Below are positions 1 through 64,000 of a stretch of 64,000 nt of DNA, one piece after another. Source of the stretch: Rhizobiaceae bacterium (lineage in GTDB: Bacteria; Pseudomonadota; Alphaproteobacteria; Rhizobiales; Rhizobiaceae); the NCBI GenBank assembly GCA_014238155.1, contig JABABQ010000014.1:62001-126000 (forward strand), written 5' to 3'. The notes under the pieces were generated by a model. The model did not search any database. It was not told the origin of the DNA and saw only the letters and a program-made list of their open reading frames with translations. Numbering within the stretch: position 1 is the stretch's first letter; each line of letters opens with the position of its first letter. Made by a program: the position numbers and the translations under genes.

Positions 1-33
1 GCGCTTGCTGTTGGGTCCCTTGACGCTGGGCAT
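1..33 (-). CDS. 5' end of an unidentified gene (cut by window edge)
   Basis: On the minus strand an ATG at position 33 opens a frame of 11 codons (MPSVKGPNSKR) that runs off the left edge. It begins 5 bases after the stop codon of the nitronate monooxygenase-like gene, so it would be the next gene of the same operon. Too little is present to name a family. It is reported because the tight spacing and basic N-terminus fit a real start, but a chance open stretch is possible. Confidence 0.4.
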   Translation of the reverse strand, partial: MPSVKGPNSKR

Positions 34-37
34 TGAG

Positions 38-1033
38 CTATTTCGCCCCGCCCAAACGCTGCAAAATCGCCTGTGCATCGTCGCTGATTTCTTGAACTAT
101 GTGCGCCGCGGGTTGAACATTGTGAACCATGGCCACACTCTGACCTGCCCACATTGCCATGGCTTCGACGTCACCAATAACATCAAATCCCGGAGTGTTG
201 ACCCGGTACCGGGTAATCTCGCCGCGAGACTTGGACGTCGCAATGACGTCGCCTTCTCCAGGGCGACTGCCAGACGGTAAGCGACCCGTTGCTTCCCAAT
301 TTGCTACGGTACTATTGCGAACAACACGATGCGGGGCATTGGGCCAACCCACATCGAAAAGATCCTCTAGGTAGACTGTATCATTTTCCGACGCTTCAAG
401 AAGATGTTGTTGGTACTCCGGATGGATGGCGACTTCCTCGCTTGCTAGGAATCGCGTTCCAATCCACGCACCAGACGCACCAAGTGCGAGTGCGGCGGCT
501 AGTCCGCGTCCGTCGGCAATACCGCCCGCAGCAATAACCGGAACGTCTCCAACGGCATCGACCACTGCAGGGATAAGTGGCATTGTGGCTACAGTTCCAC
601 GCACGTGGCCACCCGCCTCCCAACCCTGTGCGACTATGATATCGGCGCCGCTGTCCACTGCTTGACGCGCAGCCTCGGCATCTCCAACCGAATGCATAAC
701 GATGGCTCCGCTGTCCTTGGCACGCGCAACCAGCCAAGATGCATCGCCCCAAAAGAACGATATGATTGGCACACCTTCCTGCAAGCATGCATCGAGCCGT
801 TCCTCCTGCGGGAAGTCCATGTTCAGGTTCACAGCGAAGGGCTTGGATGTCAGCGACTGCAATTCACGAACTTGCTGGCGCAGAGTATCAACGTTGGCGG
901 CCCAGGGTGCCAGAGTACCCAAGCCTCCCGCATTGCTCACCGCCGCTGCAAGTCGTGGACCAACAGCGCCGCTCATTGGAGCTTGAACAATCGGAATATC
1001 GATCCCGATGCGCTTGCACACTGCAGTCTTCAT
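38..1033 (-). CDS. Nitronate monooxygenase-like FMN oxidoreductase
   Basis: A 331-residue single-domain TIM-barrel flavoprotein of the nitronate monooxygenase (formerly 2-nitropropane dioxygenase) family, a normal length for it. Visible family marks are the N-terminal QAPMSG segment, the GGLGTL turn, the AQGWEAGGH stretch that carries the conserved histidine near the flavin, and the phosphate-binding IAAGGIADGRG followed by GASGAWIGTRFL. Family members oxidise alkyl nitronates or act as NAD(P)H-dependent quinone or enoyl reductases with FMN, in the cytoplasm; the substrate cannot be read here. A further gene appears to start immediately downstream at position 33, so this is probably the first gene of an operon that leaves the window. 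Confidence 0.85.
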   Translation of the reverse strand: MKTAVCKRIGIDIPIVQAPMSGAVGPRLAAAVSNAGGLGTLAPWAANVDTLRQQVRELQSLTSKPFAVNLNMDFPQEERLDACLQEGVPIISFFWGDASWLVARAKDSGAIVMHSVGDAEAARQAVDSGADIIVAQGWEAGGHVRGTVATMPLIPAVVDAVGDVPVIAAGGIADGRGLAAALALGASGAWIGTRFLASEEVAIHPEYQQHLLEASENDTVYLEDLFDVGWPNAPHRVVRNSTVANWEATGRLPSGSRPGEGDVIATSKSRGEITRYRVNTPGFDVIGDVEAMAMWAGQSVAMVHNVQPAAHIVQEISDDAQAILQRLGGAK

Positions 1034-1652
1034 TTTCTGTATCCTCTATCGAACGCTGCGAGAGCGTCATGGCCTATTGTTGTGTCAAGTCGGTTCATAT
1101 AACCAGCGGCACCTGTGCTTTCTTCATTGATAGGCTGGCACTGGATTGCCAAGATTCTCAAAATCGGGTTCTACACCAAATCCTGGCGTTTCGTGGCAAT
1201 ACATCCGCCCATCTGAAGTCGGCGGTGCCGGTGTACCGGTTGGCTCGGTATGGTAAGCAGGTAAATCAGCCAGCGCAATTTCTCTTGCACCGTGTTTGTC
1301 CCATTCTTCACTTCTAGGGTCAGGACCATTAATCTGTGAAGATGAGCCAAATGTTCTCCTTTCTGCAATCAAACTAAATTGTCGCATTGGCGCTGAGGTC
1401 TCACACTCCGGATTTTACAGCATTATCCGGCTTGACATCTCAGCAAGTTGGCAATTGCCAGCACGCACCGATGACATTGCAATCAAGCCATAGACCCGAC
1501 GCCATTGTTGCACTAACATCTTTGCCGAACTGCTGGATTGGGGGGAACAATGGCGAACGATTGCTCGAATACGATCTCTCATAATCTGAAGTTCAAACAA
1601 GCATGCCGCAAGTCTGGTTTTCGCCAGCTACGGTAATTATTGGGAGGAAAGA
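1034..1652. other. Intergenic region between divergent genes
   Basis: About 620 bases separate the minus-strand flavin oxidoreductase from the plus-strand binding-protein gene and must hold both promoters. Apart from a possible enolase-superfamily remnant at 1124-1387 I see no convincing coding sequence, and I could not define a promoter or operator with confidence. A good ribosome-binding site (GGAGG at 1643-1647) lies just before the next gene. Confidence 0.5.
1124..1387 (-). pseudogene. Possible C-terminal remnant of an enolase-superfamily dehydratase
   Basis: An 87-codon minus-strand frame ends with residues that resemble the C-terminus of mandelate racemase/muconate lactonizing-type enolase-superfamily enzymes: a short DGRMYCH strand, then TPGFGVEPDFENLGNPV, close to the usual PGLGVEPD..LG.PV ending. 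Only the last 50 or so residues look family-like; the barrel with its metal ligands and catalytic Lys/His is absent. If real, it is the leftover of a deleted gene. The judgement rests on memory of the family, so it is tentative; an unrelated short frame is the alternative. Confidence 0.35.
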
Positions 1653-2669
1653 ATGAAGAAATTATTTGGTACGGGGGCTATTGCCGCCGTTGTTATGGCC
1701 GTGAGCGGATCTGCACACGGCTTTGAATGTGAGGTCAAGGAAGCCTCAATGGACAAACCGGGTGGTTTTCCAGAGCGCGCACTGACAATGATTGTCCCTT
1801 ACGGGCCTGCCGGTGGTTCTGGTCAAGTTGCTGGTGCCATGGCCGAGGCTGTTACCGGTCTGACCGGTGTCGCGATCAACCGCGATCATAAACCAGGCGG
1901 TTCTGGAACCGTTGGAATGACTGCTTATATGACAGCACCCGCAGACGGCTACAACGTGATGGAACACATCGATGATGCATCATCAGCCCACGCACTAGAC
2001 TCATCTCGTCCAAATCCAGCGTCGGATCTGATACCGCTGGTGATTTCTCAGGTGACGTTCTCGCAGGTTTATATCCGCACCGGCGAAACCCGCTTCACCG
2101 ACTGGTCGTCATTTGTTGAATGGGTAAAAGCCCAGGATGGTAAAGCAACCATCGCAAATGTTTCCAAGGAAGGTTCCATGGAACGCGTCACGATGAAATT
2201 CATCACTGAAGCGTCCGGTATGAAAATTCAGCAAATCTCGTTCGACAAAGGCGCGCCTAGATATGGCGCCCTGTTGGGCGGTCAGGTTGACGCCTTGTTT
2301 GAACAGCCCGGCGATGTGCGCAAATTCCTCGATGCCGGTGAATTCAAGCCGATCCTCACCATATTCGACGAACGTCCCGGCGTATTCGGAGATGTTCCAA
2401 CTCATCGTGAAGTTGGTATGGATTTCGACCCGTTGCTGCGCTTCCGAGGATTCTATGTTCATAAAGATGCACCAGCAGATCGCGTCAAATGGCTGCAGTG
2501 GGCGTTCCAGCGCGGTTATTGCCAGGACAGCTATCAGGCGTTCAATGATTCAAAATTCATGACCGTCATTGACAGCTATCGTGACACTGCCGGTGCAAGA
2601 GAGCTGATCACACGCTCTGTTGCCCAGTATCGCGACGTCTACAAGGCAATGGGCCTGGATGTGAAATAG
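1653..2669 (+). CDS. TTT transporter solute-binding protein (TctC/Bug family)
   Basis: A 338-residue periplasmic binding protein of the tripartite tricarboxylate transporter (Bug/TctC) family. Residues 1-23 form a Sec signal peptide. Bug-fold marks follow: RALTMIVPYGPAGGSGQ for the first strand and ligand loop, KPGGSGTVG for the second loop, then the DIKPL-like segment SDLIPLVIS. The start is set by GGAGG six bases upstream. It is the first gene of an operon with the small and large membrane subunits and the SauS/SauT/TauE-like genes, so its ligand is probably an anionic sulfonate or carboxylate such as sulfoacetate (inference). Two cysteines, one near the mature N-terminus (FECEV) and one near the C-terminus (GYCQDS), could form a disulfide. 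A strong stem-loop follows the stop codon. Confidence 0.9.
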   Translation: MKKLFGTGAIAAVVMAVSGSAHGFECEVKEASMDKPGGFPERALTMIVPYGPAGGSGQVAGAMAEAVTGLTGVAINRDHKPGGSGTVGMTAYMTAPADGYNVMEHIDDASSAHALDSSRPNPASDLIPLVISQVTFSQVYIRTGETRFTDWSSFVEWVKAQDGKATIANVSKEGSMERVTMKFITEASGMKIQQISFDKGAPRYGALLGGQVDALFEQPGDVRKFLDAGEFKPILTIFDERPGVFGDVPTHREVGMDFDPLLRFRGFYVHKDAPADRVKWLQWAFQRGYCQDSYQAFNDSKFMTVIDSYRDTAGARELITRSVAQYRDVYKAMGLDVK

Positions 2670-2689
2670 CCGTTGGCACACTAAATGTG

Positions 2690-2721
2690 GTGCCCTTGGG
2701 CGATTGTTCGCCCCAGGGCAC
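2690..2721 (+). promoter_or_regulatory. Stem-loop after binding-protein gene
   Basis: Two 14-base arms (2690-2703 and 2708-2721) pair with one mismatch around a TTGT loop. The hairpin lies 20 bases after the stop codon of the TTT binding-protein gene and before the membrane genes of the same operon. It has only a weak T-rich tail (TGCTTTATT), so it is more likely an attenuator or an mRNA-stabilising element that raises the binding-protein to permease ratio than a full terminator. Confidence 0.7.
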
Positions 2722-2802
2722 TGCTTTATTGGTCGATGGGGCCAGTTTGACAATTCTTACATCTCAAAGGAGTTGAGAAAACTCGCTTTGGAGGAGGTTC
2801 TC

Positions 2803-3363
2803 GTGGGGCGCCTGAACAAATCTCATTTGATTGAAGCTGCTGTTTGGTTTTCAATCGTGGTGATATTTTTCGCCTATTCTTTTGAATTCAATCAGCCGAT
2901 TGAAATTTACAAATTTGGCGCCACGGGCTGGCCAAGGGTTGTGGTGCTACTGTTATTGTTAGCGACCGCTGGAAATCTGTATTATCAATTTGTCCACGGA
3001 TCGGCGGTGCAACCAGGCCGCGTCGGAGTTGCCGACGGCAACGATAGCGATGCCGACTACAGCAACCCGTCAACGTTGATCAAGATGTTGGCGGTTTTGT
3101 TGACGCCTTTCATCTTTGCCTGGTTGCTCAAACCGGTCGGAATTTATTTTGGCGCTCCGTTCTTTATAGCAGCAATAATCTGGCTGTTCGGAGAGCGGCG
3201 CTGGCGGTCGATACTAATTACCACCGTGCTGATTTACTTTATTTTTCTCCTCATGTTCGTGGTTCTGCTCAACGCGCCACTGCCCCAGGGCAACGTGTCG
3301 CCGTTTTACGATTACAGCGGCTGGATTTTGAAGATCAACACTCTCATTCAAGAACTCTGGTAA
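2803..3363 (+). CDS. TTT transporter small membrane subunit (TctB-like)
   Basis: About 186 residues with four predicted membrane segments: one near the N-terminus (AVWFSIVVIFFAYSF), one after the GWPRVVVLL motif, and two in the C-terminal half around KMLAVLLTPFIFAWLLK and SILITTVLIYFIFLLMFVVLL. This is the layout of the poorly conserved TctB small subunit. I chose the GTG at 2803 because GGAGGAGG (2790-2797) lies at ideal distance; an in-frame ATG at 2704 exists, but it falls inside the upstream stem-loop and gives an untypical N-terminus. It sits between the binding protein and TctA, and its stop is five bases before the TctA start. Confidence 0.85.
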   Translation: MGRLNKSHLIEAAVWFSIVVIFFAYSFEFNQPIEIYKFGATGWPRVVVLLLLLATAGNLYYQFVHGSAVQPGRVGVADGNDSDADYSNPSTLIKMLAVLLTPFIFAWLLKPVGIYFGAPFFIAAIIWLFGERRWRSILITTVLIYFIFLLMFVVLLNAPLPQGNVSPFYDYSGWILKINTLIQELW

Positions 3364-3368
3364 CGATC

Positions 3369-4859
3369 ATGATTGAAAACTTTCTTGCAGGAAGCGCCGC
3401 ACTTTTCGGCGATCCAACAACAATCGCGATTTTTGTGTTTGGCGTGATCGGCGGCATGTTGTTTGGCGCCATACCCGGTGTCAGCATGCTGACCCTTGCC
3501 GCCATCCTGTTACCATTTACAGCCGAGTTGACCGCTGCACAGGGCGTCATGCTGTTTGCAGTAATCTATTGTACAGGTACTTATGGGGGTGCAATCACCG
3601 CTATCTTGTTCAACATTCCAGGCGCGCCGGAAAATGCTCCAACGGCATTTGACGGCTATCCAATGACCCAGCAGGGAAAATCGGGCAAGGCTGTTGGCGC
3701 GGCGGTATTGTGTTCAGCAATCGGCGGAGTGGCATCGGCTCTCATCATGATGGCCGCCACCGAACCGTTGGCCAAGTGGGCTATCCGCAATATTGGCCCG
3801 CCGGAAATCTTTGCACTGGTATTCTTTGGCTTGGCTGTCGCGTCGTCAGTTGGTGCCCGGACCATCTGGAAAGGCTGGATGTCGGTACTGCTGGGGCTGT
3901 TGATCGCAACAATCGGACAAGACCCGGTTGGTGGTATCAACCGCTATAATTTTGGGGTTGGTGATCTGGCTGCCGGGATTGCATTTGTACCGGCGATTCT
4001 CGGGTTTTTTGCAGTATCAGAAATCTTTGTTCAGGCAGAGAAGAAGGCTGGTGGCAAATATACCGCGCCCAAAGTGAGTATGTCCTTTCCGACAATCACG
4101 GAGCTTTGGGCGCACAAGATAGCGGTGTTGCGATCCATTCTGGTTGGATTTTTCTGTGGCATTTTGCCGGGCATCGGGGCCACGCTTGCTGCGTTTATGG
4201 GCTACGGAGAGGCCGTTCGCTGGTCGCGCAATAAGGAAGAGTTCGGCAAGGGTAAGCTGGAAGGTGTTATTTCGTCGGAGACCGCCAACAATGCAGCAAC
4301 CGGGGCTGCCATGATCCCGCTATTGGCGCTTGGCCTGCCCGGCGGTGCGCTCACGGCAATGATGGTTGCGGTGTTTCAAATGCACGACCTGGAACCTGGT
4401 CCGTTGGTCTTTTATAATTCTCCGGAACTGATCTGGATTGTCTTTGCAGCAATGTTTTATGCGAACCTGTCAATTCTGTTCATCGGACTGATTGAAACCA
4501 AAACAATTTTGAACTTGCTGAAGATTCCGTTCCAGTTCCTGGCACCCTTGATATTGTTGCTGGCGACGATCGGTGCCTATATCAGTCGGGGTCTGGTGCT
4601 GGATGTCATGGTGATGTTTCTGGCTGGCATCCTTGGGTTTTTATTGCGCCGTACCGGTTTCTCTATTCCCGGCATTGTTCTTGGTCTGATTTTGGGCAAG
4701 ATCGGAGAGCAGAACTTCGCTCAGGGCATGCAGATGGTGCACTACGACATTGGTACATATTTCTCTCGGCCGATCTGCGCAATATTGATTGTTGCTGGCA
4801 GCCTGACATTGCTTGCCGGCATTTATCGAGCGTTCGTGCCGAAAGCCCAAAAGACTTAA
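3369..4859 (+). CDS. TTT transporter large membrane subunit (TctA-like)
   Basis: A 496-residue polytopic inner-membrane protein with the two conserved TctA repeats. The first carries GAIPGVSMLTLAAILLP near residue 33 and the second GILPGIGATLAAFMGYG near residue 261, each a Gly-Pro motif that forms part of the substrate path. The SSETANNAATGAAMIPLLALGLPGG region is also typical. It forms the cation-driven channel of the tripartite transporter together with the small subunit and the periplasmic binding protein just upstream. The stop codon directly abuts a possible TTG start of the next gene, although I place that start 30 bases further on. Confidence 0.92.
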   Translation: MIENFLAGSAALFGDPTTIAIFVFGVIGGMLFGAIPGVSMLTLAAILLPFTAELTAAQGVMLFAVIYCTGTYGGAITAILFNIPGAPENAPTAFDGYPMTQQGKSGKAVGAAVLCSAIGGVASALIMMAATEPLAKWAIRNIGPPEIFALVFFGLAVASSVGARTIWKGWMSVLLGLLIATIGQDPVGGINRYNFGVGDLAAGIAFVPAILGFFAVSEIFVQAEKKAGGKYTAPKVSMSFPTITELWAHKIAVLRSILVGFFCGILPGIGATLAAFMGYGEAVRWSRNKEEFGKGKLEGVISSETANNAATGAAMIPLLALGLPGGALTAMMVAVFQMHDLEPGPLVFYNSPELIWIVFAAMFYANLSILFIGLIETKTILNLLKIPFQFLAPLILLLATIGAYISRGLVLDVMVMFLAGILGFLLRRTGFSIPGIVLGLILGKIGEQNFAQGMQMVHYDIGTYFSRPICAILIVAGSLTLLAGIYRAFVPKAQKT

Positions 4860-4889
4860 TTGGCAAACCGACCCACAGGAGAAACAGGC

Positions 4890-6293
4890 GTGATCGAAGA
4901 AACTGATGTCGTCGACGCCGTTGTAGAGCGGGCCCGTGCTGCGCAGAAGGCGTATGAGGCAATGGGTACTCAGGAACTGTTCGATACGGCCTGTCAGGCT
5001 GTCGCCTGGTCACTGATGGAGCCGCAACGCAATCGCGAATTTGCCGAATTTGCTGTGCTCGAAACCGGGCTTGGGAATGCCGACGACAAGGTTCGCAAAA
5101 ACCACAACAAGACCCTGGGACTGATGCGTGACATCAAGGGGGTGAAGTCGTTCGGTCATATCGGTGATGACGCAGCGCTGGGGCTTTCCACATATCTGCG
5201 ACCAAAAGGCGTGGTAGCCGCGATTGTGCCGTCGACCAATCCGTTGGCCACACCGGTCAACAATACGATCAACGCGCTGAAGACCGGCAACGCCATCATT
5301 TTGGCACCGTCGCCGAAAGGTGTGCGACCACTGCTGCTCCTGCTTGAAGCGATTCATGCGGCGCTGGCCAAAGTGGGCCTGCCCGCTGACCTGGTGCAAA
5401 TTGCCCCAGTGCCGCCTTCAAAACCAAAGACCGAACGGTTGATGCAACTGGCGGATTTGGTGGTCGTGACCGGTTCTCAGTCGAATGTGCGTGCCGGATA
5501 TTCTTCCGGCACTCCGGCTATCGGTGTTGGCGCCGGCAATGTGGTTACGATCGTTGACGAAACGGCCGACATCGCCGAAGCGGCGGCCAAGATTGCTGCG
5601 TCCAAGACCTTCGACAACGCAACCTCCTGTTCCTCCGAGAATGCTGTTGTGGCGGTTGATGCGGTTTACGACAAGATCGTCGATGCGCTGGCATCCCAAG
5701 GTGGTCTGTGTCTTGATGAAAAACAGACAGCGCATCTTGAATCCACTCACTGGCATGGAGGTAAGCTTACAAACAAGTTGCTGGCCAAGGATATCGACGT
5801 CGTTCTTGCAGAAACCGGCCTTGACGCTGTCGCTCCCGAAGGTACCAGATTTTTGCTGGCCCCGCAGGATCAGATCAGTCGGGATCAGCCGATGACGGGA
5901 GAGAAGATGGCTCGTTTTCTGGCGCTTTATCGGGCTTCGGATTTCGACGACGCGATGGCAAAGGCAATTGAGATTCAAACAATTCAGGGTGCCGGGCACT
6001 CTCTGGGCCTGCACTCAAAAGACGATTCCCGTGCCCGTCGGCTAGCTATGGAAGCCCGCACCTGCCGGGTAATCGTCAATCAGGCCCACTGTTTTGCCAC
6101 TGGTGGATTTTTCAACAACGGTCTGCCTTTCTCCCTGTCCATGGGGTGTGGCAGTTGGGGAGGCAACTCCATCGACGGCAATCTGAACTGGGAGCATTTT
6201 GTCAACAAGGTCGTCATCGCCCGAACCATCAAAGAACGTCGGCCGGAGCTGGATGACATCTTCGCCGACTACTGGGAAGCTTACGGACAATGA
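4890..6293 (+). CDS. sauS: Acylating aldehyde dehydrogenase, candidate sulfoacetaldehyde dehydrogenase (SauS-like)
   Basis: A 467-residue CoA-acylating aldehyde dehydrogenase of the AdhE-N/EutE/SauS type. The catalytic cysteine is Cys247 in NATSCSSEN, the form used by acylating enzymes, and the C-terminal MGCGSWGGNSIDGNLNW stretch is also typical of that group. The chosen start is GTG 4890, preceded by AGGAG (4877-4881); a TTG at 4860 is also in frame. Known SauS reduces sulfoacetyl-CoA to sulfoacetaldehyde. Here the next gene is a CoA ligase (start overlaps this stop) and the one after is a TauE/SafE exporter, which together argue for the sulfoacetate pathway. The enzyme that splits sulfoacetaldehyde (Xsc) is not in the window. 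An aldehyde dehydrogenase for another carboxylate (for example oxalyl-CoA reduction) is the alternative. Confidence 0.75.
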   Translation: MIEETDVVDAVVERARAAQKAYEAMGTQELFDTACQAVAWSLMEPQRNREFAEFAVLETGLGNADDKVRKNHNKTLGLMRDIKGVKSFGHIGDDAALGLSTYLRPKGVVAAIVPSTNPLATPVNNTINALKTGNAIILAPSPKGVRPLLLLLEAIHAALAKVGLPADLVQIAPVPPSKPKTERLMQLADLVVVTGSQSNVRAGYSSGTPAIGVGAGNVVTIVDETADIAEAAAKIAASKTFDNATSCSSENAVVAVDAVYDKIVDALASQGGLCLDEKQTAHLESTHWHGGKLTNKLLAKDIDVVLAETGLDAVAPEGTRFLLAPQDQISRDQPMTGEKMARFLALYRASDFDDAMAKAIEIQTIQGAGHSLGLHSKDDSRARRLAMEARTCRVIVNQAHCFATGGFFNNGLPFSLSMGCGSWGGNSIDGNLNWEHFVNKVVIARTIKERRPELDDIFADYWEAYGQ

Positions 6294-7813
6294 CGACAAG
6301 CATTGGAGAGCGGTTGGAAACCAATGCCAGCAGCGATGCCGACGCCGTTTGGATAACTTCCCCCGACACTGGTGCAAGTGTAACATGGGCCGAGGCTGCT
6401 GGACACTCGCGCGAGGTTGCCCGCCATCTGGACGGTCTTGGATTGACTGAGGGCGCAGCCATCGCTGTTGCGGCGCCCAACAGTATATGGTCCACCTTGT
6501 GTTTTACTGGCATTACCTATGGCGGATATGTAGCGACCCCGCTCAATTTGGTGGCGGGTGCCCGGGTGCTTTCATATGTAATCGGCCATTCCCAGACACC
6601 TGTCATATTGTGTGCTGACGAATGCCGTCCCCTGATCGACGACGCCCTCACAGAAGTCGATCATCCTGTCACTGTAATTCGCATTGACCCTGTCAGCGGC
6701 CCACAATGGCCGGTGGAAGCTGATCTGCATACTGCACCCCGTGCAGTGCCGCAGTTAAAAACACCGGGTCTTTTGATGTATACATCCGGCACAACCGGTC
6801 GACCAAAGGGAGTTGTTCTAAGTCATGGTAACCTGATGGCGGCTGGCCTGAATGTGGTTCACGGACACGGTTTGAAGCCGGATGATACGGCCATGTGCGT
6901 TCTGCCCATTTATCACATCAACGGCTTGTGTGTGACCGTCATGGGTACCCTGATGTCACGCAGCGGTCTGGTGATGCCCGATCGTTTTTCGGTTCGCTCC
7001 TTTTGGCAGCACGTCAATAAACACAATGTCAGCTGGTTCAGCGCTGTCCCGACCCATTTTGCTTATTTGCTGAGCGAGCAAGCATCTCCTGAAATTGACC
7101 GTTCCCGTTTACGGTTTTCCCGTTCTGCCTCCGCTCCGCTGGCGCCGGATACACATCGTCGCTTTGAAGAGAGATTTGGCATCAGGATTATCGAAACCAT
7201 GGGCCTGACTGAAACCGGCGCGCAGATCCTGTCCAACCCAATGCCACCAGAACAAGGCAAGATCGGTTCGCCCGGCATTGCCGTTGGCAATGAGGTTATA
7301 ATTGGTGATGACAATCAGATTGAAGTTGCCAGTGGCGAAACTGGCGAGATTTTGGTGCGTGGTGACAATGTGATGCAGGAATATCTGCATCAGCCCGATG
7401 AAACTGCAAAAACCATAACCGCGGACGGCTGGCTTCGGACCGGTGATCTTGGCCATATGGATGATGATGGCTATGTTTTTGTGACCGGCCGGATCAAAGA
7501 ATTGATCATCAAGGGCGGAGAAAATATTGCCCCGCGTGAGGTGGATGAAGTTCTTTTGGAGCATGAGACCGTTCTTGAAGCTGCAGCCTTCGCCGTTCCT
7601 TGTGATCAATACGGCCAACGGGTCGAATCCTGCGTAAAATTTCAGCCGGGGCAAAGTGCCACTGAAGATGAACTTCTTGGCCACTGCGTCGCGCAGTTGG
7701 GGAAATTCAAGACCCCTGACCGCGTCCATGTTCTGGACGATCTGCCAAAGGGTCCGTCAGGCAAAATTCAGCGCCTGCAACTGTTCAAGCTGGTATATGG
7801 TGTCGATCCGTAG
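6290..7813 (+). CDS. sauT: Acyl-CoA ligase, candidate sulfoacetate-CoA ligase (SauT-like)
   Basis: A 507-residue ANL-superfamily enzyme that activates a carboxylate to its CoA thioester through an acyl-AMP. The phosphate-binding loop is MYTSGTTGRPKG (about residues 163-174), followed by the MGLTETG motif, the GWLRTGDLG hinge and the C-terminal catalytic lysine in PKGPSGKIQR. The subgroup looks like the small-acid ligases (oxalyl-CoA synthetase/SauT-like). The ATG overlaps the TGA of the aldehyde dehydrogenase (ATGA), a sign of translational coupling. With SauS downstream in the pathway, it would make sulfoacetyl-CoA from imported sulfoacetate. The substrate assignment is inferred from the neighbourhood; oxalate or another small acid is possible. 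Confidence 0.75.
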   Translation: MTTSIGERLETNASSDADAVWITSPDTGASVTWAEAAGHSREVARHLDGLGLTEGAAIAVAAPNSIWSTLCFTGITYGGYVATPLNLVAGARVLSYVIGHSQTPVILCADECRPLIDDALTEVDHPVTVIRIDPVSGPQWPVEADLHTAPRAVPQLKTPGLLMYTSGTTGRPKGVVLSHGNLMAAGLNVVHGHGLKPDDTAMCVLPIYHINGLCVTVMGTLMSRSGLVMPDRFSVRSFWQHVNKHNVSWFSAVPTHFAYLLSEQASPEIDRSRLRFSRSASAPLAPDTHRRFEERFGIRIIETMGLTETGAQILSNPMPPEQGKIGSPGIAVGNEVIIGDDNQIEVASGETGEILVRGDNVMQEYLHQPDETAKTITADGWLRTGDLGHMDDDGYVFVTGRIKELIIKGGENIAPREVDEVLLEHETVLEAAAFAVPCDQYGQRVESCVKFQPGQSATEDELLGHCVAQLGKFKTPDRVHVLDDLPKGPSGKIQRLQLFKLVYGVDP

Positions 7814-7820
7814 AGTCGTT

Positions 7821-7892
7821 CACAGAGGCAGGCACAGAGGCAGGCACAGAGGCAGGCAAAGAGGCAGGCACAGAAGCAGGCGCGGAGGCAGA
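7821..7892 (+). repeat. 12-bp tandem repeat (six units) carrying Shine-Dalgarno-like sequence
   Basis: Six head-to-tail copies of a 12-base unit, consensus CACAGAGGCAGG, fill the gap between the CoA-ligase stop (7813) and the exporter start (GTG 7895). The first three copies are identical, and the last three carry one to three changes each. The last copy reads CGCGGAGGCAGA, giving GGAGG at 7884-7888, which is the ribosome-binding site of the exporter gene. The unit is purine-rich, so every copy offers a partial anti-SD match (AGAGG). The copy number could vary by slippage. Confidence 0.95.
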
Positions 7893-7894
7893 CA

Positions 7895-8665
7895 GTGAGT
7901 GATTCAGCATTTTTCGGGCTATTTCTGGCGCTCGATCCCTGGCAGATGGCCGCCCTGATCTGCATTTTCCTGCTCGCCGGCACCGTCAAAGGGTTTCTTG
8001 GCATCGGACTGCCGGCTGCTGCGATGGGCTTGCTCACGCTGATGATTCCACCGACCGAGGCCATCCCGCTGTTGTGGCTTCCCATTCTGGCGACCAACTT
8101 CCTGCAGTTTGCCCATGCGCCCGACAAGCTGGAAATTGCTTCAACTTATTTTTGGTTTGCTGCAGCTATTGTTGTCGCCATTTTTATTACATCGATGTTC
8201 ATTGCGGATTATCCCGCCGCACTTTTGACGATTGCAATTGGTGTCGCAATGGTGATTTTTTCGCTTAATCTCTTGCTGGGCATTACCCTGCCGATTGGGT
8301 CCGGGCTTCGGTGGCAGGTGGGTTTTGGGGTTATATCGGGCGTCCTAGGTGGCGTCAGCTCGATCTGGTCTCCCACCGTAGCGATGTATCTCGTTGCCCG
8401 TAATACCACCAAAGAACGTTTTATCGGTGCAACCGGGTTTTTGTTTCTGGCAGGTTGCCTGCCGCTTGGAGCCGGGCAGGTTGTTGCCGGACTGATTACT
8501 TTCCCGGTGATTTTGAAGTCGATCATCGTCACAAGTGTTGTTCTGGTCGGATTCGGAATTGGTCAGTGGTTAAGGAACAGGGTCTCTCAGACTCGGTTCA
8601 GACGGCTGGTGTTGCTTGCCTTTTTGATCATGGGAGTGCGATTAATCGCGATTGGATTGTTTTGA
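7895..8665 (+). CDS. tauE: TauE/SafE-family sulfite/sulfonate exporter
   Basis: A 256-residue polytopic membrane protein with about eight hydrophobic segments in two similar halves, the TauE/SafE fold. The GTVKGFLGIGLPAAAMGLL segment near residue 28 and the GVISGVLGGVSSIWSP segment in the second half are the paired family motifs. TauE/SafE proteins export sulfite, sulfoacetate or related anions produced in C2-sulfonate metabolism. Its place directly after SauS/SauT-like genes fits removal of sulfite released from sulfoacetaldehyde. The start is a GTG whose ribosome-binding site is the last unit of a 12-base tandem repeat. It is the last gene of the operon. Confidence 0.85.
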   Translation: MSDSAFFGLFLALDPWQMAALICIFLLAGTVKGFLGIGLPAAAMGLLTLMIPPTEAIPLLWLPILATNFLQFAHAPDKLEIASTYFWFAAAIVVAIFITSMFIADYPAALLTIAIGVAMVIFSLNLLLGITLPIGSGLRWQVGFGVISGVLGGVSSIWSPTVAMYLVARNTTKERFIGATGFLFLAGCLPLGAGQVVAGLITFPVILKSIIVTSVVLVGFGIGQWLRNRVSQTRFRRLVLLAFLIMGVRLIAIGLF

Positions 8666-8994
8666 CGGCGCAATCGGCAATGAAATATCCTTTGCCATGG
8701 GGGTGGCTGCAGAAAATTCATGCCCATTGAAATACCAAGTATTCCTTCAGTAGAATTTAACACAATTTCGAACCTGTCCATTGCCTTATAATTGAACCGT
8801 ACAAGCTTCTCAACATTCCTATCACCTACATTATTTAAATATGCTAGATCGCGCATAGTATTGATTTTTATCAATTTCGAGCCCAAGTGGTTGGAAAATT
8901 GGGCGCCCAATATTTGTGTTTACTAATGTCCAAGAACGGCTAACTTGTCGATGACATGTCCTGCAATCCACGGATGTGCTAACGGGAGGTATCA
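8666..8994. other. Intergenic region before second TTT operon
   Basis: About 330 bases, AT-rich in the middle. It must hold the promoter of the next operon, but I cannot name boxes with confidence. A 107-codon minus-strand frame (8587-8910) partly antisense to the exporter gene has no family resemblance and was not accepted. A clear ribosome-binding site (GGGAGG, about 8983-8988) precedes the next gene. Confidence 0.5.
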
Positions 8995-10005
8995 ATGAAA
9001 TCTGAGTTCAAAAAGTTCAATCGCCGCGAGTTCATCGCGCTCTCATCTGCTGCCGGCGCCGCCGGATTAATGACATCAATCGGTGGTGTGGCCCATGCTG
9101 CAGATTTTCCTGACAGAAAGATGCAAACCTATATTCCGACGCGGGCCGGTGGCGGGGCCGATCGAAATTTCCGCGCATTTTCCGGAGTTTGGTCCAAGCA
9201 TCTCGACATCGAATTTGAACCGGGCTTCTTCCCCGGCGCCGCCGGGCGGGTTGGTTATGAAACCTACATGGCCAAGGCAGCTGACGATTGCCACGATCTG
9301 ATCTTCGGCAATATGGGGCCTGAAGTACTGAACTGGGTGGTCAAGAAACCGACATTCGACCTCAGTGCATACCAATATATTATTCAGGTGGATGCTGATC
9401 CTGGCAGCATGTTTATCAACACCAACAGTTCGATGAAAACCATTGATGACGTCATTGCCGAAGGCAAAAAGCGGACGTTGACGGTTGCCACGAGCCGGTT
9501 GGCACATCCGGCCTCGTTGGGAATGCTGGTACTGGCCGCGAAGACCGGAATGAAAGTAAATCTCATACCGCTCTCAGGCGGCAAGAACACCCGCAACGGG
9601 GTTCTGACAGGCGAAACCGATCTGGGTGTCCTGCCTGCGACCACGGTGATGGGACGCAAGAACATCAATATCCTGGGGCTGTTTGATGAAAAAATAGTTC
9701 TGCCGGATCGGATGCCCAAAGCGATTGCCATCAATACCGAATACAATCTTGGATTACCTCCGCTGGCGGCAGGGGCGCGGGCCTTCGGCATTAAAACCGC
9801 CGCACTCGAAAAATACCCGGACCGCTATGCCAAGCTGATCGAAACCGCGAAGATGACATTTGCTGACCCGGACTATGCCGCAGCGGTCAAAAAAGCGAAG
9901 GCACCGATTGAGTTCATTGCCGAAGGTTATGCCGATCAGTGCAAGGCCTATTTTGATGACATCACCGCGGTTGGCAAAGAATATAAAGACCTGCTCACTG
10001 GCTAA
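8995..10005 (+). CDS. TTT transporter solute-binding protein with Tat signal
   Basis: A 336-residue Bug/TctC-type periplasmic binding protein. Unlike the first one in this window it has a twin-arginine signal: NRREFIAL at residues 10-17, a hydrophobic stretch, and an Ala-His-Ala cleavage site near residue 35. Mature-domain features include TYIPTRAGGGADRNFR for the first ligand loop and GAAGRVGYETYM for the second. Tat export suggests the protein folds before secretion. It begins a second, complete TTT operon; no pathway gene identifies the ligand. It is divergent enough from the classical Bug sequence that the ligand is likely unlike tricarballylate. A perfect stem-loop follows. Confidence 0.85.
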   Translation: MKSEFKKFNRREFIALSSAAGAAGLMTSIGGVAHAADFPDRKMQTYIPTRAGGGADRNFRAFSGVWSKHLDIEFEPGFFPGAAGRVGYETYMAKAADDCHDLIFGNMGPEVLNWVVKKPTFDLSAYQYIIQVDADPGSMFINTNSSMKTIDDVIAEGKKRTLTVATSRLAHPASLGMLVLAAKTGMKVNLIPLSGGKNTRNGVLTGETDLGVLPATTVMGRKNINILGLFDEKIVLPDRMPKAIAINTEYNLGLPPLAAGARAFGIKTAALEKYPDRYAKLIETAKMTFADPDYAAAVKKAKAPIEFIAEGYADQCKAYFDDITAVGKEYKDLLTG

Positions 10006-10030
10006 CTATCCCAAGACATAAGGCACAATA

Positions 10031-10068
10031 ATATCCCCCGATACCGACAGACCGGCTTCGGGGGATAT
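10031..10068 (+). promoter_or_regulatory. Stem-loop after binding-protein gene
   Basis: A perfect 11-base inverted repeat (ATATCCCCCGA at 10031-10041, complement at 10058-10068) encloses a 16-base loop that can pair further (CCG/CGG). It lies between the binding-protein gene and the small-subunit gene of the same operon and lacks a T tract. It is the same arrangement as at 2690-2721, with unrelated sequence, and probably sets relative expression or protects the upstream transcript. Confidence 0.7.
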
Positions 10069-10094
10069 CGATTGACTATTGGAAGACGAGTTTC

Positions 10095-10607
10095 GTGAGC
10101 GAACACCCACCCGACCCGCCAAAAAATGTGCTGCCGGAATTGATAATTCCCGGACTGGCACTGATATTCGCAATCTACTATCTCACCACCATTACAGAGG
10201 TGCCCTGGATTGCCCAGGCCAGTGCCGTATTGGTCAGCGGTCTGTTATTGCTGTCGATATTCGCCTTTGCGATCAGAACCGCTTACCGGCTGAATGCGGG
10301 TACAGAACTAATCAGCTGGCGTGGTCTTATACCGGATCGAATTCTTCTCCTCAAAAGAATCGTATTGCTTTGTTTGATGATCGCCTATGTCTGGTTTCTC
10401 GAAGACCTCGGATTTACGCTTTCGACTTTCTTCTTTTTGGTCCTGGCGATCATGCTCCTTTCGTCGCTGGCGAACTGGAAGAAAGCTGTCGGGATTGCCC
10501 TGGCGGCGTCGGTCATCGGGTACATTGTCTTCATCTTCGTTTTTGAAACTCGCTTTCCCAAGGGTCCGATAGAGCGCACCATCGAGGAGCTGCGCGATGG
10601 AAATTGA
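10095..10607 (+). CDS. TTT transporter small membrane subunit (TctB-like)
   Basis: A 170-residue protein with four predicted membrane segments (around residues 16-35, 42-60, 86-105 and 110-150, the last region probably two helices), the typical small-subunit plan. The start is a GTG at 10095 (MSEHPPDPPKN). Its 3' end overlaps the TctA gene by 11 bases, so the two are translated together. The sequence is poorly conserved, as usual for TctB, so the call rests on topology and position between the binding protein and TctA. Confidence 0.8.
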   Translation: MSEHPPDPPKNVLPELIIPGLALIFAIYYLTTITEVPWIAQASAVLVSGLLLLSIFAFAIRTAYRLNAGTELISWRGLIPDRILLLKRIVLLCLMIAYVWFLEDLGFTLSTFFFLVLAIMLLSSLANWKKAVGIALAASVIGYIVFIFVFETRFPKGPIERTIEELRDGN

Positions 10608-12093
10608 TCTTTCGGTTTTACCTTCGCTGTTTGTCGAGACGCTGGGCTATTGGTGGGTGATTATCCCGGCAACCGTACTTGGAATTGTCGTTGGCGCGAT
10701 TCCCGGATTTAGCGCCGCCAACACGATAATTATTTTGCTGCCACTGACCTTGTCGATGTCGGCGGAGGCCGGGATGATATTCATGGTGGCCATATATACC
10801 GCTTCGCGGCTTGGGGCAGGAATTCCCGCCATACTTGTCAACATTCCCGGCACCGCCGGAGCCGCCGCGACACCGCTTGACGGCTATCCAATGGCAACAT
10901 CCGGTCGGGGCCAGCAGGCTCTGGCAATTTCGTTTACGGCATCGGTATTTGGCGGTTTGCTCACCACCTTGATGGCCTTGATCCTTATTCCCTGGCTTTC
11001 GCAAGTAGCGTTTCACCTGCATAGCGTGGAAATGATCGTGGTGATGCTGTTCGGCATATCACTGATCGCAACCATATCTGCCGACGACACATTAAAAGGG
11101 CTGATTGCAGGACTTTTTGGCCTGATGATCGGCTATATTGGCGCCGACGTGGTGTACGAGGCGCCGCGTGGCACATTTGGATTTCTGGAACTCTATGACA
11201 AAGTCCCGCTGATTCCGGCATTAGTTGGACTGTTTGCCATATCAGAGGCCTTCGTCGTCATCGAACGCCGGGTGGTGCTGACCGAAAACGTTGACAGCAT
11301 CAAGGTCGCCGCGGGCTGGTCTGCCACGTTTGAAGGTATCCGCGAAACCCTGGCACGCTGGAAGCACGTGGTCTGGACCGGCATGCTCGGGCTGGTTGTC
11401 GGCGTCATCCCAGGTGCAGGTGCTGCCATAGCCTCATTTGTGGCCTACCAGCAATCGCGGATATTTTCAAAAACCCCGGAGCTCTACGGGACAGGCCATA
11501 TTGAAGGGCTTATCGCGCCGGAATCGGCCAATAATGGCGTGACTTCGGGGACATTGATCCCACTCCTGATCATTGGGGTACCTGGTGGAGCCACAGCGGC
11601 CATCATGGCGGTTGTGCTGGAATATCACGGGGTTCAGTTTGGGCCTGACCTGTTTGAATCCAATCCACTGGTTGGCTATGGCCCGTTTGTGGCGATGGCA
11701 ATAACCTATGTCCTGCTTGGTTTGCTGATACTTCCTTTGACCCGCTACTTTTCCAATGTCCTTGTGGTCCCAACCATCTACATTGCCCCGATCATCATTG
11801 CTTTCACCCTGGTCGGATCATTTGTGCCGCGCGCCTATGTTTTTGATATGGGCGTCGCCATTATATTCGGCATCATAGGATATATTGCCCGCAAGACCGG
11901 ATACCATGTTGCCGCCATTTTAATTGGTGTCATTTTGGGCCCTCTGCTGGAGAATTTTTTTCTGCGGGCGCTGCGCATATCCCAGGGGGACCTGACCACT
12001 CTTTTCTCATCGAATATTGGCAACGTATTGTGGGTGTTGTTGTTGGCTTCACTATTTGCCGGCCCCCTGAAAAGGAAATTGGCTGGAAGATGA
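10597..12093 (+). CDS. TTT transporter large membrane subunit (TctA-like)
   Basis: A 498-residue TctA-family permease. The two diagnostic repeats are GAIPGFSAANTIIILLPL near residue 32 and GVIPGAGAAIASFVAYQQ near residue 269, and the APESANNGVTSGTLIPLL stretch is present. GAGGAG seven bases before the ATG gives a good ribosome-binding site inside the end of the small-subunit gene. The last codon overlaps the start of the following LVIVD-repeat gene (ATGA), so that protein is expressed with the transporter. Confidence 0.9.
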   Translation: MEIDLSVLPSLFVETLGYWWVIIPATVLGIVVGAIPGFSAANTIIILLPLTLSMSAEAGMIFMVAIYTASRLGAGIPAILVNIPGTAGAAATPLDGYPMATSGRGQQALAISFTASVFGGLLTTLMALILIPWLSQVAFHLHSVEMIVVMLFGISLIATISADDTLKGLIAGLFGLMIGYIGADVVYEAPRGTFGFLELYDKVPLIPALVGLFAISEAFVVIERRVVLTENVDSIKVAAGWSATFEGIRETLARWKHVVWTGMLGLVVGVIPGAGAAIASFVAYQQSRIFSKTPELYGTGHIEGLIAPESANNGVTSGTLIPLLIIGVPGGATAAIMAVVLEYHGVQFGPDLFESNPLVGYGPFVAMAITYVLLGLLILPLTRYFSNVLVVPTIYIAPIIIAFTLVGSFVPRAYVFDMGVAIIFGIIGYIARKTGYHVAAILIGVILGPLLENFFLRALRISQGDLTTLFSSNIGNVLWVLLLASLFAGPLKRKLAGR

Positions 12094-13364
12094 CGGATGC
12101 TCGCATATCTTCCAATCTGAAACATCTGGCAGGCCTGGATATTGCTGGTGGCGGTCAAATCGTGGTTCAGGGAGACTTTGCATATATCGGTCATATGAAG
12201 CCGCCCCTTGGTACATCCGTCGTTGATGTTTCGGATCCTGAACAACCCAAAGTGATTGCAGAACTTGAAGTTGGCAGTCCCTGGTCACACACCCACAAGG
12301 TGCGGGTTTGCGGATCCCGAATGATCACCAATGTGGAACAGGATCGGCGACACTTTCTTCGCCGGGGCAAGCAAATTCCCGAGATCATCCAACAACTGCA
12401 AAATGAAGGGGTTGCGAACCCGACTACGGAGCAGATTGCTCAATCAATGGGTATAACAGTGCAAGATGTTTCAGATATGCAGACGGGTCTGGAACGTGGA
12501 TATGACGAAGGCGGATTCAAACTTTGGGATATTTCTGACCCTACCCGGCCACAATTGCTCAACTATGTGCAAACCCACGGCTTTGGTGTGCATCGTTTCG
12601 ATATGGATCAAAACCACGCCTACATATCGACAGAAATGGAGGGGTTTGTCGGCAATATCCTCGTTATCTACGATATCAGCGACCCACAGAACATTGCGGA
12701 GGTTTCCCGGTGGTGGATGCCGGGGCAGAATGTGGCTGCGGGAGAAGTTCCCACCTGGTCTGGCTACGGCAACCGCCTGCATCATGCAATGCGGGTGGGA
12801 GATGAACTATGGGCCTCGGTTTGGCATGCCGGGATACGGGTCATTGATGTTACCGACATAACCAATCCAGTCACCGTTGGCAGCCATAACTATCACCCGG
12901 CAGTGGTTGAACCGACCCATACAATATTGCCTGCCCAGAAATTGTTTGACGGCAAAAGAATAGCGCTTGTTTGTGATGAGGAACACAACCACCGGCACGG
13001 TCAGCCACATGCTGGACTTTGGGTGTTTGATGTGAGCGACCTGAACAATATAATTCCACTGTCTACCTTCCATGTCAGTGAATTGGACAGTCCGTGGTCA
13101 CGCACTCCCGGCTGCCGGTTTGGAATGCATCAGTTTCAAGAGCATATTGAAGCTGACAAAGTGTTCTGCGCCTGGTTTGCCGGAGGGTTGCGGGTTGTTG
13201 ATATTTCCGACCCGTATAAGCCGCGCGAAGATGGCTTTTTCATTCCTGCACCGAGACCCGGTGCCGCTGCACCACAGAGCAATGATGTAGATACCGACGC
13301 ACGGGGTCTTGTATATCTTCTTGACCGGGAATGTGGACTGGACATCCTCAGCTATCATGGCTGA
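12090..13364 (+). CDS. LVIVD-repeat beta-propeller protein
   Basis: A 424-residue protein built of repeats of the type VVDVSDPEQPKVI, KLWDISDPTRPQLL, VIYDISDPQNIAEV, VIDVTDITNPVTVG and VVDISDPYKPRED, the LVIVD pattern (blade strand, then D-[IV]-[ST]-[DN]-P-x-x-P), which folds as a beta-propeller. There is no signal peptide, so it is probably cytoplasmic. I chose ATG 12090, which overlaps the TctA stop (ATGA), over an in-frame ATG at 12030 inside TctA. Between the first two repeats lies a helical insert with PTTEQIAQSMGITVQDVSDM, reminiscent of a helix-turn-helix. A paralogue sits at 34338-35600. No enzymatic role is established for the family in bacteria; linkage to a transporter and to an aldo/keto reductase hints at a catabolic role. 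Confidence 0.8.
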   Translation: MTDARISSNLKHLAGLDIAGGGQIVVQGDFAYIGHMKPPLGTSVVDVSDPEQPKVIAELEVGSPWSHTHKVRVCGSRMITNVEQDRRHFLRRGKQIPEIIQQLQNEGVANPTTEQIAQSMGITVQDVSDMQTGLERGYDEGGFKLWDISDPTRPQLLNYVQTHGFGVHRFDMDQNHAYISTEMEGFVGNILVIYDISDPQNIAEVSRWWMPGQNVAAGEVPTWSGYGNRLHHAMRVGDELWASVWHAGIRVIDVTDITNPVTVGSHNYHPAVVEPTHTILPAQKLFDGKRIALVCDEEHNHRHGQPHAGLWVFDVSDLNNIIPLSTFHVSELDSPWSRTPGCRFGMHQFQEHIEADKVFCAWFAGGLRVVDISDPYKPREDGFFIPAPRPGAAAPQSNDVDTDARGLVYLLDRECGLDILSYHG

Positions 13365-13385
13365 ACTTGACGAAAGGACGGGACA

Positions 13386-14369
13386 ATGAATAAGCGCAAA
13401 CTTGGAAGTCAGGGCCTGAAGGTATCTGCCATGGGCCTTGGGTGCATGGGCATGACGCCGCTTTATGGAACACCGGATCCGGAGGAGGCAAAGCGCACCA
13501 TACATCGAGCGGTAGACGCCGGTGTCACCATGATCGATACAGCCGACGCCTATAATGGCGGTAACAACGAAATCCTGGTGGGTGAAGCTTTGAAGGGCCT
13601 TCGCGACCGCGTGTGCCTGGCGACAAAATTTGGCAATATTCGCTTCCCGGACGGAACCAGTACTGTCAGTGGCAAGCCCGAATATGTACTCCAGGCATGC
13701 GATAAATCATTGGATCGACTGGGAGTGGAGACAATTGATCTCTACTTCGTCCATCGAATTGATACGACCGTTCCCATCGAGGATACAATTGGTGCAATGG
13801 CCCGTCTCGTCGAGGCTGGAAAAGTTCGCCATATTGGACTTTCAGAGGCCGGTGAGGAAACAATTCGTCGCGCCCACGCGGTGCACCCTGTATCGGCAAT
13901 CCAGACCGAATACTCTCTCGCCACACGGGATGTCGAAAACTCTACTTTGCCGGTTTGTAACGAACTGGATATTGGATTCGTCGCCTATTCTCCGCTGAGC
14001 CGGGGATTGTTGGCGGGGGAAATTCGAAATCTTGATCAGCTGACCGAAAATGATCGTCGCCGCGCGATGCCGCGTTTTCAAGGGGATAATCTTGGTCACA
14101 ATCTTCAACTGGTAGATGCTTTGGCCACCATGGCTGACCAAAAGGGTGTTTCAACTGCTGCGCTTTGCATCGCTTGGGTTATGGCCCGAGGTGAAAATAT
14201 TGTCCCCATTCCGGGGTGTTCGCGACGCAAAACACTTGATGACGCGCTTTCCGCACTGACTGTCCAGTTTGGTGCAGATGAACTGAATCAAATTGAACAG
14301 GCATCGAATGCGAAATCTGTTTTGGGGGCACGTTATCCCGAAAAACAAATGACCCGACTTGGTAAGTAA
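13386..14369 (+). CDS. Aldo/keto reductase
   Basis: A 327-residue NADPH-dependent oxidoreductase with the aldo/keto reductase TIM barrel. The catalytic tetrad is visible as Asp51 and Tyr56 in MIDTADAYNGG, Lys81 in ATKFG, and His in FVHRID. The NSTLP and PIPGCSRRKTLDDAL segments belong to the NADP-binding end. The sequence is of the type annotated as pyridoxal/perakine-reductase-like general aldehyde reductases. AAGGAC precedes the ATG. It lies 21 bases downstream of the LVIVD gene and probably belongs to the same operon; the substrate is unknown. Confidence 0.88.
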   Translation: MNKRKLGSQGLKVSAMGLGCMGMTPLYGTPDPEEAKRTIHRAVDAGVTMIDTADAYNGGNNEILVGEALKGLRDRVCLATKFGNIRFPDGTSTVSGKPEYVLQACDKSLDRLGVETIDLYFVHRIDTTVPIEDTIGAMARLVEAGKVRHIGLSEAGEETIRRAHAVHPVSAIQTEYSLATRDVENSTLPVCNELDIGFVAYSPLSRGLLAGEIRNLDQLTENDRRRAMPRFQGDNLGHNLQLVDALATMADQKGVSTAALCIAWVMARGENIVPIPGCSRRKTLDDALSALTVQFGADELNQIEQASNAKSVLGARYPEKQMTRLGK

Positions 14370-14447
14370 CCGGGGACACAAGAAACATAGCGCCACACCA
14401 ACCGGCAATTAGGGTCAGGACCCTGATACATTCTGGAGAAACTGAAC

Positions 14448-15386
14448 ATGACGGATCTACCCCCTCAGGTCGAAATAACTGGTGTTGAGCACTGGACAAA
14501 AAAAGGCAAAGAAGTTGATCTCTTCCTTTGGGAAAAATATGCCGGACAGCCAAACAGCGATAGGGGTACGATCCTGTTCGTACATGGCTCGTCCATGGCT
14601 TCACAGCCGACTTTTGACCTGCAGGTCAAAGGTCGGCCTTACAGCTCAGTCATGGACTGGTTTGCTGCACAGGGGTTTGACTGCTGGTGTGTGGATATGG
14701 AAGGCTATGGCCGTTCAACCAAAGACCGCGACGTCATGTGCGGTATCGAAAATGGTGGGCACGACCTGGCCGCAGCCAGCGCCTATATTCAGGAGTTGCG
14801 CCAGTGCGGACCGCTCTTGGTTTATGGCATTTCTTCGGGAGCCCTTCGAGCAGCAAAATTTGCAGAGATGCACCCTGAAAGGGTTGCACGAATTGCCCTT
14901 GATGCGTTTGTGTGGACTGGAGAGGGCGCCGCCACTCTGGTTGAACGACGTAAAAAGCTACCCGAGTTTCGGGCCAGCCCGCGGCGTCCGATTGACCGGG
15001 CTTTTGTTCATTCAATTTTCAACCGCGATCATCCCGATACAGCCGATATGGACACCGTGAATGCTTTTGCAGACGCCATTACGGCACTCGACGATTCCAT
15101 GCCCAATGGAACCTATATCGACATGTGCGCAAACCTGCCGTTGATCGATCCTGAAAAAGTAACAGTGCCGACGATTATCATGCGCGGTGAATATGATGGG
15201 ATTGCCAGCCTTGAAGATTTGATCAAATTCTATGTTGCGCTGCCAAATATGGACAAGCAATTCTCCATCATGCCTGGTATTTCGCACGCAAGTTTTCAGC
15301 AAAAAAACTATCTTCTTGCCTATCATGTATTGCACAGTTTCTTCACCCAGCCAGCACCGGTTTATCTGGCTCCGGCCCATCAATAA
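14448..15386 (+). CDS. Alpha/beta hydrolase
   Basis: A 312-residue alpha/beta-hydrolase-fold enzyme. The oxyanion loop is FVHGSSM (about residues 44-50), the nucleophile Ser129 in GISSG, the acid lies in the RGEYDGIAS segment and the base His in PGISHASF near the C-terminus. No signal peptide, so it acts in the cytoplasm. It is the last gene of the block that starts with the second TTT transporter; spacing of about 80 bases leaves open whether it has its own promoter. It likely hydrolyses an ester or a C-C bond of the imported compound, which is inference. Confidence 0.82.
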   Translation: MTDLPPQVEITGVEHWTKKGKEVDLFLWEKYAGQPNSDRGTILFVHGSSMASQPTFDLQVKGRPYSSVMDWFAAQGFDCWCVDMEGYGRSTKDRDVMCGIENGGHDLAAASAYIQELRQCGPLLVYGISSGALRAAKFAEMHPERVARIALDAFVWTGEGAATLVERRKKLPEFRASPRRPIDRAFVHSIFNRDHPDTADMDTVNAFADAITALDDSMPNGTYIDMCANLPLIDPEKVTVPTIIMRGEYDGIASLEDLIKFYVALPNMDKQFSIMPGISHASFQQKNYLLAYHVLHSFFTQPAPVYLAPAHQ

Positions 15387-15545
15387 TTAGCGCAGAACAT
15401 TGCTGCCTGAGGCTCATGCGACCCGGTCACATTATCTTGAACGGCCCGACAAATTTCCGGCGTATTCCGTGGTCAGCTTCTGCTAATCTGGCTGCAGTGC
15501 CACAATGGAAGTACAATGTCGTTAATTGTACAGGGAGAAAACATC

Positions 15546-16373
15546 ATGCTTAGACTTTTCGCCACACTCATCGTAGGCGCGTTGCTTGCGACCAGCACAT
15601 TTGCTCAGGAGACGAAACGGTCGATTACCAACATCGCCGGCGATGTTTACCGGTTCCAGAACAAATTCCACTTCAACATTTTCGTTGTCACACCGCAGGG
15701 CGTGGTGGTGACCGACCCGATCAACAAGGAAGCGGCTGAATGGCTGAAGGCAGAGATCGGCAAGATTACCGATCAGCCGATCAAATATCTGATCTACAGC
15801 CACAGCCACGGTGACCACGCATCAGGCGGAGCGGTGTTCACCGATACCGCCGAAGTCGTTGCCCACAAGAATGCGCCTGAGGCAATCGACGGCGTTACGC
15901 CGAAAACCCGCTTCGACGATAATCACACGATCGAAATCGGCGGCAAGACCGTCGAACTGACATATCTGGGCAAGGGCCATGGCGACGACCTGATAGCCAT
16001 GGTGGTGCGACCGGAAAACGTCGCCTTTGCTGTCGATGCCGTATCTGTAAACAGGCTGCCGTTCAGGGATTTTCCGCGGGCCGATATCGGCGGCATTATC
16101 AACCAGATCAAGACCGTTGAGGGTTTGGACTTCGATATTCTAGCACCGGGCCATGGCGCAATGGGTGTCAAGGCTGATGCGACAGCCCACCGTGAATATG
16201 TCGAAAAGCTGATGGCGTTGGTGAAGGCAGGCTTGAAGGGAGGCAAGAGTGTGGATGATCTCGTCACCGAACTAACGCTGGACGAATATGCCGACTGGGG
16301 TTCGTTCAAGAATTTTCGTGAACCCAACATCCGCGGCATGGCCCGCTGGCTGAAGCAAAGCGGCGGGAACTAG
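15546..16373 (+). CDS. Secreted metallo-beta-lactamase-fold hydrolase
   Basis: A 275-residue protein with a 20-residue signal peptide ending at TFA and a metallo-beta-lactamase domain. The metal-binding motif is His86-Ser-His88-Gly-Asp90-His91; later ligands are His in GKGHGDD, Asp in FAVDAVS and His in LAPGHGAMG. The sequence is of the class-B-like/quinoprotein-relay (SoxH-type) group rather than a proven antibiotic lactamase. I chose ATG 15546 because AGGGAG lies nine bases upstream and it gives a clean signal peptide; an in-frame ATG at 15516 is less suitable. It acts in the periplasm, substrate unknown. Confidence 0.85.
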   Translation: MLRLFATLIVGALLATSTFAQETKRSITNIAGDVYRFQNKFHFNIFVVTPQGVVVTDPINKEAAEWLKAEIGKITDQPIKYLIYSHSHGDHASGGAVFTDTAEVVAHKNAPEAIDGVTPKTRFDDNHTIEIGGKTVELTYLGKGHGDDLIAMVVRPENVAFAVDAVSVNRLPFRDFPRADIGGIINQIKTVEGLDFDILAPGHGAMGVKADATAHREYVEKLMALVKAGLKGGKSVDDLVTELTLDEYADWGSFKNFREPNIRGMARWLKQSGGN

Positions 16374-16403
16374 GGCCTGGACCCAGGCAGCGCGATATCG
16401 TCA

Positions 16404-16428
16404 GCAGGTGCGGTACTACCGCACCTGC
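16404..16428. terminator. Hairpin between convergent genes (likely bidirectional terminator)
   Basis: A perfect 11-base inverted repeat (GCAGGTGCGGT and its complement) with a 3-base loop lies between the ends of the plus-strand metallo-hydrolase gene (16373) and the minus-strand ABC transporter gene (16609). There is no T tract on either side, so it is terminator-like by position and stability only. Confidence 0.6.
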
Positions 16429-16608
16429 GAAGTGACCCCAAATTATAGATATTGCCCGGTGTCAGCCATCGGCACCCACGGGATCAAATCGACTGATTGC
16501 ATGAGAGAGGCATTGGCCGATTGACGTGCCTGTTTTGAAATGAGGTCATTCAGAGCTGGAATTATCCAGTTTTGATCCCGCAATTGCGAGACCGATGTGC
16601 CGATCTGA

Positions 16609-18501
16609 TCAGGTGGCAAGGGCCCGGTCTTCGTCGGACAGTTCATCCGGGAGGTCGTCGAAGCTGGCATAGTTGAGCTGGTAGAGTTGGGCATAGAGGC
16701 CGCCCTGCCCGATCAGTGCATCGTGGTCACCCTGCTCAACCAGTCGCCCCTGTTGCAATACCATGATGCGGTCGGCATTGCGGATCGTGGCCAGACGATG
16801 GGCAATGACCAACCCGGTACGCCCCTCAAGCAGCCGCTGCAGCGCTTTTTGAATCTGCATTTCGGTGTAGCTGTCAATATTGGCCGTCGCCTCGTCCAGC
16901 ACCAGAATTTTAGCATCCGCAACCAGCGCACGAGCAAAGCTCAGCAACTGACGCTGTCCAAGGCTCAAATTGCTTCCGCGCTCTGCCAGCATCGTGTCGT
17001 AACCCTGAGGAAGAGCTTCGATAAATTCGTGAGCACCGACGGCTATTGCGGCTTCAATCACCGCCTCATCATCAGCCCAGTGGGACGCATAGCGGATGTT
17101 GTCGCGAACAGTTCCGGTGAACAGGTAGGGTTCTTGCAACACCATCGCAATGTGGCGCCCAAGGCTCTTTTGTGTGACGTTACGGACATCGCACCCACCG
17201 ACAAGAACCGCGCCATCCTGCACGTCATAGAAGCGATGTATCAGTGCCATCGAACTCGATTTTCCAGACCCGGTCGGTCCGACGAGCGCTACAGTCTCAC
17301 CAGAGTTCACACGAAAACTGACGTTCTTGAGCACCGGATTCTCCGAATCATATCCGAAGGTTACATTGCGGAATTCGACCGATCCATCATCGTCCTTCAC
17401 AAGCGGTTTCGCGTCCGGTGCATCTTCCACATCAACATCGACGTCCAGCACCTCGGTTAGCCGGTGACCAGATGCCATGGCCCGCTGCATCACCGAATAT
17501 TGCATTGTCAGCGAACGGATCGGATCAAAGAACCGCTGGATGTAAAACAGGAACGCCACCATCACACCGACCTCGATGCGTTCAGACACCACCATCAGAC
17601 CACCGGCCACAGCCACCACGGCCATCGCACTGCCGGTCAAGGTGTCGACGATCGGGATCATGATCTGCGCCAGTTTTGAGGCGCGCAACTGGGTGTTGAA
17701 AGTGGTGTCGACAAGCTGCCCATAAAGTTCGGCATTCAGATTGGCGCGGTCCATTGCCTGAACAGCACGCACGCCATGGATTGCTTCAGCCAGGGCACCG
17801 TTGGCAATTGAGTTGGCCTCATGGGCAGCCATGAATGCAGCACGGGCCCCGGTCAGCCACAGGATACGAACCCCCAACAATACGGGAATGACCATCAAGA
17901 CCATCAACGCCAATTGCCAGTCGAGCCAAAGCATGACGGCGACAATCCCGAACAACAGCAGCACATCCCCGATGGCCAGCACCGAAGTTTCGAGAAATTC
18001 CTGCATAGAGTTCACGTCGCCTTGCAAGCGCGACATCAGTCGACCGACCTCGGTCTTGTCCATGAATGACAGTGATACCCGCTGCAAGTGACCAAACATG
18101 GCACGCCGAATGTCAAACAGAACGTCCTCGGCCATGCGGCCGGTCACTATCTCCTGCACACGCGAGGCGACATAATTTACCGCGACGACGAGGCCAAAGA
18201 TTGCCACGATTCCAAGCAGAACGGAGGGTGGGGCATCAGGTGCCATACCACTGTCGATCGCATAGCTGATCAACAGTGGGATTGTCAGCTGTGAGCCGGT
18301 AAATGTCACCACAGCGGCAACGGAAATCGAAACCTGGCGTCTGTAGGGGCGGACAAACTCCCAGATCCGCCTGGTGACTTTGCCGTCGAAAACCCGTCCA
18401 AAAATCTCTTCTTCGATGCGATCTGATCCGACAACAGCGCGCATGCGCGGGCGTTCATCTTCGTGCGGATCGCGCGGCTCTCCGGTTCTGGCCTGGCTCA
18501 T
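16609..18501 (-). CDS. ABC exporter half-transporter (canonical Walker B subunit)
   Basis: A 630-residue fused membrane-plus-ATPase protein of the MsbA/LmrCD-like exporter class. Six membrane helices occupy roughly residues 50-320. In the nucleotide-binding domain Walker A is GPTGSGKS, Walker B is ILVLDEATANID with the catalytic Glu, and the switch His is in IAHRLATI. The signature motif is degenerate: LSLGQ instead of LSGGQ. The partner gene immediately upstream has the opposite defect, so the two form an asymmetric heterodimer. The ATG overlaps the partner's stop by four bases. The substrate (drug, lipid or peptide) cannot be told. Confidence 0.9.
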   Translation of the reverse strand: MSQARTGEPRDPHEDERPRMRAVVGSDRIEEEIFGRVFDGKVTRRIWEFVRPYRRQVSISVAAVVTFTGSQLTIPLLISYAIDSGMAPDAPPSVLLGIVAIFGLVVAVNYVASRVQEIVTGRMAEDVLFDIRRAMFGHLQRVSLSFMDKTEVGRLMSRLQGDVNSMQEFLETSVLAIGDVLLLFGIVAVMLWLDWQLALMVLMVIPVLLGVRILWLTGARAAFMAAHEANSIANGALAEAIHGVRAVQAMDRANLNAELYGQLVDTTFNTQLRASKLAQIMIPIVDTLTGSAMAVVAVAGGLMVVSERIEVGVMVAFLFYIQRFFDPIRSLTMQYSVMQRAMASGHRLTEVLDVDVDVEDAPDAKPLVKDDDGSVEFRNVTFGYDSENPVLKNVSFRVNSGETVALVGPTGSGKSSSMALIHRFYDVQDGAVLVGGCDVRNVTQKSLGRHIAMVLQEPYLFTGTVRDNIRYASHWADDEAVIEAAIAVGAHEFIEALPQGYDTMLAERGSNLSLGQRQLLSFARALVADAKILVLDEATANIDSYTEMQIQKALQRLLEGRTGLVIAHRLATIRNADRIMVLQQGRLVEQGDHDALIGQGGLYAQLYQLNYASFDDLPDELSDEDRALAT

Positions 18502-20357
18502 CGTGCTTCGTCCTTTTCAGCCAGCATCTCGGCACTGGGGCGCATTTGCAGTTCGTGCAGGTCGCTGTAGCGGCCACCCAGCTTTAGCAATTCATCATGG
18601 GTGCCTTGTTCGACGATTTGACCGTGTTCCAGGAACAGTATTCTGTCGGCGTGCATCAGACTGGCCAGCCGGTGGGCAACGATCAGCGTGACACGGTCCT
18701 TGGCATACTTCTTGAGCGCCGTGCGGATACGACTTTCTGTCCCGGCATCGATGGCCGCCGTGGAATCATCAAATATCAATACCGCGGGCTCCATCATCAG
18801 CGTACGCGCGATTGATAACCGCTGGCGCTGACCACCGGACAGCGATACGCCGCGTTCACCGACAATCGTGCCGTATTTGCCGGGCAATCCAAGCACATAG
18901 TCATGCAGTTGAGCCGACTCGGCAACGCCACGTATTTGCTGCGTTTCGGTGAACGGATCCGCATAGGCGATGTTGTTCTCGATTGAGGTGGTGAACAGGA
19001 AGCTGTCCTGCTGAACCACAGCAACGGCGTGACGAACAGAAGACAGGGTCGCATCGCGAATGTCCTGGCTGTCGATGCTGATCGACCCTTGCGTGGGGTC
19101 GTAGAAGCGCGGAATCAGATGCATCAACGTTGTTTTTCCCGAGCCCGGCGGGCCGACAATGCCGACAGTTTCACCCTTGCGTGCTTCAAAGCTGATACCC
19201 GACACGGCCCTTCGGTCGCTGTTTGCAGCATATGCGAAGCTGACATTTTCAAGCTTCAGCGTACCGTCGGTGATTTTCAGATCCTGCGCATCCGGTGCGT
19301 TGTCGATTTCGGTCTCGTGATCGATGAGCGCAAACAGCCGTGCGCCACAGGTTGAGGCGCGCGCGTACCCGTTCACCATCATGCCCAATTGGCGCACCGG
19401 CATCTGCAGAATGGTCATGAAGGTCAGGAAAGTCGCCAAAGTGCCCAGCGTGATCTCGCCTGACGCCACCTGCCGTCCGCCAAAATACAGAACCAACCCC
19501 ATCGCGGCAAAGAATGCCAGTGTCATCGCAGAGGTGTTTTTAACCCGGATCTCAATCCTGTCATGGCTGAGCTGCAGCGCCGATTTCGAGGCAATTTCGA
19601 ATTTTTCCATTTCATGCGTTGACGAGGCGAAGGCCCGAACCACGCGAATACCGGCAAGGTTTTCCTCCATCACCTGACTGAGTACGCCCAGCCGTTCCTG
19701 AAGGATAAGCCAGGTTCGGCGAAGAGCCAGCCGCATCACCGTGCTGCGCCATCCCGCGAATGGCACGAATGACAAGGCGAGCAGGCCGAGAACCAGATTG
19801 GTCGATAACAGCAACGTTGCACCAAGTCCGATCAACAGACCCAGAAGAACAGTGCGCACCAATGCTGTTGAAAAATACATCCGCACGCCTTCCAAATCCA
19901 ACATGCCAACCGTGATCAGATCACCCGAATGGGTCCGGTCGTGGAACGAAAAAGGCAGGCTCTGGATTTTTCCATAAACCGCATTTCGGATATCGCGCGC
20001 CAGTGAATGCCCAACAGATTCCGCAGTGTAGTTCTGGACAAGCGTAAATATTCCGCGTGCGACACTTGCAAGGAACAAGAGCAATGCAATCCGGTAGAGC
20101 GATTCGGGTTCGGCCTTATCCGCGGCCACCGCCTGGGTTTGATCCACTGCACGCCCCAGGATGACAGGGATCGACAATTGCATCACAACCGCCGCCACAG
20201 TGGCCACCAATGCCAGCCCCGCCCGGACGGGATAGTGAAACGCCATGCGCGTGATCCGGGCGATGGCTCCTAATCCTGCATGGGGATCAACAGAAGCCGT
20301 CCGGCGAAATATTCGGTCGGAACCGCCGTCCTGGCCCGATTGAGCATTATTTGTCAT
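18498..20357 (-). CDS. ABC exporter half-transporter (degenerate Walker B subunit)
   Basis: A 619-residue half-transporter with about six membrane helices (residues 40-320) and a C-terminal ATPase domain. Walker A is GPPGSGKT and the signature motif is a perfect LSGGQ, but Walker B reads LIFDDSTAAID with Asp where the catalytic Glu should be. Combined with the partner's LSLGQ signature, this makes one dead composite ATP site (this Walker A/B with the partner's signature) and one active site, as in the known heterodimeric exporters TM287/288 and LmrCD. It is the first gene of the pair and overlaps the second by four bases. Confidence 0.9.
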   Translation of the reverse strand: MTNNAQSGQDGGSDRIFRRTASVDPHAGLGAIARITRMAFHYPVRAGLALVATVAAVVMQLSIPVILGRAVDQTQAVAADKAEPESLYRIALLLFLASVARGIFTLVQNYTAESVGHSLARDIRNAVYGKIQSLPFSFHDRTHSGDLITVGMLDLEGVRMYFSTALVRTVLLGLLIGLGATLLLSTNLVLGLLALSFVPFAGWRSTVMRLALRRTWLILQERLGVLSQVMEENLAGIRVVRAFASSTHEMEKFEIASKSALQLSHDRIEIRVKNTSAMTLAFFAAMGLVLYFGGRQVASGEITLGTLATFLTFMTILQMPVRQLGMMVNGYARASTCGARLFALIDHETEIDNAPDAQDLKITDGTLKLENVSFAYAANSDRRAVSGISFEARKGETVGIVGPPGSGKTTLMHLIPRFYDPTQGSISIDSQDIRDATLSSVRHAVAVVQQDSFLFTTSIENNIAYADPFTETQQIRGVAESAQLHDYVLGLPGKYGTIVGERGVSLSGGQRQRLSIARTLMMEPAVLIFDDSTAAIDAGTESRIRTALKKYAKDRVTLIVAHRLASLMHADRILFLEHGQIVEQGTHDELLKLGGRYSDLHELQMRPSAEMLAEKDEAR

Positions 20358-20587
20358 TTATGGTTCGCCGCAGACTTTGCGTCCTGGCCTCCTTGTGAGT
20401 CGAACTAATAGTCCAGTGTCGGCGAGACTGGCAATGTTGATCGTGGAATTATTTCGTTACCTCCTGCCGACAGGCTCAGAATTATCCGTTTGGAACCGGG
20501 CATGGCGATATTTTGGCCAGTACAAATGCCCAAACAAGTCGCATTACAGTGGAGACCTGGCCCTAGTCAGATTTGGCGGATGCCAGT

Positions 20588-21013
20588 TTAGTTTTTGATG
20601 GCGCGATAAGATTTGTACCGAAATAGTTTCATCTTGCCGGGAAACCGTGGTCTGAGTTTGTCTTTCGTCGGCGCCATGGTGCCGGTTCCTGATGAGTTAC
20701 CGTATCCGGATGTCGGATAGCTTATCCTGTATGGAGATTTTACGCACATCTCACCGACTTTTTTTGTTTTCGAGCATTTAATGCAATAGCCCAGAGATTT
20801 TGAGCAACATCTATCGTAGGTCCGGCCCGATTTTATCTTATGGTCTGATGTCAGCATGCAATTAGAAAAAATTCTGCCAGCCGCCCAATTGGAGATAGGA
20901 ACTTCGCCTTTTCTTTTCGCAAATGCGGTTTCACTGGAAAAGGATACGGTGCCAATTGCACCTATTGCTATAACTGATGCCATAGCGAGTGAAGTAAGGA
21001 TTGAATTTGACAT
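20588..21013 (-). CDS. Small secreted cysteine-rich protein, function unknown
   Basis: A 141-residue protein that I do not recognise. Residues 1-32 look like a signal peptide (hydrophobic AMASVIAIGAIGTVSF, then SSETAFA with a probable cleavage site). The mature part has Cys residues arranged as a single Cys, then a cluster CCSKSLGYCIKC, then a further Cys, suggesting two or three disulfides, and a basic C-terminal tail (RPRFPGKMKLFRYKSYR). AGAGGG lies upstream of the ATG. It is transcribed away from the DMT permease and is followed 230 bases later by the ABC exporter on the same strand. Confidence 0.65.
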   Translation of the reverse strand: MSNSILTSLAMASVIAIGAIGTVSFSSETAFAKRKGEVPISNWAAGRIFSNCMLTSDHKIKSGRTYDRCCSKSLGYCIKCSKTKKVGEMCVKSPYRISYPTSGYGNSSGTGTMAPTKDKLRPRFPGKMKLFRYKSYRAIKN

Positions 21014-21528
21014 TGGGCTGCCCTCTGCAATTGGTTGTTCGGTCTTGCAAAGCTAGTCCACCGCACATGCAGGAATTCTGAATATGCTATTCATCCTGAG
21101 TTCAGGACCCATCTAACCAGTTCCCCGACACAAACGTTCAAACAAACTTCATCAAGCGTCGAACCCGATGCGCATGCCTGTTTGTTGCGCAGCTTGGTAT
21201 TTCGATTCAGAGAATTGACATTGAAGCTATCGGAGCGCCATTCCCAAACATTTCAAACGCATGCAAGGTGGACCGCCGCAGAGGACTTTCGCCGTCCATC
21301 GACAAAAGTGGAAAATTTGTTCCAACAAGTCCCCGGCCAGCGGGCAGTACAATCAGCCTTGACGGCCTGTTTGAACGATCCAGGCTTTTTGAAACTGACG
21401 TTTTTACCGTCTTCCCGGCTCCACCTGACGCTTTGTCCCCATAAATCTCGGGTATGCAGCGGCGGTTCAACATGTGTTCAGACCGTTTGACACCAACACC
21501 TATCGGAGAAATTTACGAGTTTGAGTAA
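21014..21528. other. Intergenic region between divergent genes
   Basis: About 515 bases between the start of the small secreted protein (minus) and the start of the DMT permease (plus). A 151-codon plus-strand frame and an 88-codon minus-strand frame run through it, but neither has family-like sequence or a good start. I see no repeat or clear operator, so beyond two promoters I cannot say what it holds. Confidence 0.5.
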
Positions 21529-22500
21529 ATGAACCATTCTGCTAGTTTCGAGAATTCATCCATCAATTCTGGCCACCTCATCAATAAACATGCACTAAAT
21601 GACGCCTGGTGTCGGCAATCGGGTGTGTTGCGCGGCGTCGTGCTGATGTGTGTTTCGACCGTGGCGTTTGCAACAATGCACGCTCTGGTCAGATACGTTT
21701 CATCCGAACTGCCCCCCTTCCAGATAGCGTTTTTTAGAAACCTGTTTGGCTTCGCCTTTCTGCTGCCGCTGCTCATTCGATCAAAGTTTGAAATGTTCCG
21801 CAGCCGCCGCATCGGCCTTCACGCCGTGCGCGGGGTGATCAATATTGCCGCAATGCTGATGTTCTTCACCGCCCTGTCGATGACCCCTCTGGCCAAAGTA
21901 ACCGCGTTGAGTTTTACAGCTCCGATATTCGTGGCAGTCTTGAGTATTGTCGTGCTCGGTGAGCGATTTCGCTTGTATCGATGGCTGGCGATTGCAACGG
22001 GCTTTCTGGGCATGTTGATTATCCTGAGGCCCGGCATGGTTGCACTCGACACCGGGGGACTTTTGGCGGCCGGTGCCGCAGCCGTGTGGGCGGTCGCGGT
22101 GATCCTGATCAAGCTGCTGTCACGCACCGAATCCAGCGTAACAATTGTTGGGTGGATGGGCATATTTCTATGCGCATTTTCACTTGGGCCTGCGCTGTGG
22201 GTGTGGCAGCCATTGACGATTGATAACCTGGTGTGGTTGTCGTTTATCGGCCTCAGCGGAACCATTGCGCAAATCTCGCTGAGCCAGTCCCTGAAGGAAA
22301 CAGAACCAACGGCGGTATTGCCGTTCGATTTTCTGAAACTGATCTGGACCGCTCTGCTGGGCGTGTGGTTTTTTTCCGAAACACCGGATATCTACACCTG
22401 GATTGGTGCAGCAGTCATCTTCTCCTCAGGGCTGTTCATTGCCTACAGAGAACGGCGAAGTAAATTGCGGTCTTCGGTTCCATCCGAAATTCAAAAGTGA
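21529..22500 (+). CDS. EamA/DMT-family permease
   Basis: A 323-residue inner-membrane protein with ten predicted helices in two EamA repeats, the drug/metabolite transporter layout. Characteristic stretches are AFFRNLFGFAFLLPLL in the first half and the LTALSFTAPIFVAVLSIVVLGERF end of repeat one; repeat two ends with AVLPFDFLKLIWTALLGVWFFSE. Such proteins export metabolites or drugs by proton antiport. It stands alone and the substrate cannot be inferred. Confidence 0.85.
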   Translation: MNHSASFENSSINSGHLINKHALNDAWCRQSGVLRGVVLMCVSTVAFATMHALVRYVSSELPPFQIAFFRNLFGFAFLLPLLIRSKFEMFRSRRIGLHAVRGVINIAAMLMFFTALSMTPLAKVTALSFTAPIFVAVLSIVVLGERFRLYRWLAIATGFLGMLIILRPGMVALDTGGLLAAGAAAVWAVAVILIKLLSRTESSVTIVGWMGIFLCAFSLGPALWVWQPLTIDNLVWLSFIGLSGTIAQISLSQSLKETEPTAVLPFDFLKLIWTALLGVWFFSETPDIYTWIGAAVIFSSGLFIAYRERRSKLRSSVPSEIQK

Positions 22501-22717
22501 AATCAGAATGTACCGACGAATTTCAAGGCCCGCTAAAACACCATTTTTTCAACCTATTATGAAGTTTTTTTGACTGATTGATTCTACATCCGCTCATCAA
22601 TACGATGGACCTGACCTGTCGATAATCGATGGTCAGTCGCCGCAATTATAGCTAGAGTTGATGAAATGCTGACAGCCGGATCAGCCGGGAAAACGGAACC
22701 GCCGGGGAGAAATTACC

Positions 22718-23710
22718 ATGCTTGCAACGCGGCTGATGGCGATCGGGGACATCCGCACGGTTGAGGTGCCGATGCCCATACCAGGGCCCGGCGAGATCCT
22801 TGTGCAGGTCGAAGCTGCAGGCATATGTGGCACCGACAGGCATCTGTTTAAAGGCGAATTTCCATCAGTGCCGGGCGCAACATTGGGACACGAGTTTTCC
22901 GGAATTGTTGTCGACAGCAATGATACCGGCGTACCATTGGGCAGCCGTGTAACTTGCGATCCAAACGATTGGTGTGGCAACTGCAACCAGTGTCGGCGTG
23001 GTCGGGTAAATCTGTGCTCCAAAAATATCGCGACCGGTATTCATCGGGATGGTGGTTTTGCTGAATTCTGTGCCTTTCCTGCAGCAAAAGCACACCAACT
23101 TCCCGCAGAACTCGATGCGTTACACGGCGCCTTTTGCGAACCGCTCGCGTGCACTTTGCACGGCATGGATCTTGGAGCGGCAAGGCCGGGCGAACGCGTG
23201 CTGATCATTGGTGGTGGGGTAATTGGTTTGCTGGCGGTCCAGCTGGCTAAACTTGCCGGGTGCGAAGTTATGTTGTTGACCCGAAGCGCTGCAAAACAGG
23301 AACTGGGTCGTGCAATGGGTGCTAATCTGGTTGCGGGATCGCAGGACCAGATGCGCCAACAGTGGCCGACAGGTGCTGACTTGGTGGTGGAGTGCGCCGG
23401 GGTGGCCGCGACGGTCAAAATGGCCCCAGGCCTCACAAGAACCGGAGGGCGGATTGTGGTGCTCGGGGTGCTGCCAAGCGGAGAGCAAGTGGAGATCGAG
23501 CCTTTTGACCTTCTGTTCAGAGAAATCCAGATGCACTTCAGTTTCATAAACCCGTTCACCCATGAACGTGCGGCTCGACTTATTGCCGACGGCACGATTT
23601 TGATCGCTCCACTTGTCACCCGAACAATTTCGCTTCACCAAACTGCCAAGGCCATAGCCGAACCAGCGCCTGACGGCGAAGTGCGCGCGATTGTGGTTCC
23701 CTGTGTGTAA
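22718..23710 (+). CDS. Zinc-dependent polyol/alcohol dehydrogenase (MDR family)
   Basis: A 330-residue medium-chain dehydrogenase of the sorbitol/threonine dehydrogenase type. The catalytic zinc is held by Cys in GICGTD, by His-Glu in GHEFSG and by the Glu in FCEPLACTLHG; the structural zinc by the four cysteines of the WCGNCNQCRRGRVNLC lobe. The NAD-binding motif is GGGVIGLL. GGGGAGA precedes the ATG. It faces the polyol operon (convergent, 84 bases apart), so it is probably a third polyol dehydrogenase of that locus; NAD is the likely cofactor. Confidence 0.85.
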   Translation: MLATRLMAIGDIRTVEVPMPIPGPGEILVQVEAAGICGTDRHLFKGEFPSVPGATLGHEFSGIVVDSNDTGVPLGSRVTCDPNDWCGNCNQCRRGRVNLCSKNIATGIHRDGGFAEFCAFPAAKAHQLPAELDALHGAFCEPLACTLHGMDLGAARPGERVLIIGGGVIGLLAVQLAKLAGCEVMLLTRSAAKQELGRAMGANLVAGSQDQMRQQWPTGADLVVECAGVAATVKMAPGLTRTGGRIVVLGVLPSGEQVEIEPFDLLFREIQMHFSFINPFTHERAARLIADGTILIAPLVTRTISLHQTAKAIAEPAPDGEVRAIVVPCV

Positions 23711-23794
23711 TTTTGCTGGCACACCGGACGTGACAGACCGTGCTTCTCGACCTTTCAGGCCTAAATGGGGCAATTGAGCAGTGGCATTACGAAT

Positions 23795-25273
23795 TTATGG
23801 GGCGAGATATTTCTCCAACGCCGCTTCGACGCCCTGCCCTGCAATCATGGCATGCCAATTCAAAAATCGTTCGGCAAAGCGTCTGTCGTCGGCAAGGTCG
23901 CCGTAATATTGACGCATCTCCAGCCATATTGACGGTGTTTGACCGGCCTCAATCGCGACCCGGTTCAATTCGTCCCAGTTAGGATCGTTGGGTCTGATTG
24001 CAGCACCATCTTCGCGCTTGCCTGCGCAATAAATGCACCAAAGAGCCGATACAAGCGCCAGTCCAGAAACTGAAATATCGCTCTCCAGTCCATCCCAAAT
24101 TGAAGGCAAAATAAAACCCGGATGACGACTTGATCCGTCAAATGCAACGCGGCGTGTCGTGTCCTTGATTTCCGCATTGGAAAACCGGCTGTCAATCAAA
24201 TCAAGATATTCAGTCGCCGACATTCCGGGCATAGATGTCACATGGGGAGCAACCTCCTGGGTAATCACCTTGCGCAAGAATTGCCGGATCCGCGGATGCG
24301 CCATGGAGCTGGCAATGGTTTCAATACCCAGTAGTTCACCGGGCAGTGCAATGATCTGGTGACCACCATTGAGGATCCGCAACTTCATGGCCTCATACTG
24401 ATCAACCTGAGCAGAAAACGTCGCACCGACCTTGTCCCATGCCGGACGACCGGCGCAAAAATCGTCTTCGATCACCCATTGGCGAAAGTTTTCGTGGGTG
24501 ACCGGCACCGCGTCATCAATGCCGAAACTGCGCGCCAAATTAAATTCATCTGGCCCGGTGGCCGGGACGATGCAATCAACCATAGAGTTTGGAAAACTGC
24601 ATTGCTCGTCAATCCAAACGGCGAGTTCTGGATCGGTCAGATGGGCGAGCGAAAGGATACTGCGCCGCAAGATATCGCCATTGCCCTGCAGGTTATCACA
24701 GCTCAATCCGGTAAAGGGTCCAACACCACGTTGCCGACGCAATCGCAGAGCCGCAATAATGGCACCGAATGCTGTTCGCGGCGTGTCCGGGTGGGAAGCA
24801 TCATGGACGATATCCGGATGGCTGGAATCAAACCCACCACTTGCCAGATCGATGTAATAACCACCTTCGGTGACCGTCAAAGAGACGATGCGAATGTCCG
24901 GTTCAGCCATGCGCGATATCAACTGGCTGTTGCTTTCTTCAACGGCGACATAATCGATCATTGATCCAACGATTTCCGCAGACTTACCCCAAGGATGCAG
25001 TTCGATAAGCGTTGTCAGACAGTCCTGGGCCAACAGTTTTTGCCGCTGCAAACGATCGCCGGGCCGCACTCCGGCCCCAATAATTGCCCAGTCCTGATCC
25101 TGCCCTGCATCGAACAGCCGATGCAGATACCACGCCTGGTGGCCACGGTGAAAATTGCCCAGGCCAATATGGACGATCCCCGCCGACAGATCGCCTCGCT
25201 GATAGCGCGGCGCGCGAGCGAGCGCCGAAAGCGCCTGCAGGTTCTGGTCAGAAGGGGCGATCAGCTCATCCAT
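23795..25273 (-). CDS. mtlK: Mannitol/polyol 2-dehydrogenase (long-chain, MtlK-like)
   Basis: A 492-residue long-chain dehydrogenase of the mannitol dehydrogenase family, which converts mannitol or arabinitol to the 2-ketose with NAD. The N-terminal domain has GIVHIGLGNFHRGHQ for nucleotide binding; the catalytic Lys-Asn-His lie in MKLRILNGGHQ. Length is normal for the family. The start overlaps the end of the sorbitol dehydrogenase gene. It is the last gene of an ABC transporter operon, in the same order as the Rhodobacter smoEFGK-smoS-mtlK operon. Mannitol, sorbitol and arabinitol are all possible substrates. Confidence 0.88.
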   Translation of the reverse strand: MDELIAPSDQNLQALSALARAPRYQRGDLSAGIVHIGLGNFHRGHQAWYLHRLFDAGQDQDWAIIGAGVRPGDRLQRQKLLAQDCLTTLIELHPWGKSAEIVGSMIDYVAVEESNSQLISRMAEPDIRIVSLTVTEGGYYIDLASGGFDSSHPDIVHDASHPDTPRTAFGAIIAALRLRRQRGVGPFTGLSCDNLQGNGDILRRSILSLAHLTDPELAVWIDEQCSFPNSMVDCIVPATGPDEFNLARSFGIDDAVPVTHENFRQWVIEDDFCAGRPAWDKVGATFSAQVDQYEAMKLRILNGGHQIIALPGELLGIETIASSMAHPRIRQFLRKVITQEVAPHVTSMPGMSATEYLDLIDSRFSNAEIKDTTRRVAFDGSSRHPGFILPSIWDGLESDISVSGLALVSALWCIYCAGKREDGAAIRPNDPNWDELNRVAIEAGQTPSIWLEMRQYYGDLADDRRFAERFLNWHAMIAGQGVEAALEKYLAP

Positions 25274-26034
25274 TGTCCACCATCAACATTATATGTTTGC
25301 GCCACGACATAATCAGATTCGTCACTGGCGAGATAAACGGCCATGCCGGTCAGGTCTTCGGCCCGGCCCATGCGGCCAAAGGGGACAGCTTCACCAACTT
25401 CCTTCTTCTTCTGCCCCGGCTGCTTGTTCTCATGTTTGGCAAAAAACGCATCGACACCATCCCAGTGCTCTCCATCGACGACGCCGGGTGAAATAGCATT
25501 GACGTTGATACCGTGTTTGATGAGATCGAGGCCCGCCGACTGGGTCAATGAAATGATTGCCGCTTTGGTCGCGCAATATACAGCAACCAGAGCTTCCCCC
25601 CGGCGCCCGGCCTGGCTGGCCATGTTGATGATTTTACCGCCCTTTTTCCGTTCAATCATATGTTTGGCGACGGCCTGCAGCATGAACAAAGAACCGGTAA
25701 AATTGACCGCGAAGACTTGCTCATAATTCTGCCGATCAATCTCGACAATCGGAGCAGCGGTAAACAATGCGGCATTGTTGATCAAAATGTCGATCTGGCC
25801 GAATTGGGCGACGGTTTCCTGAACCGCTGCGTCGATGCTGTCTTGTGACGTAACGTCGAGTTGCACCGCAAATGCAGCCTCTCCGAGTTCTTCAGCAGTC
25901 TGTTGAGCTCTCGAGAAATCGATATCGGCAATAGCAACCGACGCACCTTCGCGGATATAAACCTCCGCGAATGTGCGTCCAATTCCACGCGCCGATCCGG
26001 TAATAATAGCTACTTTGCCCTTCAGTCTTGTCAT
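25261..26034 (-). CDS. smoS: Sorbitol dehydrogenase (short-chain, SmoS)
   Basis: A 257-residue short-chain dehydrogenase that oxidises sorbitol (glucitol) to fructose with NAD. The nucleotide motif is TGSARGIG (residues 12-19), the catalytic residues are Ser140, Tyr153 and Lys157. The segments NMASQAGRRGEALV, GVVDGEHWDGVD and VPFGRMGRAEDLTGMA are those I recall from the characterised Rhodobacter sphaeroides SmoS, so the match is close over the whole length. It sits between the ATPase gene and mtlK in one operon. Confidence 0.92.
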   Translation of the reverse strand: MTRLKGKVAIITGSARGIGRTFAEVYIREGASVAIADIDFSRAQQTAEELGEAAFAVQLDVTSQDSIDAAVQETVAQFGQIDILINNAALFTAAPIVEIDRQNYEQVFAVNFTGSLFMLQAVAKHMIERKKGGKIINMASQAGRRGEALVAVYCATKAAIISLTQSAGLDLIKHGINVNAISPGVVDGEHWDGVDAFFAKHENKQPGQKKKEVGEAVPFGRMGRAEDLTGMAVYLASDESDYVVAQTYNVDGGQWMS

Positions 26035-26036
26035 CG

Positions 26037-27047
26037 TCAGCTTTCCAGAGTGATCCCAGCAACGTCAAATCGATGAATACGATCTTCGTCTGGCGTGACC
26101 CAGCAGCTGTCCCCATGCCGCAGCGCATACTCGCCAATGGCCCGAACCGTCAATACGCCTCGCTCCCCGGTGTTGATGTGAAAGAATGTGTCGGAGCCGA
26201 GGTGTTCTGATACTTCAACTTTACCCTTCCAGCTATCTTCGGTTTCCTGGTTAGACAGGATAAAATGTTCTGGACGAATGCCAATGGCATGGGCGTCGTA
26301 TTTGGCAGCAGTCTCACCTTCAATGAAATTCATTTTCGGTGAGCCAATAAATCCGGCAACGAAGCGGTTAGCCGGAGAGCTGTAGAGTTCCAATGGCGAT
26401 CCTACTTGTTCAATGATCCCGGCCTGCAGAACCACGATCTTGTCAGCCATGGTCATGGCTTCGACCTGATCATGCGTCACATAGACCATCGTTGTTGCCA
26501 GTTCCTGATGCAGCTCTGAGATTTCCAGCCGCATATTAACGCGAAGAGCAGCGTCCAGGTTTGACAAGGGTTCGTCAAACAGGAAGGCTTCCGGCTCACG
26601 CACAATAGCACGTCCGATGGCCACCCTTTGACGCTGGCCACCAGAAAGCTGACCGGGACGACGCTCCAGATAATCCGACAGGTTCAACACCTTGGCAGCA
26701 TCCTCGACCTTCTTCTTGGCAATCTTTGCATCAATGCCCGCCATTTTTAATGGAAAGGCAATGTTCTTGCGCACTGACATATGCGGATACAGCGCGTAGG
26801 ACTGGAAAACCATCGACAAGCCACGCTTGGAAGGGGGAATGTCAGTTGCGTCTGCTCCATCGATTTCGATATGCCCGCTGGAAACGTCTTCAAGACCAGC
26901 AATCAGGCGCAACAAGGTTGACTTACCGCATCCCGACGGTCCGACAAAGACGACGAACTCGCCGTCATTAATCTGAAGATCCAGCGGTGGAATTACCAGC
27001 GTATCGCCGAAGCTCTTGGCGACTTGTTTAAGTGTGATCGTTCCCAT
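26037..27047 (-). CDS. smoK: Polyol ABC transporter ATPase (SmoK/MalK type)
   Basis: A 336-residue ATPase of the carbohydrate-importer class. Walker A is GPSGCGKS, signature LSGGQ, Walker [12 protein letters not shown] and the switch His is in YVTHDQVEA. After about residue 235 a TOBE-type regulatory domain follows (GIRPEHF). It powers import of sorbitol/mannitol with the two permeases and the binding protein upstream. GGAGG lies close before the ATG. Confidence 0.92.
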
Positions 27048-27062
27048 AATTTCCTCCGCGCC

Positions 27063-27893
27063 TTATTTGACGGCGCCAAATGTGAGGCCGCGTACCAATT
27101 GTTTCTGGCTGAACCATCCCAAGACCAATATTGGGGCGATTGCCATAGTCGAAGCGGCGGACAATTTTGCATAAAACAAACCCTCAGGGCTTGAGTAACT
27201 GGCGATGAATGCGGTCAACGGCGCCGCCTTCGCAGCCGTCAGGTTCAACGTCCAGAACGCTTCGTTCCAGGCGAGGATGAAGTTGAGAAGCAGTGTTGAG
27301 GCAATGCCCGGCACCGCCATCGGTGTCAGCACATAAAGGATCTCTGATTTTAACGAGGCCCCGTCCATCCGCGCGGCTTCCAGGATCTCACCGGGGATCT
27401 CGCGGAAATAGGTGTAAAGCATCCAGACAATGATCGGCAGGTTGATCAACATCAACACGATTGTCAGGCCCAAAATACTGTCGAGCAGCCCGAATTTTAT
27501 GAACAGCAGGTAGATCGGGTAGAGCACCCCAACTGCGGGCAGCATCTTGGTCGACAGCATCCATAATAGTATGTCTTTGGTCCTCTTGGAGGGCACGAAG
27601 GCCATGGACCAGGCCGCAGGCACCGCGACAATAATACCAAGAATGGTCGAACCGCCTGCAATGAAGATCGAGTTCCACAGAAAGCGACCATAGTTGGAAC
27701 GCTCCTGCACCACCGAGTAGTTTTCCAGCGTCCAGTCGAAAAACAGGAAGACCGGTGGATCGGCGATCGCCATCGCTTCCGTTTTGAAGCTGGTCAGGAT
27801 TGTCCAAAGAATTGGGAAGAAGATCAGCAAACCAATGCCCCAGGCAGCGGTGGTATTGATGATCTTGCGGTTGTTTGTAATTCTGCGAGCCAT
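27063..27893 (-). CDS. smoG: Polyol ABC transporter permease (SmoG/MtlG type)
   Basis: A 276-residue MalG-type permease with six predicted helices. The EAA loop that docks to the ATPase reads EAARMDGASLKSEILYVLTPMAVPG in family alignment, with the invariant Gly in DGAS. GAGGAGG gives a strong ribosome-binding site. Follows the SmoF-type permease by 13 bases. Confidence 0.9.
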   Translation of the reverse strand: MARRITNNRKIINTTAAWGIGLLIFFPILWTILTSFKTEAMAIADPPVFLFFDWTLENYSVVQERSNYGRFLWNSIFIAGGSTILGIIVAVPAAWSMAFVPSKRTKDILLWMLSTKMLPAVGVLYPIYLLFIKFGLLDSILGLTIVLMLINLPIIVWMLYTYFREIPGEILEAARMDGASLKSEILYVLTPMAVPGIASTLLLNFILAWNEAFWTLNLTAAKAAPLTAFIASYSSPEGLFYAKLSAASTMAIAPILVLGWFSQKQLVRGLTFGAVK

Positions 27894-27906
27894 GATCAGT
27901 TCCTCC

Positions 27907-28773
27907 TCACGCGTCCAGGTTTTTGCCGACGATGCGCATCAGGAAGACGGCAACGATGTTGGCGAGGATAACGGCGTATATTCCACCTGCCGAGCCAAGC
28001 CCGATATTCTGACTTTCCAACACTCGCTGAAAGATCAGGTAGGTAAGTGTTTTGGTGCCGAATGCGCCTCCTGTGGTTACGAATATCTCGGCGAAGATCG
28101 ACAGCAGGAAGATCGTCTGGATCAACACGACGATGGTCATGGCGCGCGCCAGGTGCGGCAGGATGATGTAGGCGAAGCGCTGCAGCGGCTTCGCGCCATC
28201 CATCTCGGAAGCTTCAAGTTGATCTCTATCCAGTGATTGAACGGCAGTCAGCAGGATGAGCGTTGCGAAGGGCAGCCATTGCCAACTGACGATTATGATG
28301 ATCGATTGAATAGATGCCTGAGACAGCCATTCGATCGGTGTTGCGCCAAACAATTTCCAAAGATGTGCAAACAGGCCGTTCACAGGATCCATGAAGATGT
28401 TCTTCCAAACGAGTGCCGAGACCGTCGGCATTACGAAGAACGGGGCAATAACCAGGACGCGGACGATACCCTGTCCCCACATTGGCTGGTCGAGCAAAAG
28501 AGCCAGCAGGACGCCGAACACCACCGTGATGGTGAGCACGCCACCGACGATGATCAAGGTTGTTTGAATACTGGGCCAGAAAGAAATCGAACTGACGAAG
28601 CGAATGTAGTTGTCAAATCCCACCCAACCCAAATCACCTCCGCGAAGAGGCAGGTATTTTCGAAACGAGAACCACAAAGTCATCGTCAGCGGTACAAGCA
28701 TCCAACCAAGAAGCAGGATCACGGCCGGGGCCAACATCAGGCGGGCTGCGGATCTGGAGTTCTGCGTTGCCAT
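27907..28773 (-). CDS. smoF: Polyol ABC transporter permease (SmoF/MtlF type)
   Basis: A MalF-type permease of 288 residues from the ATG at 28773, which has AGGAGAGG eight bases upstream; a longer frame opens at 28854 but adds an untypical tail and overlaps the intercistronic hairpin. Six helices are predicted. The EAA loop contains EASEMDGAKPLQRF. It pairs with the SmoG-type permease to form the membrane channel. Confidence 0.9.
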   Translation of the reverse strand: MATQNSRSAARLMLAPAVILLLGWMLVPLTMTLWFSFRKYLPLRGGDLGWVGFDNYIRFVSSISFWPSIQTTLIIVGGVLTITVVFGVLLALLLDQPMWGQGIVRVLVIAPFFVMPTVSALVWKNIFMDPVNGLFAHLWKLFGATPIEWLSQASIQSIIIIVSWQWLPFATLILLTAVQSLDRDQLEASEMDGAKPLQRFAYIILPHLARAMTIVVLIQTIFLLSIFAEIFVTTGGAFGTKTLTYLIFQRVLESQNIGLGSAGGIYAVILANIVAVFLMRIVGKNLDA

Positions 28774-28844
28774 TGGGTGCACCTCTCCTGTTGACGGGAT
28801 TGCCGTTTGAGACGTCGATTTCCATTTATGGAGTATCTTGGTGG

Positions 28845-28872
28845 GAGGGGCCACGATTTATCGCGACCCCTC
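28845..28872 (-). promoter_or_regulatory. Stem-loop after binding-protein gene
   Basis: Arms of 13 bases (28845-28857 and 28860-28872) pair with two G-U pairs around a 2- to 4-base loop. On the transcribed strand it follows the stop of the sugar-binding-protein gene by 14 bases and precedes the SmoF-type permease. No T tract. This is the same placement as the hairpins after the TTT and TRAP binding-protein genes. Confidence 0.7.
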
Positions 28873-28886
28873 AAAGTCAGGAGCGA

Positions 28887-30191
28887 CTAGCGGTAGCCAG
28901 CAGCTTCCATTGCCTCGTTGGTCAAAGCCTGAGCTTTAGCCAGTGCTTCTGCCACGGTTTGCTGTCCCGCATAGGCTGCGGAGAACTCCTGGCTGACTTC
29001 AGTTGCAATGCCGGCAAACTCCGGGATGGCTGCAAACTGAATACCCACATAGGGGCTTGGATCGACGGTTGAGTTGTTCGGATCAGCCGACAGGATGGAG
29101 TCCAGGGTCTTTTGAGCGAACGGAACCGCCTTGTAGTTCGGGTTCTCATACAACGAGGTGCGCGCACCAGGAGGCACGTTGGCCCAGCCTTCTTTGGCTG
29201 CAACGAGCTCGATGTAGCCTGTGCCGGTTGCCCATTCGACGAACTGTTTGGCAGCAGCTTCTTTCTGCGTACCAGCCGGGATGGCCAAAGCCCATGCCCA
29301 CAGCCAGTTGGAACGTACACCCATGCCATTATCTGGCGCCAAAGCAAAACCAACTTTGTCAGCTACGGTTGAGTCTTTAGGGTTCGTGACGAAAGATGCA
29401 GCAACAGTCGCGTCAATCCACATGCCACACTTGCCTTGCTGGAAGAGCGACAGGTTTTCGTTAAACCCGTTGGTCGAGAAGCCCGGAGGACCCGCGTCGT
29501 TCATCATATTCACGTAGAAATTAAGCGTATCGGACCATTCGCGCGTATCGAATTGGGCGTTCCAGTTTTCGTCGAACCAACGTGCGCCAAATGAATTTGA
29601 CATCGCTGTGATGAAGGCACCGCCTTCACCCCAACCGGCTTTGCCGCGCAGGCAAACGCCGTTAATTTCTTTGTCTCGATCAGTCATCGCGCGTGCCGCC
29701 TTGGCAATGAACGACCACGAAGGCGCATCGGGCATTTCCAGACCGGCAGCTTTCATCAGATCGGTGCGGTACATGATCATCGATGATTCACCGTAGAACG
29801 GTGCAGCAAACAACGTACCATTATAAGACAGGCCGCCGCTCATCGCAGGCAAAATGTCACCAGCATTATATTCAGCAGACAGATCGTCCAAAGGAACCAG
29901 CCAGCCGTTTTTGCCCCAGATCGGGGTTTCGTACATGCCGATTGTCATAATATCAAAGGCACCGCCCTTGGTGGTGATGTCGGTCGTTACGCGCTGACGC
30001 AGAACGTTCTCTTCCAGTGTGACCCACTCAACAGAGTGGCCAGTTTTCCTGGTGAAATCATCGGTCAGACCCTGCATACGGATCATATCACCGTTGTTCA
30101 CGGTAGCGATGGTGAGTGTATCGGCCAGAGCGCTGGTCGCCACAGTCATGGCAACGGCACTGGACAAACAAAGTAGTTTCTTAGAAAGCAT
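28887..30191 (-). CDS. smoE: Polyol ABC transporter solute-binding protein (SmoE/MtlE type)
   Basis: A 434-residue extracellular-solute-binding protein (family 1 fold). I start at ATG 30191, preceded by GGGAGGA, which gives a signal peptide ending ALADT; an upstream in-frame start at 30293 would abut the regulator gene and bury the signal. Family marks are GVCLRGKAGWGEGG in the hinge region and GMWIDATVAASFV. It binds sorbitol, mannitol or related polyols in the periplasm. As first gene of the smoEFGK-smoS-mtlK-like operon, it is followed by a hairpin that may favour its own expression. Confidence 0.92.
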   Translation of the reverse strand: MLSKKLLCLSSAVAMTVATSALADTLTIATVNNGDMIRMQGLTDDFTRKTGHSVEWVTLEENVLRQRVTTDITTKGGAFDIMTIGMYETPIWGKNGWLVPLDDLSAEYNAGDILPAMSGGLSYNGTLFAAPFYGESSMIMYRTDLMKAAGLEMPDAPSWSFIAKAARAMTDRDKEINGVCLRGKAGWGEGGAFITAMSNSFGARWFDENWNAQFDTREWSDTLNFYVNMMNDAGPPGFSTNGFNENLSLFQQGKCGMWIDATVAASFVTNPKDSTVADKVGFALAPDNGMGVRSNWLWAWALAIPAGTQKEAAAKQFVEWATGTGYIELVAAKEGWANVPPGARTSLYENPNYKAVPFAQKTLDSILSADPNNSTVDPSPYVGIQFAAIPEFAGIATEVSQEFSAAYAGQQTVAEALAKAQALTNEAMEAAGYR

Positions 30192-30227
30192 CCGGTTTCC
30201 TCCCTTGGTATGCTGAACTGGGACGAC

Positions 30228-30275
30228 GCTAGTCAATATTGTACGCGTGGTCAATATACTTTTTACGCGCGCTAA
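30228..30275. promoter_or_regulatory. Candidate promoter/operator region of the polyol operon
   Basis: The 101 bases between the LacI-type regulator gene and the binding-protein gene contain a ten-base direct repeat (TAGTCAATAT at 30230-30239, TGGTCAATAT at 30248-30257) and a GC-centred imperfect palindrome (TTACGCGCGCTAA, 30263-30275). LacI-family operators are short CG-centred palindromes, so the latter is the better operator candidate. Promoter boxes could not be assigned with confidence. Confidence 0.3.
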
Positions 30276-30292
30276 GTTTTGACCTGTGAACA

Positions 30293-31324
30293 CTATGCCG
30301 ATGTACGCATTATCAGCTTGCCATCAAACAGTTTTTCCTCGCGAGACGTGGGGCGATTTCCATCTTCAATCATATTGAAAAGCGACTCAGCGCTGCGCTC
30401 GGATATCGCTTGATAGTCGTGAGACACGGTGGTTAGAGGTGGACAGGTGAAACTTGAAAATGGATGGCCATCGAGACCGGCAACGCGAATATCACAGTCT
30501 TGGGAAATGCCCACCCGCAACCCATTTTGAAAGCAGGCCGCAAGAAACCCAATGGCCAGGCGATCATTGCTGCAAAGTATTGTCGAAGATTGCATTTCGC
30601 CACTGTCCAGCAGCCTAATTCCCTCGCGCAGGCCGATTTCTTCCAGGGCCCAACCCTCGCCCTGCGCTTGAAATATGTACGGCTCATGCCCCTGTTTTTC
30701 CATCGCATCCAGGTAACCCTGTCGGCGTTTTCCGGCATTTGGGTTCGGTGGAGTCTTCATCTCGAAAAAGCAGGGTGGCTCTCCGGTCCGGCACAAATAT
30801 TGGACCATCATCGAGGTAAATTGCGGGTTGTCAGACCCAACAAATACGTCACCAATCCCTTCAATATTACTGTCAAAGAGAACGGTCGGCACATCCCGAC
30901 AGAACTGCTCAACAACTTTGCGATCTGATGCACGCCCCAAAGGCGCCAGCAATACTCCCGCAGGTTTCATCGATCTCAGCGTATTGAGGATTTCGTTTTC
31001 CAACTCCTGCTTACCATGCGAACTGAAAAGCGAGGGAGAAAACCCGGCTTCGATACAACGGGTTTCCAGAAAACGAGCGATTTCCGCGAAAAACGGGTCG
31101 GCGAGATAGGGTACTACAATGCCGATGTTTTTTGTCAGGCGGCGGTTCTGATTGACCGCATAGATGTTGGGACGATAGTCGAAGCGCTCCAGCGCCTCTT
31201 CAATGCGCCTGCGGGTTTTTGCGCGCACACTGTTTGGATCGTTAAAATATTTCGACACCGTTGGTCTGGAAACACCGCATTTGGCAGCGAATTCTTCCAT
31301 GTTCTTTATTTTTTCAGTACTCAT
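30293..31324 (-). CDS. LacI-family transcriptional regulator of the polyol operon
   Basis: A 343-residue LacI/GalR-type regulator. The helix-turn-helix and hinge are at residues 8-60 (FAAKCGVSRPTVSKYFN, then RRRIEEALERFDYRPN); the periplasmic-binding-like effector domain starts with NIGIVVPYLADPFFAEIA. It lies directly upstream of and in line with the polyol ABC operon, so it most likely controls it and responds to a polyol or its ketose. An operator candidate lies between the two. Confidence 0.88.
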   Translation of the reverse strand: MSTEKIKNMEEFAAKCGVSRPTVSKYFNDPNSVRAKTRRRIEEALERFDYRPNIYAVNQNRRLTKNIGIVVPYLADPFFAEIARFLETRCIEAGFSPSLFSSHGKQELENEILNTLRSMKPAGVLLAPLGRASDRKVVEQFCRDVPTVLFDSNIEGIGDVFVGSDNPQFTSMMVQYLCRTGEPPCFFEMKTPPNPNAGKRRQGYLDAMEKQGHEPYIFQAQGEGWALEEIGLREGIRLLDSGEMQSSTILCSNDRLAIGFLAACFQNGLRVGISQDCDIRVAGLDGHPFSSFTCPPLTTVSHDYQAISERSAESLFNMIEDGNRPTSREEKLFDGKLIMRTSA

Positions 31325-31722
31325 TATTCCATTCCGCAGCTATCCCGCTGATATTGCTCTATCTACACTGAGTTCCCGTGCCGGTCATCGTCGCAAGTTT
31401 CGATTTAACGCGCGTAAACTTAGATGTAAGAAATTGAAGGTAATTTCTTGGTCCTGTCAATTCCCAGGGAAAAAAATCCGAAAGTTATTGGCAAATCCAC
31501 GACTGATCAGAGCAGCACGGGAGCGAATTTACTGGATCGCCGCAACACACCCATCTTCATAGACTGTGTTTGAATAAATATCAGAAACCAGTAATCCAAC
31601 GCTCAATTACCGTTCGGACTGCTGAGGAAGCGGCGCACCTGTGAGAGCTCACCGGCCTTGTCAGAAGCGACCAATTCGGCAAACATACCTGTTCAAATTG
31701 GGACCTTGGATAATCAACACTC
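31325..31722. other. Intergenic region between divergent genes
   Basis: About 400 bases between the LacI-type regulator (minus) and an acyl-CoA synthetase (plus). It must contain both promoters; I see no gene, repeat or clear terminator. Short open frames run through it without family resemblance. Confidence 0.5.
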
Positions 31723-33594
31723 ATGGCAGATTTTGGCAATAAACGCATTTGCACCCTTGACGACCTGCAAAGGTTCGAAGCGGAAAAAACCCTGGAACAG
31801 CGTCTGCCTGAGCACAGCATTCTGGATGTGTTTATCGCCAGCGCGAAACGAAACGGGGACGCGACAGCGATCACAATGTTGATGACTGGCGCAGCCGACG
31901 AGCAACCGCGTCGCGTGACGTATGATCAGTTGCTTGGAATGATCCGCGGAGCCGCCAATCTATTTTCCGAACTGGCAGGCCCGGCACCGGGAGTGGCCTA
32001 TATGCTGCCATCGCTGGTTGAAACCCATGTCACCCTGTGGGGAGCTGAAACAGCGGGCTATGCGGTGCCGATCAACTTTTTGTTGCAGGGGGACAGTATT
32101 GCCGAATTACTGAAAGCCTCAGGCGCAAAAATTCTGGTGGCGCTTGGCCCGCATCCGCAACTTGATATCTGGCAAAAGGCTCTGGAATTGCGCGATGCGG
32201 TTCCTGGCCTGATCCTGGTACGTGTCTCTCCTCCAGACACACCAGCAGAGGACGGGGTGGTCGATCTCGGGACAGCCTTAAAGGCGCAACCTGTTGATGA
32301 ATTGACCTTTGGCGCGCCTCGGGGGGGTGATGATGTTGCGGCCTATTTTCATACCGGCGGCACAACTGGCGTTCCCAAACTTGTGGCGCACACACATCGC
32401 GGCCAGTTGGTTGCCGGGTTCGGTGGCGCTGCAATGTGCGGCTACACGCCAGATGATGTGCTGACCGCCACCTTGCCGCTGTTTCATGTTGCCGGAACTA
32501 TTGTGGCGGGTCTCAGCGCCTTCATGGCGGGTACTGAGCTCGTCATCATGACACCAGCGGGATTGCGCAACCCGGCTATCGTTGAAGGCTTTTGGCGTCT
32601 TGTGGCCCAGCATAAGGCGACACTGATTGGCGGTGTGCCAACGGCTGTTGGCGCGGTATTACAGGTTCCGGTGGGCGATAATGACATCAGCGCGGTCCGT
32701 GCAGGTCTGACCGGTGCAGCCCTTTTGCCACCAGCGGTTGGCAAGCGTTTCACCGAAGTCACGGGTTGCACCCTTTATGAAATACTCGGCATGACCGAAG
32801 CTTCCGGGTTGATCAGTATTGATCCGCTCAGCGGATCTGGCGGAGTTGGTTCTGTCGGCTGGCCACTGCCTTATACGCGGGTTGATGTCCTGCGCCAGAA
32901 TGCGGATGGCAGTTTGGGTGAGGTGTGCGCGGCTCGCGAAATTGGTGTCATTGCGATTAGTGGTGATCACGTCTCGCCCGGATATCGCAATCCCGACCAC
33001 AATGATGATGTTTTCAATAATGGCGTTTTGAATTCCGGCGACCTTGGCTACAAAGATGAACAAGGCCGGGTCTACATTGCTGGTCGTTCCAAGGATCTGA
33101 TTATTCGCAGCGGTCACAATATCGATCCGGCAATGATCGAAAACACCATGAGCACACATCCTGCAGTTGCGCTTGCTGCTGCTGTTGGACAGCCAGACGC
33201 CTATGCCGGAGAACTGCCAGTGTGCTTTGTTCAGCTGGTTCCCGACATCGATGTGAGCGTTGAAGAATTGCAGGCACATGCCCAAAGCGGCATTGATGAA
33301 CGCCCCGCCTGGCCCAAGGAAATTCACATTGTGGACACCATTCCGCTGACGACGGTTGGCAAGATCTATAAGCCGAGCCTGCGTTGTGACTCAGCCAGGC
33401 TTAGGATTTCCAACCTCGTTTGCAATGAGCTTGGTTTGCCGAATGCGGAAGTCGAAGCAGTTGACGGTGGTGCGCGCGGCCTGCGGGTAACGGTGACACT
33501 TGATAAAGTTGACGGGGGAAGCGTTGCTGCAGTGGAAAAGGAACTCTCCGCCTATTTGTTTGAGGCCGTCGTGCAAGTGCGGACTGCTGATTGA
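31723..33594 (+). CDS. Acyl-CoA synthetase (ANL superfamily)
   Basis: A 623-residue AMP-forming ligase of the fatty/aryl acid group. The phosphate loop is FHTGGTTGVPKL, an unusual variant with His-Thr-Gly-Gly in place of the common TSGTTG; the GMTEASG motif, the GDLGYKDEQGRVYIAGR hinge and the catalytic lysine in TTVGKIYK follow. It has a C-terminal extension of about 70 residues with a small ferredoxin-like look (LRVTVTLDKVDGG) that is seen in some long members of the group. It stands alone between two divergent or convergent neighbours. The acid it activates is unknown. Confidence 0.85.
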   Translation: MADFGNKRICTLDDLQRFEAEKTLEQRLPEHSILDVFIASAKRNGDATAITMLMTGAADEQPRRVTYDQLLGMIRGAANLFSELAGPAPGVAYMLPSLVETHVTLWGAETAGYAVPINFLLQGDSIAELLKASGAKILVALGPHPQLDIWQKALELRDAVPGLILVRVSPPDTPAEDGVVDLGTALKAQPVDELTFGAPRGGDDVAAYFHTGGTTGVPKLVAHTHRGQLVAGFGGAAMCGYTPDDVLTATLPLFHVAGTIVAGLSAFMAGTELVIMTPAGLRNPAIVEGFWRLVAQHKATLIGGVPTAVGAVLQVPVGDNDISAVRAGLTGAALLPPAVGKRFTEVTGCTLYEILGMTEASGLISIDPLSGSGGVGSVGWPLPYTRVDVLRQNADGSLGEVCAAREIGVIAISGDHVSPGYRNPDHNDDVFNNGVLNSGDLGYKDEQGRVYIAGRSKDLIIRSGHNIDPAMIENTMSTHPAVALAAAVGQPDAYAGELPVCFVQLVPDIDVSVEELQAHAQSGIDERPAWPKEIHIVDTIPLTTVGKIYKPSLRCDSARLRISNLVCNELGLPNAEVEAVDGGARGLRVTVTLDKVDGGSVAAVEKELSAYLFEAVVQVRTAD

Positions 33595-33672
33595 AGTCTT
33601 GAACTGTATCGGCGGACACTCGGCAAACTAACAACAAGCAGTGTCCTTGATGCAAGGTCATTTTCAGCGAAA

Positions 33673-34263
33673 CTATGTTGCTTCTCTTGCAGTCCCGTTG
33701 CCTTCCAGCAAGTAGGTGGTTCTGGGCCTGTGGCCCTTGATTTGGATTTCGCCGCGTGGCGATGTTCGGTAGCGATCAGATAGCAAATTCCACGTCTCTG
33801 CCGAAATCTGGATTTGATCGGCAACACCCTCCGATTCCATTCTGCTGGCGACGTTCACAGTATTGCCCCAGAGGTCGTACGAGAATTTCTGCCTGCCGAT
33901 AACGCCGGCGATCACGGCGCCAGAATGCACACCAATTCGCATTTTCAAATCGACATTATTATCCCGTCGGAACTCACCAAAGGCCTTTTGCATTCCCAAA
34001 GCCAGATCAGCGATATTCTCCGCATGATCAGCTACGCTTCCATTCAACCCGGTCGCCATCATATAGGCGTCGCCGATTGTTTTAATTTTTTCAGCGCCGT
34101 GTTTTTCGGCGAGTTTGTCGAACCGCGAAAACAGATCGTTTAGGAGATTCACCAGTTCATCAGCTTCCATTTTGCGGGAGATGTCGGTGAAACCGGCAAG
34201 ATCAGCAAACAACACAGACACACTTTGGTGGGTGTCCGCCAAGGGTTCTTCCTGCTCCTTCAA
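33673..34263 (-). pseudogene. Truncated adenylate/guanylate cyclase catalytic domain
   Basis: A 196-residue class III nucleotide cyclase domain and nothing else. Metal-binding aspartates are in VLFADLAGFTD and in IGDAYM; the transition-state Asn-Arg are in GNTVNVASRM. The frame starts with TTG, but the family-like sequence continues upstream (EIAKRLKEQEEP, the usual linker to this domain) straight up to an in-frame TGA. Normal relatives have N-terminal sensor or membrane domains in front of this linker. The stop and the missing front suggest a deletion or truncation against the LVIVD gene that now lies 75 bases upstream. It could still make an active, unregulated domain. Confidence 0.65.
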
Positions 34264-34337
34264 CCGCTTAGCAATTTCTCAGACTACAAGGTGTTGAATT
34301 GGTGATTTGCGTAACGTTTGTCCGGGGGGCCTGTCTG

Positions 34338-35600
34338 TTACAATTGGCATTCCATAATGAACAAACCACCATTGTAGTCATTGCCATAAACCAGCCCGTC
34401 GGCTGATACCCACACGTCGCAGGACTGAATAATCAGCGGTCGGCCGGGGCGATGGTCAGCCAGTTTGTTGGGTGCCGGTGGCACAAATGCGGCAATTTCG
34501 CGAGGTTGAAAGGGATTGCTGATATCGGTCACCCGATAGCCGGCATTTTGATAGGTGGAATAGATGATATCGGAACTGACCATGCCATCTGGACGGTTTT
34601 CATAGATGTTATGGGGTCCAAAATGGGCGCCTTTAGCCTTGTAGTCGTGCTCATCTGGTGTCGGGAATGTGGAAATACTGACCGGGTTGGAGGGTTCGCG
34701 ATTGTCAAATATCCAAGTGTATTTGATGCCGTCGGCACAATTATCCAACACCGCCTCGTCAGCAACCACCAGCAGGTCACGGTCGGGAAGCGGCAGACAA
34801 TTATGGGTGCCACCGCCAAAGGGCGGCGACCAGTTTCGATGGGTGATCAGACCAGGCGCCGACCGGTCTGAAATATCGAGAATGACCATGCCCGCATCAC
34901 GCCACGCCGCGTAAGCCGTGTCGCCGTGAATGATGGCATGGTGTAAACCATTGCGCCGTGTCGGTGCCCAATCGGGCTCTTCACCTGCGGCAGTGTTCAT
35001 GCCGGGCAGCCAATACCTTCCAGCCTCCCTGGGTTGGGTCGGGTCGCTCATGTCGATTGTCATGAAGATGTAGTCGGTAAATCCATCGAGCAAGACCGAA
35101 GCGTAGGCCCACTGCCCTCCGACATACCAAAGGCGATGGATGCCACCACCTTCGACCGACATGAACCCGATTTTTCGCGGTTCAGCCGGGTTGGCGATGT
35201 CGTATACCGCCATGCCGGCGGTCCAGTCGCGGATTGATTCAGCGGTGGCTTCAGCCGTGCCAACCTTCTCCCCGAGTGCGCCTTTATAATATTGTTCTTC
35301 GTCCTGAAATTCAGGGGCAGCAAACATGTCTTTGGCATTGATCACCAAAAGCAGGTCACCATGGGTCTGCAAATGTATGTTCCAGGTATTTTTCGGCGCC
35401 TCGATATAATTGACGGGTTTGGGATCGCGAGGATCTCGCACATCAATCACGCTGAACCCCTTGGAAAACATATGGCCGGTAATGGCAAAACCTTTATTGA
35501 CCATCAGCTGAACGCCATCAGGTCGACCGCCCTGATCTGAATGACCAATCAGTTTCATGTTTTTGGCGTATTCAGGTTTTGGCAAATTTTGACTGGCCAT
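34338..35600 (-). CDS. LVIVD-repeat beta-propeller protein (paralogue)
   Basis: A 420-residue protein with LVIVD-type blades: VIDVRDPRDPKPV, VYDIANPAEPRKI, TIDMSDPTQPREA, ILDISDRSAPGLI, and VTDISNPFQPREI. It matches the protein at 12090-13364 in length, blade order and in shared stretches such as WLPGMNTAAGEEP versus WMPGQNVAAGEVP and GLHHAIIHGD versus RLHHAMRVGD, so the two are paralogues. No signal peptide. I chose ATG 35600 (GAGGAAG upstream); an in-frame start 30 bases earlier is possible. It lies next to a 2-hydroxyacid dehydrogenase and a cytochrome b561-like gene on the same strand. Function unknown. Confidence 0.8.
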   Translation of the reverse strand: MASQNLPKPEYAKNMKLIGHSDQGGRPDGVQLMVNKGFAITGHMFSKGFSVIDVRDPRDPKPVNYIEAPKNTWNIHLQTHGDLLLVINAKDMFAAPEFQDEEQYYKGALGEKVGTAEATAESIRDWTAGMAVYDIANPAEPRKIGFMSVEGGGIHRLWYVGGQWAYASVLLDGFTDYIFMTIDMSDPTQPREAGRYWLPGMNTAAGEEPDWAPTRRNGLHHAIIHGDTAYAAWRDAGMVILDISDRSAPGLITHRNWSPPFGGGTHNCLPLPDRDLLVVADEAVLDNCADGIKYTWIFDNREPSNPVSISTFPTPDEHDYKAKGAHFGPHNIYENRPDGMVSSDIIYSTYQNAGYRVTDISNPFQPREIAAFVPPAPNKLADHRPGRPLIIQSCDVWVSADGLVYGNDYNGGLFIMECQL

Positions 35601-35708
35601 ATTGGGTCTTCCTCGTTTCGGTTTGCTCAACCTTGTCCGGTGCGGGGCACAAGTTGAAGTAGATAGATTTTCGAGCGGACCCTCACCGGGCTCCCCTTCA
35701 TTGATACT

Positions 35709-36647
35709 TTATCCCGGCGCCTTGAGAACCCGCCTGACATTGGCGGCTGCGACTTCAGCTATTCGTCGGTTGGATTCCTGCGTGACCCCGGCAATATGCG
35801 GCGTGAGGATCAGGTTCCCGATGCCGGCAAACAGTTTACATGCCTCTGCATTGATAGGTTCAACATTCAGTGTGTCCAATGCCGCACCCCCCAATGTTCC
35901 AGATTGAAGTGCGGCGGCGCAGGCAGCCTCATTGACAATTCCACCTCTGGCAGAATTGATCAGAATTGCCCCATTCTTCATTATCGAAAATTGAGCAGCG
36001 TCTATCAGATTTCGGGTTTGGGGCAGCAACGGACAGTGCAGTGTGATGACATCCGAGCCAGCAATCAAACTTTCCAAATCCATGCGACGGGCATTGGCCC
36101 ATGCTGGAGAATCGTCAGGCATCATCGCATCATAGGCAACCACATCCATTCCCATGGCGGCGGCCTTACTCCCCACAACCTGGCCGATTGAGCCGAAACC
36201 GATCACCCCCATAACCCGACCTGCCAGTTCGACGCCGCTACCAAATTTTGGTCGATCCCATACGCCTGCGGCGACATCCTGTGTGGCAAAATAGGCAGGG
36301 CCCCGCAGCAGTATCATTGCTGTGGCGATGACATATTCAGCAACCGACAACGCGTTTGCACCGATGGCGGGATAGACATCGATATTCCGCGCTTTGCAGG
36401 CGACCAGATCAATATTATCAAGACCAACTCCCATGCGCGCCACAACCTTCAGATTTGGCGCTGCTTCAAGCAGTTCCTCATCAACCTGGGTTGCGTTGCG
36501 AACAATTATTACGCGGATATCTGCTGCCAAAGACAACAACTCATCACGTTTACCCCAAAGTTCCGGGTCCCAGTGGACATCATATTCAGCGATCAACTCT
36601 TCCGCCGTCGGCCGGTCCATAAACTCACTAATTAGCACATCTGCCAT
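35709..36647 (-). CDS. D-2-hydroxyacid dehydrogenase (phosphoglycerate dehydrogenase-like)
   Basis: A 312-residue NAD-dependent dehydrogenase of the D-isomer 2-hydroxyacid family. NAD motif GVIGFGSIGQ; catalytic Arg in NSARGGIVNE, Glu in LNVEPIN, and His in LTPHIAGVT. The start at ATG 36647 has GGAAAGG upstream; an in-frame GTG at 36677 is possible. Family members reduce 2-keto acids such as hydroxypyruvate or glyoxylate, or oxidise the D-hydroxy acid. It lies between the cytochrome b561-like and LVIVD genes, all on the minus strand with short gaps. Confidence 0.88.
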   Translation of the reverse strand: MADVLISEFMDRPTAEELIAEYDVHWDPELWGKRDELLSLAADIRVIIVRNATQVDEELLEAAPNLKVVARMGVGLDNIDLVACKARNIDVYPAIGANALSVAEYVIATAMILLRGPAYFATQDVAAGVWDRPKFGSGVELAGRVMGVIGFGSIGQVVGSKAAAMGMDVVAYDAMMPDDSPAWANARRMDLESLIAGSDVITLHCPLLPQTRNLIDAAQFSIMKNGAILINSARGGIVNEAACAAALQSGTLGGAALDTLNVEPINAEACKLFAGIGNLILTPHIAGVTQESNRRIAEVAAANVRRVLKAPG

Positions 36648-36695
36648 TGGGGATGCCTTTCCGAGGCTGTTCTCCACCGATCGAACGAAACGGTC

Positions 36696-37409
36696 TTATA
36701 GAAATTCGCGTTCTTTATTATAGGGATGCTCAATTCCGTAACCATGCACCGACCGGTATCCGTCATAACGGCGTTCATGGAATTCCATGACGATCCAGAA
36801 AGCCAGAAAGAAGAATGGAGTTACGATCACGATGGCCGTCAATACGGGCATTGGATATTGCATTAAACCGGATGCAACCGCACCGGTTGCGCAAAATACG
36901 ACAAAATAGCCTGCCGTCTTGTGATAGGCCTCAAAAATCCGCCGTCTGGTGGTACGACTATAATGGTCGCCCTGCCAGGTGGACGGGTCTTCCAAATCTG
37001 CAATATTGTAGTATTTGCCGCCATGGGTGCCGCGCAGCATGCCAAACAGCACTTGCACAACGGCCAACATGATCGTCAGAATTCCGAATGTTGCATGCAC
37101 AGAACCGCTAAAACCGCCGCTGACAACAAGTGCCACAGCAAATCCACCGAGCGACAAAAACACCGCCGCATAGAGCCCGTATTTATGGGTGCTGAACCAC
37201 CACCATTCCTTGTGCCACAAACTGACCTTGCGGCGCAGCCCGAATTCCGTTGGGCGCGGTTTGCCATATCGGATTATGGTGATGCAAATTGGCACCCAAA
37301 AGAGCCAAATCCCAACCATCAAAATGGCATGATAATCCCAGTGTATGTTGATCGTTCCCAGGATCGGCAGCGTCGCTTCGGTTGGGATATGGGATAGGGG
37401 GCCGTTCAT
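36696..37409 (-). CDS. Cytochrome b561-like membrane protein
   Basis: A 237-residue inner-membrane protein with five predicted helices. Conserved histidines at helix ends (HWDYHAILM near residue 23, STHKYGLY near 73, SVHATFGI near 103, AYHKTAGYF near 163) fit the four haem ligands of the diheme cytochrome b561 type found with DOMON domains, which moves electrons across the membrane. No DOMON domain is present here. It is transcribed with the hydroxyacid dehydrogenase and the LVIVD protein and 24 bases after the glutathione transferase gene, so it may be the electron outlet of that group (inference). Confidence 0.7.
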   Translation of the reverse strand: MNGPLSHIPTEATLPILGTINIHWDYHAILMVGIWLFWVPICITIIRYGKPRPTEFGLRRKVSLWHKEWWWFSTHKYGLYAAVFLSLGGFAVALVVSGGFSGSVHATFGILTIMLAVVQVLFGMLRGTHGGKYYNIADLEDPSTWQGDHYSRTTRRRIFEAYHKTAGYFVVFCATGAVASGLMQYPMPVLTAIVIVTPFFFLAFWIVMEFHERRYDGYRSVHGYGIEHPYNKEREFL

Positions 37410-37433
37410 ATCGTGCTCTCCACCGGCTTCAGT

Positions 37434-38072
37434 TTACGGCATTGGAACGTCGGTGACATATTTGGGCACCTGATAGCCGCGCTGAACAGCGGGACGTTCA
37501 GCGATGCGCACATACCAGTCCCGAACATTTGGAAAATCGCTCAGATCAACCTGCTGCCAGTCGAAGCGGGAGACCCATGGCCACATCGACATGTCGGCGA
37601 TGGTATATTCGCCGCGCCCGGGTCCGGCGACAAAGTCGCGCCCCTCCAACCTCTTGTTCAGCACTTTATAAAGACGTCGCGCCTCGTTGGAGTAGCGTTC
37701 TTCTGCATAGGCAGATTTGCCCTGATTATATTTCACAAAATGATGCACCTGACCAAGCATCGGGCCCAGGCCACCCATCTGCCACATCAGCCATTCCATC
37801 ATCCGCCAATAGTCCTGCCCTTCAACCTGGAACTGTTTATGTTTGTCAGCGAGATAAAGCATAATTGCTCCGCTCTCCATCAATGCCAGACCCGTATCGC
37901 GATCCACGATCGCCGGAATTCGGTTGTTTGGGGCAATTTCAAGAAAATCGGGAGCGAATTGCTGATCTTTGGAAATATCGATCGAGTGAACGGTGTAATC
38001 TATACCCAACTCTTCCAGCAAAATTGAAACCTTTCGGCCATTTGGTGTTGTCCACGTATACAGGTCGATCAT
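37434..38072 (-). CDS. Glutathione S-transferase
   Basis: A 212-residue cytoplasmic protein with an N-terminal thioredoxin-like domain (YTWTTPNGRKVSILLEELG, typical of the bacterial YfcG/Ure2-like class) and an all-helical C-terminal domain (WLMWQMGGLGPMLGQ). The glutathione-binding cis-Pro and Glu-Ser are in RIPAIVD and LMESGAIM. YfcG-like proteins act as disulfide reductases or transferases with glutathione. First gene of the minus-strand run that leads into the cytochrome b561-like gene. Confidence 0.88.
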   Translation of the reverse strand: MIDLYTWTTPNGRKVSILLEELGIDYTVHSIDISKDQQFAPDFLEIAPNNRIPAIVDRDTGLALMESGAIMLYLADKHKQFQVEGQDYWRMMEWLMWQMGGLGPMLGQVHHFVKYNQGKSAYAEERYSNEARRLYKVLNKRLEGRDFVAGPGRGEYTIADMSMWPWVSRFDWQQVDLSDFPNVRDWYVRIAERPAVQRGYQVPKYVTDVPMP

Positions 38073-38145
38073 ACAATTTTATCCAATCTTAATCTGTCAA
38101 ACGTCACCCACACGCAGCAAGCTCAGCTCCGCAATATTGCCATTT

Positions 38146-38169
38146 TCAACGTCACGGTCAACGTCACGG
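38146..38169 (+). repeat. Perfect 12-bp tandem duplication
   Basis: TCAACGTCACGG occurs twice in a row in the region between the glutathione transferase and the alcohol dehydrogenase genes. The surrounding 297 bases are otherwise without genes and must hold two divergent promoters. The role of the duplication is unknown; it could be a slippage product or a protein-binding repeat. Confidence 0.85.
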
Positions 38170-38338
38170 CGCGCCGAAAAACACCAAGTAAACAGGAAAA
38201 TTGGTTCACCTATGATGATAAATCCAAACTAGCTTGCCTTCAGGTTAAGTCAAGATTGCTATGGACTGTTTGGCCTAATTACAGAAACATTCTTGCCTAT
38301 ATCTAATTATTGGTCCAAATTAATTGTGAAAAGTGAAG

Positions 38339-38352
38339 ATTGGTCGACCAAT
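38339..38352. promoter_or_regulatory. Operator palindrome ATTGGTCGACCAAT (FadR/UxuR-type GntR site)
   Basis: A perfect 14-base palindrome ending 17 bases before the ATG of the alcohol dehydrogenase gene. The consensus ATTGGT-NN-ACCAAT is shared by five other sites in the window and is the shape bound by UxuR/ExuR and other FadR-subfamily GntR regulators. A degenerate half-copy (ATTGGTCC) lies 30 bases upstream. It probably controls the plus-strand operon 38370-46510. Confidence 0.75.
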
Positions 38353-38369
38353 TGGAGTATCGACGCACC

Positions 38370-39566
38370 ATGAATGACCCTGCCCGCACCATGACAACTG
38401 CAAATACCGACTGGTCGGGTGTGAAAACGTCTCCCGACATGCCGGTTCCCGATCAGATGCGGGCATGGGTGCTGGGAGAGCCAGAAGAACTAACCCTTCA
38501 GGACAAGCCTGTTCCGGCACCGGGGAAAGCCGAAGCACTGGTGCGCATTGACGCGGTCGCCATCTGCGCAACCGACCTTGAAATACTGACCTACGGTACG
38601 CCTGCCCTGATCGAAGGAGGCGCACCGTTCAACAAGGGCTTTACCCCTGGTCACGAATATATGGGCACCATTGCGGCTCTCGGCCCTGGCGTTGACGAAT
38701 TTGAAATTGGTGACCGGGTAACGGTTGAAATCCATGCCGGTTGCGGACAATGCAAACGCTGTCGCATGGGGATGTACACATCATGCCACAATTATGGCCT
38801 CAACTACGGTGACCACGACAAGGGCCACCGCGCAAACGGCTTTACCACCGACGGTGGATTTGCCGAATATGCCGTCAACAACATCAATACGATGATCAAG
38901 GTTCCCGACTCCATGTCGGATGAGGAAGCCACACTGGTGGTGACCGCAGGTACTTCCATGTATGGGCTCACCGAACTCGGCGGACTTGTCGCCGGAGAGA
39001 GCGTGGTTGTCATTGGCCCGGGGCCAATCGGACTGCTTGCGGTTGCGGTTGCCAAGGCTTTGGGCGCATCACCGGTGATACTGGTCGGCACACGTGAAAA
39101 CCGAAATGCCATTGGCAGACAACTTGGCGCCGACGTTACAATCAATCCCAAAGACGAAGACCCTGTCGCACGGGTCATGGAACTTACTGGCAAAGGGGCA
39201 GATTATGTTGTCGACTGCGCCGGCAATGAAACCACCGTCAACCAGTCCGTTCACATGACCAATCGCGGTGGGCGCATCTGTCTGGCCGCATTTCCCAAAA
39301 CCGCTGTGGCATTCGATCTTGGCGCGTTGGCTGTCAACAATATCTATCTTTACGGCATTCGTGGAGAGGGCCGCTCTGCAACCCATCGCGCCATGGCTTT
39401 CATGGCCGAAAAGCGGTTTGACGCGCGGCTGGTCCACACTCACACATTTCCTATGGAAGACCTTAAAACCGCACTTCGTTACGCCAAGGAGCGGGTGGAT
39501 GACGCGATCAAGGTCGTGGTGTCAATGCGCCAGAACAGCAAGGCGGCCGAAGAGGCTGCTGAATGA
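38370..39566 (+). CDS. Zinc-dependent alcohol/polyol dehydrogenase (MDR family)
   Basis: A 398-residue medium-chain dehydrogenase. The catalytic zinc is bound by Cys in AICATD, His-Glu in GHEYMG, and a conserved acidic residue; the structural zinc by the cysteines of HAGCGQCKRCRMGMYTSC. NAD motif GPGPIGLLA. An earlier in-frame TTG at 38340 would place the start inside the operator palindrome, so I prefer ATG 38370 (GGAG at 38354-38357). It is the first gene of a block with a DHDPS-family enzyme and a TRAP transporter, so it likely oxidises the imported hydroxy compound. About 40 N-terminal residues precede the usual MDR start. Confidence 0.85.
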   Translation: MNDPARTMTTANTDWSGVKTSPDMPVPDQMRAWVLGEPEELTLQDKPVPAPGKAEALVRIDAVAICATDLEILTYGTPALIEGGAPFNKGFTPGHEYMGTIAALGPGVDEFEIGDRVTVEIHAGCGQCKRCRMGMYTSCHNYGLNYGDHDKGHRANGFTTDGGFAEYAVNNINTMIKVPDSMSDEEATLVVTAGTSMYGLTELGGLVAGESVVVIGPGPIGLLAVAVAKALGASPVILVGTRENRNAIGRQLGADVTINPKDEDPVARVMELTGKGADYVVDCAGNETTVNQSVHMTNRGGRICLAAFPKTAVAFDLGALAVNNIYLYGIRGEGRSATHRAMAFMAEKRFDARLVHTHTFPMEDLKTALRYAKERVDDAIKVVVSMRQNSKAAEEAAE

Positions 39567-39586
39567 GTCAAGAAAGAGAAACATAA

Positions 39587-40516
39587 ATGACCAAAGCAAG
39601 ACGCGGAATTTATGCCGCGGCCGTCTCGCCCTTCAATGAAGACGGCTCACTGAATGCGGATAAATCGATCGCTTACTGCAAGTATCTGTTGTCGCAGGGT
39701 GGTTGTGACGGTGTGGCGCCAACCGGAACCACCGGTGAAGGCTCATCTGTCCCGATGTCCAGTCGTCTGGAACTGCCCGGTGCGTTCGCCGATGCAAAGA
39801 TTGAAACAGACCGGGTAATTTTTGGAACAGGCACACCATCATCTGCCGATTGCGTGGCATTGAGCCGGGCCTGCCTGGACGCTGGCTATGCAAATGTTCT
39901 CGTACTGCCACCCTATTATTACAAAAACCCGTCCGATGACGGAATTTTCAGTCACTTCGCCAATCTGGTGGAAAAAATCGGCGACGACCGGTTGCGGATT
40001 TATCTCTATCATTTTCCGCAAATGTCTCAGGTGCCATTTTCAACTGATCTGGTGAAACGCCTCGTCGCTGCCTATGGACCGGTCATTGCCGGGCTGAAAG
40101 ACAGCAGCGGCGATTTCGAGCAATCACGGGGATTCGTTGAAGCCACAGGCGGTGTCGACAATGACTTCGATGTCTACCCGTCTTCAGAATCAATGTTGTG
40201 GGACGGCCTGTCGATTGGAACTGCTGGAGTAATATCGGGATCCACAAACGCCTTTGGCGCAAAAGCGCAGGCTGCCCTGCAGGCTCCTGAAGGACCCGCA
40301 CGCGATGCCGCAATGGATGCAGTGCGTGCTGCCCGCACCATGGCCGGAGATTTCCCGCTGATGTCTGCGATGAAAACACTCGAAGCATGGCGGACCGGGG
40401 ATGATGACTGGATGAGAATGGCGCCGCCACTTCTGCCCTTAAGTGAAGAACAAAAAGTCGCCCTTCGGTCGTCCGTGGAGGCACTTAACAACACGAATTT
40501 GCAAGCAAACGGTTGA
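39587..40516 (+). CDS. DHDPS/N-acetylneuraminate lyase-family aldolase or dehydratase
   Basis: A 309-residue class I aldolase-type TIM barrel. The substrate carboxylate loop is GTTGEGS, the proton-relay Tyr is in IYLYHFP and the Schiff-base Lys in AGLKDSSGD. Members of this superfamily cleave or dehydrate 2-keto acids (for example 2-keto-3-deoxy-sugar acids) and rarely are true dihydrodipicolinate synthases outside lysine operons. Location between a dehydrogenase and a TRAP transporter makes a catabolic 2-keto-acid lyase or dehydratase the best guess. Specificity unknown. Confidence 0.85.
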   Translation: MTKARRGIYAAAVSPFNEDGSLNADKSIAYCKYLLSQGGCDGVAPTGTTGEGSSVPMSSRLELPGAFADAKIETDRVIFGTGTPSSADCVALSRACLDAGYANVLVLPPYYYKNPSDDGIFSHFANLVEKIGDDRLRIYLYHFPQMSQVPFSTDLVKRLVAAYGPVIAGLKDSSGDFEQSRGFVEATGGVDNDFDVYPSSESMLWDGLSIGTAGVISGSTNAFGAKAQAALQAPEGPARDAAMDAVRAARTMAGDFPLMSAMKTLEAWRTGDDDWMRMAPPLLPLSEEQKVALRSSVEALNNTNLQANG

Positions 40517-40638
40517 ATCACACACAGGAGGTCACAGTACAACAATTAGAGATCCGGCTCGGCGATGCCGATAATTCCGGACAAGGAAACCAAGGAATAC
40601 AATCGATCAAAATTAACCAGTAAATTGGGAGACATATC

Positions 40639-41727
40639 ATGTCTGGAGTAAAAAATTTGGGATCTATGGCTGTTGGAACAGCTATGGTGTTGGCCGGATC
40701 ACTGGGGATAGCCTCCACTGCATCGGCGAAAGAAATTGTCATCCGCATCGGGTCGGGCCATCCACCGACCGTTGTTTATGCGGGTTTGATGAAAAATTAC
40801 TTTCAGCCCGAACTGAAAAAGGCGATCGAATCCCAAACTGATCACACCGTAAAGTTCATCGAAGGATACAGTGGTTCCATTACCAAGGTCTTCGATACCT
40901 TTGAAGGCATTCAGAACGGCGTCCTCGATATTGGTGGTTTCTGCTTCTGCTTTGAAGCTTCCAAGCTTCCGATGCACGCATTCCAGATCATGCTTCCCTT
41001 TGGCACCATGGATCCGGAACAAAGCGTGGCTGTTGCCAATAAAATTTACAAGCAGTTCCCGAGCCTTGAGAAAACCTTCCAGAAGTATAACCAGACCATG
41101 CTCGCGCGGATTGGTGATGGTGGCTACAACCTCGGCACAAACTTTGCTTGGAAGGAATTGTCCGATCTCAAGGGCCGCAAGATTCTCGGTGCCGGCCTCA
41201 ATCTGAACTGGATGGAGCAGGCCAACATCGGCATCATTCCGGTGACCGATGGACTGCCGGGTTGGTATCAGAAGATAAAAACCGGGCTTGCTGAAGGCGG
41301 AATCATGTTCCCCAGCGCCTGGGGACCCGTGTTCAAACTGCATGAAGTTGGAGAGTTTTATACAACTATAGGCTTCGGTTCCATTACCTGGCATGCCCTG
41401 AACGTCAACAACCGCTTCTGGGATCGTCTTCCACCCGAAGTTAAGCCAATTATGATGGAAGTTGCCGGACGATATTCAGTCCAGACCGGTGTGTTCAATA
41501 AAATCGGATACAAAAAGGATATGGATTGGCTGCGTAAAAATATCACTGTGAGCGATCTGCCGGCTTCCGTCCGCCTCGATTGGGCGAAGAGGTTGAAAGA
41601 TTGGCCACAGAAATACGCCGATGAACTTGAAGCCAAAGGTTACCCAGCCAAGGCGATCCTCAACGCGACCCTCGATGAAGCCGAAAAGGCCGGATACACG
41701 TGGCCGGTTCGTTACGTCATCAAATAA
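40639..41727 (+). CDS. dctP: TRAP transporter solute-binding protein (DctP family)
   Basis: A 362-residue periplasmic protein. Signal peptide 1-30 (cleavage after STASA). The DctP fold is shown by GYSGSITKVFDTFEGIQNG and by the ligand-clamp region GYNLGTNFAWKELSDLKGRKI, where a conserved Arg is at GRKI; the later DGLPGWYQKIKTGLAEGG is also typical. It delivers an organic acid to the permeases encoded next. It follows the DHDPS-family gene by about 120 bases and is itself followed by a 13-base hairpin. Confidence 0.9.
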   Translation: MSGVKNLGSMAVGTAMVLAGSLGIASTASAKEIVIRIGSGHPPTVVYAGLMKNYFQPELKKAIESQTDHTVKFIEGYSGSITKVFDTFEGIQNGVLDIGGFCFCFEASKLPMHAFQIMLPFGTMDPEQSVAVANKIYKQFPSLEKTFQKYNQTMLARIGDGGYNLGTNFAWKELSDLKGRKILGAGLNLNWMEQANIGIIPVTDGLPGWYQKIKTGLAEGGIMFPSAWGPVFKLHEVGEFYTTIGFGSITWHALNVNNRFWDRLPPEVKPIMMEVAGRYSVQTGVFNKIGYKKDMDWLRKNITVSDLPASVRLDWAKRLKDWPQKYADELEAKGYPAKAILNATLDEAEKAGYTWPVRYVIK

Positions 41728-41762
41728 ACCAGGCAGACTACGCATTGTAGTTCTTTCAAATG

Positions 41763-41802
41763 TTACCGGCTGAAACCGATTACCTTGGATTTCAGCCGGT
41801 AA
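41763..41802 (+). promoter_or_regulatory. Stem-loop after binding-protein gene
   Basis: A perfect 13-base inverted repeat (TTACCGGCTGAAA at 41763-41775 and its complement at 41790-41802) with a 14-base loop lies between the TRAP binding-protein gene and the small permease gene. The following TTATTCAAATTT is AT-rich but not a T run. Same placement as the hairpins after the other binding-protein genes. Confidence 0.7.
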
Positions 41803-41847
41803 TTATTCAAATTTCGATTTCAATTGACCGCCAAAAAAAGGATCAAA

Positions 41848-42348
41848 ATGTCGCTCATTACATTCAGTGATCGTTTGTCCAAGTTCTTGATGATCGCCGC
41901 CGCTACCTGGGCCTTTGGTCTTTCGTTATTGGTTATGGGGAACATCATAGGCCGGTCAGTTTTCGATTCTCCAATTTACGGCACTGCCGAAATCGTTGCC
42001 GCGTCGATTGTGATAATTGTATACCTGCAGGCTGGTTATGCCATTCGCAGCCGCTCCATGCTCAAGGCCGATTTTCTCGTTATTCGTTTGCCGGACAAGG
42101 TCCAGCGGATATTGCTGGCTATTGGTTATCTTCTGGGGGCGGCGTTCTTCCTGATGATTATCACCGGCGGATGGGCGGAAAGTGTGGCCTCATATGTCGA
42201 TGGTGAATTCGAGGGCGAAGGCGCCTTGCGGGTACCCTCATGGCCAGCGCGCTGGACCGTTTTGATCGGCAGCGCGTTGGCGATGATCAACTACCTGGTT
42301 ATGGCCTATATCGACGTATTTAGGCCGAATGAATTCGATTCCGATTAA
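41848..42348 (+). CDS. dctQ: TRAP transporter small permease (DctQ)
   Basis: A 166-residue membrane protein with four helices (around residues 15-38, 46-70, 88-112 and 130-150), typical of DctQ. The RSVFDSPIYGTAEI segment after the first helix is the usual signature. The ATG at 41848 is preceded by AAGGA; an in-frame TTG at 41824 is less likely. Confidence 0.88.
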   Translation: MSLITFSDRLSKFLMIAAATWAFGLSLLVMGNIIGRSVFDSPIYGTAEIVAASIVIIVYLQAGYAIRSRSMLKADFLVIRLPDKVQRILLAIGYLLGAAFFLMIITGGWAESVASYVDGEFEGEGALRVPSWPARWTVLIGSALAMINYLVMAYIDVFRPNEFDSD

Positions 42349-42402
42349 AAGACCGATACGCGCCACCATCAACTGATATTGGCAATAAGAGAGAATAACC
42401 CT

Positions 42403-43767
42403 TTGTTCGAAGTCAACACTGCCGTTTTGCTGATTGTTAGTCTGGTGGGCCTGGTGGCAATTGGTGTCCATATTGCCATCGCGCTGGGTATGACCAGTGC
42501 GCTTGGAATATTCCTGGTGACGGGTGCCGACGCCTACGCATTCGACACTGTTCAACGCATGTTGGCAGCGACCGCATATGAGGCAATTCGCGCCTACGTT
42601 TTTGCGGTCATTCCGCTGTTTATGCTGATGGGCGAATTTATCGGGAAATCCGGTGTTGTTACCGATGTTTATCGCGGCCTTAACAGGTTGCTGCGCCGAT
42701 TGCCCGGCCGGTTGGCAATTGCCACAATTACCGGCAATGCGCTGTTCTCATTCGTAACGGGTGTCAGTATTGCCTCTGCGGCCGCATTTTCACGCATCGC
42801 CTACCCGGAAATGAAACGATTTGGCTATCACAAGGGTTTTGCATTGGGCACCGTTGCAGGCTCAAGTTGCCTCGGCATGCTGATCCCCCCCTCGGTGCTG
42901 ATGATCGTTTGGGGCATTCTCACCGAACAATCCATTGGACAGATTTTTGCCGCCGGCATTTTTCCCGGCCTGTTATTGGCCTCCCTGTTTATTCTTTATG
43001 TATTGGGCATCGCGATATTGCGGCCGGCCACGGTGGGCATTGGACCGAACGCTGAGCAAATATCCTCCATTGATGACCCGGGCGAAGTTGAGGACGAAGT
43101 CTCAAACCTCCAGTTTTTGATCAGCCTGACAGGTATCATCGTTGTCATTGTCGCGGTTTTGGGAGGAATTTGGTTTGGCATATTCACGCCGACCGAGGGC
43201 GCCAGCGCGGGTGCACTAATCGGCTTGGCGCTGGGCATTATCAAGGGCATGCGTTTGCGTGACATAATCGACTCCATATTGCTGGTCGGGCGAACCTCGG
43301 CTCCGATCCTGCTGTTGTTGATCACCGCATCGCTCTATTCCAGGACCCTGGCTATGACCGGTCTGGCCAATGCCATTGAAGGCGTCTTTTTGGATTCCGG
43401 CATGGAACCCTGGATGATTATCAGCGTTATGGTTTTGATCTGGTTTGCGCTGGGAATGATTGTTGATTCAATTTCCATCATGTTGTTGACCGCAGCTATC
43501 TTTGCGCCGATTGCCGTCCAAATTGGATACGATCCGATTGCCTTTGCCATCATCGGCATTATCGCTATCGAGGCGGGATTGTTGACGCCCCCCTTCGGGC
43601 TGTTGGTTTATACTGTGAAGTCATCGATCCATGAAATCGAGCCGGACATGAGTGTCGTCCCGATATTCAAGAGCTCGACACCCTATTGGATAATCATGCT
43701 GATATGCATGATCTTGATCATTAATTTCCCGGAAATCGCAACCTATCTCCCAAGCCAATTGTTCTAG
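42403..43767 (+). CDS. dctM: TRAP transporter large permease (DctM)
   Basis: A 454-residue polytopic protein with about twelve helices. Family stretches are PLFMLMGEFIGKSGV, VSIASAAAFSRIAYPEM, GSSCLGMLIPPSVLMIVWG and FTPTEGASAGAL. The start is uncertain: TTG 42403 has AGAGAG upstream, and another in-frame TTG lies at 42379. It forms the sodium-driven channel with DctQ. This TRAP system is complete, whereas a second TRAP-type binding protein at 56008-56946 has no permease next to it. Confidence 0.9.
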   Translation: MFEVNTAVLLIVSLVGLVAIGVHIAIALGMTSALGIFLVTGADAYAFDTVQRMLAATAYEAIRAYVFAVIPLFMLMGEFIGKSGVVTDVYRGLNRLLRRLPGRLAIATITGNALFSFVTGVSIASAAAFSRIAYPEMKRFGYHKGFALGTVAGSSCLGMLIPPSVLMIVWGILTEQSIGQIFAAGIFPGLLLASLFILYVLGIAILRPATVGIGPNAEQISSIDDPGEVEDEVSNLQFLISLTGIIVVIVAVLGGIWFGIFTPTEGASAGALIGLALGIIKGMRLRDIIDSILLVGRTSAPILLLLITASLYSRTLAMTGLANAIEGVFLDSGMEPWMIISVMVLIWFALGMIVDSISIMLLTAAIFAPIAVQIGYDPIAFAIIGIIAIEAGLLTPPFGLLVYTVKSSIHEIEPDMSVVPIFKSSTPYWIIMLICMILIINFPEIATYLPSQLF

Positions 43768-43819
43768 GCCAGCGCCGATCGGCCTGAGGCGATAAACAAA
43801 CATAACAAGGATTGTCCCC

Positions 43820-44125
43820 ATGCCTGCTTACTGGATTGCACGCTCGCTGATCAATGAACCGGTAGCTTACAAGCGCTACACAGATCAGATTCCCACAATT
43901 ATCGCCAAATTTGGTGGTAAGGTTCTTGCCCGTGGAGGCAAATATCAGATCATGGAAGGACCTGAAAAATTCAAACGTTTTGTGGTGTTGGAATTTCCTG
44001 ATTTCGAGACCGGGGTCGCCTGTTTCACGTCCAAGGAATATGACGATGCAGCCCGTCACCGCCGCGAAAACGGTGCAGGAGAAGTTGAAACAGTCATTCT
44101 GGATTCCGGCGAATTCACTCAATAG
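43820..44125 (+). CDS. DUF1330-family small protein
   Basis: A 101-residue protein with a ferredoxin-like alpha/beta fold of the DUF1330 family: MPAYWIARSLINEP at the start, GGKVLARGGKYQIMEG in the middle and the FPDFETGVACFTSKEY segment. The conserved Tyr and Gly residues point to a small dimeric, possibly substrate-binding protein. AAGGA precedes the ATG. Its role is not established; it recurs in catabolic operons. Confidence 0.85.
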   Translation: MPAYWIARSLINEPVAYKRYTDQIPTIIAKFGGKVLARGGKYQIMEGPEKFKRFVVLEFPDFETGVACFTSKEYDDAARHRRENGAGEVETVILDSGEFTQ

Positions 44126-44142
44126 TCCAACAAGGCATTCAC

Positions 44143-45117
44143 ATGAAAATTAAACGCGTAATGATCCATAGTCAGGGTGTGCCTGAAGTGATGGTCCTGG
44201 AAGAAGCAGAACTTGCAGCGCCAGGTTCTGGTGAAGTTCAGGTTGAACAAACCGCAATTGGTGTCAACTACATGGACATTTATCAGCGATCCGGTGCCTA
44301 TGACATGTCGCTGCCCAGCCCACTGGGTCTTGAAGCAGCAGGCAACGTCGTGGCTGTCGGGTCGGATGTGAACGGGTTTGAAGTTGGGGACCGGGTTGCC
44401 TATGGGCCGGTATTGGGCGCCTACGCATCCCACCGAAATGTTCCGGCCGCCCGGCTGGTCCAGATTCCAGATGGTATATCTGATGGCCTCGCCGCCGCGG
44501 TTCTGATGAAGGGCACGACGGTCGAATATTTGCTGAACCGAACCTACAAGGTGAAGTCCGGTGAAAATGTCCTGTTCTGGGCAGCATCCGGCGGTGTCGG
44601 TCAGCTTGCCGGTCAATGGGGAGCTCACCTTGGAGCACGTATGATCGGGGTCACTTCAGGCGAAGACAATTGCAGCTCTATCCGCAAACTGGGCTATGCA
44701 GAGGCCATCGACCGAACCTGCGAGAATGTGGGCGATCGCGTGCTGGAACTGACGGATGGTGAGGGTGTCCCTGTTGTCTATGACAGTATCGGCGCCGCGA
44801 GTTTTGACTCGTCGATCAAATCGTTGGCAACCTACGGCATGCTGGTATCCTATGGCGCCACCACGGGAGAGGCACCACCGGTTCCTCCCGGCTTACTCCA
44901 ACACAGCGGTTCGCTTTATTTCACCAGACCGACACTGGCCGATTACATAAAACATCGAGCCGATCTCGAACATGCTGCCAATGAGGTGTTTCGACTGATA
45001 CTGGAAGGGGTTCTGAGCGTTAATATCAATCAGCGCTTGGCTCTGAGCGATGTTGTTGAAGCGCACCATGCTCTGGCGTCGGGAACAACCACCGGGTCGA
45101 CTGTGCTGATACCCTAG
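44143..45117 (+). CDS. Quinone oxidoreductase (zeta-crystallin type)
   Basis: A 324-residue zinc-free medium-chain reductase. It has no structural-zinc cysteine lobe; NADPH binding is marked by WAASGGVGQLAGQWGAHLGA, and the VNYMDIYQRSGAY segment is typical of QorA. Enzymes of this type reduce quinones or enones with NADPH. It lies 17 bases after the DUF1330 gene in the same operon. Confidence 0.9.
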   Translation: MKIKRVMIHSQGVPEVMVLEEAELAAPGSGEVQVEQTAIGVNYMDIYQRSGAYDMSLPSPLGLEAAGNVVAVGSDVNGFEVGDRVAYGPVLGAYASHRNVPAARLVQIPDGISDGLAAAVLMKGTTVEYLLNRTYKVKSGENVLFWAASGGVGQLAGQWGAHLGARMIGVTSGEDNCSSIRKLGYAEAIDRTCENVGDRVLELTDGEGVPVVYDSIGAASFDSSIKSLATYGMLVSYGATTGEAPPVPPGLLQHSGSLYFTRPTLADYIKHRADLEHAANEVFRLILEGVLSVNINQRLALSDVVEAHHALASGTTTGSTVLIP

Positions 45118-45133
45118 AAATGCGTTTTTGAAA

Positions 45134-46510
45134 ATGAATGTCCGTGCAAATGCATCGCTGGTTTTATGCGTTGTCGCCATAGTCAGTGTGGCTGCTGTGG
45201 TGATGCTGACTGATGCAGAAGAGTCATTGTATCGTGTCGCGGTGATCGGCGGTCTGGCGATTTTTTGTTTCGCCACTCGAATCCTACCGGAACTGGTGAC
45301 AAGCCTGTTGTGCTTCCTGGCATTTTTGATGTTGGAGCTGGCGCCCCCTGAAGTGATTTTTTCAGGTTTTGCCTCTGGTGGGACCTGGTTGATGATCTCA
45401 GGCTTGGTCATTGGCACGGCGATAACACAAACCGGTCTCGGTCAGCAGATTGCCACGCGCATCTTTGCCCGCACCGGGACTTCCTACATCCGCACTGTCC
45501 TGTTATTGGCGACAAGCGGCCTGCTGTTGGGATTTTTGGTCCCCTCGACGCTTCCCCGAATGATCGTGATGATACCGGTAGCGGTGTCATTGGCAGGTGC
45601 GATGGGATTGGACACCGGGTCGCGCGGGCAGATTGGATTGGCCATTACAGCTGCAACCAGTACCTTGCTGCCCACCTATGCGATCCTGACAGCAAACCTG
45701 CCGACCATCGTACACTACGGAGCTCTGGAAACACTGTTGGGAATCAAAAGTTCTTACGCAGATTATTTCATCGCCCAATTGCCGGTTAATCTGGTTCGTT
45801 TTGGATTGATACTGGCTTGCCTTTTGCCATTTGCAAGAAGCTCAAAGCCGGTTCAGATGGTTGACACGCCTGACGCAATCGAACCCATGTCAACCACGCA
45901 AAAGCACCTGTTGGGACTGTTGTTATTGGCTATCGGCTTTTGGGCCACTGACAGTTTGCACGGTATATCACCGGCGTGGATTGCCATGGCGGTGGCGGCA
46001 ATTGTCTTGGTTCCAAATATGAACATGATGAAAAAAGACGCCATGAAAACGTCGGTGGATATGACGCCGGTATTTTTTCTGGCCGGTGTGTTCGGCGTCA
46101 GTGCGGTTGCTCAGCACGTTGGTCTCGACGCCTTGGTTGCAAACAGCCTCGTGCCAAGCCTCGGTCTGGCTGCCGGTTCGGGCCTGCATGACATTTACGC
46201 CATTGCCGGGTTTTCTACGCTGATCAGCCATCTTACAACGGCACCGGCGGCGCCGGTCGTTCTGGCTCCCCTGGCAAGCGCCATGGCAGACGCGGCCGAC
46301 CTGCCCGTGCTCACGGTGGCAATGGCGCAAATCATAGGCATCGCGACCCCTGTATTGCCCTATCAGGCACCGCCGCTGATTGTTGCAATGGCTCTGGCGC
46401 ATATTCCGGTTTCCACTTTAACCCGCGTCTGTTTGGTTCTGGCTATCGGTGTCGCGGTGATTGGGATTCCACTTTCCTGGATCTGGTGGCGCTTTATCGG
46501 CATCATGTGA
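45134..46510 (+). CDS. DASS/SLC13-family anion permease
   Basis: A 458-residue membrane protein with eleven or so helices. The two Ser/Thr-Asn-Pro-type hairpin regions of the divalent anion:sodium symporter family appear as ATSTLLPTYAILTANLP and as the C-terminal TTAPAAPVVLAPLASAMADA. Likely transports a dicarboxylate, sulfate or similar anion with sodium. The second transporter in the same operon as the TRAP system, so import of a related compound or export of a product are both possible. The start is ATG 45134 or TTG 45128. The gene is convergent with the following dehydrogenase. Confidence 0.78.
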   Translation: MNVRANASLVLCVVAIVSVAAVVMLTDAEESLYRVAVIGGLAIFCFATRILPELVTSLLCFLAFLMLELAPPEVIFSGFASGGTWLMISGLVIGTAITQTGLGQQIATRIFARTGTSYIRTVLLLATSGLLLGFLVPSTLPRMIVMIPVAVSLAGAMGLDTGSRGQIGLAITAATSTLLPTYAILTANLPTIVHYGALETLLGIKSSYADYFIAQLPVNLVRFGLILACLLPFARSSKPVQMVDTPDAIEPMSTTQKHLLGLLLLAIGFWATDSLHGISPAWIAMAVAAIVLVPNMNMMKKDAMKTSVDMTPVFFLAGVFGVSAVAQHVGLDALVANSLVPSLGLAAGSGLHDIYAIAGFSTLISHLTTAPAAPVVLAPLASAMADAADLPVLTVAMAQIIGIATPVLPYQAPPLIVAMALAHIPVSTLTRVCLVLAIGVAVIGIPLSWIWWRFIGIM

Positions 46511-46529
46511 TATCCGACCGGTTCCCACT

Positions 46530-47417
46530 TTAGCTCGATTTGTTCCAGGGCATCCGCGCCCGTTCTACAGCCAGCATCACGGCGGAATTGTCCAAATCCC
46601 CCTCCCCTTGCGCAATGCTGTCGCCGACAACTTCCAGATACCGCTCCGCCATTGGCAGACCTTGCCCGACATGTTTGGCGGTTTGGTAGATCAATCCGAA
46701 ATCCTTGGCGGATTGGGTTACCCGACCCAATGGTTTAAAATCACGGGCGACCATTTTCGGACCTTTGGACTCCATAACTTTGGAAGCTGCCGCAGACTGG
46801 CGTGCAATTTCAAAGAAAGTCTCGGTGTCCAGTCCAACTGCCTTGGCAAATACCAGGCCCTCCGCGACTGCCACCCGGCTCAGCCCGAGGATCAGATTGA
46901 TCGCCAATTTCGCCCGATTGCCATTGCCTATCGTGCCGACAAAAAAGTGTGCCCGAGACAACTCCTCAAACACCGGCGCGAGGGCGAGGGCGGTTTTTTC
47001 TTCACCGGCAATCAGCAGGATGGCATCACCATTTTCCAGGTCCGCGCTGGTTCCCGAAATCGGTGCTTCGACCAATTCCAGACCCTTTTTTCCCGCCGTT
47101 GCATCAATGCCCGGCATCTGGGCCGGGTCACAAGTGCTCATTGAAATGAGACGTTTTTTTGATTGCTGCGGCGCATCATCAACCAGTTTTTCCAATTGCT
47201 CGGTATTGAATACAGCAGAGATGACAAGTTCGGCGTTCCAAACTTCAGCCGCAGGTACCGCCTGTCCGCCGATAGACTCAAAATGCGTCACGCATTCCGG
47301 CGCCGGATCATATCCCAACACGGCAACGTTTGCTGCCATCAGACGCTTCGCAAGAGCGCCACCAATCAGGCCCAGTCCGAACAGGCCAACCGATTTCGGT
47401 AAGTTGTGATTGCTCAT
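46530..47417 (-). CDS. NAD(P)-dependent 3-hydroxyacid dehydrogenase (HIBADH family)
   Basis: A 295-residue beta-hydroxyacid dehydrogenase of the 3-hydroxyisobutyrate/tartronate-semialdehyde reductase family. Nucleotide motif GLFGLGLIGGALAK; substrate motif EAPISGTSADLENG; catalytic Lys in NRAKLAINLILG. It oxidises or reduces a small 3-hydroxy acid. The start overlaps the stop of the related gene upstream by four bases, and the two proteins have different sequences, so they may form a heteromer or act in succession. Confidence 0.88.
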   Translation of the reverse strand: MSNHNLPKSVGLFGLGLIGGALAKRLMAANVAVLGYDPAPECVTHFESIGGQAVPAAEVWNAELVISAVFNTEQLEKLVDDAPQQSKKRLISMSTCDPAQMPGIDATAGKKGLELVEAPISGTSADLENGDAILLIAGEEKTALALAPVFEELSRAHFFVGTIGNGNRAKLAINLILGLSRVAVAEGLVFAKAVGLDTETFFEIARQSAAASKVMESKGPKMVARDFKPLGRVTQSAKDFGLIYQTAKHVGQGLPMAERYLEVVGDSIAQGEGDLDNSAVMLAVERARMPWNKSS

Positions 47418-48304
47418 TTGTCATCCTCCAGTCGGTCCACAAGCTCTTCATAAAGTGGAAACAGGTGTGAAAAATCGGTGTCCGCATGTCCTGCTGCCAC
47501 GGCCTCCGCCAACAGCGTACGGGTCATGGTTGTATAGGGAATTCGGGCACCAAGCTGTTCGCCAAATTGCTGCGCCAGAATCAGATCTTTTTCCAGATTT
47601 GAAATTTGCGACCGTGCCATCATCGTGCCGCTGAGAATATCGCGGGGGAATCTTGTATCGGTTACAAAACTGCGGGCATTGCCGGCATTCAACACGTCGA
47701 TTGCCCGGTTCAAATCGATCCCGGCATGTTCAGCGAGCCGCATTCCCTCACAGGTCGCCATAAAACTGGAGTGCAGGATCAGATTATGAATCAACTTCAT
47801 TGCATGCCCGGCACCCACCGAACCAAGATGAAATATCTTTGACGCGATTTTCTCAAACGCCGACTGACAACGGCTGACATCGTATTTTGCTCCACCAACC
47901 ATCAGAGTAAGCGAGCCATCATCTGCACCTGTTGCGCCGCCCGTCATTGCCGCATCGATATAGGCAAAATCTCTGGCACGTAACTCGGTTTCAAGCACTC
48001 GACTTTGGGTCGGATGAGATGTCGTCAGATCAACAATCAGCTGCTGCTTCCGGCCGGCTGAATGTGGGTCAAGTATCTGGGAAACCTGCTGGGTAGAAGG
48101 GACAGCAAACAAAATTATGTCCGCCTTGGCCAATATCAGTTCAACATCGGCATCCTGCACCCGATCAGAAAGCTCGGCGGCAGTGTATGCATTTTCATCA
48201 TTGTCGCTGGCCGCCACCAATATCTGGTGATAATCCAGATTGCGGGCAATGCCGCGGCCCATTTGACCAAGCCCGACAACTGCTATTTTGCTTTCGGCTG
48301 GCAC
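47414..48304 (-). CDS. NAD(P)-dependent 3-hydroxyacid dehydrogenase (HIBADH family), second copy
   Basis: A 296-residue member of the same family as its downstream neighbour. Nucleotide motif VVGLGQMGRGIARN, substrate motif AAMTGGATGADDG, catalytic Lys in GHAMKLIHNLI. I place the start at GTG 48304, with GGGAG six bases upstream; a TTG at 48310 is the alternative. It overlaps the next dehydrogenase by four bases (ATGA). The pair follows a Gfo/Idh/MocA gene and a GntR regulator in one operon. Confidence 0.88.
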   Translation of the reverse strand: MPAESKIAVVGLGQMGRGIARNLDYHQILVAASDNDENAYTAAELSDRVQDADVELILAKADIILFAVPSTQQVSQILDPHSAGRKQQLIVDLTTSHPTQSRVLETELRARDFAYIDAAMTGGATGADDGSLTLMVGGAKYDVSRCQSAFEKIASKIFHLGSVGAGHAMKLIHNLILHSSFMATCEGMRLAEHAGIDLNRAIDVLNAGNARSFVTDTRFPRDILSGTMMARSQISNLEKDLILAQQFGEQLGARIPYTTMTRTLLAEAVAAGHADTDFSHLFPLYEELVDRLEDDK

Positions 48305-48334
48305 GGTCAACTCCCTGATTTGCTTTGTTGGACT

Positions 48335-49408
48335 TCAAAGGGCGGCTTTCATATCCGCCAGTTTGGAAAGTGAATGGTTTGACAGCGGCAATCCAACCGG
48401 CTCGCCGGTTTCAGCCGATATGTCGGCGCCGAGATAAGACTCCATCACCATGCGCGCATGTTCCGGCGCGACCATGGGTTCGCGATCAAGCAAGACGCTT
48501 TCCAGAAAGTGAATGGTTTCCGGTCCCATCTGACCCGCAAACATATGATCAACATGCTCTCCCGGCATTGTCGACATGGGGTATTGAGTGCCGTCCTTAA
48601 CCGTGTTCAGCCAATTGTCCCGCGACGTATCGTCTAATATCAGAGCACCTTCAGTGCCGGTGATTTCGATCCAGGTTCCACAATAATTGGGATAGCTCGG
48701 CGGCAGGTTCCATCCACCACCAACAACGACAAGCGTGCCATCATCCATGGTCACAGTGCTCCACATGCAATCGTAAGACCCGTTGAGATCTTTCATGTAT
48801 CCATAGGCGCCCTGAGAATAAACCTTGACCGGTTTGGCGGGCGCCAACAACCAGAAGACAAAATCCAGATCATGGGTGGATTCCATGGCCGCCGGCGACA
48901 GTTTTACGCGATTGGCGATTTTTGCACCCAGGTTGCGGGACAGGTGACGGCTGACCATGACATTGACCACCTTGCCCAGCTTTCCATCGGCTACCGACTT
49001 CTTGGCGTAGGCGATCTTTGAATTAAATCTTTGGGAGTATCCGATGGTGAATTTCAGCCGATTGCGCTTCGCCAATGTGATCAGCTCATCAGCTTCCCAG
49101 AGTTCCAGGGCAATCGGCTTTTCCAGCAGAACATTCTTGCCCGCTTTGAGACAATCCCTGGCTATTGGATAGTGCGACCCCTCCGGCGTGGTGGAGATGT
49201 AGACCACTTCAATATTTGGATTATTGACAATATCCTGATAATCCATCGTCGCCGATGCGGGTTGGGTCAGCGCCGCAACTTCCTTTAACCGCTCTGGCTT
49301 GATTTCGCAGATGTGAAGTTTATCCACCAGGGCGGATTTAGCCAGGGATTCTGCACGGATTCCACCGCACCACCCGGTCCCGATAACGGCCACCTCAACC
49401 TGTCTCAT
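48335..49408 (-). CDS. Gfo/Idh/MocA-family oxidoreductase
   Basis: A 357-residue NAD(P)-dependent sugar/inositol-type dehydrogenase. The Rossmann motif is VAVIGTGWCGGIRA; the catalytic Lys is in LLEKPIAL and the later His-Asp pair in ESTHDLDFVFWLL. ATG 49408 has GGAG nine bases upstream. Members oxidise ring or chain hydroxyls of sugars, inositols or sugar acids. Second gene of the operon that begins with the GntR regulator. Another member of the family lies at 62219-63265. Confidence 0.88.
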   Translation of the reverse strand: MRQVEVAVIGTGWCGGIRAESLAKSALVDKLHICEIKPERLKEVAALTQPASATMDYQDIVNNPNIEVVYISTTPEGSHYPIARDCLKAGKNVLLEKPIALELWEADELITLAKRNRLKFTIGYSQRFNSKIAYAKKSVADGKLGKVVNVMVSRHLSRNLGAKIANRVKLSPAAMESTHDLDFVFWLLAPAKPVKVYSQGAYGYMKDLNGSYDCMWSTVTMDDGTLVVVGGGWNLPPSYPNYCGTWIEITGTEGALILDDTSRDNWLNTVKDGTQYPMSTMPGEHVDHMFAGQMGPETIHFLESVLLDREPMVAPEHARMVMESYLGADISAETGEPVGLPLSNHSLSKLADMKAAL

Positions 49409-49510
49409 CTGTCGTTTCTCCAACTTCCATAGTTTCGAAGGCGCCGGGAAATGCCAGGATCGGACCAGTGTTCAAACCTGGTCATGTCTGGTGCTGCTCA
49501 CGGGGCCAGT

Positions 49511-50188
49511 TCAATTGTTTACTGTCATGGTCGATAAGGTGCTCTGCAAATGTTTTTGCATTGCTTTGGATGCTTCGCTGCCAGAGCGTTTTTCAAGCGC
49601 CACGACCACGGCATCGTGCTCATCAAACGAATGATAATCAGGGTCTGGTGCGGCTTCCGGCGTATCCAGACGTCGCCATACGACAACGATGCGAACCCCG
49701 TTGAGGATCTTGTGCAATTCATGCAGCAGCGAGTTGCCGGATGCCTGGGCAATGATGTCGTGAAATTCTGAATCCAGTTCCTCGTAGGTGTGCCAACTCA
49801 CAGAATTGCGCATTTTGGAGGCAAGCTCACGGATTCGACGCAATTGGCGCGGCGACGCGTGCAAGGCGGCCATGCGCGCCAGTTCTGGCTCCAACGCCAG
49901 TCGCGCCATCATGGCTTCCAGAGGACCGGTTCTTTCCGCCAGGTCAGAAATTGTTCGTTCGCTGTTGTCGGATTTGCGCTGCTCTGGCTTTCTGGTCAAA
50001 AATGTGCCGCGACCGACTTCCCGCGTAAGATTTCCATTCGCTTCCAATACAAGAAACGCCTTGCGCAATTCCGTACGGCTCACACCGAGGCTGGTGCAAA
50101 GATCCCGTTCTGGCGGCAAACGCGCACCTGCGGGCAGGCCTGATGAGGCAATCCATGTTCGAACACGGGCTAAGACTTTGGCGCTCAT
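49511..50188 (-). CDS. GntR-family regulator, FadR/FCD class
   Basis: A 225-residue regulator. N-terminal winged helix-turn-helix: LPPERDLCTSLGVSRTELRKA (about residues 23-43) followed by the GRGTFL wing. C-terminal FCD effector domain with metal ligands in LDSEFHDIIAQASGN, FDEHDAVVVALE and AMQKHLQ. FadR-subfamily regulators bind palindromes of the TNGTNNNACNA class and release on binding a carboxylic acid. A matching site (ATTGGTCAACCATA) lies 137 bases upstream of its start, and further copies stand before the other catabolic blocks of this half of the window, so it is the likely regulator of all of them, and of itself. Confidence 0.88.
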   Translation of the reverse strand: MSAKVLARVRTWIASSGLPAGARLPPERDLCTSLGVSRTELRKAFLVLEANGNLTREVGRGTFLTRKPEQRKSDNSERTISDLAERTGPLEAMMARLALEPELARMAALHASPRQLRRIRELASKMRNSVSWHTYEELDSEFHDIIAQASGNSLLHELHKILNGVRIVVVWRRLDTPEAAPDPDYHSFDEHDAVVVALEKRSGSEASKAMQKHLQSTLSTMTVNN

Positions 50189-50324
50189 TGGTTTACCAAA
50201 TCCATGTTATTTGTCGCTAACTTCTCAATCGTTTTGTTCAAAGCTCAATCCAGAATAACTGTTTTTTTCCAAGAAACTCAACTATATATCGATCATACAA
50301 GTTTTTATTCACACGCAATCGAAA

Positions 50325-50338
50325 ATTGGTCAACCATA
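50325..50338. promoter_or_regulatory. Operator palindrome ATTGGTCAACCATA (FadR/UxuR-type GntR site)
   Basis: Twelve of fourteen positions of the ATTGGT-NN-ACCAAT palindrome are shared or free. It lies in the gap between the GntR gene (start 50188) and the end of the cupin gene, upstream of the regulator and the operon behind it, so it probably serves autoregulation. Directly after it is AT-rich sequence toward the regulator. Confidence 0.6.
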
Positions 50339-50397
50339 TGGACTACAGGAGCGAACATCTGGAAATGACCCTGCCTCTCAACTCACCCATTCAACGA

Positions 50398-50802
50398 TCA
50401 AACCTGATCGCGCGGAGACATATGAGGGACAGTTTCGCCTGTATCGGTAAACGTCCGGGTGACATTCCTGGCGCCGTATATCCAAAAGATTACAAGCTTC
50501 TCCTTTCCGCTATTTCGAAAATAATGCGGCACGTCTGCTGGAATAAAACTGGTGTCCATTGGCCCCAGTTGCATCAGTTTGCCACCAACCAATGCTTCCG
50601 CGTGCCCTTCCAGAATTGTCACCTGCTCGGCGCAATTGTGAGAGTGAAGCGGCGCAGCGCATCCGGCAGGAAACGCCGTTGTGCCGCTGGTAAACGGCGC
50701 AGCGTCAGATATTCCCTTGCCGACCATCAAACGCGTTTCCACCCCGTCCCCTCGGGCAAACGGTTTGATCGCATCATATTCAAGCACCACACCTTCAATC
50801 AT
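50398..50802 (-). CDS. Cupin-domain protein
   Basis: A 134-residue single-domain cupin. Motif 1 is PLHSHNCAEQVTILEG with two His and one Glu, motif 2 IPADVPHYFRN with one His, the usual metal-binding set. Single cupins of this kind act as small isomerases, dioxygenases or lyases, or as sensors in sugar-acid operons. ATG 50802 has AAGGAGG upstream. It is divergent from the Ldh-family gene by 68 bases. Confidence 0.82.
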   Translation of the reverse strand: MIEGVVLEYDAIKPFARGDGVETRLMVGKGISDAAPFTSGTTAFPAGCAAPLHSHNCAEQVTILEGHAEALVGGKLMQLGPMDTSFIPADVPHYFRNSGKEKLVIFWIYGARNVTRTFTDTGETVPHMSPRDQV

Positions 50803-50870
50803 TTTTCCTCCTTTCAAATCGCCACCGGCGCTGCTTCATTTGCCGCCATTGGCAAACAAGGCCAACCAAT

Positions 50871-51929
50871 ATGTTGAATCATCCCGATCACGTAGACCAT
50901 GCCGTGCTCAAAGCATTTATTGGCCGCAGTTTCATGGCTTGCGGCATGCCCGAAAAATACGCGCGGCATGCTGCGGAATTGATGGCCAGGGCTGACCTTG
51001 TCGGACAGGACGGACACGGCGTGTTTCGCCTGCCAATGTATATTCGCCGCATTCAGGCCGGTGGTCTGAACGTCACGCCAAAATTCCGGAAAATTCAGAA
51101 TCGAAAATCGACCGCTTTGATTGATGGCGATAACGGACTTGGCCATCTGGTCATGCGGCACGCCACCAAACTTGCCATGCGAAAGGCATCCAAGACCGGC
51201 ATCGCCTGGGTGGGAGCGCGCAATTCCAACCATGCCGGACCGGCTTCGCTTTACGCCATGATGCCGCTGAAGAAGGACATGATCGGCCTTTATATTGCGG
51301 TCGGCAGCGCCAATCACCTGCCGCCCTGGGGTGGAACCGAGATGCTGTTGAGCACCAACCCGATTGCGGTGGCTATTCCTGCTGCCAATCGACCACCTGT
51401 TGTATTGGACATGGCCACAACCGTTGCCGCCTATGGCAAGGTGAAAACTGCCGCCCAACGGGGGGAGACCATGCCCGAGGGCTGGATGGTTGACCGAAAT
51501 GGCGCACCGCTGACGGATCCAAACCGCGCTTCTGAAGGGTTTCTTCTGCCGATCGGCGGACCGAAAGGGTACGGGCTGGCATTGGTGTTCGGCATTCTCG
51601 CCGGAACATTGAATGGCGCCGCGTTCGGACGTGACGTGGTTGATTTTAATGCCGATACCGCGACGGTCACCAATACCGGCCACATGATAATTGCGCTCGA
51701 TATCAATGCGTTTACGGATGTGGACATTTTCAAGCAGGGGATAGATCGCATTTATGATGAAATGAAATCCTCGCCCCGCCTGCCGGGGGTGGAGGAAATT
51801 CGCCTTCCAGGCGAGCGATTGCAGCGTGTGCTGTGTGAACGGCGCGCAACCGGCATTCCCCTTCCCGATCAATTGCGCCAACAACTCGATCAACTGGCAA
51901 ATGAACTTGGCATTGCCCCGCTCCGGTAA
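50871..51929 (+). CDS. Ldh-family (malate/L-lactate dehydrogenase type 2) oxidoreductase
   Basis: A 352-residue NAD(P)-dependent dehydrogenase of the LDH2/MDH2 family (includes malate, sulfolactate, ureidoglycolate and 2,3-diketogulonate dehydrogenases). The catalytic His region is DLVGQDGHGVFRL, the ARNSNHAGPASLYA segment and the DMATTVAAYGKV stretch are conserved. The substrate is a 2-hydroxy acid. It is the only plus-strand gene inside a minus-strand region and is divergent from the cupin gene. Confidence 0.88.
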   Translation: MLNHPDHVDHAVLKAFIGRSFMACGMPEKYARHAAELMARADLVGQDGHGVFRLPMYIRRIQAGGLNVTPKFRKIQNRKSTALIDGDNGLGHLVMRHATKLAMRKASKTGIAWVGARNSNHAGPASLYAMMPLKKDMIGLYIAVGSANHLPPWGGTEMLLSTNPIAVAIPAANRPPVVLDMATTVAAYGKVKTAAQRGETMPEGWMVDRNGAPLTDPNRASEGFLLPIGGPKGYGLALVFGILAGTLNGAAFGRDVVDFNADTATVTNTGHMIIALDINAFTDVDIFKQGIDRIYDEMKSSPRLPGVEEIRLPGERLQRVLCERRATGIPLPDQLRQQLDQLANELGIAPLR

Positions 51930-52098
51930 CGGCGAAGAATATTGACGACCTGCAGCCGGAGACACGTCCCAAACGATCTGAGATGTTGATCTTTGCATCG
52001 TCGTTTTATTCTCCATCTAGTTCGAAGGACCAATAAATCTGTTGCTTTTGTGCTCGGTTCCCGGCCATCAAATCGACCCGGCCCGACCTTGTCGGCGT

Positions 52099-52848
52099 CT
52101 ACACCGATACGCCATCCGGCTGGCGCAGATTGTCGGCCAGCGGCATTCTTGTCAGTTGCCCTCCCCGGTCCATTTTGTCTTCTATTCCCATCATCCGCAG
52201 CGCATACCAATATGTGGCAGCATTTGACGATACGATTGGGCGCCCCAACCGGGCTTCCAATTCGTCCAGCATGTCGACAATGCCCAGCGCACCACCCACA
52301 TGTAAAAATGTATCCACGTCATCAGTGTCAACACGGTCAAAAGCGGCATTGATTGCGTCAACGGGTATGTCGATAATCCGGTCTGATGTGGCAACTTTTA
52401 ACCAGGTTGCGTTCGGGACTTCAAAACCATGCGCCTGATAATAGGCACGCACGCTTTCAGACATCTCTTCACTCATCGGAGAAATGACGCCAATTCTTTT
52501 GGCTCCAACCGTTTTCAAAGCTGCCACACAGGCATCGGTAGCTGTGACAAATGCAAGGTCTGGCAGCACTTCCCGGATTTGTTTTCTGTACAAAGCCTGA
52601 CGTTCGGTCGACCACCAGCGCATCTCCAGCGAATTGCTGCAAATCACCATGTCAGGCCAGCAGCCGCGAACCTGTGGCAAGGTGGCCAGAACAGCCTCGG
52701 GTACTTTGACGTGATCTGAAATATCAAATCGGTACATCTGGTTGTTCACCCCTTGCGGGCGCATCGCTTCATATTCGGGCTGCATATTTGAATTTTGCTG
52801 AGGCACGGCAACAGCAACCACGCCTCTTGGTCCGAACCTGTCTGGCAT
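52099..52848 (-). CDS. Asp/Glu racemase-superfamily protein (maleate isomerase/arylmalonate decarboxylase-like)
   Basis: A 249-residue two-domain protein of the Asp/Glu/hydantoin racemase superfamily. The first half has a candidate catalytic Cys70 in MVICSNSLEMRW. In the second half, where racemases and maleate isomerases have a second Cys, the sequence is FLHVGGALGIVD with none, so a two-base racemisation is unlikely and a one-cysteine isomerase or decarboxylase mechanism is more plausible. The SSNAATYWYALRMMGI ending is like maleate cis-trans isomerases. It lies 75 bases after the TTT binding protein on the same strand, with a hairpin between. Confidence 0.75.
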   Translation of the reverse strand: MPDRFGPRGVVAVAVPQQNSNMQPEYEAMRPQGVNNQMYRFDISDHVKVPEAVLATLPQVRGCWPDMVICSNSLEMRWWSTERQALYRKQIREVLPDLAFVTATDACVAALKTVGAKRIGVISPMSEEMSESVRAYYQAHGFEVPNATWLKVATSDRIIDIPVDAINAAFDRVDTDDVDTFLHVGGALGIVDMLDELEARLGRPIVSSNAATYWYALRMMGIEDKMDRGGQLTRMPLADNLRQPDGVSV

Positions 52849-52885
52849 TTGTTACGTTTCCATCTGAGACATCGAGTCAATGTGG

Positions 52886-52916
52886 TTTCCCGGGGGGGAG
52901 GTTCCACCCCGGGAAA
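52886..52916 (-). promoter_or_regulatory. Stem-loop after binding-protein gene
   Basis: Arms TTTCCCGGGG (52886-52895) and CCCCGGGAAA (52907-52916) pair perfectly around an 11-base loop, 6 bases beyond the stop of the TTT binding-protein gene and before the racemase-like gene on the same strand. No T tract on the transcribed side; attenuator, partial terminator or stabiliser. Confidence 0.7.
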
Positions 52917-52922
52917 ACTGAT

Positions 52923-53891
52923 TTATTTGGTGATGGCTTCCACCAGTGCCTTGTACGACACATTCTGCTCATCACGCATTTTCTGATATTCATCGCCCAA
53001 CATCAGATCGGCATTTTCGCCCAGACGCTTCAACAGGTTCTTGTAAGTTTTGTCGCCCTGAAGTGCGGTGAATGCGTCCTGCAGTTTTTTCACGATGGCA
53101 TCTGGTGTGCCGGAACGAACCAGAACCACGCGGTGCATGAAACCAATATCGCCAACGACGCCAGCTTCCGTGAAAGTTGGAACATCATCATAGATGCGCT
53201 TTGGACCGGAACTTGCCAAAACCCGAAGCTTGCCGCTTTGCAACAATGACCCGATTGTGGCCGGGAATCCCATGGTCACATCCGCATCACCCGACAGCAA
53301 CGCCTGCATAGCCGGGCCGCCGCCTTTATAGGGCACGAGATTGAACTGCACATCGCGAGATTTCATCATCTGAGCTGCTGGAACAAACAATGCTCCCCAG
53401 TTGCCCGAATGCGCCATGCTCACTCCGCCTGGCTTGGCTTTAGCCGCAGCGATCAGGTCTTCAAATGTCTTGTGCGGGCTGTCGCCACGAACAACAACGG
53501 CAATTGGCGCAAAGTTGATGCGTGCAATCGGGATGAAGTCCTTTTTGGGATCATAAGGCAGTTTTTCCACGTGCTGTTGCAGCATGTCGATATAATTGTG
53601 TGAAAACAACAGCGTGTAGCCATCGGCTGGAGCCTTGGCGACTTCGTGAGTTCCCTTTTGACCACCGGCTCCGGGGGTCAGTCGGACAATCATTGCCTGA
53701 TTGATATAGGCCGGAATGACCGATGTGATCACCCGCGCATTCAAATCATGGCTGCCGCCAGGCCCAAGTGGAATGACCATAGTGATCGGTTTTTCCGGAT
53801 ATTCTGCCTGGGCCATGCCGACGGACACCCCCAGTGCCATTCCGGCAGCCACAAGTAGGCTGGTCGTTTTTCTGATGCTTGCATTTAACAT
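52923..53891 (-). CDS. TTT transporter solute-binding protein (Bug/TctC family)
   Basis: A 322-residue periplasmic protein. Signal peptide 1-29 (cleavage after AQA). Bug-fold marks: PEKPITMVIPLGPGGSHDL, LTPGAGGQKGTHEVA and the NYIDMLQQHVEKLPYDPKKDFIP stretch with the usual D-hydrophobic-P. GGGAG precedes the ATG. In this third TTT operon the gene order is small subunit, large subunit, binding protein, the reverse of the first two. A TRAP-type binding protein starts the same operon. Confidence 0.92.
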   Translation of the reverse strand: MLNASIRKTTSLLVAAGMALGVSVGMAQAEYPEKPITMVIPLGPGGSHDLNARVITSVIPAYINQAMIVRLTPGAGGQKGTHEVAKAPADGYTLLFSHNYIDMLQQHVEKLPYDPKKDFIPIARINFAPIAVVVRGDSPHKTFEDLIAAAKAKPGGVSMAHSGNWGALFVPAAQMMKSRDVQFNLVPYKGGGPAMQALLSGDADVTMGFPATIGSLLQSGKLRVLASSGPKRIYDDVPTFTEAGVVGDIGFMHRVVLVRSGTPDAIVKKLQDAFTALQGDKTYKNLLKRLGENADLMLGDEYQKMRDEQNVSYKALVEAITK

Positions 53892-53969
53892 TCATCGTCT
53901 CCCTTGTTGCATCGATTATGTTGTTAGTCCGAGGCGCCGATGCGCTCGCGATCGAACCAAATATTTACG

Positions 53970-55451
53970 CTACCCGGAGGCCACGTTCCGCATCCGCTTC
54001 CAAAGCAGATAGCCAATGACCGGGGTGGCCACCAAAACCATCAATGCGCCAAATCGTTCGGTCAGAAAAAACCCGACAAAGTCACCGCTGGTCATAGCGA
54101 CAGTTTGTCCAAATGCATATTCCAATGGCGGCCCAAGAATGAATCCCATCACCATCGGCATCACGTCGAAACGGGCGTATTTGGCGATAATGCCAAACAG
54201 GCCAAATCCAACCAGCATCAGCAGATCAACGGAATCTGAGCGAAACACAAATGCACCGGCAAAGGCAAACATCATGACCAGCGGGATCAGAATTGAAACC
54301 TTGATCGTTACAAGTCTGGAGAAAAACGGAATGGACAGATAGCCGATCACCACAAACAGTAAATTGGCAAATACCATGGCGATCAATATTGCAAACACCG
54401 TCGCGCCCTGCTCCTCAAAAAGCTGCGGGCCAGGACGCAAGCCCTGAGCCACAAATGCGCCCAGCAGTATCGCTGTCACATTGTCGCCGGGTATCCCCAG
54501 GGTCAGCAGCGGCACCATGGTTGGCCCGTTTACCGCGTTGTTTGCAGCTTCTGCAGCAGCAACCCCTTCCAGTTCACCTTCCCCGAATGTTTCGGGATGG
54601 GGGGAAGCATTTTTTGCCGCCGAATATCCCATCATTGCAGCGACGACCTGCCCCAGTCCCGGCACGATGCCGATGGAGGTTCCGATGACTGTCGATCTGC
54701 AGATTGTTTTAAAGCAACGTTTGAATTCCAGCCGCGACAACCGCTCCCCCATCAAGGTCGACAATTGCCGCGCCTTTTCATTGCGCATGACAACGGCCGC
54801 CAATTCCGGAATGGCGAATACTCCGATCAACATTGGCAGCAGCGGAATACCCGACTTTAAGTCAAACAAACCAAATGTGAATCGCTCAACGCCTCCCAAT
54901 GGATCGGTGCCGACAAATGACAGCCATAATCCCAGCATCATCATGACGAGGCTTTTCAACGGACTGGAGCCCGACGTGGCAGCTATGATCACCAGACTCA
55001 TGAGCAATACTGCAAACAGTTCTGGTGGGCCGAACAGCATCACCAGAAAGGCAATCGGGAAAATCATCAAAATTGTGAAAATGTCGCTGGCGGTATCACC
55101 CAACACCGAGGAAAACAAAGCCATATCAAGAGCTTTGCGAGACTTGCCCTGTTGCGTCAGTTTGTAACCGTCACGTGACGTCGCAACAGCCGCGCCCGTG
55201 CCGGGCATTGAAATCAGGATAGCCGGAATGCTGCCACCAAATATTCCGCCTTTGTAGATACCCAGCAGAAACGGAATGCCGACAATTGGGTCGAGAAAGA
55301 ACGAGACCGGCAGCAAGATGGCCATCGCCATAAGTGTCGTAAAGCCCGGCAAAGCTCCGACCAGCATTCCCCCGAACAGCCCCAGGCTCATCAACACAAA
55401 TGTGTCGACGCGCAACGCCATCGCAAAACCCTGATAGAACTGATCAATCAC
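53970..55451 (-). CDS. TTT transporter large membrane subunit (TctA-like)
   Basis: A 493-residue TctA permease. Repeats: GALPGFTTLMAMAILLPV near residue 32 and GIVPGLGQVVAAMMGYS near residue 259; AAEAANNAVNGPTMVPLLTLGIPGD is also conserved. Start codon is GTG. It forms the channel with the small subunit encoded 35 bases upstream. Confidence 0.92.
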   Translation of the reverse strand: MIDQFYQGFAMALRVDTFVLMSLGLFGGMLVGALPGFTTLMAMAILLPVSFFLDPIVGIPFLLGIYKGGIFGGSIPAILISMPGTGAAVATSRDGYKLTQQGKSRKALDMALFSSVLGDTASDIFTILMIFPIAFLVMLFGPPELFAVLLMSLVIIAATSGSSPLKSLVMMMLGLWLSFVGTDPLGGVERFTFGLFDLKSGIPLLPMLIGVFAIPELAAVVMRNEKARQLSTLMGERLSRLEFKRCFKTICRSTVIGTSIGIVPGLGQVVAAMMGYSAAKNASPHPETFGEGELEGVAAAEAANNAVNGPTMVPLLTLGIPGDNVTAILLGAFVAQGLRPGPQLFEEQGATVFAILIAMVFANLLFVVIGYLSIPFFSRLVTIKVSILIPLVMMFAFAGAFVFRSDSVDLLMLVGFGLFGIIAKYARFDVMPMVMGFILGPPLEYAFGQTVAMTSGDFVGFFLTERFGALMVLVATPVIGYLLWKRMRNVASG

Positions 55452-55486
55452 AGCGGGGTCCGATCACATCATGGGATGGCTTCACT

Positions 55487-56011
55487 TCACTCTCCTAACA
55501 AGCGTGCATAAATGATTTCGATGGTGTTGAGTTCGGGCAAAGACACTGCAAGAAGCCGGGTGGCAGCAAGATAAAGAGCGACCGGTCCAAGACCAGCAAC
55601 GCAAAAAATCTGCAGCACCGATCTGGTGCCCATCAACAGGGACATTGCCACCATCGCGATGGCTGAAGAAATGAGAAATCCAAACGGCGTCATCGTCAGC
55701 GCATAACCGATCATGATCGCAAAAAAGACCATGCCGCGCTGCCACTCGCTTTGTGCCAAACTTTCGCCGCCGCTGGCTGTTTCAGCACCACCTGCGCGCA
55801 TGACTAACAGCAAAATAGCGCACATGACTGCCAATGCAGCGATGATAATCATCGGGAAAAGGCTTGGCGCGATTGCCGTCAGGGACCGGCCGAACAAGAG
55901 TTTTGGTGGTTCAACAAGCGACCCGAGAAAGACCAGAGCCAGAGCCGAGACAATCAATAATACAACAACGGTAAGCATTTCAGGGGTCGCACGTCTTGAA
56001 TTTCCCGTCAT
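55487..56011 (-). CDS. TTT transporter small membrane subunit (TctB-like)
   Basis: A 174-residue protein with four or five predicted helices (about residues 12-30, 45-65, 92-130 and 134-155), TctB by topology and position. The ATG overlaps the stop of the TRAP-type binding-protein gene upstream (ATGA), so the two are co-translated. Confidence 0.82.
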   Translation of the reverse strand: MTGNSRRATPEMLTVVVLLIVSALALVFLGSLVEPPKLLFGRSLTAIAPSLFPMIIIAALAVMCAILLLVMRAGGAETASGGESLAQSEWQRGMVFFAIMIGYALTMTPFGFLISSAIAMVAMSLLMGTRSVLQIFCVAGLGPVALYLAATRLLAVSLPELNTIEIIYARLLGE

Positions 56012-56946
56012 GACGACACCCTTTCCAGATCGGCTTCAAACAGATCGATCAGGTCCTGACTGAACCGACCGCGGGTGGTGTCAACTTCATGTCTTGTTGC
56101 CTCAATCAGGCTTGCCCTTTCGGCATTTGAAAGATGAATCAGGGTCACACCTTCATCCTTCATCGCTGCAGAGCAGATATCATCGTCCTCTTCAGCAAAA
56201 CGTCGCTGAGCCTGCGTCGCTTCCTGCAGCGCAGAGGTAACGGCGGTCCACGCGTCATCTGACCAGCCATCAACCGCTGTTTGATTAAACAGAACCGGCG
56301 CCACCCCCAGCAGATGCCCTGTCAGGGTGACAGTTCGATGCGTATTGTGCAGGCCGAAATTGTAAATATTGGTCAACGGATTTTCCTGCGCATCCACCTT
56401 GCCTTGAGCGACGGCATCCGGCAGATCCCGCACATCAATTGCAACGGGCAGAAAACCCAAAGCCTTGAAAACTCTTTGATGATCGTCGCTGGCCAAGGTT
56501 CTGATCTTCATTCCTTCACAGTCTGCAGGAGATCGAAACGCCGTTGCTGCAGAACTAATATGGCGCAATCCGTTGTCCCAATATCCCATGACCTGGAACC
56601 CGGTCGCTGCCTTCACTTCTGCCGCCAGGCGCGTTCCCAAAGAACCGTCCAGCACGGCGTAGGCGCGGCGACGATCGGGCACGGCAAAATGTTGATCAAA
56701 CAACGCCAACTGAGGAACCCGGCTGGCAAGGTAACTGGATGAAAAATAGCAACCGTCAAGCTCGCCACTTTCGGTGGCCGACAATAGATCCGACGCCTTA
56801 CGCCCGCTTTCAACGATATTTTGGATGAAATCGACCTCGATTTTCCCCCCGGAAATCCGCGAAATCGCGTCGCAAAATACGCGAGCGCCGCGGGTATGAA
56901 CCGATTTATCGCCCTGGTAGCCACCAAACCTGATCTTCAAACCCAT
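56008..56946 (-). CDS. TRAP-type solute-binding protein (DctP family) without signal peptide
   Basis: A 312-residue DctP-family protein: KIRFGGYQGDKSVHTRGA at the start, GGKIEVDFIQN, DGCYFSSSYLASRVPQLA, the ligand-clamp region with Arg in GMKIRTLAS and VDAQENPLTNIYNFGLH. No signal peptide is visible; the mature-like strand starts at residue 3. No TRAP permease adjoins it; instead it is fused by overlap to the TTT genes downstream. Its ATG shares a base with the stop of a 17-codon upstream frame (56946-56999). It may be a cytoplasmic ligand-binding protein, or use a leader in an unusual way. Confidence 0.78.
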   Translation of the reverse strand: MGLKIRFGGYQGDKSVHTRGARVFCDAISRISGGKIEVDFIQNIVESGRKASDLLSATESGELDGCYFSSSYLASRVPQLALFDQHFAVPDRRRAYAVLDGSLGTRLAAEVKAATGFQVMGYWDNGLRHISSAATAFRSPADCEGMKIRTLASDDHQRVFKALGFLPVAIDVRDLPDAVAQGKVDAQENPLTNIYNFGLHNTHRTVTLTGHLLGVAPVLFNQTAVDGWSDDAWTAVTSALQEATQAQRRFAEEDDDICSAAMKDEGVTLIHLSNAERASLIEATRHEVDTTRGRFSQDLIDLFEADLERVSS

Positions 56947-56999
56947 CAAGCCCGCTCCCGCAACCGATCAGCAACCATGCGAGGTATCCCGCTTGCCAT
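56946..56999 (-). CDS. Possible leader peptide (17 residues) coupled to the TRAP-type gene
   Basis: A 17-residue frame (MASGIPRMVADRLRERA) begins at ATG 56999 with GGGAG six bases upstream and ends in TGATG, so its stop overlaps the next start by one base. Such an arrangement allows translational coupling. It could also be the leftover N-terminus of a longer gene. The peptide has no hydrophobic stretch, so it is not a signal peptide. Confidence 0.45.
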   Translation of the reverse strand: MASGIPRMVADRLRERA

Positions 57000-57039
57000 T
57001 TTCTACTCCCAAGGACGCTCCAAAACACGTTGCGATCCA

Positions 57040-57053
57040 ATTGGTTGACCTTT
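57040..57053. promoter_or_regulatory. Degenerate operator ATTGGTTGACCTTT (FadR/UxuR-type GntR site)
   Basis: The left arm is perfect (ATTGGT) and the centre plus ACC of the right arm match; the last three bases do not. It lies 41 bases before the start of the possible leader frame and 94 before the TRAP-type gene, so it is well placed for control of the minus-strand TTT operon. Confidence 0.5.
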
Positions 57054-57167
57054 CGAAAACTTCAACCGGATACTCAAACCATTCAACAGAAAAACTTGGC
57101 AAAATGCAATATATAAAAGGCAAAAATGCATCAAAAACCCGATGATTCTACCACAAATTTTCGCTCG

Positions 57168-57181
57168 ATTGGTGGACCATT
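57168..57181. promoter_or_regulatory. Operator palindrome ATTGGTGGACCATT (FadR/UxuR-type GntR site)
   Basis: One mismatch to ATTGGT-NN-ACCAAT. It is 128 bases upstream of the degenerate copy at 57040 and 19 bases past the end of the LysR gene, in the promoter region of the TRAP-SBP/TTT operon. Two spaced copies would allow looping. Confidence 0.65.
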
Positions 57182-57199
57182 CGTTTTTAAGAACAGCTT

Positions 57200-58132
57200 T
57201 CAATCAAGCCGGTTGAAATGCACCCTGCAAATCTCACAAGCGCGGCGAATTTCGTCACTCAATTGCTCGGTAAACAACCTGACGGCGGCAGATTCTGCCT
57301 GGATTGCAGGCTCAATCAACAAATAGTCCACCGTCATTTTGGGTTGAACAATGGGGTAGAGATGCATGTTGGGATCTTCCAGGTCCGGCACGCACAGACA
57401 GCCGGGAAGAATCGAACAAAAATTTCCCTGCTTGATGATGTCGAGAGTCGTCATCATGGAATCCATTTCCAGGATTGTATGACCGACCTGCGAAACGCTT
57501 TTCAGCACCTGATCAATCTTGGCCCGCCGCGCATTTCCTTGCCCGGGCAAAATCAAATTCAGAGCATCAATTTTTGCCAGATCAACACTCTTATCGACCC
57601 CCTGCAAGGGGCGGCGACTTGCCAGAATCTCCAGATCAGTATCCAGAAAGGTTGAGCGAAGACCATCGTGAACTGAACCGTCTGGCACCACGGCAATGTC
57701 CAGTTCACCCGCCAGCACCATCTGGGTGAGCATGGCGCTGTATCCTTCGGTGACGGTTACAACCACCAGCGGATTTGCCTGGGTATATTTGGCCATGACC
57801 GGCGCCAGTATCGACCGTGCAAAAGTTGGCATAATGCCAATCCGAACCTTGCCGGTCAGAACATTTTCATCCGGGGCAACGTCTTCGCTGAGCCGGCTGA
57901 CTTCGCGAAGAATATTGACCGCTCGATTATAAATCAATTCGCCCGCTCTGGTGGGGACGACACCTGTCGAGACCCTGTCAAACAAAGCCACACCAAGCCG
58001 GTTTTCCAGGTCGCGCAATTGAACACTCACCCCGGATTGGGTGGCATGAACCTTTCGCGCCGCCGCCGAAATCGAACGCTCCTCGTAGACGGCAACAAAA
58101 AACTTCAGATTGTTGAGCTTGACAGAATTCAT
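57200..58132 (-). CDS. LysR-family transcriptional regulator
   Basis: A 310-residue LysR-type regulator. N-terminal helix-turn-helix: FVAVYEERSISAAARKVHA and TQSGVSVQLRDLENRLG (residues 12-47); the C-terminal half is the inducer-binding domain (IGIMPTFARSILAPVM onward). The ATG overlaps the stop of the AEC permease gene (ATGA), so it is the last gene of the minus-strand operon 61487-57200 and is expressed with it. It may control that operon or the flanking TTT operon. Confidence 0.9.
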   Translation of the reverse strand: MNSVKLNNLKFFVAVYEERSISAAARKVHATQSGVSVQLRDLENRLGVALFDRVSTGVVPTRAGELIYNRAVNILREVSRLSEDVAPDENVLTGKVRIGIMPTFARSILAPVMAKYTQANPLVVVTVTEGYSAMLTQMVLAGELDIAVVPDGSVHDGLRSTFLDTDLEILASRRPLQGVDKSVDLAKIDALNLILPGQGNARRAKIDQVLKSVSQVGHTILEMDSMMTTLDIIKQGNFCSILPGCLCVPDLEDPNMHLYPIVQPKMTVDYLLIEPAIQAESAAVRLFTEQLSDEIRRACEICRVHFNRLD

Positions 58133-59049
58133 TGGACCGCCACCATAGACAATGCTGCATTTGCTGCAACGCTATCCCCGCTTAGCTGAAGTGCAGCCCA
58201 GACCAGGGCCGGCAGACAGAGAAAGGTCAAAATGGTTGAAACCACCACGGCTCCAGCTACCCTGTTTGGATCTTGCTGATATCTTTCAGCATAGACATAG
58301 GTGACGATCGCTGACGGCATGGTGGCCATGATGAACACTACTCCGGCGGCCATGCCGGTAAGATTCAGTAAATAAATAACGATAAATGCGGTGATGATTC
58401 CAATGGTCAATCGCGCCACTGCCAGCACCAGAGCAGGCAGCAGATCCGTTACCTTCAACGTCGCCAGTGACGTACCCAGCAGAATCAACATTGCCGGGAT
58501 CATCATATCTCCCAACATACCGGTGGTGATCACCACAACCGGCGGAACCTGAATGTCGGTCATCAGAACCAACAACACCAGCACCACTGAATAGAGCAGC
58601 GGTTGCCTCACCAACTCTCTTATGCGCACAGAACCGGCAGCAATTGAAAGCCCGATACTGTGCTGAACCAGTGCAATAACAATAAAATAAGCAACCCCCA
58701 TTTGTGTTCCCATTGCACCAAAAGTCAGCACCACCAGAGGCAGGCCCAGATTACCCGAATTGGGGAACATCAGACTGGGCAGAAAACTTTGCGCAGAACT
58801 GCCGATAAGTTTCAGCCCCACCCAGGCAATCAAGCCGGCGATGGCAAGTGATAAAACAGCTGCAAACGATAATTGGGAGACCATTGCACCATCAACCGTT
58901 GATGAAACATTGGCGTGAAACACCAGCGCCGGTGTGGCGACCAGGATGACCAGATTGCTCAGCGTTCTGGATTGCAGGCCGATCGACATTCTGCCCAAAA
59001 TAAACCCGATAAAGGTTATCAGCATGATTGGAACCAGAATGTTGAACAT
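58129..59049 (-). CDS. AEC-family permease
   Basis: An auxin-efflux-carrier-family permease of about 306 residues, ten helices in two inverted repeats. NSGNLGLPLVVLTFGAMG is the conserved discontinuous-helix motif of the first half and the MPSAIVTYVYAERYQQD ending of the second half is typical. Bacterial members carry malonate, malate or other organic acids. The start is unsure: ATG 59049, or TTG 59055 which has GGAGG seven bases upstream; a longer frame reaches 59103 and would overlap the OsmC gene. Confidence 0.85.
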   Translation of the reverse strand: MFNILVPIMLITFIGFILGRMSIGLQSRTLSNLVILVATPALVFHANVSSTVDGAMVSQLSFAAVLSLAIAGLIAWVGLKLIGSSAQSFLPSLMFPNSGNLGLPLVVLTFGAMGTQMGVAYFIVIALVQHSIGLSIAAGSVRIRELVRQPLLYSVVLVLLVLMTDIQVPPVVVITTGMLGDMMIPAMLILLGTSLATLKVTDLLPALVLAVARLTIGIITAFIVIYLLNLTGMAAGVVFIMATMPSAIVTYVYAERYQQDPNRVAGAVVVSTILTFLCLPALVWAALQLSGDSVAANAALSMVAVQ

Positions 59050-59080
59050 GGCGATCAATGCCGAGCCTCCAAAGACACAA

Positions 59081-59560
59081 TCAGCGACCAGACAAGGTCT
59101 CACCGTTCAGGGTCCAGCGCTCAATCACATTGGTTCCCGATTCCTGCAACATTTTGGAAACCGCACAATGGTCACGCAGTTTTTCAACAACCTGCATGAC
59201 CCCTTCGCGCGGTCCTTCATAGGTGGCATCTATCACCAGCGTAACTTCTGGAAAAGGAACATCGATGGGATTGATCAATCTGGTGCCGTGGCTGTCCATG
59301 GTGACCTGGATGTCTATATCCATCGAGGTGAACTCAACGCCATTTGCGACGGCCAGTTTGTTTGAAATGACGTGGGTACATCCGAGCAGGCCCATGAATA
59401 CATATTCGACAGGCATTGGGCCCTCATCGGTCCCGCCGCGCAGAAGTGGCTCATCAATGATGGCGCTTTTGCCGCGCGCGGTTGCAACCGATTGGGTCGA
59501 GGATTTTTGCCCCCCGGTGATGTTGAATTTCCAGATCGGCTTTTCTTTTATGACTACCAC
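59081..59560 (-). CDS. OsmC/Ohr-family protein
   Basis: A 159-residue OsmC-type protein with the two redox cysteines at Cys61 (MGLLGCTHV) and Cys132 (RDHCAVSKML). OsmC proteins reduce organic peroxides, but many in catabolic operons have other or unknown roles. Start GTG with GAGGA eight bases upstream. It lies between the hydrolase and AEC permease genes; a peroxide- or thiol-linked role alongside the luciferase-like monooxygenase is possible. Confidence 0.85.
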   Translation of the reverse strand: MVVIKEKPIWKFNITGGQKSSTQSVATARGKSAIIDEPLLRGGTDEGPMPVEYVFMGLLGCTHVISNKLAVANGVEFTSMDIDIQVTMDSHGTRLINPIDVPFPEVTLVIDATYEGPREGVMQVVEKLRDHCAVSKMLQESGTNVIERWTLNGETLSGR

Positions 59561-59583
59561 GAAAGGTCCTCGCTTGCATTTGG

Positions 59584-60396
59584 TCAGAGTGAGAGAAAGT
59601 TCCTGATTGCTGAATTAAAGGCATCAGGTTGCTCGATATTTGACAGGTGAGCGGCGTTTGGCAGAATTTTCAAACACGCCTGGGGTGTTCGGTCAGCCAT
59701 GTCCTGCATTACCGCAACCGGTGCAGCCATATCCGCCTCGCCAACAATATAGAGGGTTTTGCACTGCAGCGATGGAAGGCCTTCCAGCATGTCCAGATTT
59801 TGCAATGCACGGGCTGCACCTTCATAGCCGACAGTTGAAGTCGCGTTGAACATTGAGCGCACCGTGGCCAAGGTATCGGCGTTTTTGGTCGCCGCCATGA
59901 AGTCAGGCGTAAACCAGCGCTCAAGAGTTGGCTCGACCAAGCCGGCAATTCCACGCTGATTAAGTTTTGCGATATTGTCTTCCCACATCCCCCTGTAGGC
60001 ATCTGGCGCAGAAGCGCGAGCGTCACAACATACCAAACGACCTACCCGTTCCGGTGCGCACATGGCGAACGCCAAACCGGTCATTCCGCCAAGTGAAATA
60101 CCAATGAAATCCGCCCGCTCAATTTGCAAATGCTCAAAAAGCGCATGAACATCTTCTGTCAGGTGACCAAAATTGTAAGGTGCCGAGCCTGCCTGACTGT
60201 CACCATGACCGCGGGTATCATATCGCACCACGCGGTACTTGCTGGTGAGGTCACGGATCTGCGGATCCCAGATCCGCCGGTCGGTCGCCAATGAGTTTGA
60301 CATCATCAGCCACGGCGCACCTTGCGGGCCGTCAATCTGATAAGCGATCATGGTACCACCGCTGCCTGGTACCTGTCCGGCAATGGAAGCGCTCAC
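59584..60396 (-). CDS. Alpha/beta hydrolase (3-oxoadipate enol-lactonase-like)
   Basis: A 270-residue alpha/beta hydrolase. Nucleophile Ser101 in GISLGG; acid Asp in YIVGEADMAAP; base His in LPNAAHLSNIEQP. The TRGHGDS and HLTEDVHALFEHL segments resemble PcaD-type enol-lactonases, although closeness to PcaD does not prove that function. Its ATG overlaps the stop of the luciferase-like monooxygenase gene (ATGA), so it may act on the oxygenation product, e.g. hydrolysing a lactone or ester. Confidence 0.85.
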   Translation of the reverse strand: MSASIAGQVPGSGGTMIAYQIDGPQGAPWLMMSNSLATDRRIWDPQIRDLTSKYRVVRYDTRGHGDSQAGSAPYNFGHLTEDVHALFEHLQIERADFIGISLGGMTGLAFAMCAPERVGRLVCCDARASAPDAYRGMWEDNIAKLNQRGIAGLVEPTLERWFTPDFMAATKNADTLATVRSMFNATSTVGYEGAARALQNLDMLEGLPSLQCKTLYIVGEADMAAPVAVMQDMADRTPQACLKILPNAAHLSNIEQPDAFNSAIRNFLSL

Positions 60397-61487
60397 TCAG
60401 CGGATCCAATGGCCGCGTTAAGTTTGGGCATTACCTGTTCAGCCATCAAGATCATAGACTCGCGACCCAGATCGTAATCGGTCCAGTCATGACCGGCATA
60501 GACCAGGTTTCCAAAGGCGCCTGTGGTTTCACGGAATTCAAGCACCTGATCAGCCACGCTGGATGGATCGCCATGAATGACCAGCCGGTCCAGCACGTAA
60601 TCGAGAGTGACGTCTTCATCAGGCATTTCCTGATCTTCCTTAAACAGGTTCAACCTGCCACCCTTCGCCAGTTTGGTCAGCAAACTGTGATAGTACAGGA
60701 CGTAGGGGCTTCCGGGGTCGCGGGCATAGCGTTTTGCGGTTGCCTGATCTTTGGCAACACAGATATTTTTTGCCACCCGCCAGTTATCGGGATCAGCCGG
60801 TCGGCCACCCTGTTTACATCCTTCAACATAATTTGGCCAATGGGTCGCGACCCATTTGGGCAACAGGAAGTTGGCAGATATCGGCTCCCAACCGCGGGCC
60901 GCCATCGCTGTTACACCCTTGGAAAAAGGCGCGACAACCGTTCCCACAATCAATGGATGCGGTTCCTGATAGGGGCGCATGATGATGCCCTGGCCAATTT
61001 CAGTCATCATCGTGTTGCGGGTGGTGACTTTATAAAATTCACCTTCCAGATCATAAGGCGCATCGCCTTCCCATATTTTGAGCACCATATTGATGCATTC
61101 AACAAACATGGCATTGCGATCACGATCCAGATTCCCGAACACTTCTGCATCAGACATCAGGCCGCCGGGGGATATGCCAAAATTGAAGCGCCCTTCAAGC
61201 ATATGATCCAACATCGCGACTTCTGCGGCAACTCGTGCCGGATGGGAATTCGGCAGGTTGACCGTCCCTGTACCCAAAACGATGTTTTTTGTTTCGTAGG
61301 CCAAGCTGGCCAAAAACGCGACGGTCGAGGTGATGATCTCGGCCTGATCGGTTGTGTGTTCGCCGCAATAGGCTTCTGCATAACCCAGTTGATCGGCAAG
61401 AATGAACGCCTCCCGGTCTTCGCGTATGCTTTGCGAAAAGGGTTTCCCCAACGGATGAATCGGCATGGTGAAAAATGAGAGCTTCAC
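60393..61487 (-). CDS. Luciferase-like flavin-dependent monooxygenase
   Basis: A 364-residue LLM-class (bacterial luciferase-like) protein, which uses reduced FMN and oxygen to insert an oxygen atom. Family marks: FFTMPIHPLGKPF at the start, AYCGEHTTDQAEI, RVAAEVAMLDHMLEGRFNFGISPGG, and MRPYQEPHPLIVG. A gene for a flavin reductase, the usual partner, starts 220 bases away on the other strand. It begins a five-gene operon (monooxygenase, hydrolase, OsmC, AEC permease, LysR). Start GTG with AGGAAA upstream. The substrate is unknown; ester-forming (Baeyer-Villiger) or ring-opening action would fit the following hydrolase. Confidence 0.88.
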   Translation of the reverse strand: MKLSFFTMPIHPLGKPFSQSIREDREAFILADQLGYAEAYCGEHTTDQAEIITSTVAFLASLAYETKNIVLGTGTVNLPNSHPARVAAEVAMLDHMLEGRFNFGISPGGLMSDAEVFGNLDRDRNAMFVECINMVLKIWEGDAPYDLEGEFYKVTTRNTMMTEIGQGIIMRPYQEPHPLIVGTVVAPFSKGVTAMAARGWEPISANFLLPKWVATHWPNYVEGCKQGGRPADPDNWRVAKNICVAKDQATAKRYARDPGSPYVLYYHSLLTKLAKGGRLNLFKEDQEMPDEDVTLDYVLDRLVIHGDPSSVADQVLEFRETTGAFGNLVYAGHDWTDYDLGRESMILMAEQVMPKLNAAIGSAE

Positions 61488-61706
61488 GAAGTTTCCTGAA
61501 TTCAGTTACGCAAACATCACTTATGGGACGGCTATATCCAGTATGAATAATGATATTTACTAATACAGTCCATCGTATTTACTTTTACCTACTGAGCCGA
61601 CAGCCTATCATAAAAAACGATTGCCGCCATAAGAATACATAAGTTGTGGATGTGGCGACCAATGCATAAGGTCCGGGTTTATGTTTCGCCATGAGGATTT
61701 TTGCAT

Positions 61707-62219
61707 ATGAACGCTCATTCAGTACCTTTGGCCGAACCACCCGTTGATGCCCGGGCTTTGAGAGACGTTCTGGGACATTTTGCGACCGGCGTGACCGTGA
61801 TCACGACGATTGGTGACAACAATTCCGCGGTTGGTCTGACCGCCAATTCCTTCTCATCGGTGTCGCTGGACCCGCCCCTGGTCGCGTGGAGCCTGAGTTT
61901 GAACGCTCCCAGTCTTTCTGCCTTTCGCCAACATCCGGCCTTCGCAATCAACATATTGTGCGACCAGTCCAAGGAACTGGCTCTGAAATTTGCCCGATCA
62001 GCTCCTGACAAATTTGCCGATGTCGATTGGCACGCCGGCGTCGAGGGCGTCCCGGTGCTTCAGGCGGCAGCCGCAACAATAGAATGTCAAACAGAGACAC
62101 GCATTCCCACCGGCGATCACGAAATTTATCTCGGGCGCGTGATCAACTTCAAACAGACCGGCAAGCGACCGCTGGTATTTCACAAGGGCGAGTTCACCTC
62201 TTTGGGAGGATCGATTTAA
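61707..62219 (+). CDS. Flavin reductase
   Basis: A 170-residue flavin reductase (FMN/FAD) of the HpaC/NTA-monooxygenase component B type. DVLGHFATGVTVITTIG and VGLTANSFSSVSLDPPLVAWSL form the flavin site; the C-terminal HKGEFTSLGG is also typical. It supplies reduced flavin, most likely to the divergent luciferase-like monooxygenase. ATG 61707 has GAGGA nine bases upstream. Its stop overlaps the ATG of the next gene by one base. Confidence 0.9.
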   Translation: MNAHSVPLAEPPVDARALRDVLGHFATGVTVITTIGDNNSAVGLTANSFSSVSLDPPLVAWSLSLNAPSLSAFRQHPAFAINILCDQSKELALKFARSAPDKFADVDWHAGVEGVPVLQAAAATIECQTETRIPTGDHEIYLGRVINFKQTGKRPLVFHKGEFTSLGGSI

Positions 62220-63265
62220 TGCCGACTGCGAACCCCTTCACAGTGGTAATTGCCGGGTTTGGATGGTGGGGCAAACACATGGCCGTCCGGCTGAAAGGGC
62301 ACCAGAGTATTCGGGTTGCCGGCATTGTTGAACCCTTGGAAGCCAATCATGCCGCCATTGAAGAAATGGAATTGAAGGTCTGGACTGACATTGCCCAAAC
62401 ACTGACCCTGGACGAAGTTGACGGCATCATTTTGACAACCCCCAACCCGCTGCATGAGCAGCAGGTTATCCAATGTGCGCAGGCGGGAAAGCATGTGTTC
62501 TGCGAAAAGCCCCTTGGGCTTACTGCCGCCAGCGCCCGTCGTTCAGTAGCAGCATGCGAGAAAGCTGGCGTGCAATTGGGCATTGGCCATGAGCGACGAT
62601 TTGAACCAGCCATGGTTGCGCTCAAAGCAGACATTGAACGCAGCGCGCTCGGCACGATCATGCATGCCGAAGCCGCATTCAGCCACGACAAACTGACCCA
62701 TGTTCCCTCTGGCGACTGGCGCACCCTAAAGGCGGTCTCGCCAGCCGCCGGAATGACCGCCATGGGCATTCACCTGACGGATATGTTGATATCCTTTTTC
62801 GGCCCCGTGGAAACCGTGCAGGCGATGACGGCGGATCGGTCGCTGGGGTGGGAAACCGGTGACGTGGTGACGGTTCAACTGGGATTTGAAGCAGGCATGA
62901 CCGCGACACTGAGCGCCGTATTGCACACGCCACATTTCATTCGAATGCACGTATTCGGATCAAAAAGATGGGTTGAAGTTCTCAATGACAGCCACCCCGA
63001 CACACCCGATGGGATCGTGCGGGTTATCACCGCTGAAACCGGGCAACCTCTGGTTCACAAACAGTATGAATGGACCGACGCTGTGACAGAAAATCTGGAA
63101 GCATTTTGCGCTGCGGCCCAGGGATCGCAAGACTATGCGTTTACGCTGCAGGAAATGGTCCACAATATTGAAGTGCTGGAAGCCATCACCCTGTCGGCGG
63201 AAAAACGGCGAACCGTCGCAGTTCGAGAGTTGGCCGTCCCTCAAGACCTGCAGTTGGCGACCTGA
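62219..63265 (+). CDS. Gfo/Idh/MocA-family oxidoreductase
   Basis: A 348-residue NAD(P)-dependent dehydrogenase. Rossmann motif VVIAGFGWWGKHMAV; catalytic Lys in FCEKPLGL and the later TAMGIHLTDMLISF with the conserved His-Asp. The start is set by GGGAGGA (62204-62210) and by the TAATG overlap with the flavin reductase stop; a longer frame from 62027 runs inside that gene and is rejected. It follows the flavin reductase in one operon, suggesting redox chemistry on the same substrate. Confidence 0.9.
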   Translation: MPTANPFTVVIAGFGWWGKHMAVRLKGHQSIRVAGIVEPLEANHAAIEEMELKVWTDIAQTLTLDEVDGIILTTPNPLHEQQVIQCAQAGKHVFCEKPLGLTAASARRSVAACEKAGVQLGIGHERRFEPAMVALKADIERSALGTIMHAEAAFSHDKLTHVPSGDWRTLKAVSPAAGMTAMGIHLTDMLISFFGPVETVQAMTADRSLGWETGDVVTVQLGFEAGMTATLSAVLHTPHFIRMHVFGSKRWVEVLNDSHPDTPDGIVRVITAETGQPLVHKQYEWTDAVTENLEAFCAAAQGSQDYAFTLQEMVHNIEVLEAITLSAEKRRTVAVRELAVPQDLQLAT

Positions 63266-63322
63266 TTGTGGTTCAGTTACGGCTCAGTGACACAAGCCAC
63301 ATCGCCACCCCGGGGAATTACA

Positions 63323-63336
63323 ATTGGTGGACCAAT
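63323..63336. promoter_or_regulatory. Operator palindrome ATTGGTGGACCAAT (FadR/UxuR-type GntR site)
   Basis: A perfect match to ATTGGT-NN-ACCAAT, 185 bases before the start of the carboxymuconolactone-decarboxylase-family gene and 58 bases after the Gfo/Idh gene. Its partner site is at 63460. Confidence 0.72.
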
Positions 63337-63459
63337 AATTCTTCAACAAGTACTGCAATTTTCTCAAAAATGCTGGATTTATCACGGCATCTGTGCAGGA
63401 ATAAATCTGTGAAATTTGGAGAAACACCGCAATCTTCATCCAATCGTACCCGTGCTTTT

Positions 63460-63473
63460 ATTGGTTGACCAAT
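63460..63473. promoter_or_regulatory. Operator palindrome ATTGGTTGACCAAT (FadR/UxuR-type GntR site)
   Basis: A perfect match to the consensus, 48 bases before the TTG start of the carboxymuconolactone-decarboxylase-family gene, which is the usual place for a repressor site in or just after a promoter. It lies exactly 137 bases from its partner at 63323. Confidence 0.75.
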
Positions 63474-63520
63474 ATTTGCCAAAGATGAACTTTGAAAACC
63501 AACTCTAGGAGGAGTCCAAA

Positions 63521-64000
63521 TTGCCCCACATTTCACCTGTATCTGAGGCCGTCAATACGGACGCTACAGACGAAATATCATGGCTTGCATCTGCCACCGG
63601 GTTTACGGCAAATTCCATGTTGACCCTCTCCCATCGTCCAGAAATTGCCACTGCCGTGCTTGGATTGATCCGGGCGGTAGTGCGCAATCCGCAAGGCACT
63701 GTGGATCCGGCGCTTCGCTGGATGATCGCTCATGTGACCAGTCTGGCCAATGGCTGCACCTATTGCTCAGCCCACACTTTTAAAAATGGTGCCGACAATG
63801 GGGTGCCTCAGGACAAGCTGGATCAGATTTGGAATTTCGAAACATCTGATATTTTCAGCGAAGCTGAACGGGCAGCGTTGCGGGTTGCCCTGACCGGTGG
63901 CCAATGCCCGTCCTACGCAACACCGCAGGATATGGCCAAGCTCAAAGACCACTTTTCCCAGGAACAGATTGTCGAGATTGGCGCCGTTATTGCGCTGTTC
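63521..64000 (+). CDS. Carboxymuconolactone decarboxylase (AhpD-like) family protein, partial
   Basis: An open frame from TTG 63521 to the right edge, 160 codons so far and no stop. AGGAGG (63508-63513) sets the unusual TTG start. Residues 79-85 read Cys-Thr-Tyr-Cys-Ser-Ala-His, the CxxC..H redox motif of the AhpD/CMD family, preceded by the typical WMIAHVTSLANG helix. Members include alkylhydroperoxidase partners and ring-fission decarboxylases; the presence of CxxC favours an AhpD-like peroxidase-type protein. Two GntR-type operators precede it, so it belongs to the regulon and probably starts a further operon that leaves the window. Confidence 0.82.
   Translation, partial: MPHISPVSEAVNTDATDEISWLASATGFTANSMLTLSHRPEIATAVLGLIRAVVRNPQGTVDPALRWMIAHVTSLANGCTYCSAHTFKNGADNGVPQDKLDQIWNFETSDIFSEAERAALRVALTGGQCPSYATPQDMAKLKDHFSQEQIVEIGAVIALF

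Follow-up and report, generated by a model that had tools for sequence, protein, structure and literature searches.

Operator pairs of near-uniform spacing suggest DNA looping by an FCD-type GntR regulator of a predicted acid-uptake cluster

Introduction

The closest described system is Atu1419 of Agrobacterium fabrum, reported as a tetrameric, autoregulated GntR protein of the FCD/VanR group that loops DNA between palindromes spaced 190 bp apart, as seen by electron microscopy (PMC7797058). Among the papers that a literature search on regulator and looping terms covered, Atu1419 was the only FCD protein with a directly shown loop. Operators of the FadR subfamily are described as TKGT/ACMA boxes around a 2- or 3-base centre, and 29 of 100 double-site divergons in that subfamily keep a roughly constant inter-site distance, which was taken as cooperative control (PMC4494728). 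Two sites are no proof of a loop, however, because repression of the looping type was not seen in a library of E. coli promoters for LldR, whose two-operator loop is cited as possible in the same source (PMC7804116).

Here we describe paired operators around an FCD-type gntR gene in a 64,000-nt stretch of a Rhizobiaceae genome (the window). Like Atu1419, the regulator is an FCD-type GntR of an alphaproteobacterium with two palindromes per regulatory region, whereas the Atu1419 operator reads ATGTATACAT and its two regions are unequally spaced, at 190 and 109 bp (PMC7797058). The protein matches Atu1419 weakly in sequence (PDB 6z74, E=1.8e-4), and the loop proposed here is argued from geometry. 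FadR-subfamily double-site regulons likewise have palindromes with TKGT/ACMA boxes, but their double sites belong to divergons, whereas three of the four window promoters are non-divergent and every regulated promoter is paired (PMC4494728). E. coli UxuR shares the 2-base operator centre, yet our protein is not its orthologue (NCBIfam, 77.0 bits against a cut-off of 442); E. coli LldR provides the best NCBIfam model by score, but 91.8 bits falls far below the cut-off of 311, and LldR sites have a 3-base centre (PMC4494728). Since two-site looping FCD regulators such as Atu1419 are known, the present system would be a further member, with unusually uniform geometry: two operators occur at 4/4 window promoters and in 21 pairs over nine genomes.

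Results

Eight operators form four pairs

Eight ATTGGTNNACCAAT-like sites in the window form four pairs (Table 1), spaced 139, 138, 128 and 137 bp at R1 to R4, or about 12-13 DNA turns. Pairs spaced 100-170 bp with at most three summed mismatches number four; 300 dinucleotide shuffles averaged 0.003 such pairs and never gave more than one. Shuffle means were 0.007 for perfect sites (three observed) and 0.23 for sites with at most one mismatch (six observed). Each pair stands before one operon, and all four regulon promoters of the window have one.

The first-pass annotation had listed six of these sites, all correctly located, but overlooked 38200 (ATTGGTTCACCTAT) and 50187 (ATTGGTTTACCAAA), each with one mismatch, and therefore also the partner that lies 128-139 bp from every site. 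The single palindrome that it took as the regulatory unit is real, but the unit is the operator pair. Its three perfect sites (38339, 63323 and 63460) stand; the other three, graded more loosely, comprise one with a single mismatch (57168) and two with two (50325 and 57040). Before 38200 the window has no site within one mismatch, in keeping with its report of none in the first 38 kb, and the six are intergenic as described, as is 38200, whereas the last bases of 50187 coincide with the gntR ATG. The operator had been called UxuR/ExuR-type, of which the UxuR-like 2-base centre holds, but the ExuR centre has three bases (PMC4494728).

Over 42 tabulated sites, which had been picked by similarity to ATTGGTNNACCAAT, operators show TKGT/ACMA boxes with nearly invariant GGT..ACC and a 2-base centre. 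A scan of the 4.8-Mb genome, proposed earlier as a check, found 29 places with at most one mismatch, concentrated to the extent that six lie within this 25-kb stretch; at two mismatches it found 332, against 115 for the motif read backwards and not far above the rate implied by the window shuffle mean of 3.66 per 64 kb. The motif at two mismatches is no rarity in the genome; lone weak sites therefore mean little, and pairs and conservation carry the evidence.

Table 1. Operators, genes and predicted operons of the cluster
Feature	Position	Strand	Basis or remark
Operator R1 upstream	38200..38213	.	ATTGGTTCACCTAT; identical in relative G583 (L112:7873)
Possible third half-site ATTGGT, R1	38309..38314	+	30 bp before downstream operator; post hoc
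Operator R1 downstream	38339..38352	.	ATTGGTCGACCAAT; 139 bp from 38200; identical in G583
Operator R2 downstream	50187..50200	.	ATTGGTTTACCAAA; overlaps gntR start codon (ACCAATG)
Operator R2 upstream	50325..50338	.	138 bp from 50187; identical in G583
Operator R3 downstream (gene side)	57040..57053	.	2 mismatches
Possible third half-site AATGGT, R3	57078..57083	-	30 bp before downstream operator; post hoc
Operator R3 upstream	57168..57181	.	128 bp from 57040
Operator R4 upstream	63323..63336	.	ATTGGTGGACCAAT
Operator R4 downstream	63460..63473	.	ATTGGTTGACCAAT; 137 bp from 63323
GST, divergent from R1	37434..38072	-	Conserved neighbour
Operon R1	38370..46510	+	Pfam/NCBIfam, synteny; single operon predicted from strand and order
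ZnADH, R1	38370-39566	+	Pfam/NCBIfam
DHDPS-like, R1	39587-40516	+	Pfam/NCBIfam
DctP, R1	40639-41727	+	Pfam/NCBIfam
DctQ, R1	41824-42348	+	Pfam/NCBIfam
DctM, R1	42379-43767	+	Pfam/NCBIfam
QOR, R1	44143-45117	+	Pfam/NCBIfam
DASS, R1	45128-46510	+	Pfam/NCBIfam
Rest of operon R2, behind gntR	46530..49423	-	Pfam/NCBIfam, synteny
Two beta-hydroxyacid dehydrogenases, R2	47414-48310, 46530-47417	-	Pfam/NCBIfam
Gfo/Idh/MocA, R2	48335-49423	-	Pfam/NCBIfam
gntR, GntR wHTH + FCD regulator, 225 aa	49511..50188	-	Pfam GntR 1.2e-14, FCD 4e-23
Cupin (-) and Ldh_2 dehydrogenase (+)	50398..51929	.	Conserved members without own pair
Operon R3	52099..56949	-	Pfam, synteny
Asp/Glu racemase-superfamily (arylmalonate decarboxylase-like) protein, also termed isomerase, R3	52099-52848	-	Pfam
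TctC, R3	52923-53891	-	Pfam
TctA, R3	53970-55451	-	Pfam
TctB, R3	55487-56011	-	Pfam
DctP, R3	56008-56949	-	Pfam
LysR, AEC carrier, OsmC, enol-lactonase-like hydrolase, luciferase-like monooxygenase	within 57200..63265	-	Conserved members without own pair
Flavin reductase, Gfo/Idh	within 57200..63265	+	Conserved members without own pair
CMD/peroxidase-related gene, first of operon R4	63521..64000	+	Runs past window
TctC', TctB', TctA', Gfo/Idh, rest of R4	L030:5521-10591		Beyond window

The regulator and its cluster

The gene among the sites had been named as an FCD-class GntR, and its product bears this out, scoring 54.2 bits for PF00392 (cut-off 27) and 82.6 for PF07729 (cut-off 24.3), which places it in the FCD (FadR) subfamily. 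It is no orthologue of ExuR (57.5 bits against 396), and after LldR its closest NCBIfam model is NanR (90.8 bits), also far below cut-off. The wHTH stretches LPxER, SR..LR and VGxGT, to which roles in FadR are ascribed, barely vary across the nine orthologues; the monomer structure model is poor (mean pLDDT 61.4). We strongly infer that this protein, encoded at 49511-50188, binds the predicted operators. The site earlier noted upstream of gntR belongs to the R2 pair, and autoregulation is likely.

The cluster spans about 31 kb and four pair-headed predicted operons. The genes upstream of R2, R3 and R4 point the same way as the operons, and a divergent gene therefore does not explain the second site. 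The four blocks behave together, with sites conserved in relatives, as the proposed single regulon implied. Two of its parts read differently on inspection: the CMD-family gene does have a pair but is not stand-alone, heading a second TTT operon that continues on L030, and the TTT operon at 57040/57168 does contain TctBAC, preceded by a DctP gene.

Pairs and spacing are conserved with gntR

Footprinting of upstream regions in relatives, suggested at the outset, showed pairs conserved alongside gntR orthologues. Eight relatives with an orthologous gntR have all or part of the cluster and at least one pair each, so that 9/9 genomes with the gene (53-100% identity) are paired; a search of 394 genomes of the Rhodobacteraceae side returned the same seven as a 295-genome draw. 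The 21 pairs tabulated keep a spacing of 117-146 bp while spacer sequence drifts, in records filed under two orders, and the upstream operator is conserved to about the same degree as the downstream one. In G583, the closest relative, 98/98 operator positions match the window, against 638/916 positions elsewhere in these intergenic regions (Fisher 4e-15), a count that leaves out the R2 start-codon operator, which reads the same in both. ZnADH relatives have a pair inside the cluster (7/7) and no site outside it (0/8).

Pairs follow the genes through rearrangement. In G584, G829 and G797 the R4 and R3 genes are joined in one run, which a single pair precedes; in G797, G717, G673 and G735, gntR and ZnADH face away from each other and one pair is common to both. 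An operator overlaps the gntR start codon in 7/9 genomes, G795 and G735 (whose start is uncertain) departing from this rule; the TctBAC run of the same two genomes showed no pair at the thresholds used. For R4 of G584 we used the 127-bp pair, though a 114-bp alternative has a better-matching site. Further pairings not used were 96 bp in G829, 112 in G797, 200 in G735, 157 in G795 (second site within the gntR frame), 140 (twice) and 150 in G583, 125 at L114, and, at L111, two weak sites 137 bp apart (7755/7892).

Helical phasing was assessed with the 146-bp G829 pair left out. All 20 spacings gave R=0.55 (Rayleigh p about 0.0025, on values that are not independent); against a uniform null, 14 distinct values gave 0.020 and 16 class-and-value rows 0.045. 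Across spacing sets, R was 0.41-0.55 with null fractions of 0.02-0.045, and spacings of 141-142 bp are about half a turn off. A common helical phase is only suggestive.

In none of the four window regions could a sigma-70-like promoter be assigned to the DNA between the operators; the only sense-strand match, at 38189-38216 (9/12), overlaps the R1 upstream operator. The A+T content of the spacers is high (mean 0.61 against 0.47 for the window). IHF-assisted bending found no support, IHF-like matches with one mismatch occurring in 5/21 spacers against a shuffle mean of 3.84. A post hoc look at the spacers found, 20-30 bp ahead of the downstream operator, a candidate third half-operator in 13/21 pairs and at 0/4 gntR-only promoters.

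Other FCD regulators

A blind palindrome-pair scan of the 12 FCD genes of this genome passed C42 (136 and 117 bp), C7 (139) and C29 (185, an unrelated palindrome); gntR itself did not pass, its upstream site being too degenerate to be recognised this way. The C42 paralogue has ATTGTTTGACCAAT, ATTGGTCAAACAAT and AATGGTTCACCAAT in front of the gene, the last lying 136 and 117 bp from the other two and overlapping the C42 ATG. The C7 pair is of a related motif, and three close orthologues keep one site only.

Among distant FCD homologues (38-47% identity), 0/37 have an upstream pair at three or fewer summed mismatches; 39 loci were available, two of which were dropped for want of the LPxER landmark. 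With the unconserved C7 pair, this led us to reject a pair rule for all FCD regulators. Weaker pairs occur at L050 and L068 (168-169 bp; 4-5 summed mismatches over 12 positions each) and at L049 (175 bp). A family-wide search of 199 genomes for TGGTNNACC pairs matched at least 66, but among the matches listed, per-genome counts were mostly 0 to 2 for both pattern and reversed control, and several were one recurring, rRNA-like sequence; a general signal was rejected, the pattern doing no better than the control among those matches. Plasmid records contributed GntR relatives of 42-47% identity only (10 records).

Discussion

We consider it probable that the FCD-GntR keeps each promoter repressed through a bridge between its two operators, with the DNA between them looped. 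A dimer would sit on each palindrome, filling both operators at all four promoters; the dimers would then join, holding the intervening DNA, probably with the promoter in it, in a loop of low transcription. In the case of gntR itself, the downstream operator overlaps the start codon. A carboxylate, imported or made by the pathway, could open the loop by binding to the FCD domain, so that four carboxylate uptake systems and the dehydrogenases are induced at once. From geometry and precedent we infer the bridging, repression over activation, the promoter position and the carboxylate effector. A stricter version is tentative: a looping ruler in this clade (at least 53% identity, and the C42 paralogue may belong to it), whose targets need two operators some 12-13 turns apart, pathway promoters add the third half-operator, and the start-codon operator makes autorepression different in kind.

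The pairs might instead be independent operators at which each dimer acts alone; the upstream site could, for example, block or activate one promoter while the downstream site served as a roadblock or acted on a second, tandem promoter. That no promoter could be placed in the spacers fits this reading, as do the 71 of 100 FadR-subfamily double-site divergons that behave as separate sites (PMC4494728) and the divergent arrangements in which each site adjoins one gene. Independent sites need no fixed distance, however, yet 21 pairs in nine genomes stay at 117-146 bp while their spacers diverge, and three of four window promoters lack a divergent partner; we think this reading rather unlikely. 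That one of the 11 other FCD regulators reads the sites, above all C42 (39% identity), whose very similar sites make cross-talk possible, is highly improbable, given that the pairs travel with gntR and the cluster in nine genomes, in more than one arrangement, and that ZnADH relatives elsewhere lack them.

GntR could also be an activator or dual regulator, repressing by a loop without ligand and activating from the upstream operator with it, a reading that overlaps looping and does not exclude it. For LldR, a two-operator loop with just this ligand-free repression and ligand-dependent upstream activation has reportedly been proposed. Roughly equal conservation of the two operators and the closest models, LldR and NanR (far below cut-off as they are), favour such a role, but no activator site was positioned beside a -35 box, and we judge it unlikely.

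On the looping model, one switch would tie together 21 genes, four predicted operons and four carboxylate uptake systems (TRAP, two TTT and DASS), and the natural spacing variants of 117-146 bp are suited to testing loop regulation by GntR-family proteins. The cluster appears, from its gene content, to serve uptake and breakdown of an acid under one GntR, and screening carboxylates for relief of GntR binding offers a route to the substrate. Its gene set differs from that of UxuR, and no paper was found combining four of five of its terms. Pfam, NCBIfam and PDB sequence searches gave family-level names only. The genes for the luciferase-like monooxygenase, flavin reductase and enol-lactonase-like hydrolase have no operator pair. 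The closest sequence to the monooxygenase is 3,6-diketocamphane monooxygenase (1.2e-21), and the three enzymes together hint at Baeyer-Villiger ring opening.

Operators occur in pairs ahead of four operons

The main new result is a paired-operator architecture, which confirms and enlarges the first-pass annotation's observation of six copies of a 14-base palindrome: a mismatch scan of the window recovered all six in place and added two, at 38200 and 50187, with one mismatch each. With these, every site is paired, the eight sites forming four pairs. No further pair 10-400 bp apart with at most two mismatches per site occurs in the whole window, and in 300 dinucleotide shuffles of it, pairs 100-170 bp apart with at most three summed mismatches averaged 0.003 per shuffle (maximum 1). 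Across the 4.8 Mb genome, 29 places match with at most one mismatch, six of them in the window cluster, and 332 at two mismatches, not far above chance. Matched exactly and separated by 117-147 bp, TGGTNNACC and GGTNNACCA occur at five places genome-wide, namely the four window pairs and one adjoining another FCD gene, C7; the reversed pattern occurs at two.

Operator pairs of the window (R1-R4; mismatch scan) and of six relatives, with associated features
Feature	Operators	Spacing (bp)	Strand	Genes	Third half-site
R1	38200/38339	139	plus	ZnADH, DHDPS-like, DctP-DctQ-DctM, NADPH:quinone reductase-like, DASS	38309-38314
R2	50187/50325	138	minus	gntR (49511-50188), Gfo/Idh/MocA, two beta-hydroxyacid dehydrogenases	
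R3 (52099-56949)	57040/57168	128	minus	DctP, TctB, TctA, TctC, Asp/Glu racemase-superfamily protein	57078-57083
R4	63323/63460	137	plus	CMD protein; past window end, TctC, TctB, TctA, Gfo/Idh	
G829		127, 139; 146 on another contig			
G795		117			
G797		125, 134			
G717		141			
G673		126, 129			
G735		142			

The operons, called from strand and gene order, total 21 genes. The gene upstream of R2, R3 and R4 is co-oriented in each case, so both operators of each pair would serve one operon; upstream of R1 lies a divergent GST gene. The downstream operator ends 17 bp ahead of the ZnADH ATG in R1, overlaps the gntR ATG in R2, and lies 90 and 47 bp ahead of the assigned DctP and CMD starts in R3 and R4. 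In R3, a TRAP-type solute-binding gene, DctP, heads a TctABC-type (TTT) operon, and it immediately precedes TctB in six of the eight relatives read, possibly as part of a mixed transporter or as an orphan receptor.

Pairs are conserved with the regulator's cluster

The nearest relative, G583 (L033, a MAG titled Hyphomicrobiales; GntR 99% identical), shares the cluster, its operators being spaced 138, 138, 128 and 135 bp. In an alignment of the four intergenic regions it matches the window at 98 of 98 operator positions counted and at 638 of the 916 remaining positions (Fisher p 4e-15). G584 (L034, a MAG titled Rhodobacteraceae; GntR 75% identical) has three pairs, at 127, 139 and 136 bp, and is one of seven gntR orthologues among 295 genomes of Rhodobacteraceae (54-74% identity by that search). 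The other six loci, read over 18-40 kb each, all hold the cluster in rearranged form with at least one pair, the cluster of G829 and G717 lying only partly inside the DNA read. Each of the nine genomes with a gntR orthologue has at least one pair.

The placement of pairs tends to track transcription units, not individual genes, since one pair stands ahead of the merged R4 and R3 genes in G584, G829 and G797, and one is common to divergent gntR and ZnADH in G797, G717, G673 and G735. Exceptions are G795 and G735, whose TctBAC runs have no pair at the thresholds applied. A search of the 295 genomes also gave 15 ZnADH matches in 14 genomes. Those at 82-88% identity, in gntR-bearing genomes, have the pair in 7/7 cases, whereas none of eight at 73-75% (a second copy in G673 and seven from genomes without a gntR match) has any site within 1500 bp at up to two mismatches. 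It is the regulator's cluster, then, rather than the enzyme family, that the sites accompany.

An FCD-type GntR protein is the candidate regulator

The gntR product combines a GntR winged helix-turn-helix with an FCD domain. Its LPxER, SR..LR and VGxGT DNA-contact stretches are nearly invariant across the nine orthologues, as are aspartate and histidine positions typical of FCD metal binding. Operator and gntR start codon overlap, as GGTNNACCAATG, in seven of nine genomes (exceptions G795 and G735). Conservation lends good support to a GntR-controlled regulon, with binding predicted. The proposed likeness to UxuR/ExuR operators holds for UxuR, with its 2-base centre, and fails for ExuR, whose centre has three bases (PMC4494728); NCBIfam scores weigh against the protein being an orthologue of either.

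Looping is likely

All 21 pairs in the nine genomes are spaced 117-146 bp apart. Most values lie at 125-129 or 134-142, two groups separated by about one turn; 117 and 146 occur once each. The narrow overall band, kept while spacer sequence drifts, argues that the two operators are held together. Common helical phasing is only suggestive (20 of 21 spacings, R 0.55; 0.020-0.045 against uniform spacing with repeats removed). Looping of palindromes, there spaced 190 bp, has a precedent in the FCD tetramer Atu1419 (PMC7797058). PMC4494728 assigns 29 of 100 FadR-subfamily divergons to a constant-distance class of double sites.

Three observations count against accepting looping easily. The promoter library for LldR, an FCD protein with proposed looping, lacked looping-type repression (PMC7804116). 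No promoter could be placed between the operators in R1-R4, the sole sense-strand match overlapping the upstream R1 operator, and none of 37 more distant homologues has a pair upstream of it at up to three summed mismatches. Looping appears likely, and the system is probably a further FCD regulator acting through two operators.

A sense-strand TGGT lies 20-30 bp ahead of the downstream operator in 13 of 21 spacers (12 at 20-21 or 29-30 bp, one at 25), against a mean of 1.37 and maximum of 6 in 2000 mononucleotide shuffles. It is absent at that distance from four gntR-only promoters, two R4 promoters, G795 R1 and G584 R4/R3, the last having TGGT 42 bp ahead of the site used and 29 ahead of an alternative. 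Noticed post hoc and counted over non-independent orthologues, this third element is a lead.

Two other FCD genes of the genome have related sites. A C42 paralogue (39% identity; L032:9305-9454, C42:17305-17454) has near-identical operators, the last overlapping its own ATG, 136 and 117 bp from the other two; genes for an FAA-hydrolase-family protein and an NMT1-type ABC system run divergently from it. The C7 regulator (L134:1501-1651, C7:4985-5133) has two upstream TGGTATACCA palindromes 139 bp apart, of which just the proximal copy is retained in three close orthologues.

Substrate and spread of the cluster

With four carboxylate uptake systems and an FCD regulator, the cluster points to a carboxylic acid as substrate; its enzymes carry family-level names only. 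The cluster may be passed between lineages, since its gntR orthologues are scattered and neither of the two same-genus genomes in the 199-genome sample has a gntR match at 1e-30. Conserved with it, without GntR pairs, are genes at 59584-62219 for a luciferase-like monooxygenase, nearest in the PDB to 3,6-diketocamphane monooxygenase, a flavin reductase and an enol-lactonase-like hydrolase, possibly a Baeyer-Villiger/lactonase route. Downstream of the cluster (L030:12248-15093) lies a beta/gamma-crystallin domain protein, with an adenylate cyclase-like TPR protein nearby.
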